In this document: piece by piece, positions 1 to 64,000 of the stretch
Numbering within the stretch: the stretch's first letter is position 1
Layout of the letters: every line of letters begins with the position of its first letter
NCBI RefSeq assembly: GCF_005233835.1
Contig: NZ_SZQA01000036.1
Span: 1 to 64,000, forward strand
Direction of reading: 5' to 3'
DNA length: 64,000 nt
DNA from: Herbidospora galbida
GTDB lineage: Bacteria > Actinomycetota > Actinomycetes > Streptosporangiales > Streptosporangiaceae
The notes under the pieces: model-generated
Databases searched by the model: none
What the model saw: only the letters and a program-made list of their open reading frames with translations
Told to the model about the DNA's origin: nothing
Made by a program: the position numbers and the translations under genes

Positions 1-135
1 CTGAACCAGGACATCCTGGACTGGATCGAGACCTGGAACGACGACCCACGGCCCTATGTCTGGACCAAGGCCGCCGACCAGATCCTCGAATCCATCGCAC
101 GCTACTGCAAACGAATCAACGACTCACCACACTAG
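1..135 (+). CDS. IS630-family transposase, C-terminal end only
   Basis: The window opens inside this reading frame; 44 codons remain before TAG. The residues WIETWNDDPRPYVWTKAAD followed by an ILESIARYC stretch are the typical C-terminus of actinobacterial IS630 (Tc1/mariner-like DDE) transposases. The stop codon overlaps the convergent stop of the acyl-CoA dehydrogenase by a few bases, so the element ends directly against that gene. Whether the rest is intact cannot be seen. Confidence 0.8.
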   Translation: MNQDILDWIETWNDDPRPYVWTKAADQILESIARYCKRINDSPH

Positions 136-1313
136 AACGACCGGGGCAGCCCCAGCACCTGCGTGGCCAGGTAGTTCAGCAGCAGCTGCTCGGTCACCGG
201 GGCCACCAGCCCGATCCGGGCGTCGGCGAGCAGCCGGGCCACCGGATACTCCAGCGAGTAGGCCATGCCGCCGTGGGTCTGGAACGCCGCGTCGGCCGCC
301 TCCCAGAACGCCTGGGAGGCGGTCAGCTTCGCGATGTTGGCCTCGGTCCCGCACGGCTCGCCCCGGTCGAAGAGCCACGCCGCCTTGTAGAGCATGAGCC
401 GGGCCAGCTCGAGCTTGGCCTTCACCGCCGCCAGCGGGAACGCGATCGCCTGGTTGGCCCCGATCGGCCGCCCGAACACCTCGCGCTGCCGGGCGTACTC
501 GACCCCGACCCGCAGGGCGACCTCGGCCCCGCCGAGCGCCGAGGCCCCGAGCAGGATCCGCTCGGGGTTGAGGATGTCCCACAGCACGACGGCCCCGCCG
601 TGCACCTCGCCGACCACGTTGCGGGCGGGCACCCGCAGGTCGTCGAAGAACACCATGTTGGACGGCGTCGTGTTCGCCCCCATCTTGGGGATCGGCCGAT
701 ACGACAGCGTGCCCGCCGCGACCGCCTCGGGCACGTTGACCAGCAGCACCGTCAGCCCGTTGGTGCGCGGCCTGGCCTCGGCGGCCGGGATGGTCCGGGT
801 GACGAGCAGCATCCAGGTCGCCCGCTGCACCCCGGTGATCCAGATCTTCTGCCCGTTCACCACGAACTCCGACCCGTCGAGGCGGGCCGAGGTGGTGATG
901 GCCAGCGAGTTCGACCCGGCGTCGGGCTCGGTCAGCGCGAAACAGGTCTCGATCTCCCCGGCCGCCAGCCGGGGCAGCAGGCCGGCCTTCTGCTCGGGGG
1001 AGCCGTGCCGGGCGATGGTCATCGCCCCGAAACCGGGCGTCAGCACATAGGTGAAGGCCGAACCCCCGGCCGACCCCGACGCCGACAGCGTCTCGGTCGC
1101 CACCGTGAGCTCCAGCAGGCCCTGGCCGCCCCCGCCGAACTCCTCGGGAACGGCGAGGCCGAGCCAGCCACCCTTGGCGAGCTCGGCCCAGACCTCTTCA
1201 GGCCACCGCTTGTCGGCCTCGCACCGCTCCCAGTAGGACATGTCGTAGTGGGAGCAGATCTCGCCGATGCCGTCCCGTACGGCCCGCGCGCTCTCCGGCA
1301 GCCTGAAATCCAT
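132..1313 (-). CDS. acyl-CoA dehydrogenase
   Basis: A 393-residue flavoprotein of normal family length that would introduce an alpha,beta double bond into an acyl-CoA in the cytoplasm. The N-terminal helical domain (about 1-115) is followed by the FAD-contacting beta domain with CFALTEPDAGSNS near 125-140 and FVVNGQKIWITG near 150, and the C-terminal helical domain with RQREVFGRPIGANQAIAFPLA and QTHGGMAYSLEYPVARLLAD near 355. The Glu in the EYP motif sits where the catalytic base is usual in this family. The ATG start lies just downstream of a TAGAAC/GTTCT palindrome resembling a KstR-type operator, which hints at regulation with lipid or steroid catabolism. Substrate not predictable from the sequence. 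Confidence 0.9.
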   Translation of the reverse strand: MDFRLPESARAVRDGIGEICSHYDMSYWERCEADKRWPEEVWAELAKGGWLGLAVPEEFGGGGQGLLELTVATETLSASGSAGGSAFTYVLTPGFGAMTIARHGSPEQKAGLLPRLAAGEIETCFALTEPDAGSNSLAITTSARLDGSEFVVNGQKIWITGVQRATWMLLVTRTIPAAEARPRTNGLTVLLVNVPEAVAAGTLSYRPIPKMGANTTPSNMVFFDDLRVPARNVVGEVHGGAVVLWDILNPERILLGASALGGAEVALRVGVEYARQREVFGRPIGANQAIAFPLAAVKAKLELARLMLYKAAWLFDRGEPCGTEANIAKLTASQAFWEAADAAFQTHGGMAYSLEYPVARLLADARIGLVAPVTEQLLLNYLATQVLGLPRSF

Positions 1314-1322
1314 GCCGCATTC

Positions 1323-1336
1323 TAGAACGCGTTCTC
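1323..1336. promoter_or_regulatory. KstR-like TetR-family operator
   Basis: The core AGAACGCGTTCT is a perfect 12-bp palindrome and the 14-bp site matches TAGAACnnGTTCTA at 13 positions. That consensus is the one known for the mycobacterial regulator KstR. It sits 10 bp upstream of the acyl-CoA dehydrogenase start and overlaps the last codons of the preceding methyltransferase. Confidence 0.5.
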
Positions 1337-1932
1337 TATCGCCGGTCGCGGGGCCGCCGGGCGTGGTAGACGAAGGCCGGAGGCAGGTTCGGCCACACGG
1401 TCCGCCCCATCACGACCTCCTCGAACGAGGCGAACAGCGACCGCCGGATCCGCAGCGCGGGCGGCAGCAGCATCGCGTGGACGTAGGCGAACATCGTGAA
1501 CGCCCCGCCCGGCTGCAGCGAGCCGAGGATGCCGTTCAGCAGGGCGTCCTGCAGTTTGGGGGAGAACGCGGCCCACGGCAGGCCGCTGATGATCACGTCG
1601 GCCCGCTCCAGCCCCCGGTCGGCCAGCAGCGTCGGCAGCCCGCACGCGTCGTCGACGACGACCTCGACCCCCGGGTGGCGGTCGGACAGGTGGGCCGCCA
1701 GCGTGGGGTTGATCTCAACGGCCAGGTGCCGGCCACGGCCGCCGAGCCGGCGCTGGATCTCCGCGGTGAAGGAACCCGTTCCAGGCCCGAGCTCGACCAC
1801 GACGGGGTCGCCCTGCTCCGGGATGGGCACGCACACGGCCTCGGCCAGACGGCGGGAGCTGGGGGCGATCGCGCCGACGGAGCCGGGGGAGCGCATGAAC
1901 TGCCCGAAGAAGAGGGCTGATTCGTTGGCCAT
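1336..1932 (-). CDS. class I SAM-dependent methyltransferase (phospholipid/rRNA methyltransferase-like)
   Basis: About 198 residues. VVVELGPGTGSFT (about 48-60) is the SAM-binding motif I, LAVEINP (about 75) is motif II with the acidic residue that contacts the ribose, and VIISGLPWAAFSP (about 115) is motif IV. The N-terminus FFGQFMRSPGSVGAIAPSSRRLA is typical of the PmtA/rRNA-adenine-methyltransferase-like group, whose members often modify phosphatidylethanolamine, but the substrate is not shown here. ATG at 1932 is preferred over an upstream TTG at 1941. It is upstream of and co-directional with the acyl-CoA dehydrogenase. Confidence 0.75.
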   Translation of the reverse strand: MANESALFFGQFMRSPGSVGAIAPSSRRLAEAVCVPIPEQGDPVVVELGPGTGSFTAEIQRRLGGRGRHLAVEINPTLAAHLSDRHPGVEVVVDDACGLPTLLADRGLERADVIISGLPWAAFSPKLQDALLNGILGSLQPGGAFTMFAYVHAMLLPPALRIRRSLFASFEEVVMGRTVWPNLPPAFVYHARRPRDRR

Positions 1933-2050
1933 GACTTGCAAGGTATGAGGCCGGGGGCAGTGCCCGAGCCGTCCAAACGGCCTGAACGACCGGCCACTTG
2001 GGGGAGGCGCGCGGGACCCGGACGCCCATTTGGGCCGCTACCGTGCATTC

Positions 2051-3658
2051 ATGTCATACCTCCGGTGGCACGTCACCTGGTGGCCGGACCTGGTCCTGGC
2101 CGCCGCCGGTGTCGCGCTTTCGGTGCTCGCGAGCGAGTCGTGGGCCGGGGCCCCGCCCGCGTCCGGGCGGCTGGTGCTGCTGATCGCCCTCTGCACCGGC
2201 CTGCCGCTGGTCCTCCTCCGCCACCGGCCCGTCGCGGTCGCGTTCGCGCTGGCCGCCCTGCTGGTCGTGTTCGACACCGCCGGGTCGGGGCTGGTCGACG
2301 GCATCCAGATCCTGCTGCCCATAGTGGTCGGCGTCGTGGCCCGGCAGCGCACCCTCTTCTGGACGGTCCTGGCCGCCGTCGCCGCGTGCCTGGCCACGGG
2401 GGTCAACCTGGCCGATCCCGGCATCGCGTTCACCAGCGACTACTGGTACTACGTCGTCGGCGTCGTGCTGCTGCCGGTGCTCATCGGCCGCTACCTCCAG
2501 GGCGCGGCCGGGCGCCGCGACCGCGAGGAGGAGCCGGCGCCCCTGCTCGACGTGCTGTTCGCCGCCGGGGGAGTCGCCTACGCCGTCCTCGGCACCTGGT
2601 CCTACTGGGACGGCCACGATCTGCGGGTCGGCGGGGTCGGCCTGCTGGCCGTGCTGTCGGGGCTGGCCCTGGGCGCGATCCGGTGGCTGCCCGGGTCGGT
2701 GCTGCTGTTCGAGAGCGGGCTGGTGCTGCTGGCCGACAACCTCGTGCCGCCGGTCGCCGACAGCCTCCGGGTCGTGCTGTTCGTCGCGCTGGCCGTGTTC
2801 GCCAGCCAGGCCACCTGGCGCTGGCTCGGCGCGGGCTACCTGCTGACCTGCGGGGTCACCCTGGCCACGGTGATCGACTCCACCAGCGACGTCACCGGCC
2901 TGACCTACGGCGTCGTCGCGACCATGGTCGTGGCGCCGGCCGCGATCGGGGCCTATGCGGGCGCACGGCGTACCGCCGCCAGAAGAGAAGAGGAGCTGCG
3001 GGCCGAACGGGCCCGCAGCGACCGCCTGGCCGAACGCGAGCGCATCGCCCGCGAGGTCCACGACATCGTCGCCCACCACGTCGGCGCGATCGTGCTCCGC
3101 GCGGGCGCGGCCCAGTACGCCGGCGCGGGCGGCCCGGCCGCCGAGGCGCTGGCCGACATCCGCGACACCGGCCACCAGGTCCTCGACGACCTGCGCGGCC
3201 TGCTGGCCGTGCTGCGCGACCCCAGCGGCGCCGGTCCGGGCGCCGCCCTGCCGGTCGCCGACCCCGACGAGGTCATGCGCGACGCCGCCGCCCGGGTGAC
3301 CGCCGCGGGCATCGAGGTGGTCCTCGACATCGCCCCCGCGACCGCCAGGGCCGCCCTGGTGGCCCGCGCGTCGGCGGCCAGGATCGTCCAAGAAGGACTG
3401 ACCAACGTGCTGAAGCACGCGGGAGAGGGAAGCCGGGCGACGGTGAGCGTCACGGCCGATGAGAAGGAGCTCGTCGTAGAGATCCGCAACACCCCTGGCA
3501 AGACCCCGACGGATCTGCCGTCGTCGGGGCACGGCGTGGCCGGGATGCGCGAGCGCACCCGCGCGCTCGGCGGGCGGCTGACCGCCGGCCCGCTCCCCGA
3601 CGGCGGCTGGCGCCTGGTGGCCACCTTCGCCCTCCCGGTCGAGGCGGCGGCCCGATGA
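2051..3658 (+). CDS. membrane sensor histidine kinase (NarL-partner type)
   Basis: 535 residues. The N-terminal 320 residues are strongly hydrophobic with roughly eight to ten membrane segments and no obvious periplasmic domain. A short coiled segment (RREEELRAERARSDRLAERERIA) leads to the HisKA_3 box REVHDIVAHHVG, whose His is the expected phosphorylation site, and a C-terminal HATPase with GHGVAGMRERTRALGG as the G box. The stop overlaps the start of the response regulator by 4 nt, so the two are translationally coupled. The signal sensed is unknown. Confidence 0.9.
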   Translation: MSYLRWHVTWWPDLVLAAAGVALSVLASESWAGAPPASGRLVLLIALCTGLPLVLLRHRPVAVAFALAALLVVFDTAGSGLVDGIQILLPIVVGVVARQRTLFWTVLAAVAACLATGVNLADPGIAFTSDYWYYVVGVVLLPVLIGRYLQGAAGRRDREEEPAPLLDVLFAAGGVAYAVLGTWSYWDGHDLRVGGVGLLAVLSGLALGAIRWLPGSVLLFESGLVLLADNLVPPVADSLRVVLFVALAVFASQATWRWLGAGYLLTCGVTLATVIDSTSDVTGLTYGVVATMVVAPAAIGAYAGARRTAARREEELRAERARSDRLAERERIAREVHDIVAHHVGAIVLRAGAAQYAGAGGPAAEALADIRDTGHQVLDDLRGLLAVLRDPSGAGPGAALPVADPDEVMRDAAARVTAAGIEVVLDIAPATARAALVARASAARIVQEGLTNVLKHAGEGSRATVSVTADEKELVVEIRNTPGKTPTDLPSSGHGVAGMRERTRALGGRLTAGPLPDGGWRLVATFALPVEAAAR

Positions 3659-4320
3659 TCAGAGTCGTGGTCGCCGACGACCAGGCCCTGGTCCGGGCCG
3701 GGGTGCGGATGATGCTGGAGGCCGCCGGAGACGTGTCGGTCTGCGGCGAGGCGGCCGACGGCGGCGACGCCGTCCGGGTCGTCGAGCGGGAACGCCCCGA
3801 CGTCGTGCTGATGGACCTGCGGATGCCGCGCGTCGACGGCCTGGAGGCCACCCGGCGCATCCTGGCCGCCCACCCGTCGGCCCGCGTGGTGGTGCTGACC
3901 ACCTTCGCCGAGGACGAGAACGTGTACGCCGCCCTCCGGGCGGGCGCGACGGGCTTCCTGGTCAAGGACGATCCGCCCGACCGCATGGTCGAGGCCGTCC
4001 GCCGGGCCGCCCACGGCGAGCAGCTCCTGGCCCCCTCGGTGCTGCGCCGCGTCGTGGCCAAGGCCCTGTCGGCCGAGGAGCAGCGCGCCCCCGAGCGGCC
4101 CCCGTTCCTGACCGAACGCGAGATACAGGTCCTCACCCTGGTCGGCACCGGGCTGTCCAACCAGGAGATCGCCGCCCGCCTCCACATCGGCGTGACCACG
4201 GTCAAGACCCACGTGGCGGCGCTCATGGAGAAGCTGCGGCTGCGCAACCGCACCCAGGTCGCCGTGGTCGCCCACCGTCTGGGTTTGGTCGGCCCCGACT
4301 TCCGTCCCGCCGACATGTAG
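3655..4320 (+). CDS. LuxR/NarL-family response regulator
   Basis: 221 residues. The receiver domain has the acidic pair (VADDQ), the phosphoacceptor Asp in VVLMDLRMPRVDG near 54 and the conserved Lys in GFLVKDDPP near 104. The C-terminal NarL-type HTH is LTEREIQVLTLVGTGLSNQEIAARLHIGVTTVKTHVAALMEKL in two overlapping motifs. It is the partner of the kinase whose gene it overlaps by 4 nt. Targets unknown. Confidence 0.92.
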   Translation: MIRVVVADDQALVRAGVRMMLEAAGDVSVCGEAADGGDAVRVVERERPDVVLMDLRMPRVDGLEATRRILAAHPSARVVVLTTFAEDENVYAALRAGATGFLVKDDPPDRMVEAVRRAAHGEQLLAPSVLRRVVAKALSAEEQRAPERPPFLTEREIQVLTLVGTGLSNQEIAARLHIGVTTVKTHVAALMEKLRLRNRTQVAVVAHRLGLVGPDFRPADM

Positions 4321-4330
4321 GGTCGGGGTC

Positions 4331-4900
4331 GTGACAACCAGCGAGGACCGGATCTTCACGATCCCCAACCTGCTGAGCTTCCTGCGGCTGCTCGGCGTCC
4401 CGGTCTTCCTCTGGCTCATCCTCGGCCCGAAGGCCGACGGGTGGGCCGTCGCCCTGCTGATGGTGGCGGGCTTCTCCGACTGGCTCGACGGCAAGCTCGC
4501 GCGCGCCTGGAACCAGACGAGCAAACTGGGCCGCCTCATCGACCCGGCGGCCGACCGCCTCTACATCCTGGCCACCCTCGCGGGCCTGGTGCTGCGCGAC
4601 ATCATCCCGTGGTGGCTGGCCGCCCTGGTGATCGGCCGCGACGTCCTGCTGCTGTTCACCGTGCCCTTCCTGCGCCGCATGGGCTACGGCTACGCGCTGC
4701 CCGTCCACTTCCTCGGCAAGGCCGCCACGGCCAACCTCATGTACGCCTTCCCCCTGCTCTTCCTGGCCTCCCACCCCGGGTGGTATGCGGAGATCTGCGC
4801 GATTTTCGGGTGGGCGTTCGTCATCTGGGGTACGGGTCTGTACTGGTGGGCAGGGGTGCTGTACGTGGTGCAGGTGCGGCAGCTCGCACGCGTTTCCTGA
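4331..4900 (+). CDS. CDP-alcohol phosphatidyltransferase family protein
   Basis: 189 residues, integral membrane. The CDP-alcohol phosphotransferase motif DG-x2-AR-x8-G-x3-D-x3-D is complete (DGKLARAWNQTSKLGRLIDP followed by AADR, about 53-77). This enzyme class transfers a phospho-alcohol group from a CDP-activated donor during phospholipid synthesis. GTG start at 4331 lies 10 nt after the response-regulator stop. The acceptor (glycerol phosphate, inositol phosphate or other) is not determined by the motif. Confidence 0.85.
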   Translation: MTTSEDRIFTIPNLLSFLRLLGVPVFLWLILGPKADGWAVALLMVAGFSDWLDGKLARAWNQTSKLGRLIDPAADRLYILATLAGLVLRDIIPWWLAALVIGRDVLLLFTVPFLRRMGYGYALPVHFLGKAATANLMYAFPLLFLASHPGWYAEICAIFGWAFVIWGTGLYWWAGVLYVVQVRQLARVS

Positions 4901-4916
4901 AGAGGGTGATCATCCC

Positions 4917-7421
4917 GTGAAGGCCGTGGTGATGGCGGGCGGGGAAGGAACCAGGCTGCGGCCGATGACCGCCAACCAGCCCAAACCCCTCCTCCCCGTG
5001 ATCAACCGGCCGATCATGGAGCACGTGCTGCGGCTGCTCAAGCGGCACGGCTTCACCGAGACCGTCGTCACCGTCCAGTTCCTCGCCGCCCTGATCCGCA
5101 ACTACTTCGGCGACGGCGACGAGCTCGGCATGACCCTCCACTACGCCACCGAGGAGAGCCCCCTCGGCACCGCCGGGAGCGTCAAGAACGCCGCCGACCG
5201 GCTGCGCGAAGACCGCTTCCTGGTCATCTCGGGCGACGCGCTCACCGACATCGACCTGACCGACATGCTCCGGTTCCACCGCGAGAACCGGGCCCTGGTC
5301 ACCATCGGCCTCAAGCGGGTGCCCAACCCGCTGGAGTTCGGGATCATCATCGTCGACGACCACGGCCGCATCCAGCGCTTCCTCGAGAAGCCCACCTGGG
5401 GCCAGGTCTTCTCCGACACCGTCAACACCGGCATCTACATCATGGAGCCGGCCGTCCTCGACGAGGTGCCCTCGGGCCGGTCGGTCGACTGGTCCTCCGA
5501 CGTGTTCCCCAAGCTGCTGGAGCGCGGCGAGCGCCTGTTCGGCTACGTCGCCGAGGGCTACTGGGAGGACGTCGGCACCCACGAGAGCTACCTGAAGGCC
5601 CAGGCCGACGTGCTGGAGGGCCGCGTCAAGGTCGACTTCGACGCGTTCGAGCTCTCACCCGGCGTGTGGGCCGCCGAGGGCGCCTCCGTCGACCCCGAGG
5701 CGGTGCTCAAGGGCCCCCTGTTCATCGGCGACTACGCCAAGGTCGAGGCCGGGGCCGAGCTGCGCGAATACACCGTGCTCGGCAGCAACGCCGTGGTCAA
5801 GGAGGGCGCGTTCCTCCACCGGGCGGTCGTCCACGACAACGTCTACATCGGCCCGGCCGCCAACCTCCGGGGCTGCGTGATCGGCAAGAACACCGACGTC
5901 ATGGCCGCCGCCCGCATCGAGGAGAACGCCGTCGTCGGCGACGAGTGCGTCATCGAGGCCGAGGCCTACGTCTCCAGCGGGGTGAAGATCTACCCCTTCA
6001 AGACCGTCGAGGCCGGCGCCGTCGTCAACACCAGCGTCATCTGGGAGTCGCGCGGCCAGCGCAGCCTCTTCGGCCCCCGGGGCGTCAGCGGCCTGGTCAA
6101 CGTCGAGATCACCCCCGAGCTCTGCGTACGCCTGGCCAGCGCCTACGCCACCACCCTCAGCAAGGGCGACACCGTCGTCACCTCCCGCGACGGCTCCCGG
6201 GCCGCCCGCGCCCTCAAGCGCGCCGTGATCAGCGCGCTCAACTCCAGCGCGATCAACGTGGTCGACCTGGAGGCCGCCGCCATGCCGGTGGCCCGCTTCC
6301 ACACCTCCCGCGAGACCGTGAAGGGCGGCATCGCCCTGCGGACCACCGCGGGCGACCCCCAGAGCGTCGACATCGTCTTCATGGACGAGACGGGGGCCGA
6401 CCTGTCGCCGACCGCGCAGCGCAAGCTGGAACGCGTCTTCTCCCGCCAGGAATACCGCCGCGCCTTCCCCGGCGAGATCGCCGAGCTGTCCTTCCCGGCC
6501 CGCGCCCTCGACACCTACAGCCGCGACCTGGTCCGCTGCGTCGACATGACCGGCGTGAAGGACGCCGAGATGAAGGTCGTCGTCGACTGCGCCGGCGGCA
6601 CCGCCTCGCTCGTGCTGCCCAGCCTGCTCGGCCGGGTCGGGGTCGGCGTCCTCACCGTCAACAACCGCCTCGACGACGCCTCGCCCACCGAGACCTTCGC
6701 CGAACGCCGCCGCGACCTGCAGCGCCTGGCCGAACTGGTGGCCTCCTCGCGGGCCGCGTTCGGCGTGCGGTTCGACCCGGTGGGGGAGCGGGTCTCCCTC
6801 GTCGACGAGAAGGGCCAGCTCATCAGCGAGGAGCGGGCCCTGCTGGTGGTGCTCGACCTGGTCGCCGCCGAACGCCGCGGCGGGCGGGTCGCGCTGCCGG
6901 TCACCACGACGCGGGTCGCCGAGATGGTCTGCCGCTTCCACGGCGTCCACGTCGACTGGACCGCCACCAGCACCGACGCGCTGACCACGGCGGCCCGCCA
7001 CCCCGAGATGGTGTTCGCCTGCGACGGCCGGGGCGGCTTCATCGTGCCCGAGTTCGGCCCCACGGTCGACGGCCTGGCCGTCTTCCTGCGGCTGCTCGGC
7101 CTGGTCGCCCGCACCCGCCTGTCGCTCAGCCAGATCGACGCCCGCATCCCCGAGACCAAGCTGCTGCGCCGGACCGTCCCGACTCCTTGGGCCCACAAGG
7201 GCGCGGTCATGCGCTCGGTCGTCGAGGCCGCCGAGGGCGACCGCATCGACACCACCGACGGGGTCAGGGTCGTGGGAGAAGACGGGAGCTGGGCGCTGGT
7301 GCTGCCCGACCCGTCGGAAGCGGTCACCCATCTGTGGGCCGAAGGACACGACATGGACACCGCGCAGTCGCTTCTCGAACGATGGGCCGACGTGGTCGAG
7401 CGTGCCGCGGGTTCGGCATGA
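4917..7421 (+). CDS. mannose-1-phosphate guanylyltransferase-like protein fused to a degenerate phosphohexomutase domain
   Basis: 834 residues. Residues 1-235 are a nucleotidyltransferase with the signature MAGGEGTRLRPMT and the metal-binding SGDALTDID. Residues about 240-380 are a left-handed beta-helix of hexapeptide repeats. Residues about 385-825 align by pattern with alpha-D-phosphohexomutases but the three catalytic signatures are lost: no TASHNP serine (RTTAGDPQ in its place), no DGDxDR metal loop (FDPVGERV), and CDGRGGF instead of GExSGH. The family is conserved in actinomycetes, so this is likely a pseudo-mutase rather than a broken gene. The GTG at 4917 starts the protein exactly at the nucleotidyltransferase domain; longer in-frame starts lack this fit. 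Confidence 0.85.
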   Translation: MKAVVMAGGEGTRLRPMTANQPKPLLPVINRPIMEHVLRLLKRHGFTETVVTVQFLAALIRNYFGDGDELGMTLHYATEESPLGTAGSVKNAADRLREDRFLVISGDALTDIDLTDMLRFHRENRALVTIGLKRVPNPLEFGIIIVDDHGRIQRFLEKPTWGQVFSDTVNTGIYIMEPAVLDEVPSGRSVDWSSDVFPKLLERGERLFGYVAEGYWEDVGTHESYLKAQADVLEGRVKVDFDAFELSPGVWAAEGASVDPEAVLKGPLFIGDYAKVEAGAELREYTVLGSNAVVKEGAFLHRAVVHDNVYIGPAANLRGCVIGKNTDVMAAARIEENAVVGDECVIEAEAYVSSGVKIYPFKTVEAGAVVNTSVIWESRGQRSLFGPRGVSGLVNVEITPELCVRLASAYATTLSKGDTVVTSRDGSRAARALKRAVISALNSSAINVVDLEAAAMPVARFHTSRETVKGGIALRTTAGDPQSVDIVFMDETGADLSPTAQRKLERVFSRQEYRRAFPGEIAELSFPARALDTYSRDLVRCVDMTGVKDAEMKVVVDCAGGTASLVLPSLLGRVGVGVLTVNNRLDDASPTETFAERRRDLQRLAELVASSRAAFGVRFDPVGERVSLVDEKGQLISEERALLVVLDLVAAERRGGRVALPVTTTRVAEMVCRFHGVHVDWTATSTDALTTAARHPEMVFACDGRGGFIVPEFGPTVDGLAVFLRLLGLVARTRLSLSQIDARIPETKLLRRTVPTPWAHKGAVMRSVVEAAEGDRIDTTDGVRVVGEDGSWALVLPDPSEAVTHLWAEGHDMDTAQSLLERWADVVERAAGSA

Positions 7422-7529
7422 AACGATAGCCTGGCCGGAAACGGTGATCACATGTGGTTGGTGTGGCGCCATGGACCGTGGCCGCCGCCTGACGATAACG
7501 TTGGGTGGCCATTGTCCGGCGCGTCTGCC

Positions 7530-7558
7530 TTGACCTTTGTGCCTGATCAGCGTAAGTT
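7530..7558 (+). promoter_or_regulatory. sigma70-type promoter for the FHA (GarA-like) gene
   Basis: TTGACC at 7530-7535 and TAAGTT at 7553-7558 are separated by 17 bp, close to the housekeeping consensus. The start codon of the FHA gene follows 48 nt downstream. The 185-bp gap between the ManC-like gene and the FHA gene holds no other gene I can support. Confidence 0.5.
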
Positions 7559-7606
7559 TCGGCATTCGCAAGTTTGAGCTAGTCGTGAGAGAGGCCGAGC
7601 CGTTCG

Positions 7607-8137
7607 ATGCCCAGCGTCTACTGCACGCAGTGCGGTCACCCCAACCCCGAGGATGCCCGTTTCTGTTCGCGATGCGGTTCGCCGCTGAGCCCCGCGGCCC
7701 ACACCCCGGCACCTCCCAACCCCTACTCGACGGGTCAGGGCTTCGTCCCCGACAACACCTCCACGATCTCCCTTGAGGCGATCGAGGAGGCCACCGGTCA
7801 GGGCCTGCTTCCGGACCGTTCCGCGATCGAGCAGCTGCCGCCCGGCACCGCGCTCCTCGTCGTGATGCGCGGCCCCAACGCCGGCAGCCGGTTCCTGCTC
7901 GACAGCGACCTCACCACCGCCGGTCGCCACCCCGAGAGCGACATCTTCCTCGACGACGTCACCGTCTCCCGGCGGCACGCCGAGTTCTACCGGCGCGGCG
8001 GCCAGTTCACCGCCCGCGACGTGGGCAGCCTCAACGGCACCTACGTGAACCGGGAGCGCATCGAGGAGTTCCCCCTCGCGGGAGGCGACGAGGTGCAGAT
8101 CGGGAAGTTCCGGCTGGTGTTCCTGACCCGGGGCTGA
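7607..8137 (+). CDS. garA: FHA-domain protein with N-terminal zinc ribbon (GarA/OdhI-like)
   Basis: 176 residues. A double CxxC zinc ribbon (YCTQCG ... FCSRCG, residues 5-25) precedes a linker with NTSTISL and a forkhead-associated domain with AGRHPESDIFLDD, VSRRHAEF and DVGSLNGTYVN (about 103-150), the residues that bind phosphothreonine. Position directly before an FtsR-like MerR gene matches mycobacterial garA (Rv1827), which restrains 2-oxoglutarate metabolism under serine/threonine kinase control. The mycobacterial ETTSVF phospho-switch is absent; the Thr/Ser cluster in NTSTIS may replace it, which is inference. Confidence 0.8.
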   Translation: MPSVYCTQCGHPNPEDARFCSRCGSPLSPAAHTPAPPNPYSTGQGFVPDNTSTISLEAIEEATGQGLLPDRSAIEQLPPGTALLVVMRGPNAGSRFLLDSDLTTAGRHPESDIFLDDVTVSRRHAEFYRRGGQFTARDVGSLNGTYVNRERIEEFPLAGGDEVQIGKFRLVFLTRG

Positions 8138-8139
8138 TC

Positions 8140-8793
8140 ATGGGCGCCGAGGCGGCCAGGGCCTTCATGAGCATCGGGGAGGTGCTCGCCCAGCTTCAGG
8201 GCGAGTTCCCCGACGTCACGATCTCCAAGATCCGCTTTCTGGAGGGCGAAGGGCTCATCGAGCCCGAGCGCAGCCCCTCCGGGTACCGCAAGTTCACCCC
8301 CGGCGACGTCGAGCGCCTGCGGTTCATCCTGACCGCCCAGCGCGACCGCTATCTGCCGCTCCGGGTGATCAAGACGCAGCTCGACGAGTCGGCCCGCCCA
8401 CGGGGGGTCGACAGCGAGCCGGTCACCGTGCGGCTCAGCCGCGAGGAGCTGCTGGCCGCCGCCGAGATCGACGACGAGACGCTCGCCGAGCTCGAAGACT
8501 ACGGCCTGATCACCCCGTCGGCCCGGTTCTACGACGAGGCCGCCCTCGAGATCGCCCGCAGCGTCGGCGCGCTGGCCGCGTTCGGCCTGCACGCCCGCCA
8601 CCTGCGCGCGGTCAAGGCCGCCGCCGAACGCGAGGCGGGCCTGGTCGAGCAGGCCGTCGCGCCCCTGCTGCGCCGCCGGGCCCCGGGGGCCATCGATCAT
8701 GCCGGGGAATCGGCACGGGAGATCTCCGGGTTGTTATTACGTATCCACGCCGCGCTCCTCGAAGGGGCCGTCCGCGGCTCTCTCGGCCGTTGA
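8140..8793 (+). CDS. ftsR: MerR-family regulator, FtsR-like (Rv1828 family)
   Basis: 217 residues from the ATG at 8140; a second ATG at 8167 would begin exactly at MSIGEVLAQL. The winged HTH (SIGEVLAQLQGEF ... SKIRFLEGEGLIEPERSPSGYRKF) is followed by an effector-type second half with ARFYDEAALEIARSVGALAAFGL. It is the second gene of the conserved GarA-FtsR-BFN-MerR block. In corynebacteria the FtsR ortholog activates ftsZ; that role is transferred here by family and synteny only. Confidence 0.82.
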   Translation: MGAEAARAFMSIGEVLAQLQGEFPDVTISKIRFLEGEGLIEPERSPSGYRKFTPGDVERLRFILTAQRDRYLPLRVIKTQLDESARPRGVDSEPVTVRLSREELLAAAEIDDETLAELEDYGLITPSARFYDEAALEIARSVGALAAFGLHARHLRAVKAAAEREAGLVEQAVAPLLRRRAPGAIDHAGESAREISGLLLRIHAALLEGAVRGSLGR

Positions 8794-8818
8794 CGCGGGT
8801 CCGGCGCGCGGGTGTTAC

Positions 8819-8850
8819 GTTGAATGCCTGGTGAGTTGAATACCTGGTGA
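8819..8850. repeat. tandem 16-bp direct repeat between ftsR and the BFN gene
   Basis: GTTGAATGCCTGGTGA (8819-8834) is followed without a gap by GTTGAATACCTGGTGA (8835-8850), 15 of 16 positions identical. It lies 28 bp before the GTG start of the bifunctional-nuclease-family gene and could be an operator for one of the two neighbouring MerR regulators. Confidence 0.6.
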
Positions 8851-8878
8851 AATGCCGCATCCCGGAGAGTGAGCGCCT

Positions 8879-9349
8879 GTGTTGCAGATGGAGTTCGTGG
8901 GGGTCCGGGTGGAGATGCCCTCGAACCAGCCGATCGTCCTTCTCAAGGAGGCCGACGGCGACCGCTACCTGCCGATCTGGATTGGTATGACCGAGGCGAC
9001 CGCGATCGCGCTCGCCCAGGCCGACGAACCGCCGCCGCGGCCGCTGACCCACGATCTGTTCCGCAATGTGCTGGGCGCGTTGAAGGTGTCACTCGAACGC
9101 GTCAACATCGTCGCGCTGCGTGACGGCATCTTCTACGCCGACCTCGTGTTCTCCAACGGCGTAGAGGTAAGCGCACGTCCTTCCGACTCGATCGCGCTGG
9201 CCCTGCGGACCGACGCGACGATCTACGCCAGCGAGGAGGTCATGCGGGAGAACGGCGTCAGCATGGCCGATGACCAGGAGGATGAGGTCGAGAAGTTCCG
9301 GGAGTTCCTGGACAACATCAGCCCCGAGGATTTCGGCCGTGCCGGTTGA
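8879..9349 (+). CDS. bifunctional nuclease (BFN/DUF151) family protein
   Basis: 156 residues. The BFN domain covers MEFVGVRVEMPSNQPIVLL, LPIWIGMTEATAIALA and SARPSDSIALALRTDATIYASEEV, followed by an acidic tail (DDQEDEVEKFREFLDNI). Family members have reported RNase/DNase activity in plants and are linked to redox and cell-cycle control; the bacterial role is not settled. It is the Rv1829 position of the GarA-FtsR-BFN-MerR block. GTG start at 8879 has a GGAGAG upstream. Confidence 0.85.
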   Translation: MLQMEFVGVRVEMPSNQPIVLLKEADGDRYLPIWIGMTEATAIALAQADEPPPRPLTHDLFRNVLGALKVSLERVNIVALRDGIFYADLVFSNGVEVSARPSDSIALALRTDATIYASEEVMRENGVSMADDQEDEVEKFREFLDNISPEDFGRAG

Positions 9350-9495
9350 GTTGAGGGGTTATCTCACCTTCACGACGCGCCGGGGGCGGTCGTTGACTGT
9401 GCCTTTCCCCAGTCCTACGGTGCAAGGGAATCCACGGTCGTAGTTCGCGTACCCCCAGATCAGACCGTGGGATGAGAGAAAGCCGGAGGTCCGCA

Positions 9496-10116
9496 GTGGC
9501 GGTCAGCAGCGGCGAGGGTAACAAAGCCGACCAGCACGACGCGGTTCAGCGTGAGTCGGCGCGGGAGCGCGCCGGCGAGCAGGGTCTGCTGTTCGACGAG
9601 CGGCCCGCGGCGGTGCGCGATGACATCGGCTACCGCGGCCCCACGGCCTGCGCCGCCGCCGGGATCACCTACCGCCAGCTCGACTACTGGGCCCGCACCG
9701 ATCTGGTGCAGCCGACGATCCGGGCGGCCCAGGGTTCCGGCTCCCAGCGGCTCTACAGCTTCCGCGACATTCTGGTGCTCAAGGTCGTCAAGCGGCTCCT
9801 CGACACCGGCGTCTCCCTCCAGCAGATCCGCACCGCCGTCCAGCACCTGCGCGACCGCGGGGTCAACGACCTGGCCCAGATCACGCTCATGAGCGACGGC
9901 GTCAGCGTCTACGAGTGCACCTCCGCCGACGAGGTCATCGACCTGCTCCAAGGAGGGCAGGGGGTCTTCGGCATCGCCCTCGGCCGGGTCTGGCGCGAAG
10001 TCGAGGGATCGCTCGCGGAGCTGCCGGGGGAACTGGCGGTCGGCCCCGACACTGACGAGGCCGACCACCCTTCAGACGAACTGGCCCAGCGCAGGCGGGC
10101 CCGCCGCACCGGTTGA
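9496..10116 (+). CDS. MerR-family regulator (Rv1830-like)
   Basis: 206 residues from the GTG at 9496, chosen because GGAGG lies 6 nt upstream; an in-frame ATG at 9472 lacks such a site. After a polar N-terminus the MerR HTH reads GYRGPTACAAAGITYRQLDY, ARTDLVQPTIR, SQRLYSFRDILVLKVVKRLLDTGVSLQQIRTAV. No cysteine-rich metal site is visible. It is the fourth gene of the conserved block and lies just before the glycine riboswitch/gcvP unit, the same order as in mycobacteria (Rv1830-Rv1832). Confidence 0.85.
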   Translation: MAVSSGEGNKADQHDAVQRESARERAGEQGLLFDERPAAVRDDIGYRGPTACAAAGITYRQLDYWARTDLVQPTIRAAQGSGSQRLYSFRDILVLKVVKRLLDTGVSLQQIRTAVQHLRDRGVNDLAQITLMSDGVSVYECTSADEVIDLLQGGQGVFGIALGRVWREVEGSLAELPGELAVGPDTDEADHPSDELAQRRRARRTG

Positions 10117-10159
10117 GGCCCCAGCTCTCGGGTACGGGTAAGGTTGTTGTAGCCATCGA

Positions 10160-10352
10160 CCCTGTGCGGGAGAGTCCCCATCTGCACTGATGGGGCGCCG
10201 AAGGAGCAAACCTCCCCGGAATCTCTCAGGCACCCTGTACCGCCAGGCGAGGCGACTCTGAAAAGCAGGTCCGCCGTCCAGGCGGCGCCTCACCGAAGGG
10301 GAAAACCGGCCGACGGCGTCCGGTGAAGCTCTCAGGTTCCATGACAGAGGGG
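10160..10352 (+). promoter_or_regulatory. tandem glycine riboswitch upstream of gcvP
   Basis: Two glycine aptamers in series. Aptamer 1 (about 10163-10243) shows GGGAGAG, the GGCGCCGAAGGAGCAA core and AATCTCTCAGGCA closing strand. Aptamer 2 (about 10246-10350) shows GGCGACTCTGAAAAG, GCCTCACCGAAGGGGAAAA and AGCTCTCAGGTTCC. The tandem arrangement and the downstream glycine decarboxylase gene are the classical setting, in which glycine binding turns on glycine cleavage. Confidence 0.92.
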
Positions 10353-10390
10353 GAGACCGCCCTGGTCTCGTCTGCCCTGGAGTTCCTGCC

Positions 10391-13231
<2,841 letters not shown>

Positions 13232-13242
13232 ACCGCCTGGCC

Positions 13243-13256
13243 CTTCCCCGGGGAAG
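13243..13256 (+). terminator. inverted repeat after gcvP, possible terminator
   Basis: CTTCCCCGGGGAAG is a perfect palindrome 12 nt after the gcvP stop. It has no T-tract, as is usual in high-GC actinobacteria, and lacks a real loop, so the call is weak. Confidence 0.3.
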
Positions 13257-13362
13257 AGGACAGAAACCCATCACCTTCCGCATGTCTGCCGCCCTGGGGC
13301 GGACCGGGTCGTTAGGATCTTCGCAACCCTTTCGGCCCGGTTCCCTCTGGAGGCCCCCCGAG

Positions 13363-13851
13363 ATGACGGCCATCGACTCCGGACGGCAGATCGACGAGGC
13401 CCGGCGCCTCTATGACGCCGGGGATCTCGACGCCGCCGCGGCGATCTTCGCGACACTGGCCGCCGACGCGGCCGCCCCCGACCAGGCCAGCGCCGCGGTC
13501 GGCCTGTCGGTCACGGCCGAACGGATGGCCCAGACCCTGCTGGAGGAGAACGCCCCGGCCGAGGCGGCCGACCTGCTCCTGCAGGCCCTGTCCGTCCCGG
13601 GCGTGGCCGACGCGGCCCGTCTGCGCGTCCTGCTGGGCATCGCCCACCTGGAGATGGCCTGCGCCGAGTTCGAGGTCGCCGTGGAGGCGGGCCCCGACGC
13701 CGACACGGCCGCCCTGGCCATCGAACTGCTGGCCCGGACCCTGCCGCTGCGGGGGCGCGACGCCGACGCCGAGACGGTCTGGCGCTACGGCCTCGACCAC
13801 CAGGACGCCGACCTGGCGGCCCAGGTCGAGATGCGCCGGGGCCGCGACTGA
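13363..13851 (+). CDS. small TPR-like alpha-helical protein, function unknown
   Basis: 162 residues. The ATG at 13363 has CTGGAGG 9 nt upstream. Residues 8-30 (IDEARRLYDAGDLDAAAAIF) and 35-100 form helix-turn-helix pairs of the tetratricopeptide type, rich in Ala and acidic residues; no catalytic motif, signal peptide or membrane segment is seen. It is convergent with the CHAT gene, whose stop is 9 nt away. Codon use is typical of the high-GC core. Confidence 0.6.
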   Translation: MTAIDSGRQIDEARRLYDAGDLDAAAAIFATLAADAAAPDQASAAVGLSVTAERMAQTLLEENAPAEAADLLLQALSVPGVADAARLRVLLGIAHLEMACAEFEVAVEAGPDADTAALAIELLARTLPLRGRDADAETVWRYGLDHQDADLAAQVEMRRGRD

Positions 13852-13859
13852 CCGAGTGA

Positions 13860-16262
13860 TCACGGGCCGACGTGCACGTATCCGGCCCAGAAGTAGGGAA
13901 AGCCGGGCCGCCGGTCGCGCAACGAGCGGACGGCCAGGTGCAGGGCCACGGCGGCGGCGTCCGCGCGCGGTTCCGCGGTGCCCTGCGCGGTGAGCACCTG
14001 GTAGACCGTGTCGACGATCGCCGGGGCGTGCACGTCGACGATCGGCCACAAGGTGCCGATGACGTGGGGGAACCCGGCCAGCTGCACGCTTCCGGCGAGG
14101 CTGGTGGCCTCGTCGGCGAGCACGTCGCCCCCGCGTGAGGTCTCACAGCCGCTGAGGAAGGCGAACTCGGCCCGGTCGAGCCGCCGCGCCGCGAGCTCCC
14201 GCAACGTCAGCGGCCGGTCCGACAGCAGCAGCCTGGCCACCGCCGGAGCGTCGAGCTCCTGGACGGCGTGGCCCGCGAAGTGCATCCAGGAGCATCCGTC
14301 CAGCAGGGCGAGCACGCGTTCGTGCGTGGCGTCCGGGCCCGTCAGCTCGTCGACGTCGCCGAGGTGACCGCGCACCAGTTCCAGCTCGCGGCCGACTCCC
14401 GCCAGCTCGCTCTCGCCGGGGGCCACGGGCACGCCGATCAGCAGCCTGCGGCGCTCGCCCTGCGGTCCGAGCCGGCTCCGGGCGTGGACGAGCGCCCGCA
14501 CCGTCGGGGTGTAGCTGGAGATGACCCGGTCGAGCGCCGGGCCGGCCGAGTGCAGCGGCAGCCCCGTGAGGGGTCCGGTCGGGCACCACCAGATCCGGGA
14601 CACAGGGCCGAGGGCGTCCAGAACGGGGCCGGTGACGTGGGTCCAGATCCAGTCGAGCGCCGTGGCCATCGCCCGCAGGTCGCGGTCGCGTACGGCCGCC
14701 GCGAACCGGTCCGCCTCCTGACGCGCCTCCGCCGCCGTGAGCGTGAGCGGCAGCACCCGGATTCCGCCGGTGGTCACCAGGAGCGCGTCACAGCCGTAGT
14801 CGCTGACGTTCACCAGGGCCACCGGGCCGCCTTCCGCCGCGGAGAGCAGCCCGGCGGCGCGGGGCGGTCTCAGGAAGCCGGTCAGGCCGGGCACCTTCCT
14901 GATCTCCGCCAGGAGTTCGCGGCGTCGGCGCGCCAGCACGGGCCGCTGGTCGAGGTGACGAGGTTCGCTCCGGTCGTCGTACAGGTCAGAGCGTTCGGCG
15001 AGGTCGAGGGCGTCCTGGAGCTGGGCGAGCTGCTCGGCGAGGCCGGGCGCCCTCTCCCGGAGGAGGTCCTGGGAGGTGCGGCTGTCGAGCACCTGTGCGA
15101 GCATGACGCCCCGGCCCTGCTCGAGCAGCTCAAGCGCGGTCTCCGGACGGCCGGCGCGGACGGCCGCGGCGGCGGCGTCGCGGGCGAGCCCCTCGTGGTC
15201 GGCCAGGACCCGTTCCTGGTCGTCGCGCCCCAGCCCGCGCCAGGCGGCCTCGTCGAGCACCCCCACCGCGACCGCGAACCCGTCGGTCGCCTCTGCCGGC
15301 CGGCCGCACTCCATGGCGAAGCGGCCCCACGCGCGTCCCACGCCGGCCCGCCAGGACGCGGCGGCGGCTTCCACCGCGGCGGCCTCGCGGAACCGCGCCA
15401 GCGCCTCCTCGCGAGCGTCCGCGGCGGCGGTCAGCCGCCACTGGTCGACGCGGATCTCCGCCAGGTGGTAGAGCGCCACCGACGCCTCCGTGCTCCCCGG
15501 CGCCGACACCTCCACCGCCCGTTCCATGGTCCGCAGCGCCTGGAGGAGCGTCCGAGACCGGCCGGTCAGCGTGAAACGCGCCTGGAGGGCCTGGCCCAGG
15601 AAGGCGTACGCCTCGGGTCCCGCCGTGGCGTCCTCGTCGAGCAGGCCGGTGAGCAGGGCGATCGCCTCGTCGAGCGCCGGCGTCTCCGCCAGCCTGCGCC
15701 CACGGGGGAGCAGGTCGCGGAGAACGTTCCACCGCCGGTCTCCCGGCGAGGCGACGCCGGGCGGTTCCGCCGCCCTGGCGACGGCGATCAGGGCGCCCGC
15801 CAGGTTGATCGTGGACTGGACGCGGGTGAGGGACTCGGGCGGCGCGTCGGCGCGGGCCGACCGGAAGAGACCGATCGCCTCGTCGAGGTCGTGGCCGCCC
15901 ACGAGAAGGGCGCGGGCGAGGCTGTTCATGAGCGCGGGGCGCTGGACGTTGGCGGGATGCACCGTCCGCACGGCCTCGCGCAGGTGGATGATCGCCTCGT
16001 CGAACGCCGCCGTCTGGCCGACGGCCTGGTAGCGCTCGAGCAGGACGCTGCCCAGGTTGCCGAGGTAGCCCGGCCGGTAGGGGCTGGCCTCCGGAGTGGC
16101 CGCGACGGCCTCGCGCAGTACGTCGGCGGCCTCCTCGGTGTCGGCGCTCCTCCGGGTCGCGCGGTAGCGCTGCTGCAGGGCTCCGCCGAGATTGCTCCGA
16201 TAGAGCGCGTAGTTGGCGTGCTCCCTCGACGTCGTGGACACCGCTTCGCGATGGCCGGCCAC
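13860..16262 (-). CDS. CHAT-protease/TPR protein, truncated at the N-terminus
   Basis: 800 residues from an in-frame GTG at 16262. Residues 1-480 are TPR-like repeats of the form RTGDPAELDEAVAGHREAV/NLGxxLxxRY; residues about 520-800 are a CHAT (caspase HetF-associated with TPR) domain with both catalytic residues present, His in MHFAGHAVQ and Cys in FLSGCETSRGGD. The frame runs open past the GTG to about 16297, and the extra residues (GDPAELDET) complete a repeat, so the annotated start cuts a TPR and the true N-terminus is missing. At about 16300 the sequence changes to a divergent TPR gene. Its likely former partners, CATRA and CATASP, lie 17 kb away on the same strand. Confidence 0.85.
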   Translation of the reverse strand: MAGHREAVSTTSREHANYALYRSNLGGALQQRYRATRRSADTEEAADVLREAVAATPEASPYRPGYLGNLGSVLLERYQAVGQTAAFDEAIIHLREAVRTVHPANVQRPALMNSLARALLVGGHDLDEAIGLFRSARADAPPESLTRVQSTINLAGALIAVARAAEPPGVASPGDRRWNVLRDLLPRGRRLAETPALDEAIALLTGLLDEDATAGPEAYAFLGQALQARFTLTGRSRTLLQALRTMERAVEVSAPGSTEASVALYHLAEIRVDQWRLTAAADAREEALARFREAAAVEAAAASWRAGVGRAWGRFAMECGRPAEATDGFAVAVGVLDEAAWRGLGRDDQERVLADHEGLARDAAAAAVRAGRPETALELLEQGRGVMLAQVLDSRTSQDLLRERAPGLAEQLAQLQDALDLAERSDLYDDRSEPRHLDQRPVLARRRRELLAEIRKVPGLTGFLRPPRAAGLLSAAEGGPVALVNVSDYGCDALLVTTGGIRVLPLTLTAAEARQEADRFAAAVRDRDLRAMATALDWIWTHVTGPVLDALGPVSRIWWCPTGPLTGLPLHSAGPALDRVISSYTPTVRALVHARSRLGPQGERRRLLIGVPVAPGESELAGVGRELELVRGHLGDVDELTGPDATHERVLALLDGCSWMHFAGHAVQELDAPAVARLLLSDRPLTLRELAARRLDRAEFAFLSGCETSRGGDVLADEATSLAGSVQLAGFPHVIGTLWPIVDVHAPAIVDTVYQVLTAQGTAEPRADAAAVALHLAVRSLRDRRPGFPYFWAGYVHVGP

Positions 16263-16300
16263 CGTCTCGTCGAGTTCGGCCGGGTCGCCTCTGCGGCGCC

Positions 16301-17377
16301 CTGGCCAGTCATCACGCCCCAGACGACCCCGAGATCCTGAGCGCCCAGGAGCTGTTCGCCGCGTTGACCGGTCACGCCGGTGACTTCAAAGCAGCCCAAG
16401 CCCAGTTCGCCGAACTACTGCCCATCACCGCCCGGGTGCTCGGCCCTCATCACCCCGACACGCTCACCGTCCAGCACAACCTCGCGCACTGGACCGGTAC
16501 GGCCGGCTATTTCGCGGCTGCTCGTGACCAGTTCGCCGAACTGTTGCCCATCCGCGAGCGGGTGCTAGGCCACGACCACCCCGATACCCTCACCACACGT
16601 CACAACCTCGGACTCTGGATCGGTCTGGCCGGTCAGGCCGCAGCCGCCCGCGACCAGTTCGCCGAACTGCTCCCCCACTCCCAGCAGATAGTTGGCTCCG
16701 AGCATCCCCTCACCCTGGCCGCACGCCACAATCTCGCACGCTGGAGGGGCGAGGCCGGCCAGCCCGCAGCCGCCCGCGACCAGTTCGCCGAATTGCTCAT
16801 CACCTCCGAGCGGGTCCTCGGCCCCGACCACCCCGATACCCTTGCCCTACGGCACAACCTCGCGGAATTGGTCAGCGATGCCGAAGCTGCCCGCGATCGG
16901 TTCGCCGAACTGCTGCCCATCTCCGAGCGGGTCCTCGGCCACCACCACCCCGGTACCCTTGCCACCCGTAACAGCCTGGCCAGATGGACGGGTAAAGCGG
17001 GAGACGTACGCGGGGCGCGAGATCAATTGACCGTTCTGCTGCCCTTCCGCGAACACGTCCTGGGCCCCGAACACCCCGACACGCTATCCACGCGCAGCAG
17101 CCTCGCCTACTGGACGGGAAAGGCAGGAGATGCGGCCGGGGCACGCGACCAATTCGCCGCACTACTTCTCATCCGCAGACGCGTCCTGGGCGAGAAACAC
17201 CCTCGCACCCTGTCCACCCGGAACAGCCTCGCCTACTGGACGGAATACTGCCAGTTAACGGGCGTTATCAGCCCGTCGGTAGAAGGTCACCGAGCGTTGG
17301 TGTTAGGAAAGCCAGGTCGAAGGCGGTCCGGGAAACTAAGTGACGTCAGCAGTTCAAACACAGCCCAGACATCCTGA
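16301..17377 (+). pseudogene. 5'-truncated TPR-repeat gene (tail of an NB-ARC/TPR protein)
   Basis: The frame has no initiation signal near its beginning; the first possible start is a TTG at 16364. It encodes seven tetratricopeptide units of about 42 residues with the pattern AARDQFAELLPIxERVLG-x2-HPDTL-x2-RHNLA-x-W-x-G-x-AG, then a short non-repeat tail. The same repeat ends the NB-ARC/TPR gene at 23.9-26.2 kb, so this is probably the 3' part of a second such gene, lacking its NTPase domain. It begins where the divergent CHAT gene is also cut, marking a rearrangement junction. Confidence 0.75.
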
Positions 17378-17487
17378 TCCATGGCGCACCGGCCATCCGC
17401 GCGGCCATCGGCTGCGCTCCGTGTGGGCACCTCGGCCCACGCACGAGGGGGAGGGCGCATGCGGTTAGCCTGCCGTGTGTGCCGCTC

Positions 17488-17922
17488 ATGCCCTATTTCG
17501 AGACGTGGGTTCATCGGCATGGGGAGCGGCTCCACCCAAACGGAGAACCGCTGGTGTACTGGACCGTCGCCCGCGACCATCAGCTGATGTTCGGGGTGCT
17601 GGCCATCCTGGTCGACGACCTGTGGGGCCGTCTGCCTGTCGTCCGCGAGGCTGGCCGGTGGGGCCGTCTGGTCGACCTGGCCGGTGGTTACAGCGTGCCC
17701 GACCTCAAGCAGGTCTTCCTCTGGGTGGACGGCCATCAAAAGGGAAACTCAAGCGCCTTGCAACCGGTGCCTCCTCCAATAGACCGCAGACGGGATCCCA
17801 CCGATCCACCAAGCACTTTCCTGCTGCTTGAACTTCCTGAGGAGGAACCATGCACGTCAGCTACCTGGCCCACCTGGCCGACGAGCAGCGAATGCGGCGC
17901 GCCCGTTCCGCCCGCCGCCTGA
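17488..17922 (+). CDS. hypothetical protein
   Basis: Not recognised. About 144 residues from ATG 17488 (an in-frame GTG lies at 17479). The first 85 residues are well-formed protein (MPYFETWVHRHGERLHPNGE, then ARDHQLMFGVLAILVDDLWG and VPDLKQVFLWVDGHQKG); the last 55 are proline-rich and overlap, in another frame, a small gene with a strong ribosome binding site at 17850. A frameshift near 17745 is therefore possible, making the real protein about 85-90 residues long. Confidence 0.4.
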   Translation: MPYFETWVHRHGERLHPNGEPLVYWTVARDHQLMFGVLAILVDDLWGRLPVVREAGRWGRLVDLAGGYSVPDLKQVFLWVDGHQKGNSSALQPVPPPIDRRRDPTDPPSTFLLLELPEEEPCTSATWPTWPTSSECGAPVPPAA

Positions 17923-17990
17923 ACGACCACGTCCCCGCCAACCGCCGGACCACCAACGAGAAGGGGACTGAGCCTGAATCCCCCGCGTGA
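17850..17990 (+). CDS. small basic hypothetical protein, 46 residues
   Basis: ATG at 17850 is preceded by GAGGAGG-like sequence (TGAGGAGGAACC) at ideal spacing. The peptide begins MHVSYLAHLADEQRMRRAR and ends in a polar tail (TTNEKGTEPESPA). Arg-rich and probably helical in its first half. No family recognised; the case rests on the Shine-Dalgarno sequence and composition. Confidence 0.4.
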   Translation: MHVSYLAHLADEQRMRRARSARRLNDHVPANRRTTNEKGTEPESPA

Positions 17991-18157
17991 TTACTTGTGA
18001 TCATTCTTCCGTTCCAATTCTTCGGCGAGGATCGTTTCGGCTGGTGAAGGCCGGGTTTCGGGTGTGGAAGGGCCGCCGTGCGCGGGTCACGGCCTGTCCG
18101 CGGGTCCTTCGGGTCGGGAGCGGTGGCGCTGGGAGCGTGGGTGACCATGTGTGGTCG

Positions 18158-18412
18158 TCACAAGCCGGCGGTGATCAGGGTGTGGGCGGTCAGGCCAGGT
18201 GGTGGCGGGGTGGCCTGTGAAGGGTGTCGAAGACGTTGAGCCAGGCGTCCATGGGACTTGGTCATCGTCAGGTCCCCTTCCGGGGTTGTAGCTAGTAGGT
18301 ACGCGGGGACGCCGTCGGCGCAGCCGCACTCGATCTCTTCGGGGTTCTCGGTGCTCCACCCGCACAAGGCGCACCAGTGGACGGGGTTGCAGACAGGTTC
18401 GGGTTCGGTCAT
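18158..18412 (-). CDS. small cysteine-rich (putative zinc-binding) protein
   Basis: 84 residues. Cysteines in VCNPVHWCALCGWSTENPEEIECGC form two C-x2-C/C-x-C pairs that could bind zinc; the C-terminal half is basic and proline-rich with no motif. GGAG precedes the ATG by a few bases. It follows the 58-residue gene by 6 nt and is probably co-transcribed with it. Such small genes are common in actinomycete integrative elements. Confidence 0.45.
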   Translation of the reverse strand: MTEPEPVCNPVHWCALCGWSTENPEEIECGCADGVPAYLLATTPEGDLTMTKSHGRLAQRLRHPSQATPPPPGLTAHTLITAGL

Positions 18413-18418
18413 CTCCGG

Positions 18419-18595
18419 TCAGCCGAACCGCTCGCGGAGCAGCTCGTCGAGCTCGCGCCGGGACTCGTTGATGTCGTTGAATAACCCGGACTGGCTGGTG
18501 CCGTGAGCGTCGGTGATCTCGGTGCTGGCGACGTCGAGCACGTCTTTCAGCCACAGTTCGTGGTCGCTGTTGTTGATCCTGCGGAACACGGACAT
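18419..18595 (-). CDS. small hypothetical protein, 58 residues
   Basis: Starts MSVFRRINNSDHELWLKDVL at the ATG 18595 and ends in a charged helix (INESRRELDELLRERFG). Family not recognised. It lies between a broken gene end at 18634 and the Cys-rich gene, all on the minus strand, so the three probably formed one operon. Confidence 0.45.
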   Translation of the reverse strand: MSVFRRINNSDHELWLKDVLDVASTEITDAHGTSQSGLFNDINESRRELDELLRERFG

Positions 18596-18633
18596 GGGCC
18601 CGATCTCCTCATCGTCTCGGGTCTGGGTGCGGG

Positions 18634-18762
18634 TCAGTCGCGGGGCTTGGACGTGCTGAACTCCACAGACGCGGCCGCGTGTCCGAGCGCCTGTGCCACG
18701 GCCCCCAGTTCGGCGGCCGCCTGGGTGACCCGGGTCTGGGGTTCGGCGGCGCTGATCGGCGC
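18634..18762 (-). pseudogene. C-terminal fragment of an unidentified helical protein
   Basis: The frame ending at 18634 reads SAAEPQTRVTQAAAELGAVA, then QALGHAAASVEFSTSKPRD before TGA, good coding composition, but it meets a stop at about 18766 where a DUF3846-like fragment begins on the other strand. It looks like the 3' end of the first gene of the minus-strand operon, cut by the same event that truncated the DUF3846 copy. Confidence 0.35.
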
Positions 18763-19016
18763 GGACTATGCCGTGCAGGAGGCCATCGAGCCTGGCCTGG
18801 ATCTGTGGACGGACGTCGGCCACCCCCGGACCGGCCAACGCGGCGGCCTCGGCGCTGGCCGCCGACCTGAGCGGCGAGCCGTGGCGGCACTATCACGGGC
18901 CCGTGGTGGTCTGCGGGGTGGAGCTGGGCGAGGCGGGCGAGGAATACGCCGTGGACCTGACCGGCGACCGGCTGGCGGCGCTGCGCCGGCGGCTCGGCCG
19001 CCACAGCGCGGAATGA
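18750..19016 (+). pseudogene. DUF3846-like protein remnant, copy 1
   Basis: Lacks the first 45 or so codons and has a frameshift near 18825. Before the shift it reads GADYAVQEAIEPGLDLWTDVG, after it PANAAASALAADLSGEPW, YHGPVVVCGVELGEAGEEYA and ends RRLGRHSAE. The same order of motifs occurs in the copy at 23.0 kb. Family assignment to DUF3846 is from pattern only. Confidence 0.5.
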
Positions 19017-19148
19017 GGGATGCCGTTAACGGACGCGTCATCAACCGCCAAGACCGCAATGAGCTCCCGGGGCCCCTCGGGCCTGTCGCGGCCTCATCGC
19101 CGGGCCATTTTGTGGGAGTGCCGGTAAGAAACGTGTCATGAGCCCCAA

Positions 19149-19372
19149 ACTGCCCTGCGCCAGGGCGTCAGCACCGAGGTCGTGGCCGGGCCCAACGCGA
19201 CCACGGCGCTGGCCCAGACGACGTGGCTCCCGGGGGAACTCCTCATCTGCGGGTCGAGTTCGACCGGCCCCCTGCGCCGCGTCTTCGCCGGCGACATGTC
19301 CCTGAAGATTCTCCGGACCGCCCCCTGCCCGGTGGTCCTCCTCACCCCGCTCGGCCACCCGGTAGCTCAGCC
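19149..19372 (+). pseudogene. universal stress protein (UspA) C-terminal fragment
   Basis: ALAQTTWLPGELLICGSSS, then TGPLRRVFAGDMSLKILRTA and PCPVVLLTP are the characteristic end of a UspA domain, including the GS-x2-GPLRRVF-type nucleotide-binding loop. There is no upstream part of the domain and no initiation site, so only the last 70 or so codons survive. It runs into the convergent VOC gene. Confidence 0.65.
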
Positions 19373-19753
19373 GAGCAGGTCCCAGCGGTTGCCCGCGACA
19401 TCCAGGAAGACCGCCACCCGGCCGTAGGGCTCGGTGCGGGGCACGGTCACGAACTCGACACCCGCGGCGGCCATCCTCCGGTACGCGCCCGCGAAATCGT
19501 CGACCCGCAGGAAGAAGCCGACCCGTCCGGCGGCCTGGTCGCCGACGACGGCCCTCTGGCGGTCGCTGTCGGCTCGGGCCAGCAGGATGCCCGTCCGGCC
19601 GCCGGGCGGGCGCACGACGACCCACCGCTTGGGGCGGCCGTCGTTGGTGAGCGAGGGCGAATCTTCGACGAGGTCGAAGCCCAGGGCGTCGACGAAGAAC
19701 GTGATGGCCGTGCCGTAGTCGTCGACGACGATCGTGACCAGGTCGATGTGCAT
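19367..19753 (-). CDS. VOC-family (glyoxalase/bleomycin-resistance fold) protein
   Basis: 128 residues, one glyoxalase unit pair. MHIDLVTIVVDDYGTAITFF opens the first beta-alpha-beta-beta-beta module; FVTVPRTEPYGRVAVFLDVAGNRWDLL closes the second, with the usual metal-ligand-type residues near His2 and the terminal Asp. Probably a small-molecule lyase or binding protein; substrate unknown. ATG 19753 is the only start that keeps the fold intact. Confidence 0.8.
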   Translation of the reverse strand: MHIDLVTIVVDDYGTAITFFVDALGFDLVEDSPSLTNDGRPKRWVVVRPPGGRTGILLARADSDRQRAVVGDQAAGRVGFFLRVDDFAGAYRRMAAAGVEFVTVPRTEPYGRVAVFLDVAGNRWDLLG

Positions 19754-19799
19754 GGTCGGTGATCGTAGGGGGGCCTCAGGCGGCCCGGCGCAGCGGCGC

Positions 19800-19922
19800 C
19801 AGCGCGGCGCTCCAGGCGACGGTCTGATCCTGGACGACGCGGGCGCGGAACACGACGTCGACCTCACCCCTGGCCAGCTTGACGCCCTGCGCCGGCAGCT
19901 CCGCCACCACAGCGCCGAATAA
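19800..19922 (+). pseudogene. DUF3846-like protein remnant, copy 3 (3' end only)
   Basis: Only the last 35-40 codons are recognisable: LILDDAGAEHDVDLTPGQLD and LRRQLRHHSAE before TAA, parallel to the ends of the copies at 19016 and 23380. The end is followed, as at 23.4 kb, by a shared element around GCTCGCGTTATGAGGACGGTT. Confidence 0.4.
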
Positions 19923-19945
19923 CGGTCAAACAGACACAGATCGGT

Positions 19946-19998
19946 CCAACATAATCGGGTTTCAGCTCGCGTTATGAGGACGGTTCGGTGACGACGAT
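19946..19998 (+). repeat. repeat element downstream of DUF3846-like gene (copy A)
   Basis: ACATAATC, then TTTC, then GCTCGCGTTATGAGGACGG and GTGACGA occur in the same order and spacing as at 23464-23516. The CATAA and TTATG parts form a short dyad. The rest of 19923-20160 holds nothing I can support. Confidence 0.5.
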
Positions 19999-20160
19999 CT
20001 CGCGAGTGTGGGTGGGCGGCTGGAGCTGTACCGATACCACATCGCCATGGTGGTGGCGCGCTCCGCGCCGGCTGCGGCCACCATCGCCAGCGCCGTTGCG
20101 TTGCTTCCTGGACTTCCCAGTGGCGCCTACGACCCCGTAGCCGATACTCGGGCGCGACGC

Positions 20161-20394
20161 TCAGGAGTCGCGGCGGGCATTCCTTCGCGGCGCGATGAAG
20201 ACGGCCCAGGCGGCCACACCCAGGGCCGGACCGAAGGACGAACCTAGCCCGACACCGTAAGTGAGGTTGTCGAAAAAACCCCCGACGACGACGCCGACGA
20301 GGACGCCGAAGGCAGCGCCGAATGCGATCCAGATCCCGAGATTTGCCCAGATCCCGAGACCTGCGGCGGGCGGGGGCGTGTTGTTGCTCGTCAT
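20161..20394 (-). CDS. small glycine-rich membrane protein
   Basis: 77 residues from ATG 20394 (MTSNNTPPPAAGLGIWANLG). Two hydrophobic glycine-rich segments, IWIAFGAAFGVLVGVVVGGFF and SSFGPALGVAAWAVFI, flank a short polar loop; the tail is basic. GGGAGA precedes the ATG. Resembles small actinomycete membrane proteins of unknown role. Not related in frame to the neighbouring ABC genes. Confidence 0.55.
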   Translation of the reverse strand: MTSNNTPPPAAGLGIWANLGIWIAFGAAFGVLVGVVVGGFFDNLTYGVGLGSSFGPALGVAAWAVFIAPRRNARRDS

Positions 20395-20506
20395 TGCATC
20401 TCTCCCAAGGACGCGGGCGGACAGGGCTGACAATCTGGCGGCCCATCACGGCGGATGTTGGCGTTCACGTTGTCCGGTGTCCGGAGCGGCCGAGTGCCCG
20501 CCGCGC

Positions 20507-21202
20507 CTACGCCGTGGCACGGCGGATGAGCCTGTACCCGCCGACCGCGAACGCGGCGGCCACCAGGACCGGCCAGCCGGCGAGCAGCGCCGTGGGGGAC
20601 TGGTCGAGCAACCAGCGGCCGATCGCGTCCCATTGCCGGGTCCACGTGATCAGCGTGGCGGCCAGCCCGAGCGCTGTGAACGTCAGGGTGAGGCTGGCGA
20701 GGACGCCGGTGGTGCCCCAGCGCAGGTACAACGTGCCGAGCAGGATCCCGAGGTGGGTCACGACCAGCATGGGTACCGCGTACCCGAGCAGGAGCAGTAC
20801 CGGGTTGGCGTCATCCATGAACGGCAGGCCGAAGAAGCGCATCCCCCACCCCCAGTAGCCGGTGGCCTGTTCCACGGCGCGCAGCAGGCAGAGCACCAGC
20901 GCGTAGACCACCGACTGGACGACCGCGAGCAGCGACCAGGCCAGGTAGAACTCCCGGCGGGTCACGCTCATGCCCAGCGCGTACGGGAAGATCTGGGTGA
21001 CCGAGACGGTGGCCATCCCGATCGCGACGCCGCACAGGCTGACCAGGCCGCCGGTATTCGTCACACCGTCGCCCGGGTCGTAGTTCGCCATGACGCTCAA
21101 CAGGTTGATGCCGAACGCGACGGCCGTCATGCCCCACGTCCAGCCCACGATCTGCGGCCAGGCCGGCATCTGGAGACGGACCACCTGACGGATGCGGTTC
21201 AT
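20507..21202 (-). CDS. ABC transporter permease
   Basis: 231 residues with six hydrophobic segments (for example GMTAVAFGINLLSVMA, YLAWSLLAVVQSVVYALVLC, PVLLLLGYAVPMLVVTHLGI). It overlaps the ATPase gene upstream by 4 nt and is the last gene of a GntR-ATPase-permease operon, the arrangement of YtrA-type regulated exporters. No solute-binding protein is present, so export or membrane-stress function is more likely than import. Confidence 0.8.
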   Translation of the reverse strand: MNRIRQVVRLQMPAWPQIVGWTWGMTAVAFGINLLSVMANYDPGDGVTNTGGLVSLCGVAIGMATVSVTQIFPYALGMSVTRREFYLAWSLLAVVQSVVYALVLCLLRAVEQATGYWGWGMRFFGLPFMDDANPVLLLLGYAVPMLVVTHLGILLGTLYLRWGTTGVLASLTLTFTALGLAATLITWTRQWDAIGRWLLDQSPTALLAGWPVLVAAAFAVGGYRLIRRATA

Positions 21203-22119
21203 CGGGCGGCCTCCCGGTCCGCCGGCGCCGTTGTCGTCGGCGGTACGGTCGTCGGCGGTGCGGTCAGGCGGACCACGAGTTGCTGCAACGACAGCGGCTC
21301 CAGCTCGACGTTCAGCGTCTGCGCGAGCGCCTTCGCGTGCGGTCCGAGCCCATCGAGGATGGTCGACCGGACCAGGCCGCTCAACCGCTCGCGGTGCAAC
21401 TCGGTGCGTCCGGCGGCGAACCCGTCCACGGCCTCCGCCCGTCCGGTGGCCGCCACCGCCCGCCCGCGCAGGTCGTCGGCGTCCTCATCGAGCACCAGCC
21501 GGCCACGGTCGATGAGCAGCACCCGCTCGACCAGATCGCTCACCTCGTCGATGAGGTGGGTGGACAGCACCACGGTGCGGGGATGCCCGGCGTAGTCGGC
21601 GAGCAGGCGGTCGTAGAAAAGCTGCCGGGCGGCCGGGTCGAGCCCGAGGTACGGCTCGTCGAAGAACGTCAGGGGCGCCCGCGCGGCCAGCCCGACAGTC
21701 ACACCGAGGGCCGACAGCATGCCCCGCGAGAGCCCGCGGACCAGCCGCCCGGCCGGTAGCTGGAAGTCCGCGGCGAGGCCGTGCGCGAACGTGTCGTCCC
21801 AGTTCGCGAACAGCCGGCGTGCGGTGTGAAAGACGTGGCGCACGGTGTAGACGTGGGGGTAGCGCTGGCTCTCCCGGACGAAACAGACCTTCGACAGGAC
21901 GGCCGGGTTCTCCACCGGTGGCGCGTCGAAGACCGACACGTTCCCCGACGACGCGAACGCCTGCCCGGTGAGGATCTGCATCAGGGTGGTCTTGCCCGCC
22001 CCGTTGGGCCCGAGCAGGCCGTAGATCGTGTGCTCGGCCAGCGCGAAGCTCACGTCGTCGAGCGCCGTGACGTCACCAAAGCGCTTGGTCAGCCCGTGTG
22101 CGGTTACCACCGCCGTCAT
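21199..22119 (-). CDS. ABC transporter ATP-binding protein
   Basis: 306 residues. Walker A GLLGPNGAGKTTLMQ (about 34-48), signature RGLSRGMLSALGV (a divergent LSGGQ) and Walker B LTFFDEPYLGLDP, with the H-loop VVLSTHLIDE. The C-terminal 90 residues are an accessory region typical of two-component exporters. It starts within the end of the GntR gene (ATGA overlap) and overlaps the permease start, so the three are coupled. Confidence 0.92.
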   Translation of the reverse strand: MTAVVTAHGLTKRFGDVTALDDVSFALAEHTIYGLLGPNGAGKTTLMQILTGQAFASSGNVSVFDAPPVENPAVLSKVCFVRESQRYPHVYTVRHVFHTARRLFANWDDTFAHGLAADFQLPAGRLVRGLSRGMLSALGVTVGLAARAPLTFFDEPYLGLDPAARQLFYDRLLADYAGHPRTVVLSTHLIDEVSDLVERVLLIDRGRLVLDEDADDLRGRAVAATGRAEAVDGFAAGRTELHRERLSGLVRSTILDGLGPHAKALAQTLNVELEPLSLQQLVVRLTAPPTTVPPTTTAPADREAAR

Positions 22120-22490
22120 CCCAGGTCCCTTCCGACAACCGCACCGAATGAATCGATCATCTTCATCAGCTCGTCGTGGCCGATGCCGAGCTTGCGCGCC
22201 TCGGCGAGCAGGGGTCCCACGTACTGTTCGGTGAACCGGTCCCGTCGCCGCTCGCGCAGCCTGGCCCGGGCGCCACCGGCGACGAACATGCCGATGCCGC
22301 GTCGCTTGTAGAGCGTTCCCTCCGACACGAGCTGGTTGACGCCCTTGGCCGCGGTGGCCGGGTTGATCCGGTGAAAGGCGGCAAGCTCGTTGGTGGACGG
22401 GACCTGGGCCTCCTCCACCAACGACCCGTCGATGATCGAGTTCTCGATCAGCTCGGCGATCTGAAGGAAGATCGGTCGGTCGTTGTCCAT
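22116..22490 (-). CDS. GntR-family regulator, YtrA type
   Basis: 124 residues. Winged HTH: FLQIAELIENSIIDGSLVEE, QVPSTNELAAFHRINPATAAKGVNQLVSEGTLYKRRGIGMFV; the short C-terminal helix region (RRDRFTEQYVGPLLAEARKLG) is the YtrA-type dimerisation tail with no effector pocket. First gene of the ABC operon. A perfect 26-bp palindrome 20 bp upstream of its ATG is the likely self-operator. Confidence 0.88.
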   Translation of the reverse strand: MDNDRPIFLQIAELIENSIIDGSLVEEAQVPSTNELAAFHRINPATAAKGVNQLVSEGTLYKRRGIGMFVAGGARARLRERRRDRFTEQYVGPLLAEARKLGIGHDELMKMIDSFGAVVGRDLG

Positions 22491-22510
22491 CGTTGGCTTA
22501 GCCGCCCAAC

Positions 22511-22536
22511 TGGTTAGCTACATTGGTAGCTAACCA
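22511..22536. promoter_or_regulatory. perfect palindromic operator upstream of the GntR-ABC operon
   Basis: 11-bp arms TGGTTAGCTAC (22511-22521) and GTAGCTAACCA (22526-22536) are perfect inverted repeats around ATTG. The position 20 bp before the gntR start fits autorepression by the YtrA-type protein. Confidence 0.75.
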
Positions 22537-22706
22537 TGTAACCTTGCGCCGCGGCTGTCAAGCCGCCCGGGCGTCCCGCGACCTCAGCCGGCGGCGGCGC
22601 CGGGACCCGTTTCCGCTCAGGAAAGGCAGCCGGGGATGCACCATGTTCTCGAACGACAATCGAACACGCCCTGTGCCCGGGTACGTGAAGACGCGGGCGC
22701 CGGGTT

Positions 22707-22732
22707 GACGTACGTTCACGTACAAGATCACC
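22707..22732 (+). repeat. 26-bp repeat, copy 1
   Basis: Contains GTACGT-TC-ACGTAC, a 6-bp-arm dyad, followed by AAGATCACC. The second copy at 22964-22989 matches at 25 of 26 positions and lies just upstream of a DUF3846-like gene. No gene follows copy 1; the region 22491-23022 has no supported gene. Confidence 0.6.
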
Positions 22733-22808
22733 GCACTCGTGAGGGCCTGGCGGCGAGTATCGGCGCTTCGGTTCCAGCCGCTTCGGCGGTCTGGCCGGTA
22801 ACGCGAAC

Positions 22809-22837
22809 GGCCCCGTCACCGTGAAGGTGACAGGGCC
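22809..22837 (+). terminator. strong hairpin, possible terminator
   Basis: GGCCCCGTCACC (22809-22820) pairs with GGTGACAGGGCC (22826-22837) with one mismatch around a 5-nt loop. No T-tract. It lies between the two copies of the 26-bp repeat, in DNA without genes. Confidence 0.45.
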
Positions 22838-22963
22838 GCTGCGAGACGTGGTCCGTACGGTAGGCGATCAACCGGCCCGTCCGGAGACGACACGCCGCGA
22901 AAGGTGGAGCGGGATGGACGAATCGCGCGCCGGGGCTCGTACGTGAGTAAGTGCGCACTGATG

Positions 22964-22989
22964 GACGTGCGTTCACGTACAAGATCACC
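22964..22989 (+). repeat. 26-bp repeat, copy 2 (upstream of DUF3846-like gene)
   Basis: Differs from copy 1 at one position, which breaks one arm of the dyad (GTGCGT instead of GTACGT). It ends 33 bp before the ATG at 23023, so it may be the promoter or operator of that gene. Confidence 0.6.
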
Positions 22990-23022
22990 CGGACCGGGGT
23001 GGTCCAGGGCAGGATGGGCGAC

Positions 23023-23380
23023 ATGATCTGTCTGGTCATCGACCCCGACGGCAGCGCGCGCGAGATCGACCTCCCCGGCCGATCCGGCCGGACGCGCCGA
23101 CGCGCTCGCCATGTTGACCGGCGCGGTCCCGGCCGTCCGGGTGGCCATCGACCGGGACCTGGATCTGTGGACCGGCTCCGGGCGATCCCCCGGAGCGGCC
23201 AACGCGGCGGCCTCGGCGCTGGCCGCCGACCTGAGCGGCCAACCATGGCGGTCCTTCTACGGCCCGGTGGTGGTCTGCGGGCTGGAGCTGGGCGAGGCGG
23301 GCGAGGAACACAGCGTGGACCTGACCGGCGACCGGCTGGCGGCGCTGCGCCGCCGGATCGGGCGCCACAGCGCGGAATGA
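23023..23380 (+). pseudogene. DUF3846-like protein, copy 2, frameshifted
   Basis: The longest of three copies. ATG 23023 starts MICLVIDPDGSAREIDLPG; near 23080 the coding sense moves to another frame and continues DPAGRADALAMLTGAVPAVR, DLDLWTGSG, NAAASALAADLSGQPW, YGPVVVCGLELGEAGEEHS and ends RRIGRHSAE. About 118 codons in all. The one-frame jump leaves no intact product. Proteins of this kind occur in actinomycete mobile elements; function unknown. Confidence 0.55.
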
Positions 23381-23463
23381 CCCCCGGCGGCCTCACGACC
23401 AGGCCGATTTCTGGAACCGTGCGGCACACGGCGCATACCTGACATACACGGGCAAATCAGGCC

Positions 23464-23516
23464 CACATAATCAGCTTTCCGCTCGCGTTATGAGGACGGT
23501 TAAGTGACGATCACCG
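23464..23516 (+). repeat. repeat element downstream of DUF3846-like gene (copy B)
   Basis: Second copy of the element at 19946: ACATAATC, TTTC, GCTCGCGTTATGAGGACGG, GTGACGA at equal spacing. The remaining DNA up to 23894 holds only weak overlapping frames and no gene I can support. Confidence 0.5.
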
Positions 23517-23894
23517 CACGCGACCGGTGTTGGGTCGAAGCAGAGGGAAGCCTGAACGGCTCCCGCCGGGCGTCACGGGAGCCGGATTGAGGGTTGGTCA
23601 GCGCTGGGTGATCCACTAGATGGACCGGAACGCTGGCCAGAGTCGCAGCGAGGCTTCGGGCGGTGGCGATCGGCGCGATGTGGCCAAGCGGCAGGCGAAC
23701 TGCCGGTTAATGCCTTCAACCAGATCAGCAGCGCCAGCAGATGCTGATCGTCGTGCCTTTTGCCGCACGCCCACTCTACCTGTGAACAACCCGTGCGGAC
23801 ACGCCTGTGGTTCTCTCGTGGTCGTTTGCGGGTTGAGTAGCAGGCTTCTGATCGCAGTTTGTATTGCTGTCGTTGGGTGCGGGCAGGCGGCAGC

Positions 23895-26190
23895 ATGAGC
23901 TGTGTGAGCGATGGCGTTCAGGGACCGGGCGGCGCGTCGCCGGACGGCCAGAGTGTGAGCGGGTCGACAGTGGGTGGTCACCTCAACCAGGTGAGTGCCA
24001 GTGAGGTGACCATCCATCAGAATGCGCCGCGGCCGCCGTTGCCGGACGCGGCCATGGTGTCCGGTCTGCCTGTGGGATCGGGATTAGGTCTGCCGCGACC
24101 GCCGGCTGCGGTGTTCGCCGGGCGCAGGGACGCGCTGGAGCAAATTCATGCCTGCCTATCCGGTTCAGGGCCGGACGTCGCGGTGATTACGCAGGCGGCG
24201 GTGCATGGGCTAGGCGGGATCGGTAAGAGCGAGTTGGCGTTGCAGTACGCGGCCGCTCATCGGAGCGCTTATGGGCTGGTGTGGTGGATAGATGCCGATT
24301 CCCCAGCGCAGATCCGGACGGGTTTGGCCAGGCTGGCTAAGACGCTGTGCGTGGGATCGCATTCGGTGGCGGCCTCCCAGGCCACTACCGAAGAGGCAGC
24401 AGCGTGGGCGATGAGCTGGCTTGCTTCCCAGCGGGGATGGCTGCTCATCTTCGACAACGTCGAGCAGGCCGAGGACCTGCACCCGTATCTGGGCCGGCTG
24501 ACGGGCGGAGGTGTGCTGATCACTACCCGCCGCACCGTCGGCTGGCGCGCGCTTGGTTGCGTCTCCATCGGCGTGGACGTCCTGGACGCCGAAGCGGCCG
24601 TCACCGTACTGGCCGCCTTGATCGGTCTTGCTCCGGCCTCACCGTCGGAGCTGGTTGAGCTGGCCGCTCTGGCGCGGGAGGTGGGATTTTTGCCGCTGGC
24701 CTTGACCCAGGCTTCGGCATTTATCGCCCACACCCCCGGCATCGGTATCACCGACTATCGGCAGATGCTGCACCACACCCCTGCTACAGCCACTGCGGCG
24801 GTCGGCGCCGGCGGTGAGGCCGCTGAGCAAACCATCGCCAAGATCTGGACCCGGACCCGCGACCGGATCGCCACGCTGGACCCCGCTGGCCCCTCACCTG
24901 CTGGCTCTGCTGGCTTGCTACGCACCCGACCATCTGCCCTTGAGCGTTCTGCACCGGCTTGCGGACACCAGCCGGGTCCGCCTCGGACAGGCGCTGGGGG
25001 TGCTCACCTCCTACAGCATGATCACCCTCAGCAAAGCTCAGGACGCGGTCAGCGTGCATCGCCTGGTCCAGGCCGTCACCCTGGCCGACCTCCCCGATGA
25101 CCAGTACCAAGCCGTTCGAGCCAAGGCCGTCGACCTGCTGAGTGCCTCACTGCCCGACGACCCGGAAACGATCGACAGCTGGGCAACTTACCAGCAGCTA
25201 CTGGCGCATGCTCGCGCGGCCTTGCCTCCGCACTCGCCCGCGATGGGCAAGATGATCGAGTACCTGCACGCCAGCGGCGACTACACGACCGCCGCCGCCT
25301 TGCAGCACAACCGCCATCAGGCCCTTCTCCACAGCCAAGGACCGGAGCATCCCGACACGCTGGTGGCTCTCGCCGGTTTCGCCTACTACACCGGGATGGC
25401 GGGTGATGCGGTGACGGCGCGCGACCACTTCACCGCGCTGCTGCCGCTGTTCAAACGAGTTTTTGGTGATGAGCACCCGAGAACACTGGAGGTTTGGGGC
25501 GAACTCGGCGCCTGGACGGGATTTGCGGGGGATGAGGCCAAAGCGCTGAACCTCTTCATTGCGCTGCTGCCCGTCCGCGAGCGGGTGCTGGGAGCTGAGC
25601 ACCCCGATACGCTCAACGACCGGTCTAACATCGCCCGCTTAACGGGTGAGCTGGGAGACGAGGCCAGCGCGAGGGACCAATTCGTTGCGCTACTGCTCAT
25701 CCGCGAACGCGTCCGGGGCGCCGAACATCCCTCCACGTTGATCGACAGGGACAACCTCGCCTTCTGTACGGGCGCGGCCGGAGATGCGGCAGGCGCGCGC
25801 GATCAGTACACCGCGCTGCTACCCATCCGCGAACGCGTCTCCGGCCCCGAACACCCCGAAACGCTGACCACCCGGCACAATCTCGCCTACTGGTTGGGGG
25901 AGACGGGCGATGCGGCCAGGGCACGAGATCAATACATCGCGCTGTTGCCTATCAGCGAACGCGTCTCAGGCCCCGAACATGCCGACACTCTGGCCGTTCG
26001 GTTTAATCTCGCTCGCTGGTCGGGGGAAGCGGGGGATGCGGCCGGGGCGCGCGACCAGCTCGCCGCACTATTGCCCATCAGCGAACGCGTCTCAGGCCCC
26101 GAACACCCCGACACTCTGACCACCCGGCACGAACTCACCTACTGGACGGATCGTTGCCGGAAAACGGACGCCGAAGGGCCCGCCCTGTGA
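23895..26190 (+). pseudogene. NB-ARC/TPR (STAND) NTPase with one frameshift
   Basis: Two frames that fit together as one protein of about 764 residues. The first (ATG 23895) has a polar N-terminus with SGSTVGGHLNQVSASEVTIH, then Walker A VHGLGGIGKSELALQYA (about 105-121), Walker B GWLLIFDNVE and the GxP-like FLPLALTQASAFI. At the C-run 24881-24884 one extra C moves the frame; removing it gives RIATLDPLAPHLLALLACYA and then six to seven 42-residue TPRs (ARDQFxALLPIRERVxGPEHPDTL). No effector domain is obvious besides the short N-terminus. Proteins of this build act as ligand-triggered switches in conflict systems. Whether the frameshift is real needs reads. Confidence 0.7.
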
Positions 26191-26261
26191 CGGCTTTGTG
26201 AGCCCAAATGACTGAATCGATATTGGGTCCGTCATAAGCGAAGTTATGCAGGAAGATCATT

Positions 26262-26303
26262 TGTCATCGGGGCGATGACAGAATCGTCATCCGGACGATG
26301 ACG
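26262..26303. promoter_or_regulatory. two tandem dyads upstream of the DUF1883 gene
   Basis: TGTCATC-N5-GATGACA (26262-26280) and CGTCATC-N5-GATGACG (26285-26303) are two perfect 7-bp-arm inverted repeats in tandem, period 23 bp, separated by GAAT. They end 59 bp before the GTG of the DUF1883 gene, a natural operator position. Confidence 0.65.
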
Positions 26304-26362
26304 CCCGGCGGGGGCCGGACGCTCGATCTTTCTGCCTGAGGCGCTGGCAGGTCTAATGGGTT

Positions 26363-26629
26363 GTGGACCATCTCTACTTCAACCTCGGGTCGGTGGCTGG
26401 CGGCGCCTGCTTTGAGGTCGAGCTGCGCGGCTCGGCCGCCCGGGTCTGCCTGATGGACGACGACGAGTACCAGGCTTACCTGGACGGTGACGCCTACGAG
26501 TACTACGGCGGCTTCTACGACTTCAGCCCCGTTGAGCTGGAGGTGCCGTACGACGGCTATTGGTATCTGGTCATCGACAGCAACGGCCGGAGGGTCAAGG
26601 TCAGGGTGGCTCAGATCTTCGACGACTGA
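26363..26629 (+). CDS. DUF1883-family protein
   Basis: 88 residues, the full length of the DUF1883 domain. The pattern matches the family: LGSVAGGACFEVELRGSAAR, VCLMDDDEYQAYLDGD, YYGGFYDFSPVELEVP, GYWYLVIDS. Very acidic. In other bacteria the domain occurs alone or next to TIR domains, which suggests a role in nucleotide-signal or conflict systems; that association is from memory. GTG start is the only one that preserves the domain start. It sits between the NB-ARC/TPR gene and the NACHT pair. Confidence 0.75.
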   Translation: MDHLYFNLGSVAGGACFEVELRGSAARVCLMDDDEYQAYLDGDAYEYYGGFYDFSPVELEVPYDGYWYLVIDSNGRRVKVRVAQIFDD

Positions 26630-26794
26630 CGCCGGGGCTACCGGCCGCGCTTGCCGTAGTCGCTTCCCGGATCCAGCCAGCACTGCGATTCGTCGCGTGC
26701 CGGTGGTCACCGCGGCGCACGACGAAAGGGGACGCACGCGAGATCAGGGCCCCTGATCTTCCATCTTGCTCAGTGGTTGTCAACCCTCTGATCT

Positions 26795-28901
26795 TCAGTT
26801 CGGGGAAGAGTCAGCGGCGAGGTGATCCTGGAGATCGGCGTGCCGGAATTGGTAGATCGGGCCGACCGCGCGCAGCAGCCCCAGCCGGTGCGCGTCATCC
26901 AGGAACGGCATCAACGCGCGGGGCAGCCGACCTGCCCAGGCAAGCCGGTAGGTGGCGACTAGATACGCCAGCCACGCATGGTGGTTCCCGGATACGAGCC
27001 CGACCGCGAGCCCGTCTGCGGACCCTCCCACAAGCCCAAATGCGAGCCCGAACACGAGCCCGCCCATGAGCATGAACGTGGCAGTCCTTACGAGATTCAG
27101 GGCGCGGTCGGCTCGCCAACTGGTCATCGGTGCCGTCGCCCGTTCTGCTCCGGACGGAACCTCAACCCACGTGATTAGCCCGACCACGAGTCCGAACGCG
27201 AGCCCGAACGCGAGCCCAAGCACAAGCCCAAACACAAGCCCGCCCACGATTCCGCTCACGAGTCCGAATGCGAGCCCGAACACAAGTCCGCCCGCGAGCC
27301 CGAACGCGAGCCCGCCCGCGAGCTGCGACACCCGACCGTGTAGGCGGAGATTTGTTAATCCCGGTTCCTCCAAAAGCCATGACCCGCCCATGAGCCCGAA
27401 CACAAGCCCGACCATAAGCCCGAACACAAGCCCGAACACAAGCCCGAACACAAGCCCGAACACAAGCCCTAACGCGAGCCCGCTCGCGAACCTGATTGTG
27501 GCCGTGAACATGCGGGTGCCCTGAGCGAGGCGCCACCAAGCGATGTCGCGGGTGGGCGCGCTGCCATCTGGGGGGCGGGTCATGGTTCGGGCAAGGTAGG
27601 CCAGCCATCGGCGGGTCTGGACGGGGTCGTGGCGGTGGCGGGGCCGGAAGGGGTCGGCGGGGTCGGCACTGGGCGAGCGTGTAGTGACGAGTGCGGGGAT
27701 GAGCTGGTCGAACAGGTGGCCGCGCAGTTGGTCGGAGTCAGGGAACCGGACAGGATCCAGCAGCGGTGCGGGGTCGACGCGGCCGTCGATGTAGACGACG
27801 CGCAGAAGCCACAGACCTAAAGCAGTTCTGGCAACCGCAGCCAGCGTCGCGCCGGGATGCACCGTCATGGCGGCGGGTGCCGTGCGTAGCACAGCCAGGA
27901 CTTGCTCCCATTTGGCCTGTGGCTGTGGGGGAAGGCATCGTTTCAGATATGCGGCGGCCGCCTTCGGGATGACGGGCTGGGGCTCGATGACCATGGCCGA
28001 GGTGAGCACATCTCCTGCGCCCCGGACGGTGTGGCGGAACTCGCTAGTCCGGGCTGGTCGCGATCAGCTGATCGGTTTTGGACAGGGACTGGTTCAGCGC
28101 CACGATGACGGCCTGCTGCGCAGGAGGGGGGAGTTCATCTAAGCCGTCCAGAACCGGCAGAATGTGCCCGCGCGCGGCCAGCATCTCGGCCATCCCGGCA
28201 GGCAGGTCCGGTGCGCGCAGCGCGGGGTAGTCCTGAGCGAGCCGGGCTGCCAACCACTGGTGCAGGCGAGGGAAAGCCTCGGTGTCCCAGTCGGCCATGG
28301 GCATCAGCACCGGCACCGGTTCATCGGGGTGGGCGGCGCGGGTCGCCATCAGTTCGCGGATCAGCTGGACGGCCAGGGTGGTTTTGCCGGTTCCAGGGTC
28401 TCCGAGGATGACCAGTCGGCGGCGGCGCATGCTGCGGAACTTGCCGGTCAGGGCGGCGATGTCGGCGCTGGAGGCGGTCAGCCGCCGCAGCCCCGGGGTG
28501 AGGTTGGCCGGCTGATCCATCACCGCCACGATGGCGGTCTGCCGCCATCGCACCGGGATCGGGTCGGGGTCATCCAGCGAGCGCAGCGTGACTTCGGTCT
28601 TCCACTGCTGTTCCACCAGCCCGGCCAGCACGTCTTTGGCGTGGTCCAGGTGTGCTGAGGTAACCGCCGGCCGGGCCGTCGAGCGTCGCCACCACAGCCA
28701 TAACGGCACCAGCACCGTCGGAACCACCAGGACAACGCCGACCAGTTGGGCCACGTTCGCCGCCGCTTGTAACCCATCCTTGCCGCTCAGCGCCCAGCCG
28801 ATGAGTGCCAGCAGCCCAGTCACGCCTGCCACGCCGGCCCACCAGGTCAGCGCGTACCGCCACGAACCGCCCCACCTCGCCATGACCAAATCCTGCGCCA
28901 T
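26795..28901 (-). pseudogene. membrane NACHT NTPase with Gly-Leu-x-x repeats, copy 1, frameshifted
   Basis: About 701 residues if one base is removed. Two N-terminal membrane segments (TWWAGVAGVTGLLALIGWAL and VGVVLVVPTVLVPLWLWW, within 18-70), then a NACHT domain with Walker A ILGDPGTGKTTLAVQL (about 165) and Walker B ILPVLDGLDELPP (about 237). At the G-run 28051-28053 (plus strand) one extra base creates a stop after LIATS; without it the frame continues SRTSEF. The C-terminal half carries three blocks of tetrapeptides (GLVF, GLAF, GLVS) and ends YQFRHADLQDHLA. Paralog of the gene at 29.0 kb, of which it is a tandem duplicate. Confidence 0.75.
27392..27490. repeat. 12-bp tandem repeats encoding GLVF units
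   Basis: GAACACAAGCCC-type 12-mers on the plus strand encode Gly-Leu-Val-Phe on the minus strand, about eight units in this block. Two more degenerate blocks follow within the same gene at about 27175-27330 and 26990-27070. They give long Ser-Pro-Asn frames on the plus strand that are shadows. Confidence 0.7.
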
Positions 28902-28966
28902 CCGGCCTCAGCACACCCACGAGGGAAACGAACTGTGACTAACCCGCATCCGCTGGATGCGTGGAT

Positions 28967-28988
28967 GAATACGACACAGTCGAATACG
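28967..28988. promoter_or_regulatory. direct-repeat element upstream of NACHT copy 1
   Basis: GAATACG at 28967-28973 and 28982-28988, 15 bp apart, with ACACAGTC between, 66 bp upstream of the NACHT start. The same block stands before copy 2 at 31363-31384, while most surrounding noncoding bases differ. Confidence 0.5.
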
Positions 28989-29015
28989 TCACGGTGCCAG
29001 TCAACCCTCTGATAT

Positions 29016-31297
29016 TCAGCGCGGTGGCGGATCGGCGGCGAGATGGTCCTGGAGATCGGCGTGCCGGAACTGGTAAACCGGACCGACCGCGCGCAGCAGG
29101 CCCAGCCGGTGTGCGTCATCCAGGAATGGCATCAACGTGCGAGGCAGATGGCCCGCCCGGGCCAACCGGTAGGTGGTAATTAGATACGCCAGCCACGCAC
29201 GGTGGTTCCCGACCGTGAGCCCGACCGTTAACCCGACCCCGAGCCCGACCCCGAGCCCGGTCCCGAGCCCAGCCGTGAGCCTGGCCGCCGCGAGCCCGGC
29301 CGCGAGCCCGGCCGCGAGCCCGAACGCGAGCCCGAACGTGGTGGCCCGCATGAGATTTAAGGCACGGTCAGCTCGCCAACTGGCCATTGGTGCCGTTGCA
29401 TGTTCTGTTGTGGCCGGGACCTCAGCCCACTCCATTAGCCCGAACGTGAGCCCGAACGGGACCCCAACCACGAGCCCGACCGCGATCCCGGCCGCGATCC
29501 CGGCCGCGATCCCGTCCACGAGCCCGAACACGAGCCCGACCGCGATCCCGACCACGAGCCCGAACACGAGCCCGACCGCAAGCCTGCGGGCGAGCAGCGC
29601 CTCTCGACCTTGCAGGCGGAGGTTGGCGAACCCTGGTTCATCCGATGGCCATGACCCGACCGTGAGCCCGACCTCGAGCCCGACCTTGAGCCCGACATCG
29701 AGCCCGCCAGCGAGCCCGACCGCAAGCCCGACCTCGAGCCCGACCTCGAGCCCGACCTCGAGCCCGACCTCGAGCCCGACCTCGAGCCCGACCTCGAGCC
29801 CGACCTTGAGCCCGACATCGAGCCCGCCAGCGAGCCCAATCGCGAGCTCGAATACGAGCCCGATTGCGAGCCCGGAGATGAGCCCGACCGCGAGCCTGGA
29901 TGTGATGGTGAGGCTGCGGGTTGTCTGGGCCAGGCGCCACCAGGCGAAGTCGCGGGTGGGTGGGCTGCCATCTGGAGGATGGGTCATGGTGCGGGCCAGG
30001 TAGGCCAGCCATCGGCGAGCTTGGCCGGGGTTGTGGCGTCGGCGGGGCCGGAAGGGGTCGGCGGGGTCGGTGCTGGGTGGGCGTGTGGTGATGAGGGCGG
30101 GGATGAGCTGGTCGAACAGGTGGCCACGCATCTGTTCGGGGCCGGGGAAGTGGCCGGGGTCCAGGAGTGGCGTCGGGTCGGCGCGGCCGTCGATGTAGAC
30201 CACGCGCAGCAACCACAGGCCCAAGGCGGTGCTGGCGACCGCGGCCAGCGTCGCGTCGGGATTCTCTGCGGTCGTGCTGGAGGGCGTCGTGCGTAGGACG
30301 GACAGGATCTGCTCCCATCCCGCCGACGGCTGTGGCGGCAGGCAGCGCTCCAGGTAGGCCGCGGCCGTCTTCGGGGTGACGGGCTGGGGTTCGATGACCA
30401 GGGCCGAGGTGAGGACGTCTCCCGCGCCGTCGACGGCGCGGGCGAACTCGGTGGTCCGGCTGGTGACGATCAGCTGATCAGTGTCGGCCAGTGACCGGTT
30501 CAGCGCCACGATGAGGGCCTGCTGCACGGCAGGAGGGAGCTCGTCCAGGCCGTCCAGAACCGGCAAGATATGTCCGCGCGCGGCGAGCGCCTCCGCCATG
30601 TCAGCGGGCTGGTCGGGTGCGCGTAGCGCGGGGTAGTCCTGATCGAGTCGGGCGGCCAGCCATTGGTGCAGTCGGGGGAAAACCTCGGTGTCCCAGCTGG
30701 CCACCGACATCAGCACCGGCACCGGGTCGGCGGGATGGTCTGCCCGGGTGGCCAGTAGTTCGCGGACCAGCTGGACGGCCAGGGTGGTCTTGCCGGTGCC
30801 GGGGCCGCCGAGGATGACCAGGCGGCGGCGGTTCATACTGCGGAACTTTTCGACCGCGGCGGCGATGTCGTTGCTGGAGGCGGTCAGCCGCCGCAGACCG
30901 GGGGTGAGGTTTGCGGGTTTGTCTATGATCGCTTTAGTGCGGGTCAGGCGCCAACGCAGGCCGGGTCATCCACCGATCGCAGCGTCGCCTCGGTCTTCCA
31001 CTGCTGTTCCACCACCCCGGCCAGGACGTCCTTGGCGTGGTCGACGTGTGCGGAAGTGACCGCTGGCCTTGCTGTCGAGCGCCACCGCCACAGCCATAAC
31101 GGCACCAGCAACGTTGGGACCACCAGGACGACACCGACCAGCTGGGCCAGGTTCGCCGCTGTCTGCAGCCCGTCCTTACCGCTCAGGGCCCAGCCGATGA
31201 GTGCCAGCAGCCCGGTCACGCATGCCACGCTGGCCCACCAGGTCAGCGCGTACCGCCACGAACCGCCCCGCCTCGCCATGATCAAATCCTGAGTCAT
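29016..31297 (-). pseudogene. membrane NACHT NTPase with charged Gly-Leu-x-x ladder, copy 2, frameshifted
   Basis: About 755 residues by comparison with copy 1. The N-terminal part (MTQDLIMARRGGSWRYALTW, two membrane segments) ends in a stop at 30944. Relative to copy 1, ten bases are missing after the LRSVDDP motif near 30960, which moves the frame; the rest resumes LRWRLTRTKA and DKPANLTPGLRRL, then Walker A ILGGPGTGKTTLAVQLV, Walker B VLDGLDELPP, sensor LIVTSRTTEF. The first repeat block is longer than in copy 1 and carries acidic or basic residues: GLDV, GLKV, GLEV. C-terminus YQFRHADLQDHLA as in copy 1. The 606-residue second frame could only start at ATG 30836, immediately before Walker A. 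Confidence 0.75.
29660..29850. repeat. 12-bp minisatellite encoding the GLEV ladder
   Basis: GAGCCCGACCTC (plus strand; Glu-Val-Gly-Leu on the minus strand) is repeated six times without change at about 29735-29810, within a larger duplicated block (GLAGGLDVGLKVGLEV appears twice). The perfection of the units suggests recent slippage or expansion. Confidence 0.75.
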
Positions 31298-31362
31298 TCC
31301 GTCCCAGGACACCCGCAGCAGGCACGAACCGTGACCAACCCGCATCCGCCGAGTGCGTGGAC

Positions 31363-31384
31363 GAATACGACACAGTCGAATACG
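31363..31384. promoter_or_regulatory. direct-repeat element upstream of NACHT copy 2
   Basis: GAATACG at 31363-31369 and 31378-31384, the same 15-bp period and the same ACACAGTC spacer as at 28967. It stands 66 bp before the ATG of copy 2, equal to the distance in copy 1. Confidence 0.5.
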
Positions 31385-31419
31385 TCACGGTGCCAGTCTC
31401 GGGTTCTCCGGCAACGCAA

Positions 31420-31453
31420 AGGGCCCCGGCGCCGGTGACGGCGTCGGGGCCCT
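31420..31453. terminator. strong GC hairpin, likely terminator
   Basis: AGGGCCCCGGCGCC (31420-31433) pairs with GGCGTCGGGGCCCT (31440-31453), 13 of 14 positions, around GGTGAC. The interval 31454-31792 before the Tn3 transposase shows no gene and no terminal inverted repeat that I can identify with confidence. Confidence 0.5.
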
Positions 31454-31792
31454 GCTGGTCTTCTGGGATCCTTCTCTGTGTGCCCGGGGCCGGCATCAAC
31501 GGTCCCCGGCATCTCAGCGATCGGGCAGGCGCGTGAGCGGGGTCACCGGCAGTCCCGGACCTCCGCCGGGAGGGTCTGCGCGGTCAGGCGGAGCCGGTCG
31601 TGTAGGGGTGTCGGTAACGAAGCTGTCATGAAGTACACGCGTTGACGACCGCCCAAGTCAGCGGGAGGACTTGAGCTCGTTTCCTGGATCGGTGGGTGGG
31701 CCCGATCTTGTGCGGCCAGTATTGATCCGGATTCGTCGGTTTGCTGCGGGTTCGCGAGACGGCGCCTGCAGCCTGCGAGAGCCGGGTGTGCC

Positions 31793-33738
31793 GTGGCGCG
31801 TGTGCTGGACGAGGACGAGCTCGTCGGAAACTGGACGCTGGTCGGGGACGAGCTGGCGCTGCTGTCGAACCGCCGCGGCCCGACGAAGCTGGCGTTCGCG
31901 TTGTTGTTGCGCTTCTACGCGCTGAACGGCAGGTTCCCCAAGGGGCGCTATGAGCTGCCTGACCAGGCGGTCGGCTACGTGGCGCGGCTGGTGAGGATCC
32001 CGGCGGAGGATCTGGCGCTGTATGAGTGGGACGGCCGCACGATCAAGGACCACCGCAAGGACATCCGCGAGTTCTTCGGATTTCGGGAGTGCTCGGTCGC
32101 GGACGCTGACAAGGCGGCGGACTTGCTTGCCGCGGACGTGTGACAAGGAACGGCAGGAAGACCGGGTGCGGGAGGAGCTGCTGGCGCACCTGCGGGAGGA
32201 GAAGATCGAGCCTCCTGCCCGGGACCGGATCAAACGGATCATCGGATCGGCGATCAGCCAGGCCGAGAAGGCGCAGACCGTCCTGATCGCCAGCCGGGTC
32301 CCGCCCGAGGCGGTCGCCCGGATGCTGGCGTTGATCGCGAGGACTTCCGACCCGGGCGCGGGGGACGACGGTGAGGACGGGGATGAGGGCGCGTTGTTCG
32401 ACGCGGCCGAGCTGTCCGGGGCGGATGTGTTCGCGCGGATCCGGGAGGAGCCGGGAAACGTGAGCGTGAAGACGATTGAGAAGGAGGTGGCCAAGCTCAA
32501 GGCGGTCCGTCAGGTCGGTCTGCCCGACGACCTATTCAGCGACGTCGCGCCGAGGATTCTCGCGTCGTTGCGGGCGCGGGTGGCGGCCGAGGCACCCAGC
32601 CAGTTGCGGCGGCCTCCGCACGACATCAAGGTGACGCTGTTGGCCGCTTACCTGTCGTGCCGCGGCCGCGAGATCACCGACACCCTCGTCGACTTGCTGA
32701 TCGCGACGGTGCACCGGATCAACGCCCGCGCGGACACGAAGGTGACCGGCGATTTCGTGGCGGAGCTGAAGCGGGTGTCGGGCAAGGAGACCATCTTGTT
32801 CAAGATGGCCGAGGCCGCGTTGGAGGCACCTGAGTCCCGGGTCGAGGACGTGATCTATCCGGCGGTGCCGGGCGGTCACAAGACGCTGGTGTCGCTGCTG
32901 CACGAGTTCAAGGCCAAAGGGACGTCGTACCGGCAGCACAAGCAGCGGGTGTTCAAGGCCTCCTACACCAACCACTACCGGACCGGCCTGATCCAGATCA
33001 TCGAGGCGCTGGAGTTCGGGTCGACGAACACGGTGCACGCGCCGATGATGGACGCATTGGCGCTGATCAAACGCTACAAGGCCGAGCAGTCGAACCGGAT
33101 CAAGTGCTACGCGCTCGGCGAGCGCGTTCCGGTCGACGGCGTGATGCCGACGGAGCTGGTAGAGCTGATGTACTGGGCCGACAGCCAGCGCCGTCAGCGG
33201 ATCCTGCGGACGGTGTATGAGTGCGGGGTGTTCCAGAGCCTGCGCGACAAGCTGCGCTGCAAGGAGATCTGGGTGGTCGGGGCGGACCGGTGGCGCAACC
33301 CCGACGACGACCTCCCCACCGACTACGAGGTACGCCGCTTCGAGAACTACGCCAAACTCCGCAAGCCCCTCGATCCGAGCGTGTTCATCGACGAGCTGCG
33401 CGACGAGCTCGACTTCGAACTGTCCCAGCTCAATGACGCGCTCGGTGGCCGAGGACTGCCCTGGTTGAAGATCTCCGACCGCAAGACCGGCGCGATCCAG
33501 CTGTCCCCGCTGGACGCGGCGCCCGAGCCGGTCAACCTGCGGCGGCTCAAGGCTGCGATCCGGGCCCGGTGGGGCGTGGTGCCGCTGATGGACATGTTCG
33601 CTGAGACCGCGCTGCGCACCAGCTGCCTGTCCGTCCTCAACCCGGTCGGTGTGCGTAGCGAACTCGACCCGCAGGAGCTGTTCGAACGGCTGCTCCTGGT
33701 GATCTACGCCTACGGGACTGGCACCGGGATCCGGGCCG
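31793..33738 (+). pseudogene. tnpA: Tn3-family transposase, frameshifted and 3'-truncated
   Basis: Starts MARVLDEDELVGNWTLVGDE, the DUF4158-type N-terminus of actinobacterial Tn3 transposases. The first frame stops at 32143; coding sense resumes in another frame with DKERQEDRVREELLAHLREE, a gap best explained by loss of two bases. The second part includes SYRQHKQRVFKASYTNHYRTG, VELMYWADSQRRQRIL, DRWRNPDDDLPTDYEVRRFE and ends RLLLVIYAYGTGTGIRA at about 33738, where antisense CATRA sequence begins. About 650 of the usual 990-1000 codons remain and the DDE catalytic part is missing, so it is inactive. Confidence 0.85.
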
Positions 33739-33739
33739 C

Positions 33740-34640
33740 GGCGGCCATCGGCCACCGCGGCGATCTCCCGGGCGCGTTCACGGGAGGCGTCGGCGTAGGC
33801 CAGGTCGTCGTCGAGCCGGAGCAGGAACCAGTCGGCCAGCGCCAGGTCGTCGGCCAGTGCCGTCACTCTCATGTTGTGGCGGGCGATCTCCACGGTCCGC
33901 CGCATCTCCCGCAGCCGCGTGAGGGTCCAGATCAGTCCGGCGGCGGCCGTCTGCCGTTCGGTCAGTTCGAGCCGGGCCGACGCGGAGACCTCCCCGCCGA
34001 GCATCGTCAGGAGCGTGTCGGCCTGCTCGTCCACCCGTCGCCGCGCGGCGCGGATCGCGCGACCGTCCTCGTACACGCGCAACTGGTAACGGATCTTCGC
34101 GGCGTGCAGCAGATGGCGCGGGAGGGGCGCCAGGCGATCGTCGCCCGAGGTCCACGCCCAGGCGTCCAGCCCCGCCTCCAGGGACCGCGGCGCCACCAGC
34201 AGGAACGTCCGCGACGAGCGGTCGTCTCCGCCGTCGCCGGTCTCCCGGACCGCCACCCCGTCGACGATCGTGTCGGCCTCGGGCGGGGAACCGTAGCCGA
34301 CGAACAGCAGGCACTCTCCGACGGCCCAGTCCCGGGTGTCGCCCGCGCAGTCGCGCCACACCCGGGCGAGGTCGCCCCAGGCCGACCCGGTCAGGGCCAG
34401 GCTGAGCACCCGCATGTCGTGTTCGTCGCGCAGGATCGCCTGCCGCAGGGGTTCCCCGGCGGCGGTCAGCACCCGTACCCGCCCCACCGTCTTCTCCACG
34501 GTTTCCAGCCGTCCGGCGAGGGCCTCCCAGGCGCGTTCCAGGCGCTCTGTCCGCTCGGCGGCGTCCGGGCCGGTCAGCGCCACGAAGAGGTGGACGATCA
34601 GCCCGGGATCGGCCAGTCCGGGTAAGTCAGGGGGCGTCAT
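33740..34640 (-). pseudogene. CATRA-like conflict-system protein, 3'-truncated
   Basis: About 298 codons before the frame enters antisense transposase sequence. MTPPDLPGLADPGLIVHLFV starts the protein; later motifs are DWAVGECLLFVGYGSPPEAD, RTFLLVAPRSLEAGLDAWAW, HLLHAAKIRYQLRVYED and LADWFLLRLDDDLAYADASR. The combination with the overlapping small gene upstream matches CATRA (caspase and TPR repeat-associated) systems as I recall them. The start overlaps the CATASP-like gene by 14 nt. The stop is lost; the frame runs on to 32532 without meaning. Confidence 0.65.
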
Positions 34641-34905
34641 CGGCGGGCTCCGGTTCGGCCGCGCCCAACTTGTGGATCAGCTCGTTGACCCGGTCGCGCA
34701 GCTCCGCGGGCATGGGAATCTCGGGCGGATCGCCGAATCGGGTGACGATCCTCGCCGGTCCCGCCAGTTCGAGGTACCCGAGGTCGGCCGCCACGTCGTC
34801 GGAGGCGGCGAGGGTGCGGACCGCAGCGTCCACGGCGGCCCAGCCGGTCGCCGGGAGGCTCCACTTCAGGGAACGGCGGAGCAGGTCCACCGCGTCGTCG
34901 TGCAT
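34627..34905 (-). CDS. CATRA-associated small protein (CATASP-like)
   Basis: 92 residues from ATG 34905, which has GGAGG 5 nt upstream. MHDDAVDLLRRSLKWSLPAT begins an amphipathic helical N-terminus; the rest has YLELAGPARIVTRFGDP, MPAELRDRVNELIHKLG and an acidic Pro-rich tail. It is the first gene of the CATRA-type unit and overlaps the next gene by 14 nt, so the two proteins were made together. Assignment rests on length, pattern and context. Confidence 0.6.
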   Translation of the reverse strand: MHDDAVDLLRRSLKWSLPATGWAAVDAAVRTLAASDDVAADLGYLELAGPARIVTRFGDPPEIPMPAELRDRVNELIHKLGAAEPEPADDAP

Positions 34906-34971
34906 GCCGCCTCCATGGTGAAGGGACCCGCCGCGCTCATTCTGACGGGCCTGCGACACACGTGGAAGGGG

Positions 34972-35313
34972 TCAGCGCTTGCGGCGGATCGCCGCGGCCA
35001 TGTTGACCAGGACGATGCCCGACCACGCCAGCAGGAGGCCGAAGCTGCCGGCCTGGCTGACCGCGATGGCGGTCAGCGGGACGCCGATGCCCAGCGATCC
35101 CAGGGCGATCGGGATGTGGCTGTTGTCGGGCTTGGTGGGCTTGACCTCCTGACGCCGGGCCACCTCGGCCTGAACGCGCGCGGTGATCTCGCTGTCGAGC
35201 TTCTCGATGAACGAGTCGACCAACGCGTCTTCGTAGGCCGGGCCCAGATCGCGGCGGGCGGCCAGGGTGGCGCGCAGGTCCTCATGCGGGAGAGATGTGT
35301 CAGGCACGTCCAT
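34972..35313 (-). CDS. small membrane protein, function unknown
   Basis: 113 residues. The first 65 are soluble and charged (DLRATLAARRDLGPAYEDAL, DSFIEKLDSEITARVQAEVA) and the last 45 form two membrane segments (IPIALGSLGIGVPLTAIAVS, FGLLLAWSGIVLVNMAAAI) with a basic end. Common in actinomycetes as a predicted integral membrane protein with a cytoplasmic helical head. Start by ATG 35313; an upstream frame continues but with antisense composition. Confidence 0.7.
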   Translation of the reverse strand: MDVPDTSLPHEDLRATLAARRDLGPAYEDALVDSFIEKLDSEITARVQAEVARRQEVKPTKPDNSHIPIALGSLGIGVPLTAIAVSQAGSFGLLLAWSGIVLVNMAAAIRRKR

Positions 35314-35401
35314 AAATGTGGCATAACCCCTGTGGGGCGTCATCATCCATTCGGATGACACGGCGGTCATGCGACGGGTGGACCCGCGATAACGTGCGGT
35401 T

Positions 35402-35992
35402 ATGCAGATCGACACACCCCACGGGCCGGGGCTGGCAGAGATCGACGACCCCGGTTCGGCGGGGCTCGTCCTGCTGCTGACGCACGGGTCGGCCGGGGGA
35501 GTCGACGCGCCCGACCTGCTCGCGGTGCGCGACGCGTGCCTGGCCGAGGGGATCGCCGTCGCCCGGATCACCCAGCCGTTCCGGCTCCGGGGGGCGCGGG
35601 CGCCGGGGTCGGCCGTCCGGCAGGACGAGAGCTGGGTGGCCATCGCCGCGGCGGTCAAGGAGCGCTTCCCGGGTCTGCCGGTGGCCCAAGGGGGGCGGAG
35701 CAACGGGGCGCGGGTCGCCTGCCGTACGGCCGGGGAGGTCGGGGCCGTCGGGGTGGTGGCGCTGGCGTTTCCGCTGCATCCGCCCGGTCACCCGGAGAAG
35801 TCACGGGCCGCCGAGCTGCGCGGCGCGGGGGCGGGAGTGCTGGTGATCAACGGTGACCGTGATCCGTTCGGGGTGCCTGATGAGGCGGACGCGGAACGGC
35901 TGGTCGTGCTGCCCGGAGAGAATCACGATCTCCGGAAGAACCCCGCCCTCATCGGGGCGGAGGTGGCGCGCTGGCTGGCCGCGCGCCGGTGA
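35402..35992 (+). CDS. alpha/beta-hydrolase, KANL3/TEX30-like family
   Basis: 196 residues. LVLLLTHGSAGGVDAPDLLA carries the oxyanion region, VAQGGRSNGARVACRTA the nucleophile elbow with Ser in GRSNG, VLVINGDRDPFGVPDEAD the acid, and GENHDLRKNP the catalytic His, so the triad is complete. Small-molecule or ester substrate unknown. ATG directly after the promoter-like divergent gap with the membrane protein gene. Confidence 0.85.
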   Translation: MQIDTPHGPGLAEIDDPGSAGLVLLLTHGSAGGVDAPDLLAVRDACLAEGIAVARITQPFRLRGARAPGSAVRQDESWVAIAAAVKERFPGLPVAQGGRSNGARVACRTAGEVGAVGVVALAFPLHPPGHPEKSRAAELRGAGAGVLVINGDRDPFGVPDEADAERLVVLPGENHDLRKNPALIGAEVARWLAARR

Positions 35993-36010
35993 TCCCCCGT
36001 GGTCGCCGCG

Positions 36011-36211
36011 TCAGGCGGCGGTGATGGCCATGTCGGTCGGCCGGTGCGGAGCGATGATCGCCCCGTTGGGGAGCAGCTCGCCGGTGTCCTCGAAGAGGAC
36101 GACACCGTTGCAGAGGAGGCTCCACCCTTGTTCGGGGTGGGCCGCGACCGTTCGGGCGGCTTCGCGGTCCTGCGCTTCCGCGCTGGGACAGCCGGGCTCA
36201 TGAGGGCACAT
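36011..36211 (-). CDS. DUF5999-family protein
   Basis: 66 residues. MCPHEPGCPSAEAQDREAAR with its closely spaced Cys residues, then HPEQGWSLLCNGVVLFEDTG and LLPNGAIIAPHRP, match the actinobacterial DUF5999 family throughout. Function unknown; the paired Cys/His at the N-terminus could bind metal. Upstream lies a 280-bp gap containing a tandem 16-bp repeat. Confidence 0.8.
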   Translation of the reverse strand: MCPHEPGCPSAEAQDREAARTVAAHPEQGWSLLCNGVVLFEDTGELLPNGAIIAPHRPTDMAITAA

Positions 36212-36304
36212 CGCCGGGGCTCCGTGTCTTTCTCGTGTCGCTCGTGACGTGGATCCGCCCAGCCATGTGGGGGACGAGCGTATGGGGTTGAGTTGACGCA
36301 AATT

Positions 36305-36336
36305 GGCCTACACCACTGTCGGCCTACACCAGTGTG
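36305..36336. repeat. tandem 16-bp repeat upstream of DUF5999
   Basis: GGCCTACACCACTGTC (36305-36320) and GGCCTACACCAGTGTG (36321-36336) are adjacent and identical at 14 of 16 positions. It is the only structured sequence in the 36212-36491 gap and lies about 95 bp before the DUF5999 start; operator function is inference. Confidence 0.55.
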
Positions 36337-36491
36337 CGCCAGGTCACTCGACAAGGACATAGCCCGTTCGGACGATTTCGCCCACACCCTGGTAGGGGGG
36401 TGTGAGTCATGCCTGTGACCTACGACACAAGGGTGCCCGATGCACGATAACACCCCAAGCGCGACACGCCGTCACTTCGGTAAATGACCTG

Positions 36492-37058
36492 TTACGAGCT
36501 TTCGAGCCCGGTCAGCACCGCGGTCAGCCCGCGCTCGAAGTCGGCGTCGCCCGTGGCCACCCGCGCCTTCTCCACCTCGGCGTCGGGGTCGGCCCAGCCC
36601 GAGGCCTGCATCTCGACCGCGACCGCCCCGTAGACATAGGCGCGCAGGGTCTGCACCGCCTCCTGCGCGTGGTCGAGGCCGGCGTCGCGGAGCTGCTCCA
36701 CCTGGCTCGCCACGGCCATCAGCGCCGTCCCCTTGGGCGGCTTGGTCAGGGCCAGCGACAGCACGCCGGGATGCTCCATCAGGGCGGCGCGGGCGGCCCG
36801 CGCCCAGTCGCGGGCGATCTCCTGCCAAGGGGCCTCCCTCGGCTCCACCTGTACGGCCGTCACGTGCTCCGCCAGGGCGTCCATGAGCGCCTCCTTGCCC
36901 CGGGGGAGGTGGTGGTAGATGGCCATCGCCTCGACCTGGAGGGCGTCGCCCAGCCGCCGCATGGTCAACCGGCGCAGCCCCTGCCCGTCGGCGATGTGCA
37001 GGGCGGCGTCGATGATGCGTTCGCGCGATAGGGGGGTCGGAGGTCGCTTGGCAGGCAT
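36492..37058 (-). CDS. TetR-family regulator
   Basis: 188 residues from ATG 37058. HTH: LSRERIIDAALHIADGQGLR, RLTMRRLGDALQVEAMAIYHHLPRGKEAL in overlapping pieces, the usual TetR N-terminus. The C-terminal ligand domain (ALTKPPKGTALMAVASQVEQ and following) belongs to the TetR_C group seen with tetracycline-type repressors, but no efflux gene is adjacent. Divergent from the coiled-coil gene at 37142; target unknown. Confidence 0.85.
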   Translation of the reverse strand: MPAKRPPTPLSRERIIDAALHIADGQGLRRLTMRRLGDALQVEAMAIYHHLPRGKEALMDALAEHVTAVQVEPREAPWQEIARDWARAARAALMEHPGVLSLALTKPPKGTALMAVASQVEQLRDAGLDHAQEAVQTLRAYVYGAVAVEMQASGWADPDAEVEKARVATGDADFERGLTAVLTGLESS

Positions 37059-37141
37059 GCGATCATCCTGCCATCCCGGCCGGACAGGGGAGGGTCTACG
37101 CTGTCGACCAGTGCGTTTCAATCAGGACTGAGAGGTTGACG

Positions 37142-37543
37142 ATGGCGTTTTTCCGTCCGCGGGTGAGCCGGGAGGCGGAGGTCAGGTTCCACGCCGACCA
37201 GGAGATCTCCAAGAGCTACGGCGACCTGCTCGACAAGGCCCGCCAGGCCGAGGCCCACCTGCGCGCCCGCCAGGCCGCCCACGCGTCCGGCGCCGAGCTG
37301 CGGGAGGCCGGGCTCGCCTACGACCAGGCGCTCACCGCCGCCCTCCGGGCCGCCGAGGCGGCGCAGCGGGCGACCTTCGGCGTGAAGGCCTACGACGACC
37401 GCATCCGCCGCCGCAAGGGCCGGGCGACCCCCGAGGGCGCCAAGTGGACCACCGAGGTGAGCAAGCTGCGCACCCTCCGCGAGGAGAATCGGCTGACCGG
37501 GATCGTGCGGCTGCCGCGTCCGGTGACGGCTTCGGCCCGCTGA
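37142..37543 (+). CDS. hypothetical alpha-helical protein
   Basis: 133 residues, not recognised. Long charged helices (VRFHADQEISKSYGDLLDKA, QAEAHLRARQAAHASGAELR) suggest a coiled coil; no signal peptide, no membrane segment. The C-terminus is basic. ATG 37142 is chosen over a TTG two codons earlier. Divergent from the TetR gene. Confidence 0.55.
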   Translation: MAFFRPRVSREAEVRFHADQEISKSYGDLLDKARQAEAHLRARQAAHASGAELREAGLAYDQALTAALRAAEAAQRATFGVKAYDDRIRRRKGRATPEGAKWTTEVSKLRTLREENRLTGIVRLPRPVTASAR

Positions 37544-37631
37544 CAAATACCCACCCGGAATGTCCGGGGCGTCAACGGACCGGCACGCTGCGCCGTCTAA
37601 GGATTACCTTGGGGTCAGGGAGGCCGGAGAG

Positions 37632-38408
37632 ATGCCCGGACGGGTCAGATACGCGGCGGGCCGGCCGTGCTGGGTCGAGGTCGGCACCGCCGATCTCGCG
37701 CTCAGCGAGGAGTTCTACCACGGCGTGTTCGGCTGGGACTTCGAGCCGCGCGGGCGCAGCCACTCCACGGCGCTGCTGCGCGGCGAACCGGTCGCCGGGC
37801 TGGGCCCCGCCCGTCCCGGCGGGCCGGCCTGGCTGGTGCACATCGCGGCCGACGACATCGACGACTCGACCCGCCGCGCCGACGACGCCGGGGCCCGCGT
37901 GCTCGCCGGGCCCGAGCAGATCTTCGACGAGGGCCGCGAACAGGGCTGGCGGACGGTTCTGGCCGACCCCTCCGGGGCCGAGTTCGCGTTATGGGAACCC
38001 GTCGCGCTCGAAGGCGCGGGGGTGCGCGGGGCGCCGGGGGCCTTCTGCTGGACGGAACTGGCCGCCCGCGACGCCGACGAGGCCTCGGCCTTCTACGGCC
38101 GGCTCTTCGGCTGGCACGCGCGGCGGGCGCCGTTCCTGAGCGGCAGTGGCAGCTACACCGAGTTCGACCTCAAGCGGTCGAAGACGACGGTGGCCGGGAT
38201 GGTCGAGATGACCGACGCGTGGCCGCCGGAGATCCCGCCCCATTGGATGGTCTACTTCGCGGTCGCCGACTGCCAGGAGGCCTGCCGGATCGTGGCCGAC
38301 CTGGGGGGAACCGTCCAGGTCCCGCCCTTCGACCTGCCCTCGGGCTGGGCCGCCGTGGTCACCGACCCGGCCGGGGCGGTCCTGTCGCTGATCGAGTTGA
38401 ACTCGTGA
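37632..38408 (+). CDS. two-domain VOC-family protein
   Basis: 258 residues, two consecutive glyoxalase-fold units: RPCWVEVGTADLALSEEFYH to LADPSGAEFALWEP, and FCWTELAARDADEASAFYGR to VVTDPAGAVLSLIELN. This is the common actinobacterial hydroxylase-like VOC duplication. ATG 37632 follows GGAGAG; the frame is open upstream but with poor coding sense. Substrate unknown. Confidence 0.85.
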   Translation: MPGRVRYAAGRPCWVEVGTADLALSEEFYHGVFGWDFEPRGRSHSTALLRGEPVAGLGPARPGGPAWLVHIAADDIDDSTRRADDAGARVLAGPEQIFDEGREQGWRTVLADPSGAEFALWEPVALEGAGVRGAPGAFCWTELAARDADEASAFYGRLFGWHARRAPFLSGSGSYTEFDLKRSKTTVAGMVEMTDAWPPEIPPHWMVYFAVADCQEACRIVADLGGTVQVPPFDLPSGWAAVVTDPAGAVLSLIELNS

Positions 38409-38417
38409 GAAGACTGT

Positions 38418-38455
38418 GGCCGGCCCGGTCGAGCGGAGTGGTGGCCGGGCCGGCC
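38418..38455. terminator. bidirectional terminator between VOC gene and sigma factor gene
   Basis: GGCCGGCCCGG (38418-38428) pairs perfectly with CCGGGCCGGCC (38445-38455) across a 16-nt loop, exactly between two convergent genes. Confidence 0.6.
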
Positions 38456-38500
38456 GGGGACGGTGCGGGTCGGGAGCGTGACCCCGTACCGGGAGGTCTG

Positions 38501-39736
38501 CTAGCTCGCCCAGTCGAGGAGCGGGCGGGCGTTGCTGGGGTGGCGGAGCTTGGAGAGGCTCTCCTTCTCCAGCTGGCGGATGCGTTCCCGGGTCAGGCCC
38601 AGGTGCTTGCCGATCTCGTCGAGCGTGTGCGGCTTGCCGTCGGCCAGCCCGAAGCGCAGCGCCATGATCTTGGCCTCGCGCGGCGACAGGTTGTTCAGCA
38701 CGCCCTTGAGCTGCTCGGCCAGCAGCTGCCGGTCGACCACCTCGGAGGCCTCCAGGGAGTCGACGTCCTCGATGAGGTCGCCGATCCGGGTCTCGCCGTC
38801 CTCGCCGATGGTGCTGTCGAGGCTGATCGGCTGACGGCTGGTGCGGAGCAGCTCCTCGATCTGGTCGGGGGTCTTGTCGAGCTCCACCGCCAGCTCCTCG
38901 GGCGTGGGTTCGCGGCCGAGGCGCTGGTGCATGTCACGCTCCACGCGGGAGAGCTTGGAGAGCATCTCCAGTACGTGGACCGGAAGCCGGATGGTCCGGG
39001 CCGAGTCGGCGAAGCCGCGCTGGATGGCCTGCCGGATCCACCACATGGCATAGGTCGAGAACTTGAAGCCCTTGGTGTAGTCGAACTTCTCCACGGCCCT
39101 TATGAGGCCGAGGTTGCCCTCCTGCACCACGTCGAGCAGGGCCATGCCCCGGTCGGTGTACTTCTTGGCCACCGAGACCACCAGGCGGAGGTTGGCCTCC
39201 AGCATGTGGTCCTTGGCGCGGCGCCCGTCCTCGATGACCCATTCCAGGTCCTCGCGCTCGACGGCCGACAGCCGCTTGCCGGTCTCCTCGGCCAGGTCGA
39301 GCTTGTACTCGGCGTACAGGCCCGCTTCGATGCGGCGGGCGAGCTCGACCTCCTGGGCGGCGGTGAGCAGGGTGCGGCGGCCGATGGACTTCAGGTAGGT
39401 GTGGACGGAGTCGCCCATCGCCGAGGACGTGTCGTCGAGGTCCACCCCGGCGGCCTCGGCCTCCACCTCGGCGTCGGCGGGCTCCGCCTCGTCCTTGACA
39501 GGGGTCGTAGCCTTCGTAGTGTCGTCGGGGCTCTCTCCGAGGCTCACTCCGGCCTCGGTGAGGCCGCGCAGGATGCCACGGGCCTTGGTCGCGCTCACGC
39601 CGGCGTCGGAGAACGCCTCGCGCAGCTCGGTCAGGGAAAGGTGACCCTGCTTGCGACCCCGCTCCAGGAGCTGGTCGAGAGTCGTCGGAACAGCCTCACG
39701 CGCGGGCGAGGCAGACGCCACGGCGGTTCGGGGCAT
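38501..39736 (-). CDS. RpoD-type RNA polymerase sigma factor
   Basis: 411 residues with all sigma70 regions: a region 1.1-like N-terminus (LDQLLERGRKQGHLSLTELR), region 1.2 DSVHTYLKSIGRRTLLTAAQE, region 2 LVVSVAKKYTDRGMALLDVV, NLGLIRAVEKFDYTKGFKFS and TYAMWWIRQAIQR, region 3 RTIRLPVHVLEMLSKLSR, region 4.2 TLDEIGKHLGLTRERIRQLE. The intact 2.4/4.2 elements and 1.1 indicate a principal or principal-like (group 1/2) factor recognising TTGACA/TANNNT promoters. GGAGGAGGT stands upstream of the ATG. Confidence 0.9.
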   Translation of the reverse strand: MPRTAVASASPAREAVPTTLDQLLERGRKQGHLSLTELREAFSDAGVSATKARGILRGLTEAGVSLGESPDDTTKATTPVKDEAEPADAEVEAEAAGVDLDDTSSAMGDSVHTYLKSIGRRTLLTAAQEVELARRIEAGLYAEYKLDLAEETGKRLSAVEREDLEWVIEDGRRAKDHMLEANLRLVVSVAKKYTDRGMALLDVVQEGNLGLIRAVEKFDYTKGFKFSTYAMWWIRQAIQRGFADSARTIRLPVHVLEMLSKLSRVERDMHQRLGREPTPEELAVELDKTPDQIEELLRTSRQPISLDSTIGEDGETRIGDLIEDVDSLEASEVVDRQLLAEQLKGVLNNLSPREAKIMALRFGLADGKPHTLDEIGKHLGLTRERIRQLEKESLSKLRHPSNARPLLDWAS

Positions 39737-39892
39737 GAGGACACCTCCTCCTTCGCGGAGATCAAAGATTCGTCGTCATGGGTTCTGGCAAAGCCCGGGC
39801 GCCCACGCGCCAACACGGCTGCTTTAGTAAGAACGCCAACGCCGGATATTTGTTCCCGTGTTACCTAAACCGCACGAAAATAGGCGGTCTGG

Positions 39893-40189
39893 TCAGTTGA
39901 GGGTCACTTCGACGCGGGGGATCTGCATGGGCTCGGCCTGTTCCAGGTTCTCGGGGGTCCAGTAGCCGCCGACCTCCTCGGGGTCGGTCTCGAGTTCCCT
40001 GACCACCACGTTGGAGGGGACGGGTTCCGGGGTGGGCGTGATTTCACCCGTGCCCCCGACGGTCTTCAGCAAACGCTGCTGTTCGAATTCGAGGCGCCCG
40101 GCCGACGCGGTCGCCGCCACGGCCACCCCGCCCACGACGATGACACCGACGATCCCTGCGGAGACCAGCATCCTCGGGGTCGGGATCAT
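39893..40189 (-). CDS. small membrane-anchored or secreted protein
   Basis: 98 residues. One N-terminal hydrophobic segment (MLVSAGIVGVIVVGGVAVAA) that may be an uncleaved anchor or signal, then a Pro/acidic extracellular-type region (TPTPEPVPSNVVV, DPEEVGGYWTPENLEQAEP). No family recognised. Alone between the sigma gene and menE. Confidence 0.6.
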   Translation of the reverse strand: MIPTPRMLVSAGIVGVIVVGGVAVAATASAGRLEFEQQRLLKTVGGTGEITPTPEPVPSNVVVRELETDPEEVGGYWTPENLEQAEPMQIPRVEVTLN

Positions 40190-40237
40190 GGGGCTGCTTC
40201 CTTTCGTCGGCGTACCTGATCGTATGACGGATGATTG

Positions 40238-41344
40238 TCATACTTGGTTCCGTATGGTGACCATATCGGGTTTGCCGTTGGGGAGCAGGGGCAACGCCGT
40301 GACCTGGACCAACGCCTTCGGCGCGGCATAGGCGGGCAGTTCCGACTTGGCATGGCTGCGCAGCTCCTCCAGCGTCGCCTCGCCCGCCACCACGGCCACC
40401 ACGATCTGCCCCCACTCGGGATCGGGGCGGCCGACCACGGCGACCTCCCGGACCTTGGGGTGGGTGGCCAGCACGTTCTGGACGACCCCGGCGACGACCT
40501 TCTGGCCGCCGGTGTTGATCACGTCGTCGGCGCGGCCCAGGATCCGCAGCTCCCCGTTCTCGATCTCGCCTAGGTCGCTCGTGGTGAACCACGGGCCGGT
40601 CAGGCGGGAGCCGAGGCGGTGGCCGTTCATGAGCATCGGACCGGCGATCATGACCCGGCCCTCGGCGTCGAGTTTGAGATCTACGTTGTCAAGGGGGCGG
40701 CCGTCGTACACGCAGCCGCCGCTGGTCTCGGTCATGCCGTAGGTGTGGAAGATCCGCGGGTGGCGGGCCTTCAGGTCGGCGGTGGCCGGGGCGCCGCCCA
40801 GCAGGATCGTGGTGAAGCCCGACACGTCGGGCAGGCGGCGCAGCTGGGTCGGCACCAGCGAGACGTGATCGGCCCCGGAGGCCGTCACCTTCCCGGGGTC
40901 GAAGGTCTCGTGGACGATCGGATCGGTGCCGCACAACAGTGCCCGCGTGATGACCTGGAGCCCCGACACGTGGGAAGGGGGCAGGCAGCACAGCCACCGG
41001 TCGCCGGCCTTCGCGCCGATGCGGTCGAGCGAGGCCCGCGCCGAGGCCAGCAGGGCCCGGGCCGAGAGCTCGACGCCCTTCGGGACCCCGGTCGACCCCG
41101 ATGTGGCGATGATCACGGCGGTGTCCTCTTCTGCCGGTACGCCCTCCGGGAGCACGCTCGTGCCGTCGGGTGTGGTGACATGGGTCGGCCGCAGCGTGTC
41201 GAACAGGGCCCTGACCGCCCGGTCGGGCAACGATGGCGCGACCGGCAGGATCGCCGGGCCGCCGCCGTCGAGCGCGGCGGCCACCGCCTCGGCGAGGGCG
41301 GGACCTGGCGGCAGGACAAGAGCGTGCACCGGACGATCGACCAC
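40238..41344 (-). CDS. menE: o-succinylbenzoate-CoA ligase
   Basis: About 368 residues from GTG 41344. ANL-superfamily adenylating enzyme of menaquinone synthesis that activates o-succinylbenzoate with ATP and CoA. P-loop AVIIATSGSTGVPKGVELS, YGMTETSGGCVYDGRPLDN, TSDLGEIENGELRILGRADD and the C-terminal Lys in LPNGKPDM. Short for the superfamily but normal for actinobacterial MenE. Divergent from menC, with which it shares a short promoter gap. Confidence 0.88.
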   Translation of the reverse strand: MVDRPVHALVLPPGPALAEAVAAALDGGGPAILPVAPSLPDRAVRALFDTLRPTHVTTPDGTSVLPEGVPAEEDTAVIIATSGSTGVPKGVELSARALLASARASLDRIGAKAGDRWLCCLPPSHVSGLQVITRALLCGTDPIVHETFDPGKVTASGADHVSLVPTQLRRLPDVSGFTTILLGGAPATADLKARHPRIFHTYGMTETSGGCVYDGRPLDNVDLKLDAEGRVMIAGPMLMNGHRLGSRLTGPWFTTSDLGEIENGELRILGRADDVINTGGQKVVAGVVQNVLATHPKVREVAVVGRPDPEWGQIVVAVVAGEATLEELRSHAKSELPAYAAPKALVQVTALPLLPNGKPDMVTIRNQV

Positions 41345-41389
41345 CTGGTCAGGGTAGCCGGGCCGGTGCCGGAGAACGGGGAGGGCGGC

Positions 41390-42310
41390 GTGGAGCTGCG
41401 GGTGTTCCGGATTCCCATGGTGGTCCGGTTCCGGGGGCAGACCGCACGGGAGGGCATCCTGATCAGGGGTCCCCACGGGTGGGGGGAGTTCTCCCCCTTC
41501 CCCGAGTACGGCCCGGCCGAGTGCGCCCGCTGGCTGGCCTGCGCGCGGGAGGCCGCGTTCGAGGGCTGGCCGAGCGCGGTGCGGGAGGTCGTGCCGGTGA
41601 ACACGACCGTGCCGGCGGTCGGGCCCGAGAAGGCCGCCGCGATGGTGCGCGCCTCGGGCTGCGCGACGGCCAAGGTCAAGGTCGCCGAGGCGGGCCAGAC
41701 GCTCGCCGACGACCTGGCCCGCGTCGAGGCGGTCCGTGACGCCCTGGGGCCGGGCGGGAAGGTCCGGGTCGACGCCAACGGCGGCTGGGACGTCGACGAC
41801 GCCGTCCGCGCGATCAAGGAACTCGACCGGTTCACCCTGGAGTACGTCGAGCAGCCGTGCGCGACCCTCGACGAGCTGGCCCGGGTCCGGCGGCGGGTCG
41901 ACGTGCCGATCGCCGCCGACGAGTCGATCCGCAAGGCGGAGGACCCGCTGAAGGTCAGGGCCGCCGAGGCGGCCGACATCGCGGTCGTGAAGGTGCAGCC
42001 GCTCGGCGGGGTCGCGAACGCCCTGCGGGTGGTGGAGGCGTGCGGTCTGCCGGCCGTCGTGTCGTCGGCCGTGGAGACCTCGGTGGGCCTGGCGGCGGGG
42101 CTGGCGCTGGCCGCCGCGTTGCCGGAATTGCCGTACGCTTGCGGACTCGGGACCATGTCGCTTCTGGCCGGGGATGTCGTGGCCGATCCGCTGGCCGAGG
42201 AGCTGGGGGTCCTGCGCGTGCGGCGTCCCGAGGTGGACGAAGACGCCCTGGCGCGTTTCGAGATCGAGTCGCCGGAGTGGATTCGGCGGATGGAGGGGGC
42301 CGCCGCGTGA
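41390..42310 (+). CDS. menC: o-succinylbenzoate synthase
   Basis: 306 residues, enolase superfamily. Catalytic set visible: Lys in TAKVKVAEAG, metal ligands Asp in RVDANGGWD, Glu in EYVEQPC, Asp in IAADESIRK, and the second Lys in IAVVKVQPLGG. It dehydrates SHCHC to o-succinylbenzoate. GTG 41390 has GGGGAGG 4 nt upstream. Its stop overlaps the menD start (GTGA). Confidence 0.92.
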   Translation: MELRVFRIPMVVRFRGQTAREGILIRGPHGWGEFSPFPEYGPAECARWLACAREAAFEGWPSAVREVVPVNTTVPAVGPEKAAAMVRASGCATAKVKVAEAGQTLADDLARVEAVRDALGPGGKVRVDANGGWDVDDAVRAIKELDRFTLEYVEQPCATLDELARVRRRVDVPIAADESIRKAEDPLKVRAAEAADIAVVKVQPLGGVANALRVVEACGLPAVVSSAVETSVGLAAGLALAAALPELPYACGLGTMSLLAGDVVADPLAEELGVLRVRRPEVDEDALARFEIESPEWIRRMEGAAA

Positions 42311-43947
42311 ATCCGGCTACCGCGCTGGCGACCGTACTCGTCGACGAACTGGCGTGGTGCGGGGTCACCGAGGCGGTGGTCGCACCCGGGTCCCGGTCGG
42401 CGCCCCTGGCGCTGGCGCTCCACGACGACCCCCGCATCCGGCTCCACGTGCGCACCGACGAACGCTCGGCCGGGTTCCTCGCGCTCGGGCTGGCCCGGCG
42501 CCTGGAGAAGCCGGTCGCGGTCGTCACCACATCGGGCACGGCCGCCGCGAACCTGCACCCCGCCGTGATCGAGGCGAGCGAGGCGGGGGTGCCGCTGCTG
42601 CTGCTGACCGCCGACCGGCCGCCGGAGCTGCGCGGGACGGGCGCCAACCAGACGATCGACCAGGTGAAGCTGTTCGGCTCGGCCGTGCGGTGGTTCGCCG
42701 AGATCGGGGTGCCCGAGGAGCGGCCGGGGCAGGTGGCCTACTGGCGGTCGCTGGCCTGCCGCGCCTTCCAGCGGGCCGAAGGTCCGGGCGATCCCGGTCC
42801 GGTGCACCTGAACGTGGCGTTCCGGGAGCCTCTCGTACCCGACGGGAACGACGACTGGCCCGAGACGCTCGACGCGAACGGGCCGTGGGTGCGGGCCAGG
42901 GTGGCGCCGCCGTCGTCGGCGCTGCACATCCCGGCGACCCGGCGCGGGGTCTTGGTGGTGGGCGACGGCGCGACCAACGTGCGGCGCTACGTCGCGGCGG
43001 CCGGGATGGCCGGCTGGCCGGTGCTGTCGGAGCCCAACGGCGGCGGCCGCTACGGCGACACCGCGATCTCGACCTACCACTTCCTGCTCGGCACCCCCGG
43101 GTTCGCCGAGGCCCACCAGCCCGACGTGGTCGTGACCCTCGGGCGTCCCGGCCTGTCGCGGCCCCTGCTGGCCTGGCTGAAGCGGGCCCAGGAACACGTC
43201 GTGGTGGCCCGCGACCTGACCCGGTGGCCCGATCCGACGCGGTCGGCCACCCAGGTGGCGCAGGCGGTGGAGATTCCCGTGGCGGCCGGCGGCGACCAGT
43301 GGCTGAACGCCTGGCGGCGGGCCGAGATGGCCGCCCGTCACGCCGTCGACGACGTGCTCGACGCGGGCGGGCTGAGCGAGCCCCGGCTGGCCCGCGACCT
43401 GGCGGCGATCATCCCGAACGGCTCGCTGCTGTTCTGCGGCTCCTCGATGCCCGTCCGAGACCTCGACCAGGCCATGCGGCCTCGGCGCGGGGTGCGGCTG
43501 ATGGCCAACCGGGGGGCGTCCGGGATCGACGGCCTGGTGTCGACGGCGGCCGGGGCGGCGCTGGCCCACCACGGGCGCGCCTACGCCCTGATGGGCGACC
43601 TGTCCTTCCTCCACGACCAGAACGGGCTGGTCATCGGGCCCCGGGAGCCCCGGCCCGACCTGTGCGTCGTGGTGGTCAACAACGACGGCGGCGGGATCTT
43701 CTCGCTGCTGCCGCAGTCGTCGCTCGGCGGGTCGTTCGAGCGGATCTTCGGCACGCCCCACGGCGTCGACCTGGGGTACCTCGCGGCGGCGACGGGCACG
43801 CCCTACAGCGTGGTCAGCGACCCCGACGATCTGGCCAAGGCGATCCGCGGCGAAGGGCCCCGCCTGGTGGAGGCCCGCACTGACCGGACCGCCAACGCGG
43901 CGGTCCACGTGGCGATGCGCGACGCCGTCAGGGCGGCGATCGGCTAG
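42307..43947 (+). CDS. menD: SEPHCHC synthase (2-succinyl-5-enolpyruvyl-6-hydroxy-3-cyclohexene-1-carboxylate synthase)
   Basis: 546 residues, thiamine-diphosphate enzyme. APGSRSAPLALAL and TTSGTAAANLHPAVIEA mark the pyrimidine domain, MGDLSFLHDQNG ... VVNNDGGGIFSLL the GD-x-NN thiamine-diphosphate motif. It condenses isochorismate with 2-oxoglutarate. GTG start overlaps the menC stop by 3 nt; operon menC-menD-dedA. Confidence 0.95.
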   Translation: MNPATALATVLVDELAWCGVTEAVVAPGSRSAPLALALHDDPRIRLHVRTDERSAGFLALGLARRLEKPVAVVTTSGTAAANLHPAVIEASEAGVPLLLLTADRPPELRGTGANQTIDQVKLFGSAVRWFAEIGVPEERPGQVAYWRSLACRAFQRAEGPGDPGPVHLNVAFREPLVPDGNDDWPETLDANGPWVRARVAPPSSALHIPATRRGVLVVGDGATNVRRYVAAAGMAGWPVLSEPNGGGRYGDTAISTYHFLLGTPGFAEAHQPDVVVTLGRPGLSRPLLAWLKRAQEHVVVARDLTRWPDPTRSATQVAQAVEIPVAAGGDQWLNAWRRAEMAARHAVDDVLDAGGLSEPRLARDLAAIIPNGSLLFCGSSMPVRDLDQAMRPRRGVRLMANRGASGIDGLVSTAAGAALAHHGRAYALMGDLSFLHDQNGLVIGPREPRPDLCVVVVNNDGGGIFSLLPQSSLGGSFERIFGTPHGVDLGYLAAATGTPYSVVSDPDDLAKAIRGEGPRLVEARTDRTANAAVHVAMRDAVRAAIG

Positions 43948-43956
43948 GGGAGTCGG

Positions 43957-44553
43957 ATGGGTCTCGAACACTGGCTGCAGTCGATCCCGGACCTCTGGAT
44001 CTACGTCGTCGTGGGTCTGGTCATCGGGGTCGAGAGTCTCGGCATTCCGTTGCCGGGGGAGATCGTGCTGGTCAGCGCGTCGCTCATGGCGGCCAAGGGG
44101 ATCGTCGACCCGCTGCTGGTCGGCGGGTGCGCGACCGCCGGCGCCATCGTCGGCGACTCGATCGGCTTCTCCATCGGCCATCGGGGCGGGCAGGGGCTGT
44201 TCGACCGGCTGGGTCGGCGGTTCCCCCGGCACTTCGGGCCCGGCCACGTCGGGCGGGCCAAGGCGCTGTTCCGGCGCTGGGGCGTGTGGGCGGTGTTCTT
44301 CGGGCGGTTCGTCGCGCTGCTGCGGATCCTGGCGGGGCCGCTGGCCGGGGCGCTCCATCTGCCGTATTGGCGGTTCCTGGCCGCGAACGTGCTCGGCGCG
44401 ATCCTGTGGGCCGGGGGGACCACGGCGGTCGTCTACTATCTGGGCGTCGCGGCCGAGCGGTGGCTGAAGCAGCTCTCCTGGGCGGCGCTGGCTCTGGTGG
44501 TCGTGTTCGGCCTGGTGACGATGGTGTGGGTGCGGCGGCGGGCCCGGTCGTAG
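43957..44553 (+). CDS. DedA-family membrane protein
   Basis: 198 residues, four to five membrane segments. Family marks: GIPLPGEIVLVSASLMA, GDSIGFSIGHRGG, FFGRFVALLRILAGPLAGAL and ANVLGAILWAGGTTAV, including the conserved Arg/Gly loop. DedA proteins are linked to lipid-carrier flipping and membrane homeostasis. Ten nt after menD and probably co-transcribed. Confidence 0.9.
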   Translation: MGLEHWLQSIPDLWIYVVVGLVIGVESLGIPLPGEIVLVSASLMAAKGIVDPLLVGGCATAGAIVGDSIGFSIGHRGGQGLFDRLGRRFPRHFGPGHVGRAKALFRRWGVWAVFFGRFVALLRILAGPLAGALHLPYWRFLAANVLGAILWAGGTTAVVYYLGVAAERWLKQLSWAALALVVVFGLVTMVWVRRRARS

Positions 44554-44599
44554 GAGGCCGGTCCCTTCGGGGATACGTGCAGGCCAATTCCCTACAATA

Positions 44600-44628
44600 T
44601 TGACAGGTATTAGGGGTATTTCTACGAT
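44600..44628 (+). promoter_or_regulatory. consensus-like promoter for the flavin reductase gene
   Basis: TTGACA at 44600-44605, 17-bp spacer, TACGAT at 44623-44628: the best match to the housekeeping consensus in the window. The GTG start follows 26 nt downstream with GAGAGGA as ribosome binding site. Confidence 0.65.
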
Positions 44629-44654
44629 GAAGGGACCTGAACGAGAGGAACACC

Positions 44655-45212
44655 GTGACGGCCGTGTCGGATTTCCCGCGCCCCAGGATCGGCGATGCGC
44701 CGGAACCATTCAGAGGTGGAACCATGAGAATCCCCCCCGACGTCGAGACCGACACCCGCGACCTCTTCCGCAGCGCCTTCCGCCGCCACGCCGCCGGAGT
44801 GGCCGTCGTCACCACGGCGGGGCCGGTCGGATTCACCGCCACCTCCCTAGCGTCCGTCTCGATGGAACCGCCGCTGGTCACCTTCGGCATCGGCCTGGGG
44901 TCGTCGAGCTGGCCCGCGATCCGTGACCGGGACAGCTTCGTCGTCCACATCCTGGGCGAGTCGCAGCGCGACCTCGCCACGCTGTTCGCGCGCAGCGGCG
45001 CCGACCGCTTCGGCCCGGAGACCAGGTTCGACACCCTCGACACCGGCGAACCCGTGCTCCACGGTGTGGCGGCGTGGCTGCGGTGCGAGATCAGGGAACG
45101 GTTCGTGGCGGGGGACCACCGCCTGGTGGTCGGCCTGGTCACCGAGGGGGAGACAATCCCCGGACGGCGGCCGCTGCTCTACCACGACGGCACCTTCGGA
45201 TCGTTCACCTAG
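44655..45212 (+). CDS. flavin reductase-like protein (split-barrel, FMN binding)
   Basis: 185 residues from GTG 44655, kept because promoter and ribosome binding site fit it; an in-frame ATG at 44724 is the alternative and would begin nearer the domain. FRSAFRRHAAGVAVVTTAGP, GFTATSLASVSMEPPLVTFG, SFVVHILGESQRDLA, VVGLVTEG and PLLYHDGTF are the FMN-reductase pattern. It may supply reduced flavin to a monooxygenase; no partner is adjacent. Confidence 0.85.
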   Translation: MTAVSDFPRPRIGDAPEPFRGGTMRIPPDVETDTRDLFRSAFRRHAAGVAVVTTAGPVGFTATSLASVSMEPPLVTFGIGLGSSSWPAIRDRDSFVVHILGESQRDLATLFARSGADRFGPETRFDTLDTGEPVLHGVAAWLRCEIRERFVAGDHRLVVGLVTEGETIPGRRPLLYHDGTFGSFT

Positions 45213-45221
45213 GAGACCCGG

Positions 45222-45635
45222 TTGTCCTTCCACGAACCGCTGCACCACGTCGTGCCCGCCGGGCTGTCGGACGAGACGGCCCAGACGTCCGGGATGTACC
45301 GGCGGGCGGCCATCAGCGGGCCGAGCGTGGGCTCGGCCAGACTCTGGATGGGGCAGACCCACGTCGCCCCGTCCACGCGATCGGCCGACCACCACCACGG
45401 CGACTCCGAGACCGCGATCTACGTCGTCAGCGGGCACCCGTCGTTCGTCTTCCTCGGCGACGACGGCGCGGAGCGGCGGATCGACACCTCGCCGGGCGAC
45501 TACGTGTTCGTGCCGCCGTTCACGCCCCACCGGGAGGAGAACCCGTCGCCCGACGAGGAGGCGGTGGTGGTGATCGCGCGGTCGTCGCAGGAGGCGATCG
45601 TGGTCAACCTCCCCTCCTTGGGATCTACTTTGTAA
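45222..45635 (+). CDS. cupin-domain protein
   Basis: 137 residues. Cupin motif 1 is DHHHGDSETAIYVVSGHPSF (three histidines for metal), motif 2 is PGDYVFVPPFTPHREENPS. TTG start 10 nt after the flavin reductase stop with GGAG upstream. Possibly a small dioxygenase or sugar-phosphate/ligand-binding protein working with the reductase; not established. Confidence 0.8.
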   Translation: MSFHEPLHHVVPAGLSDETAQTSGMYRRAAISGPSVGSARLWMGQTHVAPSTRSADHHHGDSETAIYVVSGHPSFVFLGDDGAERRIDTSPGDYVFVPPFTPHREENPSPDEEAVVVIARSSQEAIVVNLPSLGSTL

Positions 45636-45658
45636 AGGCACCGGGTCGGGGCTAGTCT
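45630..45658 (+). promoter_or_regulatory. promoter for the YigZ-family gene (leaderless type)
   Basis: TTGTAA at 45630-45635, 17-bp spacer, TAGTCT at 45653-45658; the GTG follows after 6 nt, so transcription would start at or next to the start codon. The -35 half lies in a 23-bp sequence repeated at 52815. Confidence 0.5.
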
Positions 45659-45664
45659 GTCGCG

Positions 45665-46279
45665 GTGCCGTACAAGACCCTCGACGACGTGGTCGAACAC
45701 GAGACGGAGGTGCGGCGGTCGCGGTTCGTCTGCGCCGTCGCGCCGGCCCCCTCGGAGCAGGCCGCCCGCGAGTTCATCACGGCCCGCCGCGCGCTCTACC
45801 CCGACGCCACCCACAACTGCACCGCCTACGTGATCGGCACCGGCGCGCGCCGCTCCGACGACGACGGCGAACCCGGCGGCACGGCCGGCACCCCGATGCT
45901 CGACGTGCTGCTCAAACGCGGCTACGCCGACGTGGTCACGGTGGTGACCCGCTTCTTCGGCGGCATCCTGCTGGGCGCCGGAGGGCTGGTGCGGGCCTAC
46001 GGCGGCGCGGTGGGGGAGACCCTCGACCGCGTGAGGCCGGTGACGATGGTCGAGGCCCGGCTGGTGACCGTCTCGATCGACCACGCCCACGCGGGCCGGC
46101 TCGAGAACGACCTGCGCGGCCGCTACGACGTGCGCGGGGTCACCTACGGGTCGGGAGTGGCCTTCGACGTCGCGGTGGCCGACCCCGCGGGCTTCGAGGA
46201 GTGGCTGGCCACCGCGACGGCCGGACGGGCGAGCGCGTCAGCGGGCGACCCGCTGTTCGTCCGTGCGGAAGACGCCTGA
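45665..46279 (+). CDS. YigZ/IMPACT-family protein
   Basis: 204 residues. UPF0029/IMPACT N-terminal domain: SRFVCAVAPAPSEQAAREFI, DATHNCTAYVIG, DDDGEPGGTAGTPMLDVLL and VVTRFFGGILLGAGGLVRAY, followed by the DUF1949-like ferredoxin fold. Conserved family of uncertain function linked to translation or nucleic-acid binding. The 3' end overlaps the convergent MFS gene by 42 bp. Confidence 0.9.
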   Translation: MPYKTLDDVVEHETEVRRSRFVCAVAPAPSEQAAREFITARRALYPDATHNCTAYVIGTGARRSDDDGEPGGTAGTPMLDVLLKRGYADVVTVVTRFFGGILLGAGGLVRAYGGAVGETLDRVRPVTMVEARLVTVSIDHAHAGRLENDLRGRYDVRGVTYGSGVAFDVAVADPAGFEEWLATATAGRASASAGDPLFVRAEDA

Positions 46280-47422
46280 GCAGGCGACCACGATGATCCC
46301 GGCGACCGGGACCACCAGCAGGCCCATCCGCAGCGAGCTCGCGTCGGCGATGAGGCCGACCAGTGGCGGCGTACACAGGAATCCGGCCCGCAGCAGCCAC
46401 GACAGCAGGGTGAGCCCGGTGCCGGGGCGGAAGCCGGGCAGCTGGTCGGCGGCGTGCATGGCGCCCGGGATGAGGGTGGCGCTGCCGAAGCCGGCCAGGC
46501 CGAACCCGGCGATGGTGCCGGGGACGCTCGGGAAGGCCAGTGCGAGCCCGACGCCCAGCGCGATGAGCAGGCCGCCCGCGCGGGCGACGGCGGCCTGACC
46601 CCACCGGTCGACGAAGCGATCGCCCAGCGCGCGCCCGACGAACTGCGCGCCCACGACGGCGACCAGGCCGAACGCGGCGATGCCGGGGGCCGCGCCGAGC
46701 GAGCCCGACAGGTAGACCGCGGCCCAGGTGCCGCCGGCGTCCTCGACGGTGGCGCCGCAGATCGCGATGACCGCGAGCAGCGCGAGCGCGCCGTAGGCGA
46801 CCGACCTGGCCGGGAGCGCGGGCTTGTCGGGGCCGGCGGCCTCCACGGGCTCCTGCGGCTCGGGGCCGGGGATCAGGAAGCGGTAGGCGACCAGGTTGAC
46901 GATGACGAACGTCACCGCCGAGATGCTCAGGTGCAGCCCGAGCGACAGGTTCAGGGCGGCCGCGCCGCCGCCCATCAGGCCGCCGAGCACGGCGCCCAGG
47001 CTCCAGATGGCGTGGAAGGAGTTGATGATCGAGCGGCCGTAGAGCCGCTGCACGCGCAGGCCGTGGGTGTTCTGGGCGACGTCCACGACCGAGTCGAGCG
47101 CACCCACGAGGAACAGCGCCCCGGCGAACAGCGCCCAGCTGGGCGCGAGCCCGGCGAGCAGCACGAGGCCGCCGGTGAGAATCATGCCGCCGACGGCGAC
47201 GCGGGAGGACCGCAGGCGCCGGATGAGGATGCCCGCCAGCAGGCCGGAGGCGAGCGACCCGGCGGGCACGGCGGCGACGGCCAGGCCGAACTGGGCGTTG
47301 GAGAGTTCGAGCGCGTCGATGATGGCCGGGTAGCGCGGCATCAGGTTGGTGAAGATCGCGCCGTTGGTCAGGAACAGCAGGGCGACCGCGGCCCGGGCAC
47401 GGCGATCGGCGGGGGAGATCAG
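46238..47422 (-). CDS. MFS transporter, probably CTG start
   Basis: 394 residues if begun at the CTG 47422, which has GGAGGG 7 nt upstream. The first conventional start, ATG 47341, would remove the first membrane segment (AVALLFLTNGAIFTNLMPRY). Twelve hydrophobic segments, with the usual GILIRRLRSS loop between segments 2 and 3 and RALGDRFVDRWG between 8 and 9. Follows menF by 51 nt on the same strand. Substrate unknown. Confidence 0.8.
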   Translation of the reverse strand: MISPADRRARAAVALLFLTNGAIFTNLMPRYPAIIDALELSNAQFGLAVAAVPAGSLASGLLAGILIRRLRSSRVAVGGMILTGGLVLLAGLAPSWALFAGALFLVGALDSVVDVAQNTHGLRVQRLYGRSIINSFHAIWSLGAVLGGLMGGGAAALNLSLGLHLSISAVTFVIVNLVAYRFLIPGPEPQEPVEAAGPDKPALPARSVAYGALALLAVIAICGATVEDAGGTWAAVYLSGSLGAAPGIAAFGLVAVVGAQFVGRALGDRFVDRWGQAAVARAGGLLIALGVGLALAFPSVPGTIAGFGLAGFGSATLIPGAMHAADQLPGFRPGTGLTLLSWLLRAGFLCTPPLVGLIADASSLRMGLLVVPVAGIIVVACSGVFRTDEQRVAR

Positions 47423-47473
47423 AGGTCGGCCCTCCAGATGGTCGTGCTGTTCGATGGACGTTCGAGCCCGGCC

Positions 47474-48682
47474 TCAGCCTTCGAGGGCGTACTGCATGGC
47501 GCGGAACTTCGACTGGGCCTCCGCCAGCTCGGCGGCCGGATCGGACCCGCCCATGATGCCGCAGCCCGCGAAGAGCCGGGCGCGCGGCCCGTCGAGCTGG
47601 GCGCAGCGCAGCGCGATGCCCCACTCGCCGTCGCCCCGGGCGTCGATCCAGCCGACCGGCCCGGCGTAGCCGCCCCGGTCCATCTGCTCCAGCCGGGGGA
47701 TCAGCGCGACCGCGTCGTCGGTCGGGGTGCCGCCGACGGCGGCCGTGGGGTGGAGCGCCGCGACCACGTCGAGGACCGACGCGCCGTCGTCGAGTTTCCC
47801 GGTGACCCGGCTGGCGAGGTGCTGCACGTTGGGCAGCGAGAGCAGTTCGGGTTCGGCCGGTACGTCGAGCTCCGCGCACAGCGGCTTCAGCGCGGCCTCG
47901 ACCGAGGCGACCGCGCACGTGTGCTCGTAGCGGTCTTTCGGCGAGTCGAACAGCGTGGCCGGGTCGGCGCCGCTGGGGATGGTGCCGGCCAGCACGAGCG
48001 ACTCGATGGCCCGCCCGGTGTGCCGCACCAGCAGCTCGGGCGTGGCCCCGATGAGCCCGCCGACGGAGAAGGTGTAGCACTCGGGGTAGCGCGCCGCGAG
48101 CCGCGCCAGCGGGACGCGCGGGTCGATGTCGGCCTCGGCGGTCGCGATCAGGTCGCGGGCCAGGACGACCTTCTCCAGCCCCCCGGACGTGATGCGCTCG
48201 ACGGCGGCGGCGACGGCGTGCTCCCAGCCGGGCGCGGTCAGCGCGCCGTCGGAGTAGCGGATCCGCCCCGGCGGGACGGCGGGCGTGACCAGCCCCAGGT
48301 TCTCCTCGCCCACCGTGGTCAGCCAGGCCTGCCCGTCGCGCCGGGCCACCACGACGCGGGGCACGACGAGGACCGACCCGGCCGAGGCCGGGTCGAAGGT
48401 GAAGCTGCCGAAGGCGACGGGCCCGGAGCCGGGACGCCGGACCCGGTCGTCGATGTCGGCGTGCCCGAACGCGCCGGCCAGCCAGTCGCGGGCCCACGCG
48501 AACCGGCCGGGCCCCGGCGGTATGGTCACCCGCAGCGCCTCGCCCCACGCCACCAGCCCGTCGCCGTGGTGCACCCACGTGTAGGCGGCCGGACCCGGCA
48601 GCAGGGAGATGAGGTCACCGGGGTCGCGTACCGGGACCGTGCGGACCACGAGCGGGGGATGAAGTCCGAGGGCGACGCTCAC
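47474..48682 (-). CDS. menF: isochorismate synthase
   Basis: About 402 residues from GTG 48682. Chorismate-utilising fold: GLEKVVLARDLIATAEADID (catalytic Lys), YTFSVGGLIGATPELLVRH, VLAGTIPSG, KDRYEHTCAVASVEAALKPL, HPTAAVGGTPTDDAVALI, GYAGPVGWIDARGDGEWGI and the final FAGCGIMGGSDPAAELAE. It makes isochorismate for MenD; a siderophore role cannot be excluded but menE/C/D lie only 4-7 kb away. Confidence 0.88.
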   Translation of the reverse strand: MSVALGLHPPLVVRTVPVRDPGDLISLLPGPAAYTWVHHGDGLVAWGEALRVTIPPGPGRFAWARDWLAGAFGHADIDDRVRRPGSGPVAFGSFTFDPASAGSVLVVPRVVVARRDGQAWLTTVGEENLGLVTPAVPPGRIRYSDGALTAPGWEHAVAAAVERITSGGLEKVVLARDLIATAEADIDPRVPLARLAARYPECYTFSVGGLIGATPELLVRHTGRAIESLVLAGTIPSGADPATLFDSPKDRYEHTCAVASVEAALKPLCAELDVPAEPELLSLPNVQHLASRVTGKLDDGASVLDVVAALHPTAAVGGTPTDDAVALIPRLEQMDRGGYAGPVGWIDARGDGEWGIALRCAQLDGPRARLFAGCGIMGGSDPAAELAEAQSKFRAMQYALEG

Positions 48683-48847
48683 CTGACCCACTTTACGCAG
48701 AAACTGAACGTGTTCGACATCGGGTCCCTTTCGTCGGTACGCCGGTGTCAAGACCCGATAGCAGCTTGGTCATGGAAGAGACGCCTGCCGCCTCGGTAAT
48801 AGAGCCTTGGCGTTCGTGATCTCTACCTTTGGCTCCCGGAGGTGTCC

Positions 48848-49657
48848 ATGATCAAGAAGATCACGCCGGTGGCCGCTGTCGTCACGCTGCTCCTGTGGCC
48901 TGGAACGGTCCAGGCGTCCACCCAGCCGATGACGATCGCGGCGCTCGGCGACTCGATCAGCGCGGGCTTCAACGCCTGCGGCTGGTACGTCGCCTGCACG
49001 TCGCGCTCGTGGTCGGCCGGCGACCACAAAGACGTCAACAGCCACTACCTGCGGCTGCTGGCCGACGGGGTCGACGTCAGGGGCCGCAACCGCAACTTCG
49101 CGTACAACGGCGCGACCAGCGCCGACCTGATGGAGCAGATGGACGAGGCGATCAAGGCCAAGGCGACCTACGTGACGATCCTCATCGGCGCCCAGGACGC
49201 GTGCGTGCGCACCGAGAGCCAGATGACCCCGGTGGCGACCTACCGGGCGCGGATCGACGCGGCGCTGGCCAAGCTGGCGCCGACGGGGGCGCAGGTGCGC
49301 GTCTCCAGCGTCCCGGACCTGAAGCGCCTGTGGCGGGTCGCCAAGGACAACCCGGTGGCGCGGGCGTTCTGGGGCATCGCGCGCATCTGCCAGACGATGC
49401 TGGCCAACCCGACCTCGACCGCCCGGAAGGACGAGGACCGCCGTGACCGGGTCCGCGCGCGGGTGCTGGCGTACAACAACGAGATGGCGAAGGCCTGCGT
49501 GGCCTACGGGCCGCTCTGCCGCCACGACAACGGCGAGGTGTTCCGCTACCAGTTCCCGGTGTCGATGGTGAGCAAGTGGGACTTCTTCCACCCGAACGCC
49601 GAGGGCCAGAAGACGATCGCCCGGTTGTCGTTCCAGCGGGTGGAGTCGCCGGTCTAG
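48848..49657 (+). CDS. secreted SGNH/GDSL hydrolase
   Basis: 269 residues from ATG 48848 with GGAGG 5 nt before it. Signal peptide MIKKITPVAAVVTLLLWPG to about residue 24. Block I IAALGDSISAGF (nucleophile Ser), block II YNGATSADL (Gly), block III LIGAQDACV (Asn replaced by Gln), block V WDFFHPNAEGQ (Asp-x2-His). An extracellular esterase or lipase, probably membrane-lipid or wall-ester directed. Confidence 0.85.
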   Translation: MIKKITPVAAVVTLLLWPGTVQASTQPMTIAALGDSISAGFNACGWYVACTSRSWSAGDHKDVNSHYLRLLADGVDVRGRNRNFAYNGATSADLMEQMDEAIKAKATYVTILIGAQDACVRTESQMTPVATYRARIDAALAKLAPTGAQVRVSSVPDLKRLWRVAKDNPVARAFWGIARICQTMLANPTSTARKDEDRRDRVRARVLAYNNEMAKACVAYGPLCRHDNGEVFRYQFPVSMVSKWDFFHPNAEGQKTIARLSFQRVESPV

Positions 49658-50259
49658 AGCCAGCCGTTGTGGCGGGCCACCCCGGCGGCCTCGACGCGGT
49701 TGCGGGTGCCGGTCTTGCCGATGGCCGACGACAGGTAGTTGCGGACCGTGCTCTCCGACAGGTGGAGGCGGGCGGCGAGGTCGGCGATCGTGGTGCCGTC
49801 GCCGGCGATGGCGAGGATCTCGCGTTCCCGGTCGGTCAGCGGGCTCGGCCCGGCCGACAGCGCGGCGGCGGCCAGCGCGGGGTCGACGACGCGCTCGCCG
49901 CGCAGCACCCGGCGGATGGCGTCGGCGAGGTCCTCGACCGGGCCGTCCTTGACGAGGAAGCCGCGGGCCCCGGCGTCCATGGCCCGGCGCAGGTAGCCGG
50001 GGCGGCCGAACGTGGTGAGGATCAGCACCCGGCAGGCGGGCAGCCGTTCGCGCAGGTCGGCGGCGGCCTCCAGGCCGCCTCGGCCGGGCATCTCGATGTC
50101 GAGCAGGGCGACGTCGGGCCGCGCCTCCAGGGCGGCGGGCACGACCTCGGTGCCGTCGCCGATCTGGGCCACGACCTCGATGTCGGGTTCGAGGCCGAGC
50201 AGCAGGGCCAGGGCGCCGCGCATCATGCCCTGGTCTTCGGCCAGCAGCACACGGATCAT
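49654..50259 (-). CDS. LuxR/NarL-family response regulator
   Basis: 201 residues. Receiver with LAEDQG, phospho-Asp in VALLDIEMPGRGG and Lys in FLVKDGP; C-terminal HTH LTDREREILAIAGDGTTIAD, LAARLHLSESTVRNYLSSAI. Its ATG shares one base with the kinase stop. Last gene of the ATPase-permease-kinase-regulator operon; probably controls that exporter. Confidence 0.93.
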   Translation of the reverse strand: MIRVLLAEDQGMMRGALALLLGLEPDIEVVAQIGDGTEVVPAALEARPDVALLDIEMPGRGGLEAAADLRERLPACRVLILTTFGRPGYLRRAMDAGARGFLVKDGPVEDLADAIRRVLRGERVVDPALAAAALSAGPSPLTDREREILAIAGDGTTIADLAARLHLSESTVRNYLSSAIGKTGTRNRVEAAGVARHNGWL

Positions 50260-51311
50260 CAGGGGGTGGCTCCTTCCGGGACGCCGACGGTCAGCCGGAA
50301 CCCGCCGGCGGGGGCGTTCCCGGCGGCGAACCGGCCGCCCGCCGCCTCGACGCGTTCGCGCAGGCCGCCGAGCCCGTTCCCGGACGCGGGCCCGGTGACC
50401 CCGGCGCCGTCGTCGGCGATGGTCAGCTCGGCGCCCTCACTCTCCCCCTCGCCGACGACCAGGGTGATGGCGCAGGTGCGGGCGGTGCTGTGGCGGATCA
50501 CGTTGGTGACGCCCTCGCGGACCGCCCAGCCGAGCAGGGCGTCGGTCTCCGGCGCGAGCGGGCTCCCGGGGCTCCGCACGGTCAGTTCGATGCCCGCGGC
50601 GGCCAGCGCGTCGCGGGCGGAGGTGAGCTCGGCGTCCAGGCCCCGCCCCCGGTAACCGGTCACGGCGGCCCTGACCTGGGTGAGGGCCTGGCGGCCGATC
50701 TCCTCGATGTCGGCGGCCTGCCGGGCGGCCGCCTCGCCGTCGCGGGGCGCCAGCCGCCGGACCACCTCGGCCTTGACGACCATGACGGACAGGGTGTGGC
50801 CGAGCAGGTCGTGCAGGTCGCGGGAGAACCGCAGGCGCTCCTCCGAGACGGCCACCCGCGCGAGCTCCTTCCGGGTGGCCTGCAGCTCGGCGATGGTGTC
50901 CCACAGCTGCACGATGATCCACGGCACCAGCCCGGCGACGAACACCCCCCAGCCGGAGAAGGCCACGTTCATCGCGCCGACGTCGCTCCTGATGGCGGCC
51001 AGGACCGCGATGCCGGTGAGCGGCACCAGCAGCGCCACGCCGGGCCACCGGCGGACGACGGCGCCGGTGGCGACGGCGCTCATGGTGAGCGTGAAGGACC
51101 AGGAGCCGCCGAAGGCCAGGGCGGCGGCCGAGCTCGTGAGGCCGAGCAGCGCCAGGGCGAGGTGGGACTCGCGCCGGGCGGTCCACAGATAGAGGACGAT
51201 GACCGCGACCACGGCCGCCCAGCGGGGGATCGAGGGCCGGGCGACCGTCTCCAGGACGGGGAAGGTCATGAGGAGGACCCAGAAGGCGAACCCTCCCTGA
51301 CGGTTGGTCAT
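50259..51311 (-). CDS. sensor histidine kinase of the ABC operon
   Basis: 350 residues, about five N-terminal membrane segments, linker WDTIAELQATRKELARVAVS, HisKA_3 box FSRDLHDLLGHTLSVMVVKA with the phospho-His, and HATPase with IADDGAGVTG and GNGLGGLRERVEAAGG. DesK-like architecture. Its start overlaps the permease stop by 4 nt. Confidence 0.92.
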   Translation of the reverse strand: MTNRQGGFAFWVLLMTFPVLETVARPSIPRWAAVVAVIVLYLWTARRESHLALALLGLTSSAAALAFGGSWSFTLTMSAVATGAVVRRWPGVALLVPLTGIAVLAAIRSDVGAMNVAFSGWGVFVAGLVPWIIVQLWDTIAELQATRKELARVAVSEERLRFSRDLHDLLGHTLSVMVVKAEVVRRLAPRDGEAAARQAADIEEIGRQALTQVRAAVTGYRGRGLDAELTSARDALAAAGIELTVRSPGSPLAPETDALLGWAVREGVTNVIRHSTARTCAITLVVGEGESEGAELTIADDGAGVTGPASGNGLGGLRERVEAAGGRFAAGNAPAGGFRLTVGVPEGATP

Positions 51312-52042
51312 CCACTCCTCCCGGCACGGCGGAAACCGTACAAAGCGTAGAGGGTGAAGGCGGCGGTCCACCCCAGCAGGATGAGCACCGATCGCAGCGA
51401 GGGGGCCTCGCCGAACAGCACCGCCCAGGGCAGGTTCGCGTACGCCGCCACCGGGCTCCACTCGCTCACGGTCTGCAGCCAGCCGGGGAAGTTCGCGGCC
51501 GGGAACCACAGCCCGCCGACGACCGACAGGGAGATGTAGCCGGCCAGGTTGGCGGCGGCCGAGTTCTGCGGGCTCAGCAGGTAGGCGTTGCCCAACGCGA
51601 ACAGGCTGAACGGGATCGTGCCGACCCACAGCAGCAGGGTGACCGCGACCCACTCGAACGGCGTCAGCGGCACCCCGTTGACCAGCCCCCCGGCGGTCAG
51701 GACGAGCAGGATCGAGGGCACCACGATGATCGCGCCGGTGGCGGCCTTGCCGGCGATGACCCGCCACGACGGGATGGGCAGCACGGCGAGCTGGGCCAGC
51801 CAGCCGAGCGCCTTGTCCTCGCTCGTGCCGGTGCCGTTGCTGAACGCGCCGCCGAGCGCGCCGTAGGCGGCCATGCCCACCATGCTCCACGCCGCGGCGG
51901 CGGCCTGCGCCTCGGGGCCCTGGGCGCCCAGCGCGAGGTTGCTGAAGATCAGGTACATGACGACCGGCAGGGTGAGGCTCATCACGATGAAGCCGTGGTC
52001 GCGCAGCATCTTGCGGACTTCGAGGCGGATGTAGGCGGTCAT
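51308..52042 (-). CDS. ABC transporter permease
   Basis: 244 residues with six membrane segments of the ABC-2 type (for example SLTLPVVMYLIFSNLAL, VIAGKAATGAIIVVPSILLV, LLLWVGTIPFSLFALGNAYL). Overlaps both neighbours by 4 nt. Together with the ATPase a probable drug or lipid exporter under the adjacent kinase. Confidence 0.88.
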   Translation of the reverse strand: MTAYIRLEVRKMLRDHGFIVMSLTLPVVMYLIFSNLALGAQGPEAQAAAAAWSMVGMAAYGALGGAFSNGTGTSEDKALGWLAQLAVLPIPSWRVIAGKAATGAIIVVPSILLVLTAGGLVNGVPLTPFEWVAVTLLLWVGTIPFSLFALGNAYLLSPQNSAAANLAGYISLSVVGGLWFPAANFPGWLQTVSEWSPVAAYANLPWAVLFGEAPSLRSVLILLGWTAAFTLYALYGFRRAGRSG

Positions 52043-52734
52043 GCGATCCTCCCGGAGATGAGGGCGAGGAAGGCGTCCTCGAGGTCGCCGCCCTTCTTGA
52101 TCTCGGCGCTGGTGCCGTCGGCGACCAGGCGGCCGCGGTTCATCACGACGATGCGGTCGGCGAACCGGTCGGCCTCGTCGAGGTGGTGGCTGGAGAAGAC
52201 GACGGTGCGGCCGCTCATGGACAGGCCGCCCCAGAAGTCGCGGCGGGCCTCGACGTCGAGCCCCGCGGTGGGTTCGTCGAGCACGAGCAGCTTGGGGTCG
52301 CCGGCCAGGGCCATGGCGAACCGCACCCGCTGGCGCTGCCCGCCCGACAGCCGGTCGACCCGCGAGCGGTCGATCCCGGCGAGCCCGGCCTGGGCGACGA
52401 TCTCGTCGTAGGGGAGGGGCGCGGGGAAGACGGCGCGGGCGAACCGCACCAGCTCGCGGACGGTGACGCGGGGCGGCAGCCCGATCTCCTGCTGCATGAC
52501 CCCGACGAGCCCGTCGTAGATCGCCGAGCGGGAGTCGCGGCCGAACAGGGAGGTGGTGCCGGCGTCGGGTGCGAGCAGCCCGAGCAGCACGCTGATGGTG
52601 GTGGTCTTGCCCGCGCCGTTGGGCCCGAGCAGGGCGAGGCGCTGCCCCTGGGGGACCGTCAGGCTGAGGCCGTCGACGGCGAGGACGTGCCGGTAGGCCT
52701 TGCGCAGGCCGCGGATGACGATGGCGTCGGTCAT
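52039..52734 (-). CDS. ABC transporter ATP-binding protein
   Basis: 231 residues from ATG 52734. Walker A ALLGPNGAGKTTTISVLL, signature VDRLSGGQRQRVRFAMAL, Walker B LLVLDEPTAGLDVEARRDFW, H-loop VVFSSHHLDEADRFAD. First gene of the four-gene operon. An open frame continues 22 codons upstream, but MTDAIVIRGLRK is the normal beginning. Confidence 0.93.
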   Translation of the reverse strand: MTDAIVIRGLRKAYRHVLAVDGLSLTVPQGQRLALLGPNGAGKTTTISVLLGLLAPDAGTTSLFGRDSRSAIYDGLVGVMQQEIGLPPRVTVRELVRFARAVFPAPLPYDEIVAQAGLAGIDRSRVDRLSGGQRQRVRFAMALAGDPKLLVLDEPTAGLDVEARRDFWGGLSMSGRTVVFSSHHLDEADRFADRIVVMNRGRLVADGTSAEIKKGGDLEDAFLALISGRIA

Positions 52735-52839
52735 GACGACGACGCTATTTCCGGCGGCCGCGCGGCCGTAGGGAGCCGAATCCCGAGATCGGCGGGACAA
52801 AAGTCCTATCGGGAATCTACTTTGTAAAGGCGCCGGGCC

Positions 52840-53850
52840 TCAGCCGAACAGGCCGAGCTGCTCGGCACCCGGCGGCTGCGCCGGAAGGGCCGTCTGGCGG
52901 ACCGCGCGCTCCCTGATCCCGTGCTTGCGGGCCAGTTCGGCCACCTGGGCGGTGATCCGCTGCTGGTAGGCCTTGGGCGCGTAGGCGCCGCGTCCGTAGA
53001 GCTCCCGGTAGCGCGGCAGCAGGCTCGGATGGTCGCGGGCCAGCCAGTCGAGCCACCATTCGCGCGCGCCGGTGCGCAGGTGGAGCACCAGCGGGATCAC
53101 CCCGGTCGCCCCGGCCTCGGCGATCTCCTTCACGGTCGCCTCAAGCTGGGCGGGGGAGTCGGTGAGGTGGGGCAGGATCGGCGCCATCAGCACCGAGCAG
53201 GGAACGCCGGCCTCGTTGAGCGCGGCCACGGCGTTGAGCCGGGCGCGCGGGCTCGGGGTGCCGGGTTCGGTGGCCCGCCAGGCGGCCGGATGGGTGGTGC
53301 CGATCGACATCGCGGTGGACACCCGGGTGCGCCGGGCCGCTTCGGTGAGCAGGTCGAGGTCGCGGAGGATGAGCGTGCCCTTGGTCAGGATGGAGAAGGG
53401 GTTGGCGAAGTCGGTGAGGGCCCGGATGATGCCCGGCATCAGCCGGTAGCGCCCCTCGCACCGCTGGTAGGGGTCGACGTTGGAGCCCATCGCGATGGGG
53501 TCGCCCTGCCAGCGCGGCCCGGCGAGTTCGCGGCGCAGCAGCTCGACGGCGTTGGTCTTCACGATGATCTTCGTGTCGAAGTCGTGGCCGGCGTCGAGGT
53601 CGAGGTAGGTGTGGGTGTTGCGGGCGAAGCAGTAGACGCACGCATGGGTGCAGCCCCGGTAGGGATTGAGGGTCCATTCGAAGGGCACGCGGCTCGCGCC
53701 GGGGACGCGGTTGACGATCGAGCGGGCGTGGATCTCGTAGAACGTGACGCCGCGGAACTCGGGCGTGTCGATCGTCCGGACGACCGCGCCCTTGGTGATC
53801 AGGGCGTCGTCGGGCCGTTCGGGGATGAGTTGCAGGTTGTCCCAGCGCAT
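52840..53850 (-). CDS. Rv2578c-family radical SAM protein
   Basis: 336 residues. Radical SAM cluster motif C-x3-C-x2-C in YRGCTHACVYCFARNTHTYL, followed by KIIVKTNAVELLRREL and MGSNVDPYQRCEGRYRLMPG, which match the actinobacterial Rv2578c group related to spore photoproduct lyase. A role in DNA-lesion repair is inferred; a LexA-like box overlaps the promoter. ATG 53850 starts MRWDNLQLIPE, the family norm. Confidence 0.85.
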   Translation of the reverse strand: MRWDNLQLIPERPDDALITKGAVVRTIDTPEFRGVTFYEIHARSIVNRVPGASRVPFEWTLNPYRGCTHACVYCFARNTHTYLDLDAGHDFDTKIIVKTNAVELLRRELAGPRWQGDPIAMGSNVDPYQRCEGRYRLMPGIIRALTDFANPFSILTKGTLILRDLDLLTEAARRTRVSTAMSIGTTHPAAWRATEPGTPSPRARLNAVAALNEAGVPCSVLMAPILPHLTDSPAQLEATVKEIAEAGATGVIPLVLHLRTGAREWWLDWLARDHPSLLPRYRELYGRGAYAPKAYQQRITAQVAELARKHGIRERAVRQTALPAQPPGAEQLGLFG

Positions 53851-53858
53851 CCCATGAT

Positions 53859-53874
53859 TGGAACATCTGTTCGA
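53859..53874 (-). promoter_or_regulatory. LexA (SOS) box upstream of the radical SAM gene
   Basis: On the minus strand TCGAAC-N4-GTTCCA matches the actinobacterial SOS consensus TCGAAC-N4-GTTCGA at 11 of 12 positions. It ends 9 bp before the start codon, where LexA would block transcription or its start. Confidence 0.65.
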
Positions 53875-53983
53875 TCATGATCGCAACGGAAAGCGGGGGC
53901 AAATCGCACCCCTCCAAACGGCTAACGATCTTCTTTAGGGGGAACGACGTCCGCACACACCTTGCATCCCTGGGAGGTGCGCC

Positions 53984-54250
53984 ATGTCCTGGTCGCAAGA
54001 CGAGGAGCGGATGCTGGCGATGATCGAGCGGCACCTCACAGACGAGGATCCGCGGCTGGCCGCCCGTTTAGAGTCGTTCAACGAGCGGGTGGAGCGGGGC
54101 GAGCGACATCGCCGCCGCACCGACAAGAAGAAGCGCCGGTGGCGGCGGTCGACGGTGGTGATCGCGGTGAGCTGGTTGCTGATCGCGACGTTGATCGCGA
54201 CGCTGCTGGTGATGGCCTTCCACAACGACGCGGCCGCGGTGCCCTTCTAG
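53984..54250 (+). CDS. DUF3040-family membrane protein
   Basis: 88 residues. LSQDEERMLAMIERHLTDED-like N-terminus (here WSQDEERM), DPRLAARLESFNERVERGER, a basic patch (KKKRRWRRS) and one membrane segment (VVIAVSWLLIATLIATLLVM). The standard actinobacterial DUF3040 plan. Near cell-division genes in other species; no such neighbours here. GGGAGG precedes the ATG. Confidence 0.88.
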   Translation: MSWSQDEERMLAMIERHLTDEDPRLAARLESFNERVERGERHRRRTDKKKRRWRRSTVVIAVSWLLIATLIATLLVMAFHNDAAAVPF

Positions 54251-54308
54251 TTGCGGCGCGCGTTAAATGCTTTGTCCGTCCCGTCCCCCGATGTTTACAG
54301 TGACCCGC

Positions 54309-54374
54309 ATGGCCTCCAACTTCTGCTGCCCCGTCTTCATCCGCATCCGCCACAGCCGGGCTCTGGCCCGCTAG
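54309..54374 (+). CDS. leader peptide of the erm gene, 21 residues
   Basis: ATG 54309 follows a TACAGT -10 box (54296-54301; -35 TTGTCC at 54272) by 7 nt, so the mRNA would start at the ATG. The peptide is MASNFCCPVFIRIRHSRALA plus a final Arg. Residues 12-14, Arg-Ile-Arg, match the Arg/Lys-x-Arg/Lys motif known to stall ribosomes with macrolides in Erm leader peptides such as ErmDL. The stop lies 55 nt before the first attenuator stem. Confidence 0.55.
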   Translation: MASNFCCPVFIRIRHSRALAR

Positions 54375-54429
54375 CGGACGCGGACTTTCTCTGAACTGAG
54401 GGCATTTCGCGTCCCGGGCGCGGCCCAGG

Positions 54430-54469
54430 GCCCTTCGAGACCCCATGAATCTCGAAGATCCCGAAGGGC
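54430..54469 (+). promoter_or_regulatory. translational attenuator sequestering the erm ribosome binding site
   Basis: GCCCTTCG (54430-54437) can pair with CGAAGGGC (54462-54469), which contains the GAAGGG Shine-Dalgarno sequence of erm. Within it CTTCGAGA (54433-54440) can pair with TCTCGAAG (54450-54457). The long stem hides the ribosome binding site; competing pairing would free it. Confidence 0.55.
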
Positions 54470-54475
54470 AGTGCT

Positions 54476-55297
54476 GTGGCGCAGAATTTCGCGCACGGAA
54501 ACTATTCGCATACCCAGAAGAAGGCCAGGAACAGCGGGGGCGGTCGCACGCCCGCCGACGGCGCACGCCGGACGCTCTCGCAGAACTTCCTGGTCGACCG
54601 GCACGCCGTCGAACTGATGGTGAAGGCCGCCGCGCCGGAGGGGCTCGTGCTGGAGCCCGGCGCGGGGGAGGGGGCGCTCACGTTCGCGCTGGCCGAGGTG
54701 GCCGAGCGCGTGATCGCCTACGAGATCGATCCCCGGCTCGCGGGGCGGCTCGCCTCCCAGACGAGAGACAACCAGGTCATCGATGTGGTCAGAGGTGATT
54801 TCACGCGTGCGCGGATACCACGGGAGTCGTTCGCGGTGGTGGGGAACATTCCCTATTCGGTCACTTCGAAGATCGTCGACTGGTGTCTTCGGGCGCCGGA
54901 TCTATCGTCGGCGACGCTTCTGACCCAGCGCGAGTACGCCCGCAAGCGCACCGGTGACTACGGCCGCTGGAGCCTGGTCACGGTCGAGTCGTGGCCGTGG
55001 TTCCACTGGCGGCTCGGGCACACCATCTTCCGTGAGTCGTTCCGGCCGGTCCCGTCGGTCGACTCGGCGATCCTGCGGATCGAGCGCAGGCCCGAGCCGC
55101 TGGTGTCCGACCGGCGCTCCTACCGGGAGCTGGTCGAGCTGGGCTTCGGCGGGACCGGCGGCTCGGTGCGGGCCTCGCTGAAGACCCGTTACGAGGGGGT
55201 GGACGCCGCCCTGGCGGCGGCGGAGGTGCCCCGCGACGCCGTCGTGGGCCACGTCCACCCCGACCAGTGGGTCGCGCTGTGGCGGCGCCTGTGCTGA
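54476..55297 (+). CDS. erm: 23S rRNA (adenine-N6)-dimethyltransferase, Erm type
   Basis: 273 residues. RRTLSQNFLVDRHAVELMVK is the Erm/KsgA N-terminus, LVLEPGAGEGALTFAL motif I, IAYEIDPRL motif II, VVGNIPYSVTSKIVDWCL the catalytic motif IV, and TLLTQREYARKRTGDYGRWS and FRPVPSVDSAILRIERRPEP place it with actinobacterial Erm (ErmE-like) rather than KsgA. It would methylate A2058 (E. coli numbering) and give macrolide-lincosamide-streptogramin B resistance. GTG start. Leader peptide and attenuator upstream suggest induction. Confidence 0.85.
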   Translation: MAQNFAHGNYSHTQKKARNSGGGRTPADGARRTLSQNFLVDRHAVELMVKAAAPEGLVLEPGAGEGALTFALAEVAERVIAYEIDPRLAGRLASQTRDNQVIDVVRGDFTRARIPRESFAVVGNIPYSVTSKIVDWCLRAPDLSSATLLTQREYARKRTGDYGRWSLVTVESWPWFHWRLGHTIFRESFRPVPSVDSAILRIERRPEPLVSDRRSYRELVELGFGGTGGSVRASLKTRYEGVDAALAAAEVPRDAVVGHVHPDQWVALWRRLC

Positions 55298-55306
55298 CCC
55301 GGCCCC

Positions 55307-56449
55307 TCACGGGAGCCAGATGGCGGCGAGCTGCCGGGCGGCCAGCGCCGGCGGGGTGGCGCGCAGCAGCGCGTCGCGCAGCCAGGCGGCCGGGCCGGTC
55401 CGCGTGGTGAGCCGCGACTGACGGCTGGAGGCGGCCATGAGCCGGTTGGCTCGTGGCCGCCTTTGCGCGTCGTAGCGGGCCAGCCGCTCGGCCGCCTCGC
55501 CGGGTGCGGCCCCGGTGAGGTGCCGGACCAGGGCGGCGGCGTCCTCGAACGCCTGGCTCGCGCCCTGCCCCAGGTCGGGGGTCATGCCGTGCGCGGCGTC
55601 GCCGAGCAGGCAGATCCTGCCGGTCGTGTACGTCTCCAGCGGCCGGGCCAGCCGGGTGATCGGGTCGACGTGGACGTCGGCCACGGCGGTCGCCCGCAGC
55701 ACCGCCGGCACCGCCGGGTGCCAGCCCGCCATGAGCTCGGCCATCTGGTCGCGGGCCTGCTCCGGCGCGGGGACCGTCGCGGGCGCGGGGGCGTCGGTGA
55801 ACCAGTACAGGCCGCCGGCCCCCATCGGGAACAGGCCGAACATCGCGCCGCTGTGCCGGTCGACGAGGATCGCCGTGAGCAGGTCGTGCACGCCCGGGAT
55901 CGGGCCGAGCGTGCCGCGCAGGTCGAGGCGGCCGGTCCGCACGGCGCCCGGGTGGCCGGGGAACAGGCGGGCGCGCAGGCGGCTGCCGATCCCGTCGGCG
56001 ACCACGACGGCCTCGGCCGTGGCGATCTCTTCACCGCCGCTCAGGAGGGTGACGCCGCCGGGTTCCTGGTTGAGGTCGTCGACAGGGACGCCGGTGCGGA
56101 CGCGATCGGCCGGCAGCCCCTCGCGCAGGGTGCGGTGCAGGACGGCGCGGTCGACGACGACGGTCGGGCCGTAGCGTTCCTGCGCCTTGGCGGCGTCGGT
56201 GACCAGGAGCGGACGGCCGGCGCGGTCGCGCAGCCCGCCCTGGGCGGTCGGCGCGGCGTGCGCGCGCAGGGGAGCGCCCAGGCCGAGGGTGTCGAGGGCG
56301 GCGAGGCCGTTGGGCATCACGACGATGCCGGTGCCGGTCTCCCGCAGGTCGGGGGCGCGTTCGTAGAGGGTGACGTCGTGGCCGGTCAGGTGGAGGCCGG
56401 TGGCGGCGGTGACGCCGCCGAGCCCGGCTCCGACGATCGCGATTCTCAT
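55307..56449 (-). CDS. FAD-dependent monooxygenase (PHBH fold)
   Basis: About 380 residues from ATG 56449 (another ATG six codons earlier). Rossmann motif IAIVGAGLGGVTAATGLHLTG, DG motif VVVADGIGSRLRARLFPG, and the second FAD motif ICLLGDAAHGMTPDLGQGAS. Aromatic hydroxylase type. Divergent from the TetR gene at 56506, which probably represses it. Confidence 0.88.
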   Translation of the reverse strand: MRIAIVGAGLGGVTAATGLHLTGHDVTLYERAPDLRETGTGIVVMPNGLAALDTLGLGAPLRAHAAPTAQGGLRDRAGRPLLVTDAAKAQERYGPTVVVDRAVLHRTLREGLPADRVRTGVPVDDLNQEPGGVTLLSGGEEIATAEAVVVADGIGSRLRARLFPGHPGAVRTGRLDLRGTLGPIPGVHDLLTAILVDRHSGAMFGLFPMGAGGLYWFTDAPAPATVPAPEQARDQMAELMAGWHPAVPAVLRATAVADVHVDPITRLARPLETYTTGRICLLGDAAHGMTPDLGQGASQAFEDAAALVRHLTGAAPGEAAERLARYDAQRRPRANRLMAASSRQSRLTTRTGPAAWLRDALLRATPPALAARQLAAIWLP

Positions 56450-56472
56450 GGGGATCCCGTCATTCACTACGG

Positions 56473-56499
56473 TTGTACTACTACTGCTATTGGTAGCAT
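56473..56499 (+). promoter_or_regulatory. promoter/operator between the monooxygenase and TetR genes
   Basis: TTGTAC (56473) and TAGCAT (56494-56499) with the short dyad GCTA-TTGG-TAGC between; the GTG of the TetR gene follows 6 nt later. The 15-bp spacer is short, as expected for promoters worked by a bound regulator. Confidence 0.4.
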
Positions 56500-56505
56500 G
56501 ACGGG

Positions 56506-57075
56506 GTGCCGCCCTCGAATCCGGACCGCCGCCGGGCCCTCACCGACGCCGCCATCGGGCTGCTCGCGTCGTCGGGGGTGCACGGCCTGACCCACCGCAC
56601 CGCCGAACGCGCGGCGGGGCTGCCGACGGGCACGGCCTCCAACTACTTCCGCAACCGCGAGGCCCTGCTGGTGGCCGCGGCCGAACGCGTGGTCGAGCTC
56701 CACCTGGCCGACATGGACGCCGCCGCCGACCGCCAGACGGGTGAGCCCGACCTGGCCGAGCTGCTGACCGAGTCGCTCCTGGGCGCGGCGACCGTGCTGC
56801 GCGACCGTTACCTCGCCATCTTCGAGCTCCGCCTGGAGGCGGTCCGCCGCCCCGAGCTCAACCGGGCCCTGGAGGGTCTGCAGGCGGTGGCGACCGGGTT
56901 CACCCGGGGGCACCATGCCCAGCTCGGGCTCGCGATCCCGCCCGAGCGGGTGCCGGCGCTCATGGCGCTCTACGGCGGCGCGCTGTTCACCCTGGTCACG
57001 GCGCCGGTGGGGACGGTCACACGGGAAGGGGTCCAGCAGATCGTGCGCGCGATGGTCCCCGACGTGCCCAGGTGA
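56506..57075 (+). CDS. TetR-family regulator
   Basis: 189 residues. HTH: RRALTDAAIGLLASSGVHGL, THRTAERAAGLPTGTASNYFRNREALLVAA in overlapping pieces. C-terminal ligand domain with LRDRYLAIFELRLEAVRRPE. Divergent from the FAD monooxygenase, the usual arrangement for a substrate-responsive repressor of that enzyme. Confidence 0.9.
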   Translation: MPPSNPDRRRALTDAAIGLLASSGVHGLTHRTAERAAGLPTGTASNYFRNREALLVAAAERVVELHLADMDAAADRQTGEPDLAELLTESLLGAATVLRDRYLAIFELRLEAVRRPELNRALEGLQAVATGFTRGHHAQLGLAIPPERVPALMALYGGALFTLVTAPVGTVTREGVQQIVRAMVPDVPR

Positions 57076-57095
57076 GTCGCGGGCGACACGAGTGA

Positions 57096-57239
57096 TCAGG
57101 TCGGTGGCTGCTCTACCGGGCGCGGACCGGGCTGCCCCGGCGGGACCTGCCCGAGCGGTCAGGGGCCTGAGTCACGGCTGACAAGCGGCATCGCCAGTGG
57201 GCGGCCGACGGGGCCTGGCCCGAGCTCATCGGCCCCTAG
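57096..57239 (+). pseudogene. IS5-family transposase remnant
   Basis: WLLYRARTGLPRRDLPERSG, a stop codon, then DKRHRQWAADGAWPELIGP: the N-terminal DUF4096 region of IS5-type transposases with an internal stop and nothing after it. About 47 codons remain, between the TetR gene and the convergent hydrolase. Confidence 0.75.
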
Positions 57240-57994
57240 ACCTTGGCCAGGAACGCGTCGAGCTTGGCCAGCAACTCGTCGGCGTAACGTTTGTCGATGA
57301 ACATGCCGCCCGCGTGCTGAGCTCCCGGGTAGACGAGCAGTTCGCTGTCTTCCGTGGCTTTGTGCAGTTCCTTGGCGACGGCCGGGGCGCCGCCGCTCGT
57401 GTCCTCTTCCGCCACGGCGTAGATCGCCGGGATCGTGAGGGTCTTGACCGTCTCCGCCTGTCCGTCCAGCCCACCTGACAGGGAGACGACGCCGGCCGCC
57501 TGTGCCTCGGGCTTGGCGGCCGTGGCGAGCGCGACCGATCCGCCGAGCGACCCTCCGGCGTAAACGATCTTCTGGGCGCCCTGTTTCCTGAGCTCGTCGG
57601 CGACGGCCATCATCTCCTTCGGCCCCTGTTCGAGCATGGCCGGAATGCCCGCCATGCGCGGCGGAGACCCGTATTCGAACACGGCCACCCGGACCCCGCT
57701 CTTGATCAGATGATCCGCCCACACCAGCCAGTCGCAGTGATAGCCGTCGAGCGTGTTGGCGATGACGACACCCACCGGCCCGTCTCCCGCGATGCCGACC
57801 GCCAGGTTCTGCACCGTCACCGGCGTGAACGCGACCGAAGGCCCGACCTTGCACCCCACCAGCTTGGGCGCGGGGGACGCGACGGGCGCGGCCGACGACA
57901 CCGCGGGGGCCGGCTGCTGCGCGGCAGGCGCGGCATCCCGCCCGCACGCGGGCACAGCGAGTAACAGCACCAGAAGCAGACCCGAAAATCGCAT
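57236..57994 (-). CDS. alpha/beta-hydrolase lipoprotein
   Basis: 252 residues from ATG 57994. Lipoprotein signal MRFSGLLLVLLLAVPACGRD with the lipobox Cys at 17, then an Ala/Pro linker. Hydrolase fold with nucleophile Ser in IVYAGGSLGGSVALAT, acid in AIYAVAEEDTSGG and His in YPGAQHAGGMFID. Outside the cell, membrane-anchored; dienelactone-hydrolase-like. Substrate unknown. Confidence 0.82.
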   Translation of the reverse strand: MRFSGLLLVLLLAVPACGRDAAPAAQQPAPAVSSAAPVASPAPKLVGCKVGPSVAFTPVTVQNLAVGIAGDGPVGVVIANTLDGYHCDWLVWADHLIKSGVRVAVFEYGSPPRMAGIPAMLEQGPKEMMAVADELRKQGAQKIVYAGGSLGGSVALATAAKPEAQAAGVVSLSGGLDGQAETVKTLTIPAIYAVAEEDTSGGAPAVAKELHKATEDSELLVYPGAQHAGGMFIDKRYADELLAKLDAFLAKV

Positions 57995-58174
57995 GCGGCC
58001 AATATCCGCCGCATCTCCCGGACCGTCAACAAAACATTGTCGTGTACGACCTCGGCAAAGGCCCGAGATTTGCAGGAGTTTCGGCAACAGCGCTTTTTCT
58101 TTGGATTCTCCCGATAGCCGTTCCCGGCTCTGGAGAGACGGCCGAGCTGAGCCGGCGGTCATCGCGGCGGCGAT

Positions 58175-58303
58175 CCGCGTCTGAAGATCGTCAGCCGCCA
58201 AGCCGTAGAGGACAGGGTCGACCCGCACCGGCTCGAAGGCACCGTCCTGATGCGCCCGATCAGCTCGGTCATCGAGCACTTCCGCGCGGAGCTCACCCAC
58301 TGA
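58175..58303 (+). pseudogene. possible gene remnant, identity not assigned
   Basis: The frame ending TGA at 58301-58303 reads SRQAVEDRVDPHRLEGTVLM and RPISSVIEHFRAELTH with good amino-acid order, but stop codons lie just upstream and no start is seen. It looks like the 3' end of a lost gene. The rest of 57995-58357 shows only the SPFH promoter. Confidence 0.3.
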
Positions 58304-58322
58304 AACGTGTCCACCGATCCTC

Positions 58323-58351
58323 TTATCAAATTGTTCAACAATCCCTACATT
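58323..58351 (+). promoter_or_regulatory. promoter of the SPFH gene (leaderless type)
   Basis: TTATCA at 58323-58328, 17-bp spacer, TACATT at 58346-58351, ATG after 6 nt. This supports the ATG at 58358 rather than the GTG at 58307 as start. Confidence 0.5.
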
Positions 58352-58357
58352 GAACAC

Positions 58358-59329
58358 ATGGCCAAATCCTTGATCGGTGTCTTACTAGCCGCCCTGATCG
58401 GGCTCGCGCTGATCACGTACACGACCGGGTTCACCAGCACGGATGCGGGCGTCGTCGCCGTCATCCGCGACGGCGGGCCGCTCGACGAGAGCGGCATCCG
58501 CCAGATCCTCAACCCGGCCACCGGTCCCACCTGGACCGGCCTCATGTCCACCGCGCACACCTATCCGGCCCAGCAGCGCATCTACACGATCACCTCGGAC
58601 CCCAAACGGGCCACCACGCTCGGGGTGGACGAGGTGGTCGTGCCCAGCGGCGACGGCGTCAACGTGGGGGTCGAGGGCACGTTCTACTTCACCCTCAACC
58701 TCGACCACCCGACCCTCAGGGCCTTCGACGACCGGTACGGAACCCGCACCTACATCGGCGACGGCGACGACATGCTCTACGCCTGGGACGGCGACGAAGG
58801 CTGGAGCGCCTTCTTCAGCCAGGCGGTCCGCCCGGTCATCTACAACACGCTGCGCGTGCAGATCGGCGCCATGCGCTGCGAGGAACTGGTGCCCACCTGC
58901 GCTTTCCTCAACGGCGCCGAGATCCCGGAACCGAGCACCGGCCTGGCGAACCTGGCCCGCGTCCAGACCGGCGTCAACGCCAGCCTGGAACGGGAGATCC
59001 AGTCCATGCTGGGCGGCCCCTACCTCACCGGATTCCGCTTCAACCTCGTCAGGATCACCCTGCCCGACGAGGTCCAGCAGAGCATCACCAAGGCCCAGGG
59101 CGCGCAGGCCGACATCCGCCAGGCCGAGGCCAGAGCCGAACAGGCCAAGATCGACGGACGCGCGCTCGTCACCGGCGCCGAGGCCGAGGCCGACGCCAAC
59201 CGCGCCCGCCAGAAGGGCTACGAGGCCTGCCCCGCCTGCGTGGAGATCGACAAGATCGGCGCGCTCCCCGACGGCATCACCGTCTACGCCCCCGGCAACC
59301 CCCAGGGCGTGGACGCCTCCGGCAAGTAG
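58358..59329 (+). CDS. SPFH/band 7-domain membrane protein
   Basis: 323 residues. One N-terminal membrane segment (SLIGVLLAALIGLALITYTT), an SPFH domain (AGVVAVIRDGGPLDESGIRQ through LEREIQSMLGGPYLTGFRFN) and a charged helical tail (AQGAQADIRQAEARAEQAKI) of the prohibitin/flotillin kind. Probably a membrane-microdomain scaffold facing the cytoplasm or outside. No NfeD partner is adjacent. Confidence 0.82.
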   Translation: MAKSLIGVLLAALIGLALITYTTGFTSTDAGVVAVIRDGGPLDESGIRQILNPATGPTWTGLMSTAHTYPAQQRIYTITSDPKRATTLGVDEVVVPSGDGVNVGVEGTFYFTLNLDHPTLRAFDDRYGTRTYIGDGDDMLYAWDGDEGWSAFFSQAVRPVIYNTLRVQIGAMRCEELVPTCAFLNGAEIPEPSTGLANLARVQTGVNASLEREIQSMLGGPYLTGFRFNLVRITLPDEVQQSITKAQGAQADIRQAEARAEQAKIDGRALVTGAEAEADANRARQKGYEACPACVEIDKIGALPDGITVYAPGNPQGVDASGK

Positions 59330-59346
59330 ATGATTGTCTGCGAGAC

Positions 59347-60024
59347 GTGAGTGAACCAGGCTCCTCGAACGCCCACGGCGAGACCCGCCCGTTCCGGGTC
59401 CGCAGCAGCACGGCCGAATGGGCGGCGGCGATCCTCCGCCAGCGCGTCACCCAGGGCGGCCTGCCGCCCGGCAGCCGCCTGGCCGAAGACGAGCTGACCG
59501 CCGAGCTGGAAGTCTCCCGCAACACCTTGCGGGAGGCCTTCAGCCTGCTCGGCCACGAGCGCCTGCTGGAACACCGGTTCAATCGGGGCGTGTACGTGCG
59601 CGTCCTGTCCCCGGACGACGTCGCCGACATCTACCGGGTCCGCCGCATGATCGAGGGCGCCGCCGTCCGCCGCCCGGACAAGGACCCCATCTCCCTGACC
59701 GCCCTGCGGGACGCGGTCTCCGACGCGGAGAGGGTGGCCGCCGAGGGCCGCTGGCTCGACGTCGGCACCGCCGACCTGCGCTTCCACCAGCTCATCGTCT
59801 CCTTCAACGGGAGCAGGCGGGTGGACGCGATGATGGCCCAGCTCATGGCCGAACTCCGCCTGGCCTTCCACGCGATGGACCCCCGCGGGCTGCACGCGCC
59901 GTTCCTGCCCCGCAACCGCGAACTGCTGGGCCTGCTGGAGTCGGGCCGGAACGCCGAGGCCGACGCCCTGCTCGCGACCTACCTCGACGACGCCGAACGC
60001 CTGCTGCTGGCCGTGTGCGCGTGA
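59347..60024 (+). CDS. GntR-family regulator, FCD (FadR/VanR) type
   Basis: 225 residues. Winged HTH: AAAILRQRVTQGGLPPGSRL, AEDELTAELEVSRNTLREAF; C-terminal FCD helical domain with DLRFHQLIVSFNGSRRVDAM, whose His residues usually hold a metal for acid-type ligands. GTG 59347 lies 17 nt after the SPFH stop. Ligand unknown. Confidence 0.9.
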   Translation: MSEPGSSNAHGETRPFRVRSSTAEWAAAILRQRVTQGGLPPGSRLAEDELTAELEVSRNTLREAFSLLGHERLLEHRFNRGVYVRVLSPDDVADIYRVRRMIEGAAVRRPDKDPISLTALRDAVSDAERVAAEGRWLDVGTADLRFHQLIVSFNGSRRVDAMMAQLMAELRLAFHAMDPRGLHAPFLPRNRELLGLLESGRNAEADALLATYLDDAERLLLAVCA

Positions 60025-60064
60025 GGGTGCATGGGTGAACCACGGCAGCGCCCGCGATCGCCTT

Positions 60065-60655
60065 CTAGGGGTCATGGCGGGTGATGGCCGGGTGCAGGGC
60101 GACGACGACCCGGTGGTCGCGGCCGCCCGGGGACTGTTCGTCGTGGTAGCGGGCGACGAGGGAGGCCACGGTGGCCGAGAGTTCCTCGGCGAAGGCGGCC
60201 CGGTCGCGGGCGCTGGCGAAGCGGACGGTGCCGTCGATCGCGAACGTGGCGACCTTCTGCTGGGCGCGTTCCGACCGGGTGATCAGCGCGCCGACGTCTT
60301 TCACCAGCTGGGCCGCCACGGCCAGGAGCCAGGCGGCCGACAGGCGGTCGGGCCGCCGGGAGGGGTCGGGTTCGACCGCCCCCAGCGCGGCGGGGGAGAT
60401 GACGTAGGAGCCGGCGGTCGCGCGCATGACCCGTTCGGTCACGTTGCCCTTGCGGCGCTCCTCGACGAGCTCGACCAGGCCGTGCTTCTCGAGCGTCTTG
60501 AGGTGGTAGTTGACCTTCTGCCGGGGCAGGCCGATCTTGGCGGCGAGCTGGGTGGCCGAGCCGGGCTCGGCGAGTTCGGCCAGGATGCGGGCGCGGACCG
60601 GGTCGAGGGAGACTTCGGCGGCCGCGGGGTCGTCGATGACCGCCACTTCGAACAT
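60065..60655 (-). CDS. ArsR-type winged-helix regulator
   Basis: 196 residues. HTH: LDPVRARILAELAEPGSATQ, LAAKIGLPRQKVNYHLKTLEKHGLVELVEE in overlapping pieces. The second half lacks the cysteine metal site of classical ArsR, and resembles helix_turn_helix_5-type actinobacterial regulators of unknown ligand. Downstream of and co-directional with the PBP gene, 31 nt apart. Confidence 0.85.
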   Translation of the reverse strand: MFEVAVIDDPAAAEVSLDPVRARILAELAEPGSATQLAAKIGLPRQKVNYHLKTLEKHGLVELVEERRKGNVTERVMRATAGSYVISPAALGAVEPDPSRRPDRLSAAWLLAVAAQLVKDVGALITRSERAQQKVATFAIDGTVRFASARDRAAFAEELSATVASLVARYHDEQSPGGRDHRVVVALHPAITRHDP

Positions 60656-60686
60656 GGCCTCAGGTTCTCACCGACAAGAAAACTTG

Positions 60687-62321
60687 TCAAAAGCCCCTGA
60701 GGAAGTCGGCCGCCACGGGCGCGGCCACCTTGCCGCCGCCTCCGCCGCCCTCGACGACGACCGCGAACGCCACGTCGTCGCGGTATCCGTGGAACCAGGC
60801 GTGGGAGGGCAGCTTGGGCCCGCTGCCGTATTCGGCCGTGCCGGTCTTGCCGTAGGCGCCGCCGGGCAGCCCGGCCGCCTTGGCGGTGCCCTTGGTCACC
60901 ACGGCGTGCATCATCGCGCGCAGGTCGTCGGCCACCCCGTCGGGCAGCGGTTGCTCCTTGGCCTTCTGCTTCAGGCCCGGGACCAGCGTCGGGGGCCGCC
61001 AGGTGCCGTCGGCGACGGCCGCCGCGACCGAGGCCATGATCAGCGGGCTGGCGATGATCTTCGCCTGGCCGAACGACTCGGCGGCGAGTTCGGCGTCGGA
61101 GGTCGCCTTCGGCATGCTGCCCTTGCTGGCCGGGACGCCGATGTTGAGCGGCTGGTTGAAGCCGAGGCTGCCGGCGACGTCGTAGAGGCCCTCGGCGCCC
61201 AGGTGCTCCTGGGCCAGCGGGGCGAAGGTGGTGTTGCAGGAGTAGGCGAAGGAGTCGCTGAAGCTGATCGTCCCGTATTCGGCGTTGTCGCTGTTGCGGA
61301 TCTTCAGCCCGCCGACGTTCGCGTTCTCCGGGCAGGTCACCCGCTCGTCCGGAGCGACCCCCTTGGCCAGCAGGGCGGCGGCGGTGACCGTCTTGAAGGT
61401 CGAGCCGGGGGCGTACTGGCCGTTGAGGGCGCGGTTGAAGTCGCCGCGGTTGTTGGCGATGGCCAGGACCTCGCCGGTCGAGGGCCGGATGGCCACGAGC
61501 GAGGCGGGCTTCTCGAGGTCGCGGATGGCGTCGGCGGCGGCGTTCTGGATCTTCATGTCCAGGCTGGTCCTGACCGGCTCGCCCTCCTTGCCCTTGATCG
61601 ACTCCAGGGGCTTGTCGCCGGCCATGACGTCGGTGGTGGGGCTGCCGGCCAGGCGCTTCTGGAAGGTCTCCTGCAGGCCGCCGCGTCCGATGGCCTGGTT
61701 CTTGCGGTAGGCGGGGCCGAGTTTCGCGACGTCCTTGGGGGTCGCCTTGTCGAGGAACCCGGCGAGCTGCTGCACCGAGCCGCCGACGTCGGTGCCGTCG
61801 ATGCGATTGCCGTCGGCGTCGGTCAGCGCGGCCCGCTGCGGCCAGGTCGTCTTCAGCGCCAGCTTGGCGGTGCCGTCGATGCCGGGGTGCAGGGCCTGCG
61901 GCTTCCAGTCGACCTTCCAGTGCCGGTCGGACACGACCAGGTCGAAGGTGCCCGTGTACGTCCAGGGCCCGACGTCGGCGATGTCGAGGGTGGCCGTGTA
62001 GGACGCCTCGTAGCGGTCGTCTCCGGCGGGGGCCACCTGGCCCAGCTCCACGTTCTTGACGGTCGCCTTGAGGTCTTTGGCGATCGAGGCGGTGACGGCG
62101 TCGAAGGCGGCCGGAACCGGGGCGACCAGCTGGGTCTTCATCGCCGTCAGGTCGTTGGCCGCCCAGGCGGCCGCGTAGAGGCGGGCGGTCTCCTGAGGGG
62201 TGCCGCGCGTGTGCAGCACCCACCAGGCGCCGGCTCCGCCGCCCGCGGCGGCGACCACGCACGCCACCGAAATGATCGCTATCGTTCGTCCCCGCACGGC
62301 GACGAGCTTAGCGAACCCCAT
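60687..62321 (-). CDS. penicillin-binding transpeptidase with NTF2-like N-terminal domain
   Basis: 544 residues. One N-terminal membrane anchor (IAIISVACVVAAAGGGAGAW), a MecA_N/NTF2-like domain (TARLYAAAWAANDLTAMKTQ), a dimerisation domain, then the transpeptidase: SxxK in YAPGSTFKTVTA, SxN-type SYSCNTTF and KTG in GAYGKTGTAEYG. Class B type, active outside the membrane in wall synthesis. The MecA-like build is typical of low-affinity PBPs. GTG 62297 is an alternative start; the ATG has no separated ribosome binding site. Confidence 0.9.
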   Translation of the reverse strand: MGFAKLVAVRGRTIAIISVACVVAAAGGGAGAWWVLHTRGTPQETARLYAAAWAANDLTAMKTQLVAPVPAAFDAVTASIAKDLKATVKNVELGQVAPAGDDRYEASYTATLDIADVGPWTYTGTFDLVVSDRHWKVDWKPQALHPGIDGTAKLALKTTWPQRAALTDADGNRIDGTDVGGSVQQLAGFLDKATPKDVAKLGPAYRKNQAIGRGGLQETFQKRLAGSPTTDVMAGDKPLESIKGKEGEPVRTSLDMKIQNAAADAIRDLEKPASLVAIRPSTGEVLAIANNRGDFNRALNGQYAPGSTFKTVTAAALLAKGVAPDERVTCPENANVGGLKIRNSDNAEYGTISFSDSFAYSCNTTFAPLAQEHLGAEGLYDVAGSLGFNQPLNIGVPASKGSMPKATSDAELAAESFGQAKIIASPLIMASVAAAVADGTWRPPTLVPGLKQKAKEQPLPDGVADDLRAMMHAVVTKGTAKAAGLPGGAYGKTGTAEYGSGPKLPSHAWFHGYRDDVAFAVVVEGGGGGGKVAAPVAADFLRGF

Positions 62322-62341
62322 TCCTTACAAATGGGGATTTG

Positions 62342-62989
62342 TTACGTATTAGGCCGTTTGGCGTAGCTGGGCACGTACTCCTGGCCGGAGAGTTCGCGGA
62401 TGGCGTCCATGATCTGGTCGGTGACCTCACGCCGGTCGCGGGCCTTGGCGGCGTCGCCCTCGAAGGTCATCGGCTTGCCGATCGTGACGTCGATGCGGTG
62501 GACGCGCGGCACCGACGCGCCCGGCGGCAGCACCTTGTCGGTGCCCGCCAGCGCCACCGGCAGGACGGGCGCGCCGGTCGTCAGGGTCAGCCAGGCGACG
62601 CCGATCTTGCCCTTGTAGAGGCGGCCGTCGGGGGAGCGGGTGCCCTCGGGGTAGATGCCGAACAGCCCGCCGTCGTTCAGGATGCCGGCGGCGGCGTCGA
62701 GCATCGCCTGGGCGGCTCCGGCGCTGTCGCGGTCGATCGCGATGTTGCCGCTCATGATCAAGCGGGTGATCGGGCTGCCGGTGAAGTATTCGTTCTTGGC
62801 GACGAAGGTGACCGGCCGGGGCATCAACGCGGGCAGGAAGAAGGAGTCGAGCGCCGACAGGTGGTTGGCGGCGATGATCGCCGGACCGGTCTCGGGGACG
62901 TGCTCCATGCCCACGACACGCGGACGCCAGACGGCGTGCATCACCGGGACGCTGATGACTTTGGCGACGCGATAGAACAGCGACGACAA
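62342..62989 (-). CDS. plsC: 1-acyl-sn-glycerol-3-phosphate acyltransferase
   Basis: 215 residues. PlsC motifs: IIAANHLSALDSFFLPALM (NHxxxxD), ITRLIMSGNIAIDRDSAG, GIYPEGTRSPDGRLYKGKIG (EGT) and PVLPVALAGT. It acylates lysophosphatidic acid in phospholipid synthesis at the membrane. TTG start with GGAGGAG 6 nt upstream. The true family substrate in actinomycetes may also be other lyso-lipids. Confidence 0.9.
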   Translation of the reverse strand: MSSLFYRVAKVISVPVMHAVWRPRVVGMEHVPETGPAIIAANHLSALDSFFLPALMPRPVTFVAKNEYFTGSPITRLIMSGNIAIDRDSAGAAQAMLDAAAGILNDGGLFGIYPEGTRSPDGRLYKGKIGVAWLTLTTGAPVLPVALAGTDKVLPPGASVPRVHRIDVTIGKPMTFEGDAAKARDRREVTDQIMDAIRELSGQEYVPSYAKRPNT

Positions 62990-63050
62990 CGGGGGCTCCT
63001 CCCTCGGTTGACCGCTCCAAGCCTAGGTGTCGCCGGGACCGAGAGACGAC

Positions 63051-63076
63051 GATGCCCCGCGCTGGGGCGGGGCATC
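63051..63076 (-). terminator. hairpin terminator after the 41-residue gene
   Basis: GATGCCCCGC (63051-63060) pairs perfectly with GCGGGGCATC (63067-63076) over a 6-nt loop, just beyond the stop of the small minus-strand gene. Confidence 0.6.
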
Positions 63077-63089
63077 GCTGGAGAACGTT

Positions 63090-63215
63090 TTAGGCCGGTG
63101 TGGTGGTCGCCTCCTCGGCGAGATGCACAACACGGTTCCAGCCGAACGGTATTCCGTGAAGGCGGTATATGCGGCCCGGGGGACACATCCACACCGGCAC
63201 TACGTAGTTAACCAC
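63090..63215 (-). CDS. small conserved-looking protein, 41 residues
   Basis: GTG 63215 with AGGGAG upstream begins MVNYVVPVWMCPPGRIYRLH and continues GIPFGWNRVVHLAEEATTTP to TAA, followed by a clean hairpin. The aromatic and hydrophobic order (IPFGWNRVVHLAEE) looks selected. Family not recognised. Divergent from the winged-helix gene. Confidence 0.45.
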   Translation of the reverse strand: MVNYVVPVWMCPPGRIYRLHGIPFGWNRVVHLAEEATTTPA

Positions 63216-63255
63216 ATGCCGGGGCTCCCTGTTCCCGGGCCCGTAGGCTGGCGGC

Positions 63256-64000
63256 ATGCCGATCACGACCCGCGCCCTCAACCGTGCCCTGCTCGCCCGC
63301 CAGGGTCTGCTGGAGCGGATGCGCCTCCCGCTGCCGGGCGTGGCCGAGCGGATCGGCGCGCTGCAGATGCAGTACTGGCCCGCGCTGGGGCCGGCGCTGT
63401 GGAGCCGCGCCCACGAGGTGGCGCCCGGGTCTCCCTGGCACGCCCACTCCACCGGCGACCTGGTCACCGGCACGCTGCTGCGCGGCACCATCCACACCGT
63501 CACCCCGGCCGACTATCCCGCCTACGCGGCGGTGTCGGCGGCCTCCAAGGTGGGCTCGTTCCGGGCCGGTCCCGAACCCGAGATCGGCGAGCTGCTCGAC
63601 CTGGTGCGGGAGATGGGCGCCACGCCGCGTCCGGTCGCCGACCTGGTGGCCGCGATTGACGCGTGGGTGGTCGCGAACCCGGGCGTGTTGTCCGGCCGCG
63701 AGATCGAGCTCCAGCGCCTCTACCGCTGGACGTCGGTGATGATGCGGGTCGGGTTCGTCCGCGTGCCGGCCGAGGGGGTGTGGTCGAAGCGCACCCCGCT
63801 GCTGTTCGCGCTCGGCCCGGTCAAGGAGTTCCCGCCGCTGCCGGAGGCGCTGGACTTCGTGATCCGCCGCCACCTGGGGGCCTTCGGCCCGGCCGCCGCC
63901 GAGGACGTCGCGTCGTGGATCGCCTGGAACATCACGCCGGTCCGCACGGCGCTGGAGGCCATGACCGACCTGGTGACGTTCACCGACGACGACGGCCGCA
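63256..64000 (+). CDS. winged-helix DNA-binding (AlkZ-like) protein, incomplete at window end
   Basis: 248 codons from ATG 63256 to the window end without a stop. LNRALLARQGLLERMRLPLP, AERIGALQMQYWPALGPALW, DLVTGTLLRGTIHTVTPADY and FVIRRHLGAFGPAAAEDVAS match the winged-helix DNA-binding (HTH_42) family that includes the AlkZ DNA glycosylase; the catalytic QxQ/QxD motif appears as QMQYW. Repair function is possible, not proven. Confidence 0.8.
   Translation, partial: MPITTRALNRALLARQGLLERMRLPLPGVAERIGALQMQYWPALGPALWSRAHEVAPGSPWHAHSTGDLVTGTLLRGTIHTVTPADYPAYAAVSAASKVGSFRAGPEPEIGELLDLVREMGATPRPVADLVAAIDAWVVANPGVLSGREIELQRLYRWTSVMMRVGFVRVPAEGVWSKRTPLLFALGPVKEFPPLPEALDFVIRRHLGAFGPAAAEDVASWIAWNITPVRTALEAMTDLVTFTDDDGR

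Follow-up and report, generated by a model that had tools for sequence, protein, structure and literature searches.

The window analysed here, a DNA stretch of 64,000 nucleotides, probably carries the inactive remains of a single transmembrane-type CATASP-CATRA-CHAT unit, split by an insertion accompanied by a deletion. Judged by its family, the system is probably a cell-suicide or conflict system, of which the window copy retains CATASP as the small protein, the CATRA adaptor core and the CHAT protease domain. A caspase-like or CHAT-TPR partner is a defining part of the CATRA ternary conflict system, a description of which reportedly appeared in a J Bacteriol paper; at this locus the partner is a CHAT-TPR protein with its His and Cys, yet it is cut and lies 17.4 kb from CATRA. 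The features of the locus are as follows.

13853–34946: whole insertion between two genus-conserved genes (left edge 13844–13857, right edge 34946–34975)
13860–16295, minus strand: gene of the CHAT-TPR protease, truncated in its N-terminal TPR part but with a complete CHAT domain (PF12770 E 3e-36; conservation; N-terminal length comparison)
16295–16298: left joint between CHAT-TPR, whose homology begins at 16,295, and the TPR fragment, which begins at 16,298
16298–17254, plus strand: 5′-truncated TPR gene fragment facing CHAT-TPR (Pfam TPR_10/TPR_12; by tblastn, residues 413–748 of a 760-aa frame in locus L063)
23925–26175, plus strand: FxSxx-COOH-type NB-ARC-TPR gene, frameshifted at ~24.88 kb (NF040586 E 4e-50, under the cut-off; shift of frame relative to L063 and L065)
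26798–28907, minus strand: NACHT gene copy 1, a tandem paralogue, frameshift at ~28.05 kb (PF05729; frame change)
29019–31297, minus strand: NACHT gene copy 2, frameshift at ~30.96 kb (PF05729; frame change)
31605–31661, plus strand: putative left end of a Tn3-type element (89% identity to a 57-bp stretch in G009:C33)
31796–33749, plus strand: Tn3-family tnpA, model positions 2–614 of 954, frameshift at ~32.13 kb (NF033527, score under the family cut-off; start codon assigned by eye)
33734–33752: right joint between CATRA and tnpA (tnpA-relative DNA matches end at 33733/33734, with one short match to 33752; HMM to 33749; CATRA homology to 33747)
33747–34640, minus strand: CATRA core (CATRA-N plus CATRA-C), ending just past CATRA-C (PF20269, PF20270; L125 homology up to residue 298)
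34627–34905, minus strand: CATASP, small partner protein, intact (ATG at 34905; PF20271 E 6e-24)

The block from 13.85 to 34.95 kb was missing entirely from all six same-genus genomes compared, so that these relatives are not collinear with the window over 13.8–35 kb and the occupied slot with its relic is not common to the six sister species. This points to a single insertion bordered by CHAT on one side and by CATASP on the opposite side, and, because the CATASP-CATRA and CHAT pieces belong to that insertion, the 17.4 kb between them is nested within a larger one. In no genome was this slot found to hold CATASP, CATRA and CHAT as an intact unit.

The initial annotation, made from the sequence alone, had placed CATASP, CATRA and CHAT-TPR in this order on the minus strand with the broken ends facing each other at 16300 and 33738; Pfam matches and the homologies at the joints confirmed the layout, and the two coordinates were correct within about 15 bases. 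It had also called CATASP intact, in agreement with the PF20271 match, which was over the cut-off, and with a single open frame, spanning 34636–34905 by an HMM built in the present analysis and overlapping the adjoining CATRA frame at 34627–34640. Both CATRA profiles matched over cut-off, PF20269 partially (E 5e-22; best stretch, profile positions 2–128 of 203) and PF20270 completely (E 1e-31; 1–137 of 137, residues 171–290). A single open frame encodes CATASP, another the CATRA core and a third the CHAT part, in contrast to four frameshifted genes of the inner block (tnpA, both NACHT copies and NB-ARC-TPR). A PADLOC-DB search of P0001–P0003, P0003 being CHAT-TPR, returned no match at E 0.001.

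Beyond the earlier description, the break deletes the entire C-terminal module of CATRA. Homology to the closest relative, L125, is lost after residue 298, about eight homologous residues past CATRA-C, and from there the frame runs open antisense to the plus-strand tnpA. The 702-aa open reading frame is thus an accident of a GC-rich antisense frame, and its reading as a meaningful fusion protein was ruled out. All 40 relatives have 87–461 residues past CATRA-C, counted to the first stop. As the window CATRA sits among transmembrane-type relatives, the cut most likely took a stalk plus membrane helices, judging from these related sequences. The CHAT domain fared better and, as had been claimed, keeps its His and Cys: across 55 CHAT rows, the P0003 residues His701 and Cys746 are invariant and His705 is conserved in 54. 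At the N-terminal side, homology in the best matches begins at residue 30, beyond the first in-frame start (GTG at 16,262). The loss here may be small, since 10 of the 58 CHAT frames compared stop short of the window's cut, including four of the nine tandem relatives (L170, L172, L173 and L180).

At the right joint tnpA lacks ~340 C-terminal residues, and at the left joint the TPR gene lacks roughly 400 or more N-terminal residues. The stretch at 31605–31661, a 26-base part of which occurs once in the window, we take to be a Tn3 end by its resemblance to such ends; a full Tn3 transposon would have a transposase complete with its catalytic C-terminal part and a terminal repeat at either end, whereas the window holds the truncated, frameshifted tnpA and this one putative end. 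Clean transposition of the 17.4 kb was ruled out, as the block begins and ends within genes and a single putative Tn3 end was seen. Because a broken gene lies at either end of the inner block, the insertion must have been accompanied by a deletion, or else a fragment was end-joined, so that of the insertion or insertion-plus-deletion proposed earlier the variant with deletion (or fragment end-joining) stands and the clean insertion does not. Homologous recombination between the two TPR genes was likewise ruled out for the left joint, because the genes lie on opposite strands. The inner block also holds glyoxalase and ABC genes, its NACHT frames gave the only PADLOC matches, both weak, and no RNA family reached the gathering score in 13–36 kb.

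We surveyed 40 CATRA loci, a set excluding the window and L128 (a duplicate of L109) and omitting CATRA matches below 60 bits and CHAT matches below 40 bits, so that the weak CHAT of L182 was counted as none. A CHAT frame lay within the examined flanks of 32 of the 40, so that the objection that the two genes never neighbour each other in relatives does not apply. By the nearest CHAT, nine loci were divergent, nine had CATRA followed by CHAT, eight were convergent, six had CHAT followed by CATRA and eight had none; the labels derive from stop-to-stop frames, and five loci with several CHATs (L110, L148, L175, L181 and L184) could be labelled otherwise. With all four arrangements occurring, gene order as proof of contiguity was ruled out. 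The CATRA head was constant while the C-terminal module differed by clade: 13 loci carried TIR (five by Pfam, the rest by a profile built in the present analysis), 19 a membrane signature, three GT4 by Pfam (L122, L148 and L184, of which L122 and L184 had been labelled transmembrane by hydropathy before Pfam reassigned them), one EAD1 by Pfam (L185), and four had no Pfam match beyond CATRA/CATASP. In these last four (L107, L175, L176 and L181) the module resembles, by eye, a nucleotide-cyclase-type domain.

In a CATRA tree of 41 rows, the window paired with L125 at 100/100 and then joined L109 and L169 at 94/90, all of the transmembrane type. This tree restored L114 and included L168–L185, which had been added after a first tree of 22 rows without L114 and L128. 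Module type tracked the tree, with three changes against a shuffled mean of 18.5, a value as low occurring in none of 200 shuffles. In a CHAT tree of 55 rows (without L110 and L126), the window grouped with five rows, all from CATRA loci, at 84/86 (94/88 within the group, not starred), which places its CHAT, with moderate support from sequence, among CATRA-linked CHATs. A first CHAT tree of 38 rows (without L110) had paired it with the CATRA-linked L107 at 99/94, and this strong support was gone with 55 rows; short CHAT fragments, such as that in L113, were dropped from both trees. Measured by path length and by identity, some of the nearest rows are CHATs that lack CATRA (L131, L136 and L133, 45%), L131, which has CATASP only, being labelled as without CATRA in the trees.

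Comparison with known systems, for which PMC8195603 and PMC7159879 served as background, places the locus closest to the CATRA ternary conflict system (PF20269, PF20270, PF20271): CATASP lies directly before CATRA, both CATRA domains are present and CHAT-TPR is on the same strand, but the window lacks the CATRA C-terminal module and its CHAT-TPR is N-terminally cut and 17.4 kb off. In L125, from Streptomyces sp. MBT53, CHAT-TPR, CATASP and a CATRA with a stalk and two membrane helices occur together, the CATRA core being 54–58% identical to that of the window; unlike the window, this locus is contiguous and has its module, with CHAT ahead of CATASP and grouping apart from the window CHAT in the tree. 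L124, on contig 12 of the same genome as the window, is a tandem CATASP-CATRA(TIR)-CHAT-TPR locus with the order and strand proposed for the window, but it is contiguous (27 bp between stop-to-stop frames), has a TIR module and a CATRA only 32% identical. The TPR plus CHAT protease architecture is also that of the type III-E CRISPR TPR-CHAT (Craspase; PMC11089037), whereas P0003 had no sequence match to solved chains at E 0.01 and no Cas protein was among the 20 open reading frames scanned.

We propose that this Streptosporangiaceae species would have gained a complete CATASP-CATRA-CHAT unit in an intergenic slot between genus-conserved genes, and that the unit would later have been broken internally, ~17.4 kb of foreign, partly decayed DNA now standing in place of the CATRA 3′ end and the CHAT-TPR 5′ end. 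In relatives with an intact unit, CHAT-TPR would sense a trigger through its TPR part, the caspase-like CHAT protease would then act on CATASP and/or CATRA, and CATRA would deploy its C-terminal module to disable the cell, through a coiled-coil stalk and membrane helices in the type considered here and through TIR, GT4 or EAD1 elsewhere. Having lost its C-terminal module, a portion of the sensor and the linkage within the operon, the window copy is most likely non-functional. The former contiguity of CATASP-CATRA and CHAT, as the initial annotation had supposed, is likely; the nine loci with CATRA then CHAT on the same strand support it, while the variable order, the lack of an intact copy in the slot and the position of CHAT before CATASP in L125 speak against it. 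As a fossil, the locus would illustrate how a conflict unit can be lost via capture of foreign DNA in mid-operon.

The main competing explanation, which we regard as unlikely, is that CHAT-TPR and CATASP-CATRA were never one unit and are two separately truncated pieces in a hot spot of conflict genes. The NACHT and NB-ARC genes sharing the block would fit such a hot spot, as would the fact that the nearest relatives of the window CATRA and the window CHAT lie in different loci. CHAT-TPR often occurs without CATRA, with 18 of 20 further CHAT loci lacking CATRA and CATASP in the examined flanks, although these loci were chosen after excluding CHATs in CATRA loci already collected and some of their contigs are short; moreover, CATRA followed by CHAT in nine of the 32 neighbouring pairs is about the expectation for four equal arrangements. 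However, CHAT matches are scarce, numbering eight in the whole 8.3-Mb genome with the window's own included, the two pieces sit on the same strand at both edges of a single insertion, and the window CHAT groups with five CATRA-linked rows.

It is considerably less probable that CHAT originally preceded CATASP and CATRA, the arrangement seen in L125, and that a larger element opened between CHAT and CATASP on entering the slot, which would make the outer edges former CHAT-CATASP neighbours and the inner breaks later decay. In L125, the closest CATRA relative, CHAT ends about 15 bases ahead of CATASP, the block has its outer edges near the stop codon of CHAT and a short way upstream of CATASP, and a 7-base match, ACGGGCC, which may be due to chance, is found near both edges. 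Against this, comparison of 45 and 60 bases at the edges showed no longer shared repeat, no integrase was found among the 20 open reading frames scanned and no tRNA gene in the window, two additional truncations would be required, and nine relatives have the simpler order of CATRA followed by CHAT. Least probable of all, and very improbable, is that one or both joints are assembly errors linking unrelated sequence, for which the draft state of the genome (116 contigs) and the broken genes flanking both joints on both sides could be adduced. Across either joint, no 16-mer or 20-mer recurs in the window (among shorter words, 3 of 12 and 7 of 12 12-mers recur, as does one 14-mer for each joint), and when the surrounding 3.0–3.6 kb were searched against the genome, neither joint had a near copy among the matches listed, so no repeat is seen that would produce a short-read misjoin. 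A single unit split by insertion plus deletion remains our preferred reading.

Structural comparison suggested a layout for the family itself. Like CorA/Mrs2, the predicted transmembrane-type CATRA has an alpha/beta domain, a helical domain, a long stalk helix and a C-terminal membrane hairpin. Among the 50 Foldseek matches shown for L125 CATRA, 43 are named CorA, one is CmaX, and six are Thermotoga maritima D89/D253 mutants, which we take to be CorA as well; the best match reached E 7.5e-5 and probability 1.00, but with a TM-score of 0.27 and an rmsd of 19 Å. The top ten matches of the window core were CorA or Mrs2, the best at E 9.4e-3 and none at 0.001, and TM-scores of the CorA/Mrs2 matches were only 0.18–0.32. 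A sequence search of solved structures found no relative of the CATRA family (a single match at E 0.64 was taken as chance), no CorA Pfam match was seen at E 0.01 in ten CATRA proteins and nine more, and no GMN motif was found by eye in L125 CATRA. We put forward only tentatively, and on predicted models, that CATRA may be a CorA/Mrs2-like scaffold turned suicide effector, in which the alpha/beta head and the helical domain of transmembrane-type members would feed a coiled-coil stalk into the membrane while other members keep the head but swap stalk and membrane part for TIR, GT4 or EAD1. On this view the window copy, severed inside the stalk helix, would be a naturally truncated protein reduced to its head, which might retain binding to CATASP or act as a poison on the other CATRA systems of the genome. 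If so, transmembrane-type CATRA would be predicted to form an oligomeric membrane pore released or opened by the CHAT protease. Our literature search met no account of a CorA-like layout of CATRA, and we make no claim that it is unpublished. From the conserved Asp of CATRA-C to the shared Q-x3-[YF]...P signature that closes the first membrane helix, one of 19 sequences has 83 residues and the other 18 have 51, 58 or 65, a spacing that changes in sevens, as expected for an oligomeric stalk in heptad register; the sequences are related and hence do not represent 19 independent events.

The window comprises bases 1-64000 of contig 47 in a draft genome of 8.31 Mb and 116 contigs. Pfam searches recovered CATASP, CATRA-N, CATRA-C over its full length and almost the entire CHAT domain (4-288 of 289), all on the minus strand, bearing out the sites that the initial annotation had assigned to CATASP, CATRA and CHAT. 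CATASP, the core of CATRA and what is left of CHAT each form a single open frame. The six same-genus genomes offered by the relatives search align to the window at 89-97% on either side of the block, as far as 13,844-13,857 on the left and from 34,946-34,975 onward on the right. The relatives have 7 to ~370 bases between the aligned flanks, and the whole block is absent from all six, which makes it an insertion. By these limits, its left edge lies no more than ~15 bases from the stop of CHAT, and its right edge just upstream of CATASP.

Features at the two joints and in the inner 17.4 kb

16,295 (residue 30), left joint, CHAT-TPR side, minus strand: homology start in the best matches
16,298, left joint, TPR fragment, strand opposite to CHAT-TPR: homology start
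24.88 kb: frameshift in an NB-ARC-TPR gene of the FxSxx type
28.05 and 30.96 kb: frameshifts at different places in a NACHT tandem pair
31,605: putative transposon end, with a truncated and frameshifted tnpA
33,733/33,734, right joint, tnpA side: end of the DNA matches of tnpA relatives, one 80-bp match reaching 33,752
33,749, right joint, tnpA side: end of the Tn3 transposase profile match
33,747 (residue 298), right joint, CATRA side, minus strand: last homology to the closest CATRA relative
inner 17.4 kb: GntR regulator, ABC ATPase and glyoxalase protein

Because homologies stop on both sides of each joint, each joins two broken genes. Within a 760-aa frame of locus L063, residues 413-748 match the TPR fragment, although the repeats permit other registers; tnpA covers positions 2-614 of 954 in the Tn3 profile and is frameshifted near 32.13 kb. 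No 16-mer spanning either joint is repeated within the window, and the matches listed in the own genome contain no close duplicate of the left or the right joint, which counts against a repeat-driven misassembly. The first 500 bases of contigs 25 and 113 both already lie inside CHAT genes, so the assembly may break at such genes; these CHATs share 31% and 29% identity with that of the window, neither being a near copy. As to the inner DNA, either it had decayed before arrival or the split is recent. Within it, 17742-18181 (~440 bp) is 97% identical to contig 62 (196931-197370) and in part 96% identical in genome G003; by eye it holds a small ORF starting at ~17850, whose start region is also present, over ~50-60 bp, in a number of sister genomes. 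Segments 18753-19016/23115-23380 and 19913-19994/23429-23510, spaced 3.5-4.4 kb apart and 76-91% identical, are duplicates, perhaps of a promoter and small gene of the FxSxx-type cluster.

Outside the window, we compared 40 CATRA loci. The first relatives search, in which 13 of 120 genomes gave a match, supplied 18; the others were three named genome-scan loci, one reached via CHAT genes and 18 from class-wide (394 genomes) and Streptomyces-wide (392 genomes) searches. A CHAT frame lay inside the examined flanks of 32 loci and was lacking from those of eight, the nearest being divergent in nine, tandem downstream in nine, convergent in eight and tandem upstream in six. In the nine tandem CATRA>CHAT loci (L111, L124, L127, L170, L171, L172, L173, L177 and L180), the frames abut or overlap, and thus the CATASP-CATRA-CHAT operon proposed as the ancestral order exists in nature, including in the own genome (L124). 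CHAT-TPR genes are nevertheless not tied to CATRA, since 18 of 20 further CHAT loci, chosen from the CHAT matches after removing those already known with CATRA, had neither CATRA nor CATASP in the examined flanks.

Whether the window pieces are the remains of one such unit has to be weighed on this background. A single insertion carrying the pieces at its edges on the same strand, the usual proximity of CATRA and CHAT and the sparsity of CHAT genes in the genome (eight matches) all argue for one unit, as does a 55-row CHAT tree grouping the window with L107, L175, L177, L179 and L181, all CATRA loci (84/86, not starred). Against it, the pairing of the window CHAT with L107 (99/94 with 38 rows) lost support with 55 rows, CHATs without CATRA are among its nearest rows by path or identity, and the Streptomyces sp. 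MBT53 locus L125, sister of the window by CATRA, has a different gene order and a CHAT placed elsewhere in the CHAT tree; partner swapping between CATRA and CHAT is evidently common. On balance, we lean towards one unit that was later split. The earlier interpretation was largely right and is refined in three respects, and the locus is a genuine, well-described break in a system of a kind already known.

Beyond CATRA-C, all 40 relatives carry a further 87 to 461 residues, comprising 13 TIR modules (PF10137 in the five tested, a profile built here for the rest), 19 membrane tails with a common Q-x3-[YF]..P signature, three GT4, one EAD1 and four without Pfam assignment. Module type tracks phylogeny in a 41-row CATRA tree, with three changes in all versus a mean of 18.5 after shuffling (none of 200 shuffles gave so few), and the window groups with L125 (100/100), then L109 and L169 (94/90), each of these three being membrane-type; an earlier 22-row tree agrees. 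What the window CATRA has lost is most likely a stalk with membrane helices, some 90-160 residues in all. The unassigned tails of L107, L175, L176 and L181 (~220-250 aa, one clade at 95/97 in the CATRA tree) are similar by eye and recall a nucleotide cyclase, possibly a further effector type. The CHAT loss is real at the level of homology but may be small: 48 of 58 frames continue for 37 to 1081 residues (stop to stop) beyond the point at which the window's is cut, and ten do not, including four of the nine tandem relatives (L170, L172, L173 and L180), some of these ten being fragments or lying where a contig or sequence stretch begins.

The window locus itself is of modest interest, and the pattern across CATRA loci at large is the more promising lead. 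AlphaFold2 models of the L125 CATRA (pLDDT 83.5, pTM 0.71; five sequences) and the window core (81.3, 0.77) have an alpha/beta head and a helical domain; in L125, a long helix (278-358), inside which the window's cut falls, leads into a C-terminal helical hairpin. Foldseek matched the full L125 model to 23 entries at E <=0.001 (best 7.5e-5), all CorA; the top ten for the window core were CorA/Mrs2 (best 9.4e-3), none at 0.001. With TM-scores of only about 0.2-0.3, this is a likeness of layout, homology being unproven. The conserved Asp of CATRA-C lies 51 (n=11), 58 (n=4), 65 (n=3) or 83 (n=1) residues from the membrane signature, and from CATRA-C to where the first membrane helix ends the stalk changes in steps of seven residues in 18 of 19 membrane-type tails, the mark of a coiled coil in register. 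We infer that this stalk is oligomeric, and the CHAT protease would hold or release the membrane effector of CATRA, a mechanism unlikely to act still in the window copy.

A second CATASP-CATRA(TIR) unit, convergent with CHAT-TPR, occurs genus-wide (contig 73, L123; orthologues L114 to L118). In L117 (G005) and L118 (G002), CHAT is deleted with differing endpoints and part or most of CATASP has gone too, and this parallel joint loss suggests that CATASP and CHAT act as a pair. The CATRA-TIR frame is still open in both despite these deletions, with dN/dS of 0.19-0.44 in seven pairs including L117 or L118 and 0.20-0.24 in three intact-only pairs; L114 (G006), unlike these two, misses the front of CATRA. 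In L176, which has no CHAT match in the examined flanks, CATASP (residues 22-105) and CATRA share one open frame (7365-9488, minus strand), a possible natural fusion hinting at direct CATASP-CATRA contact.
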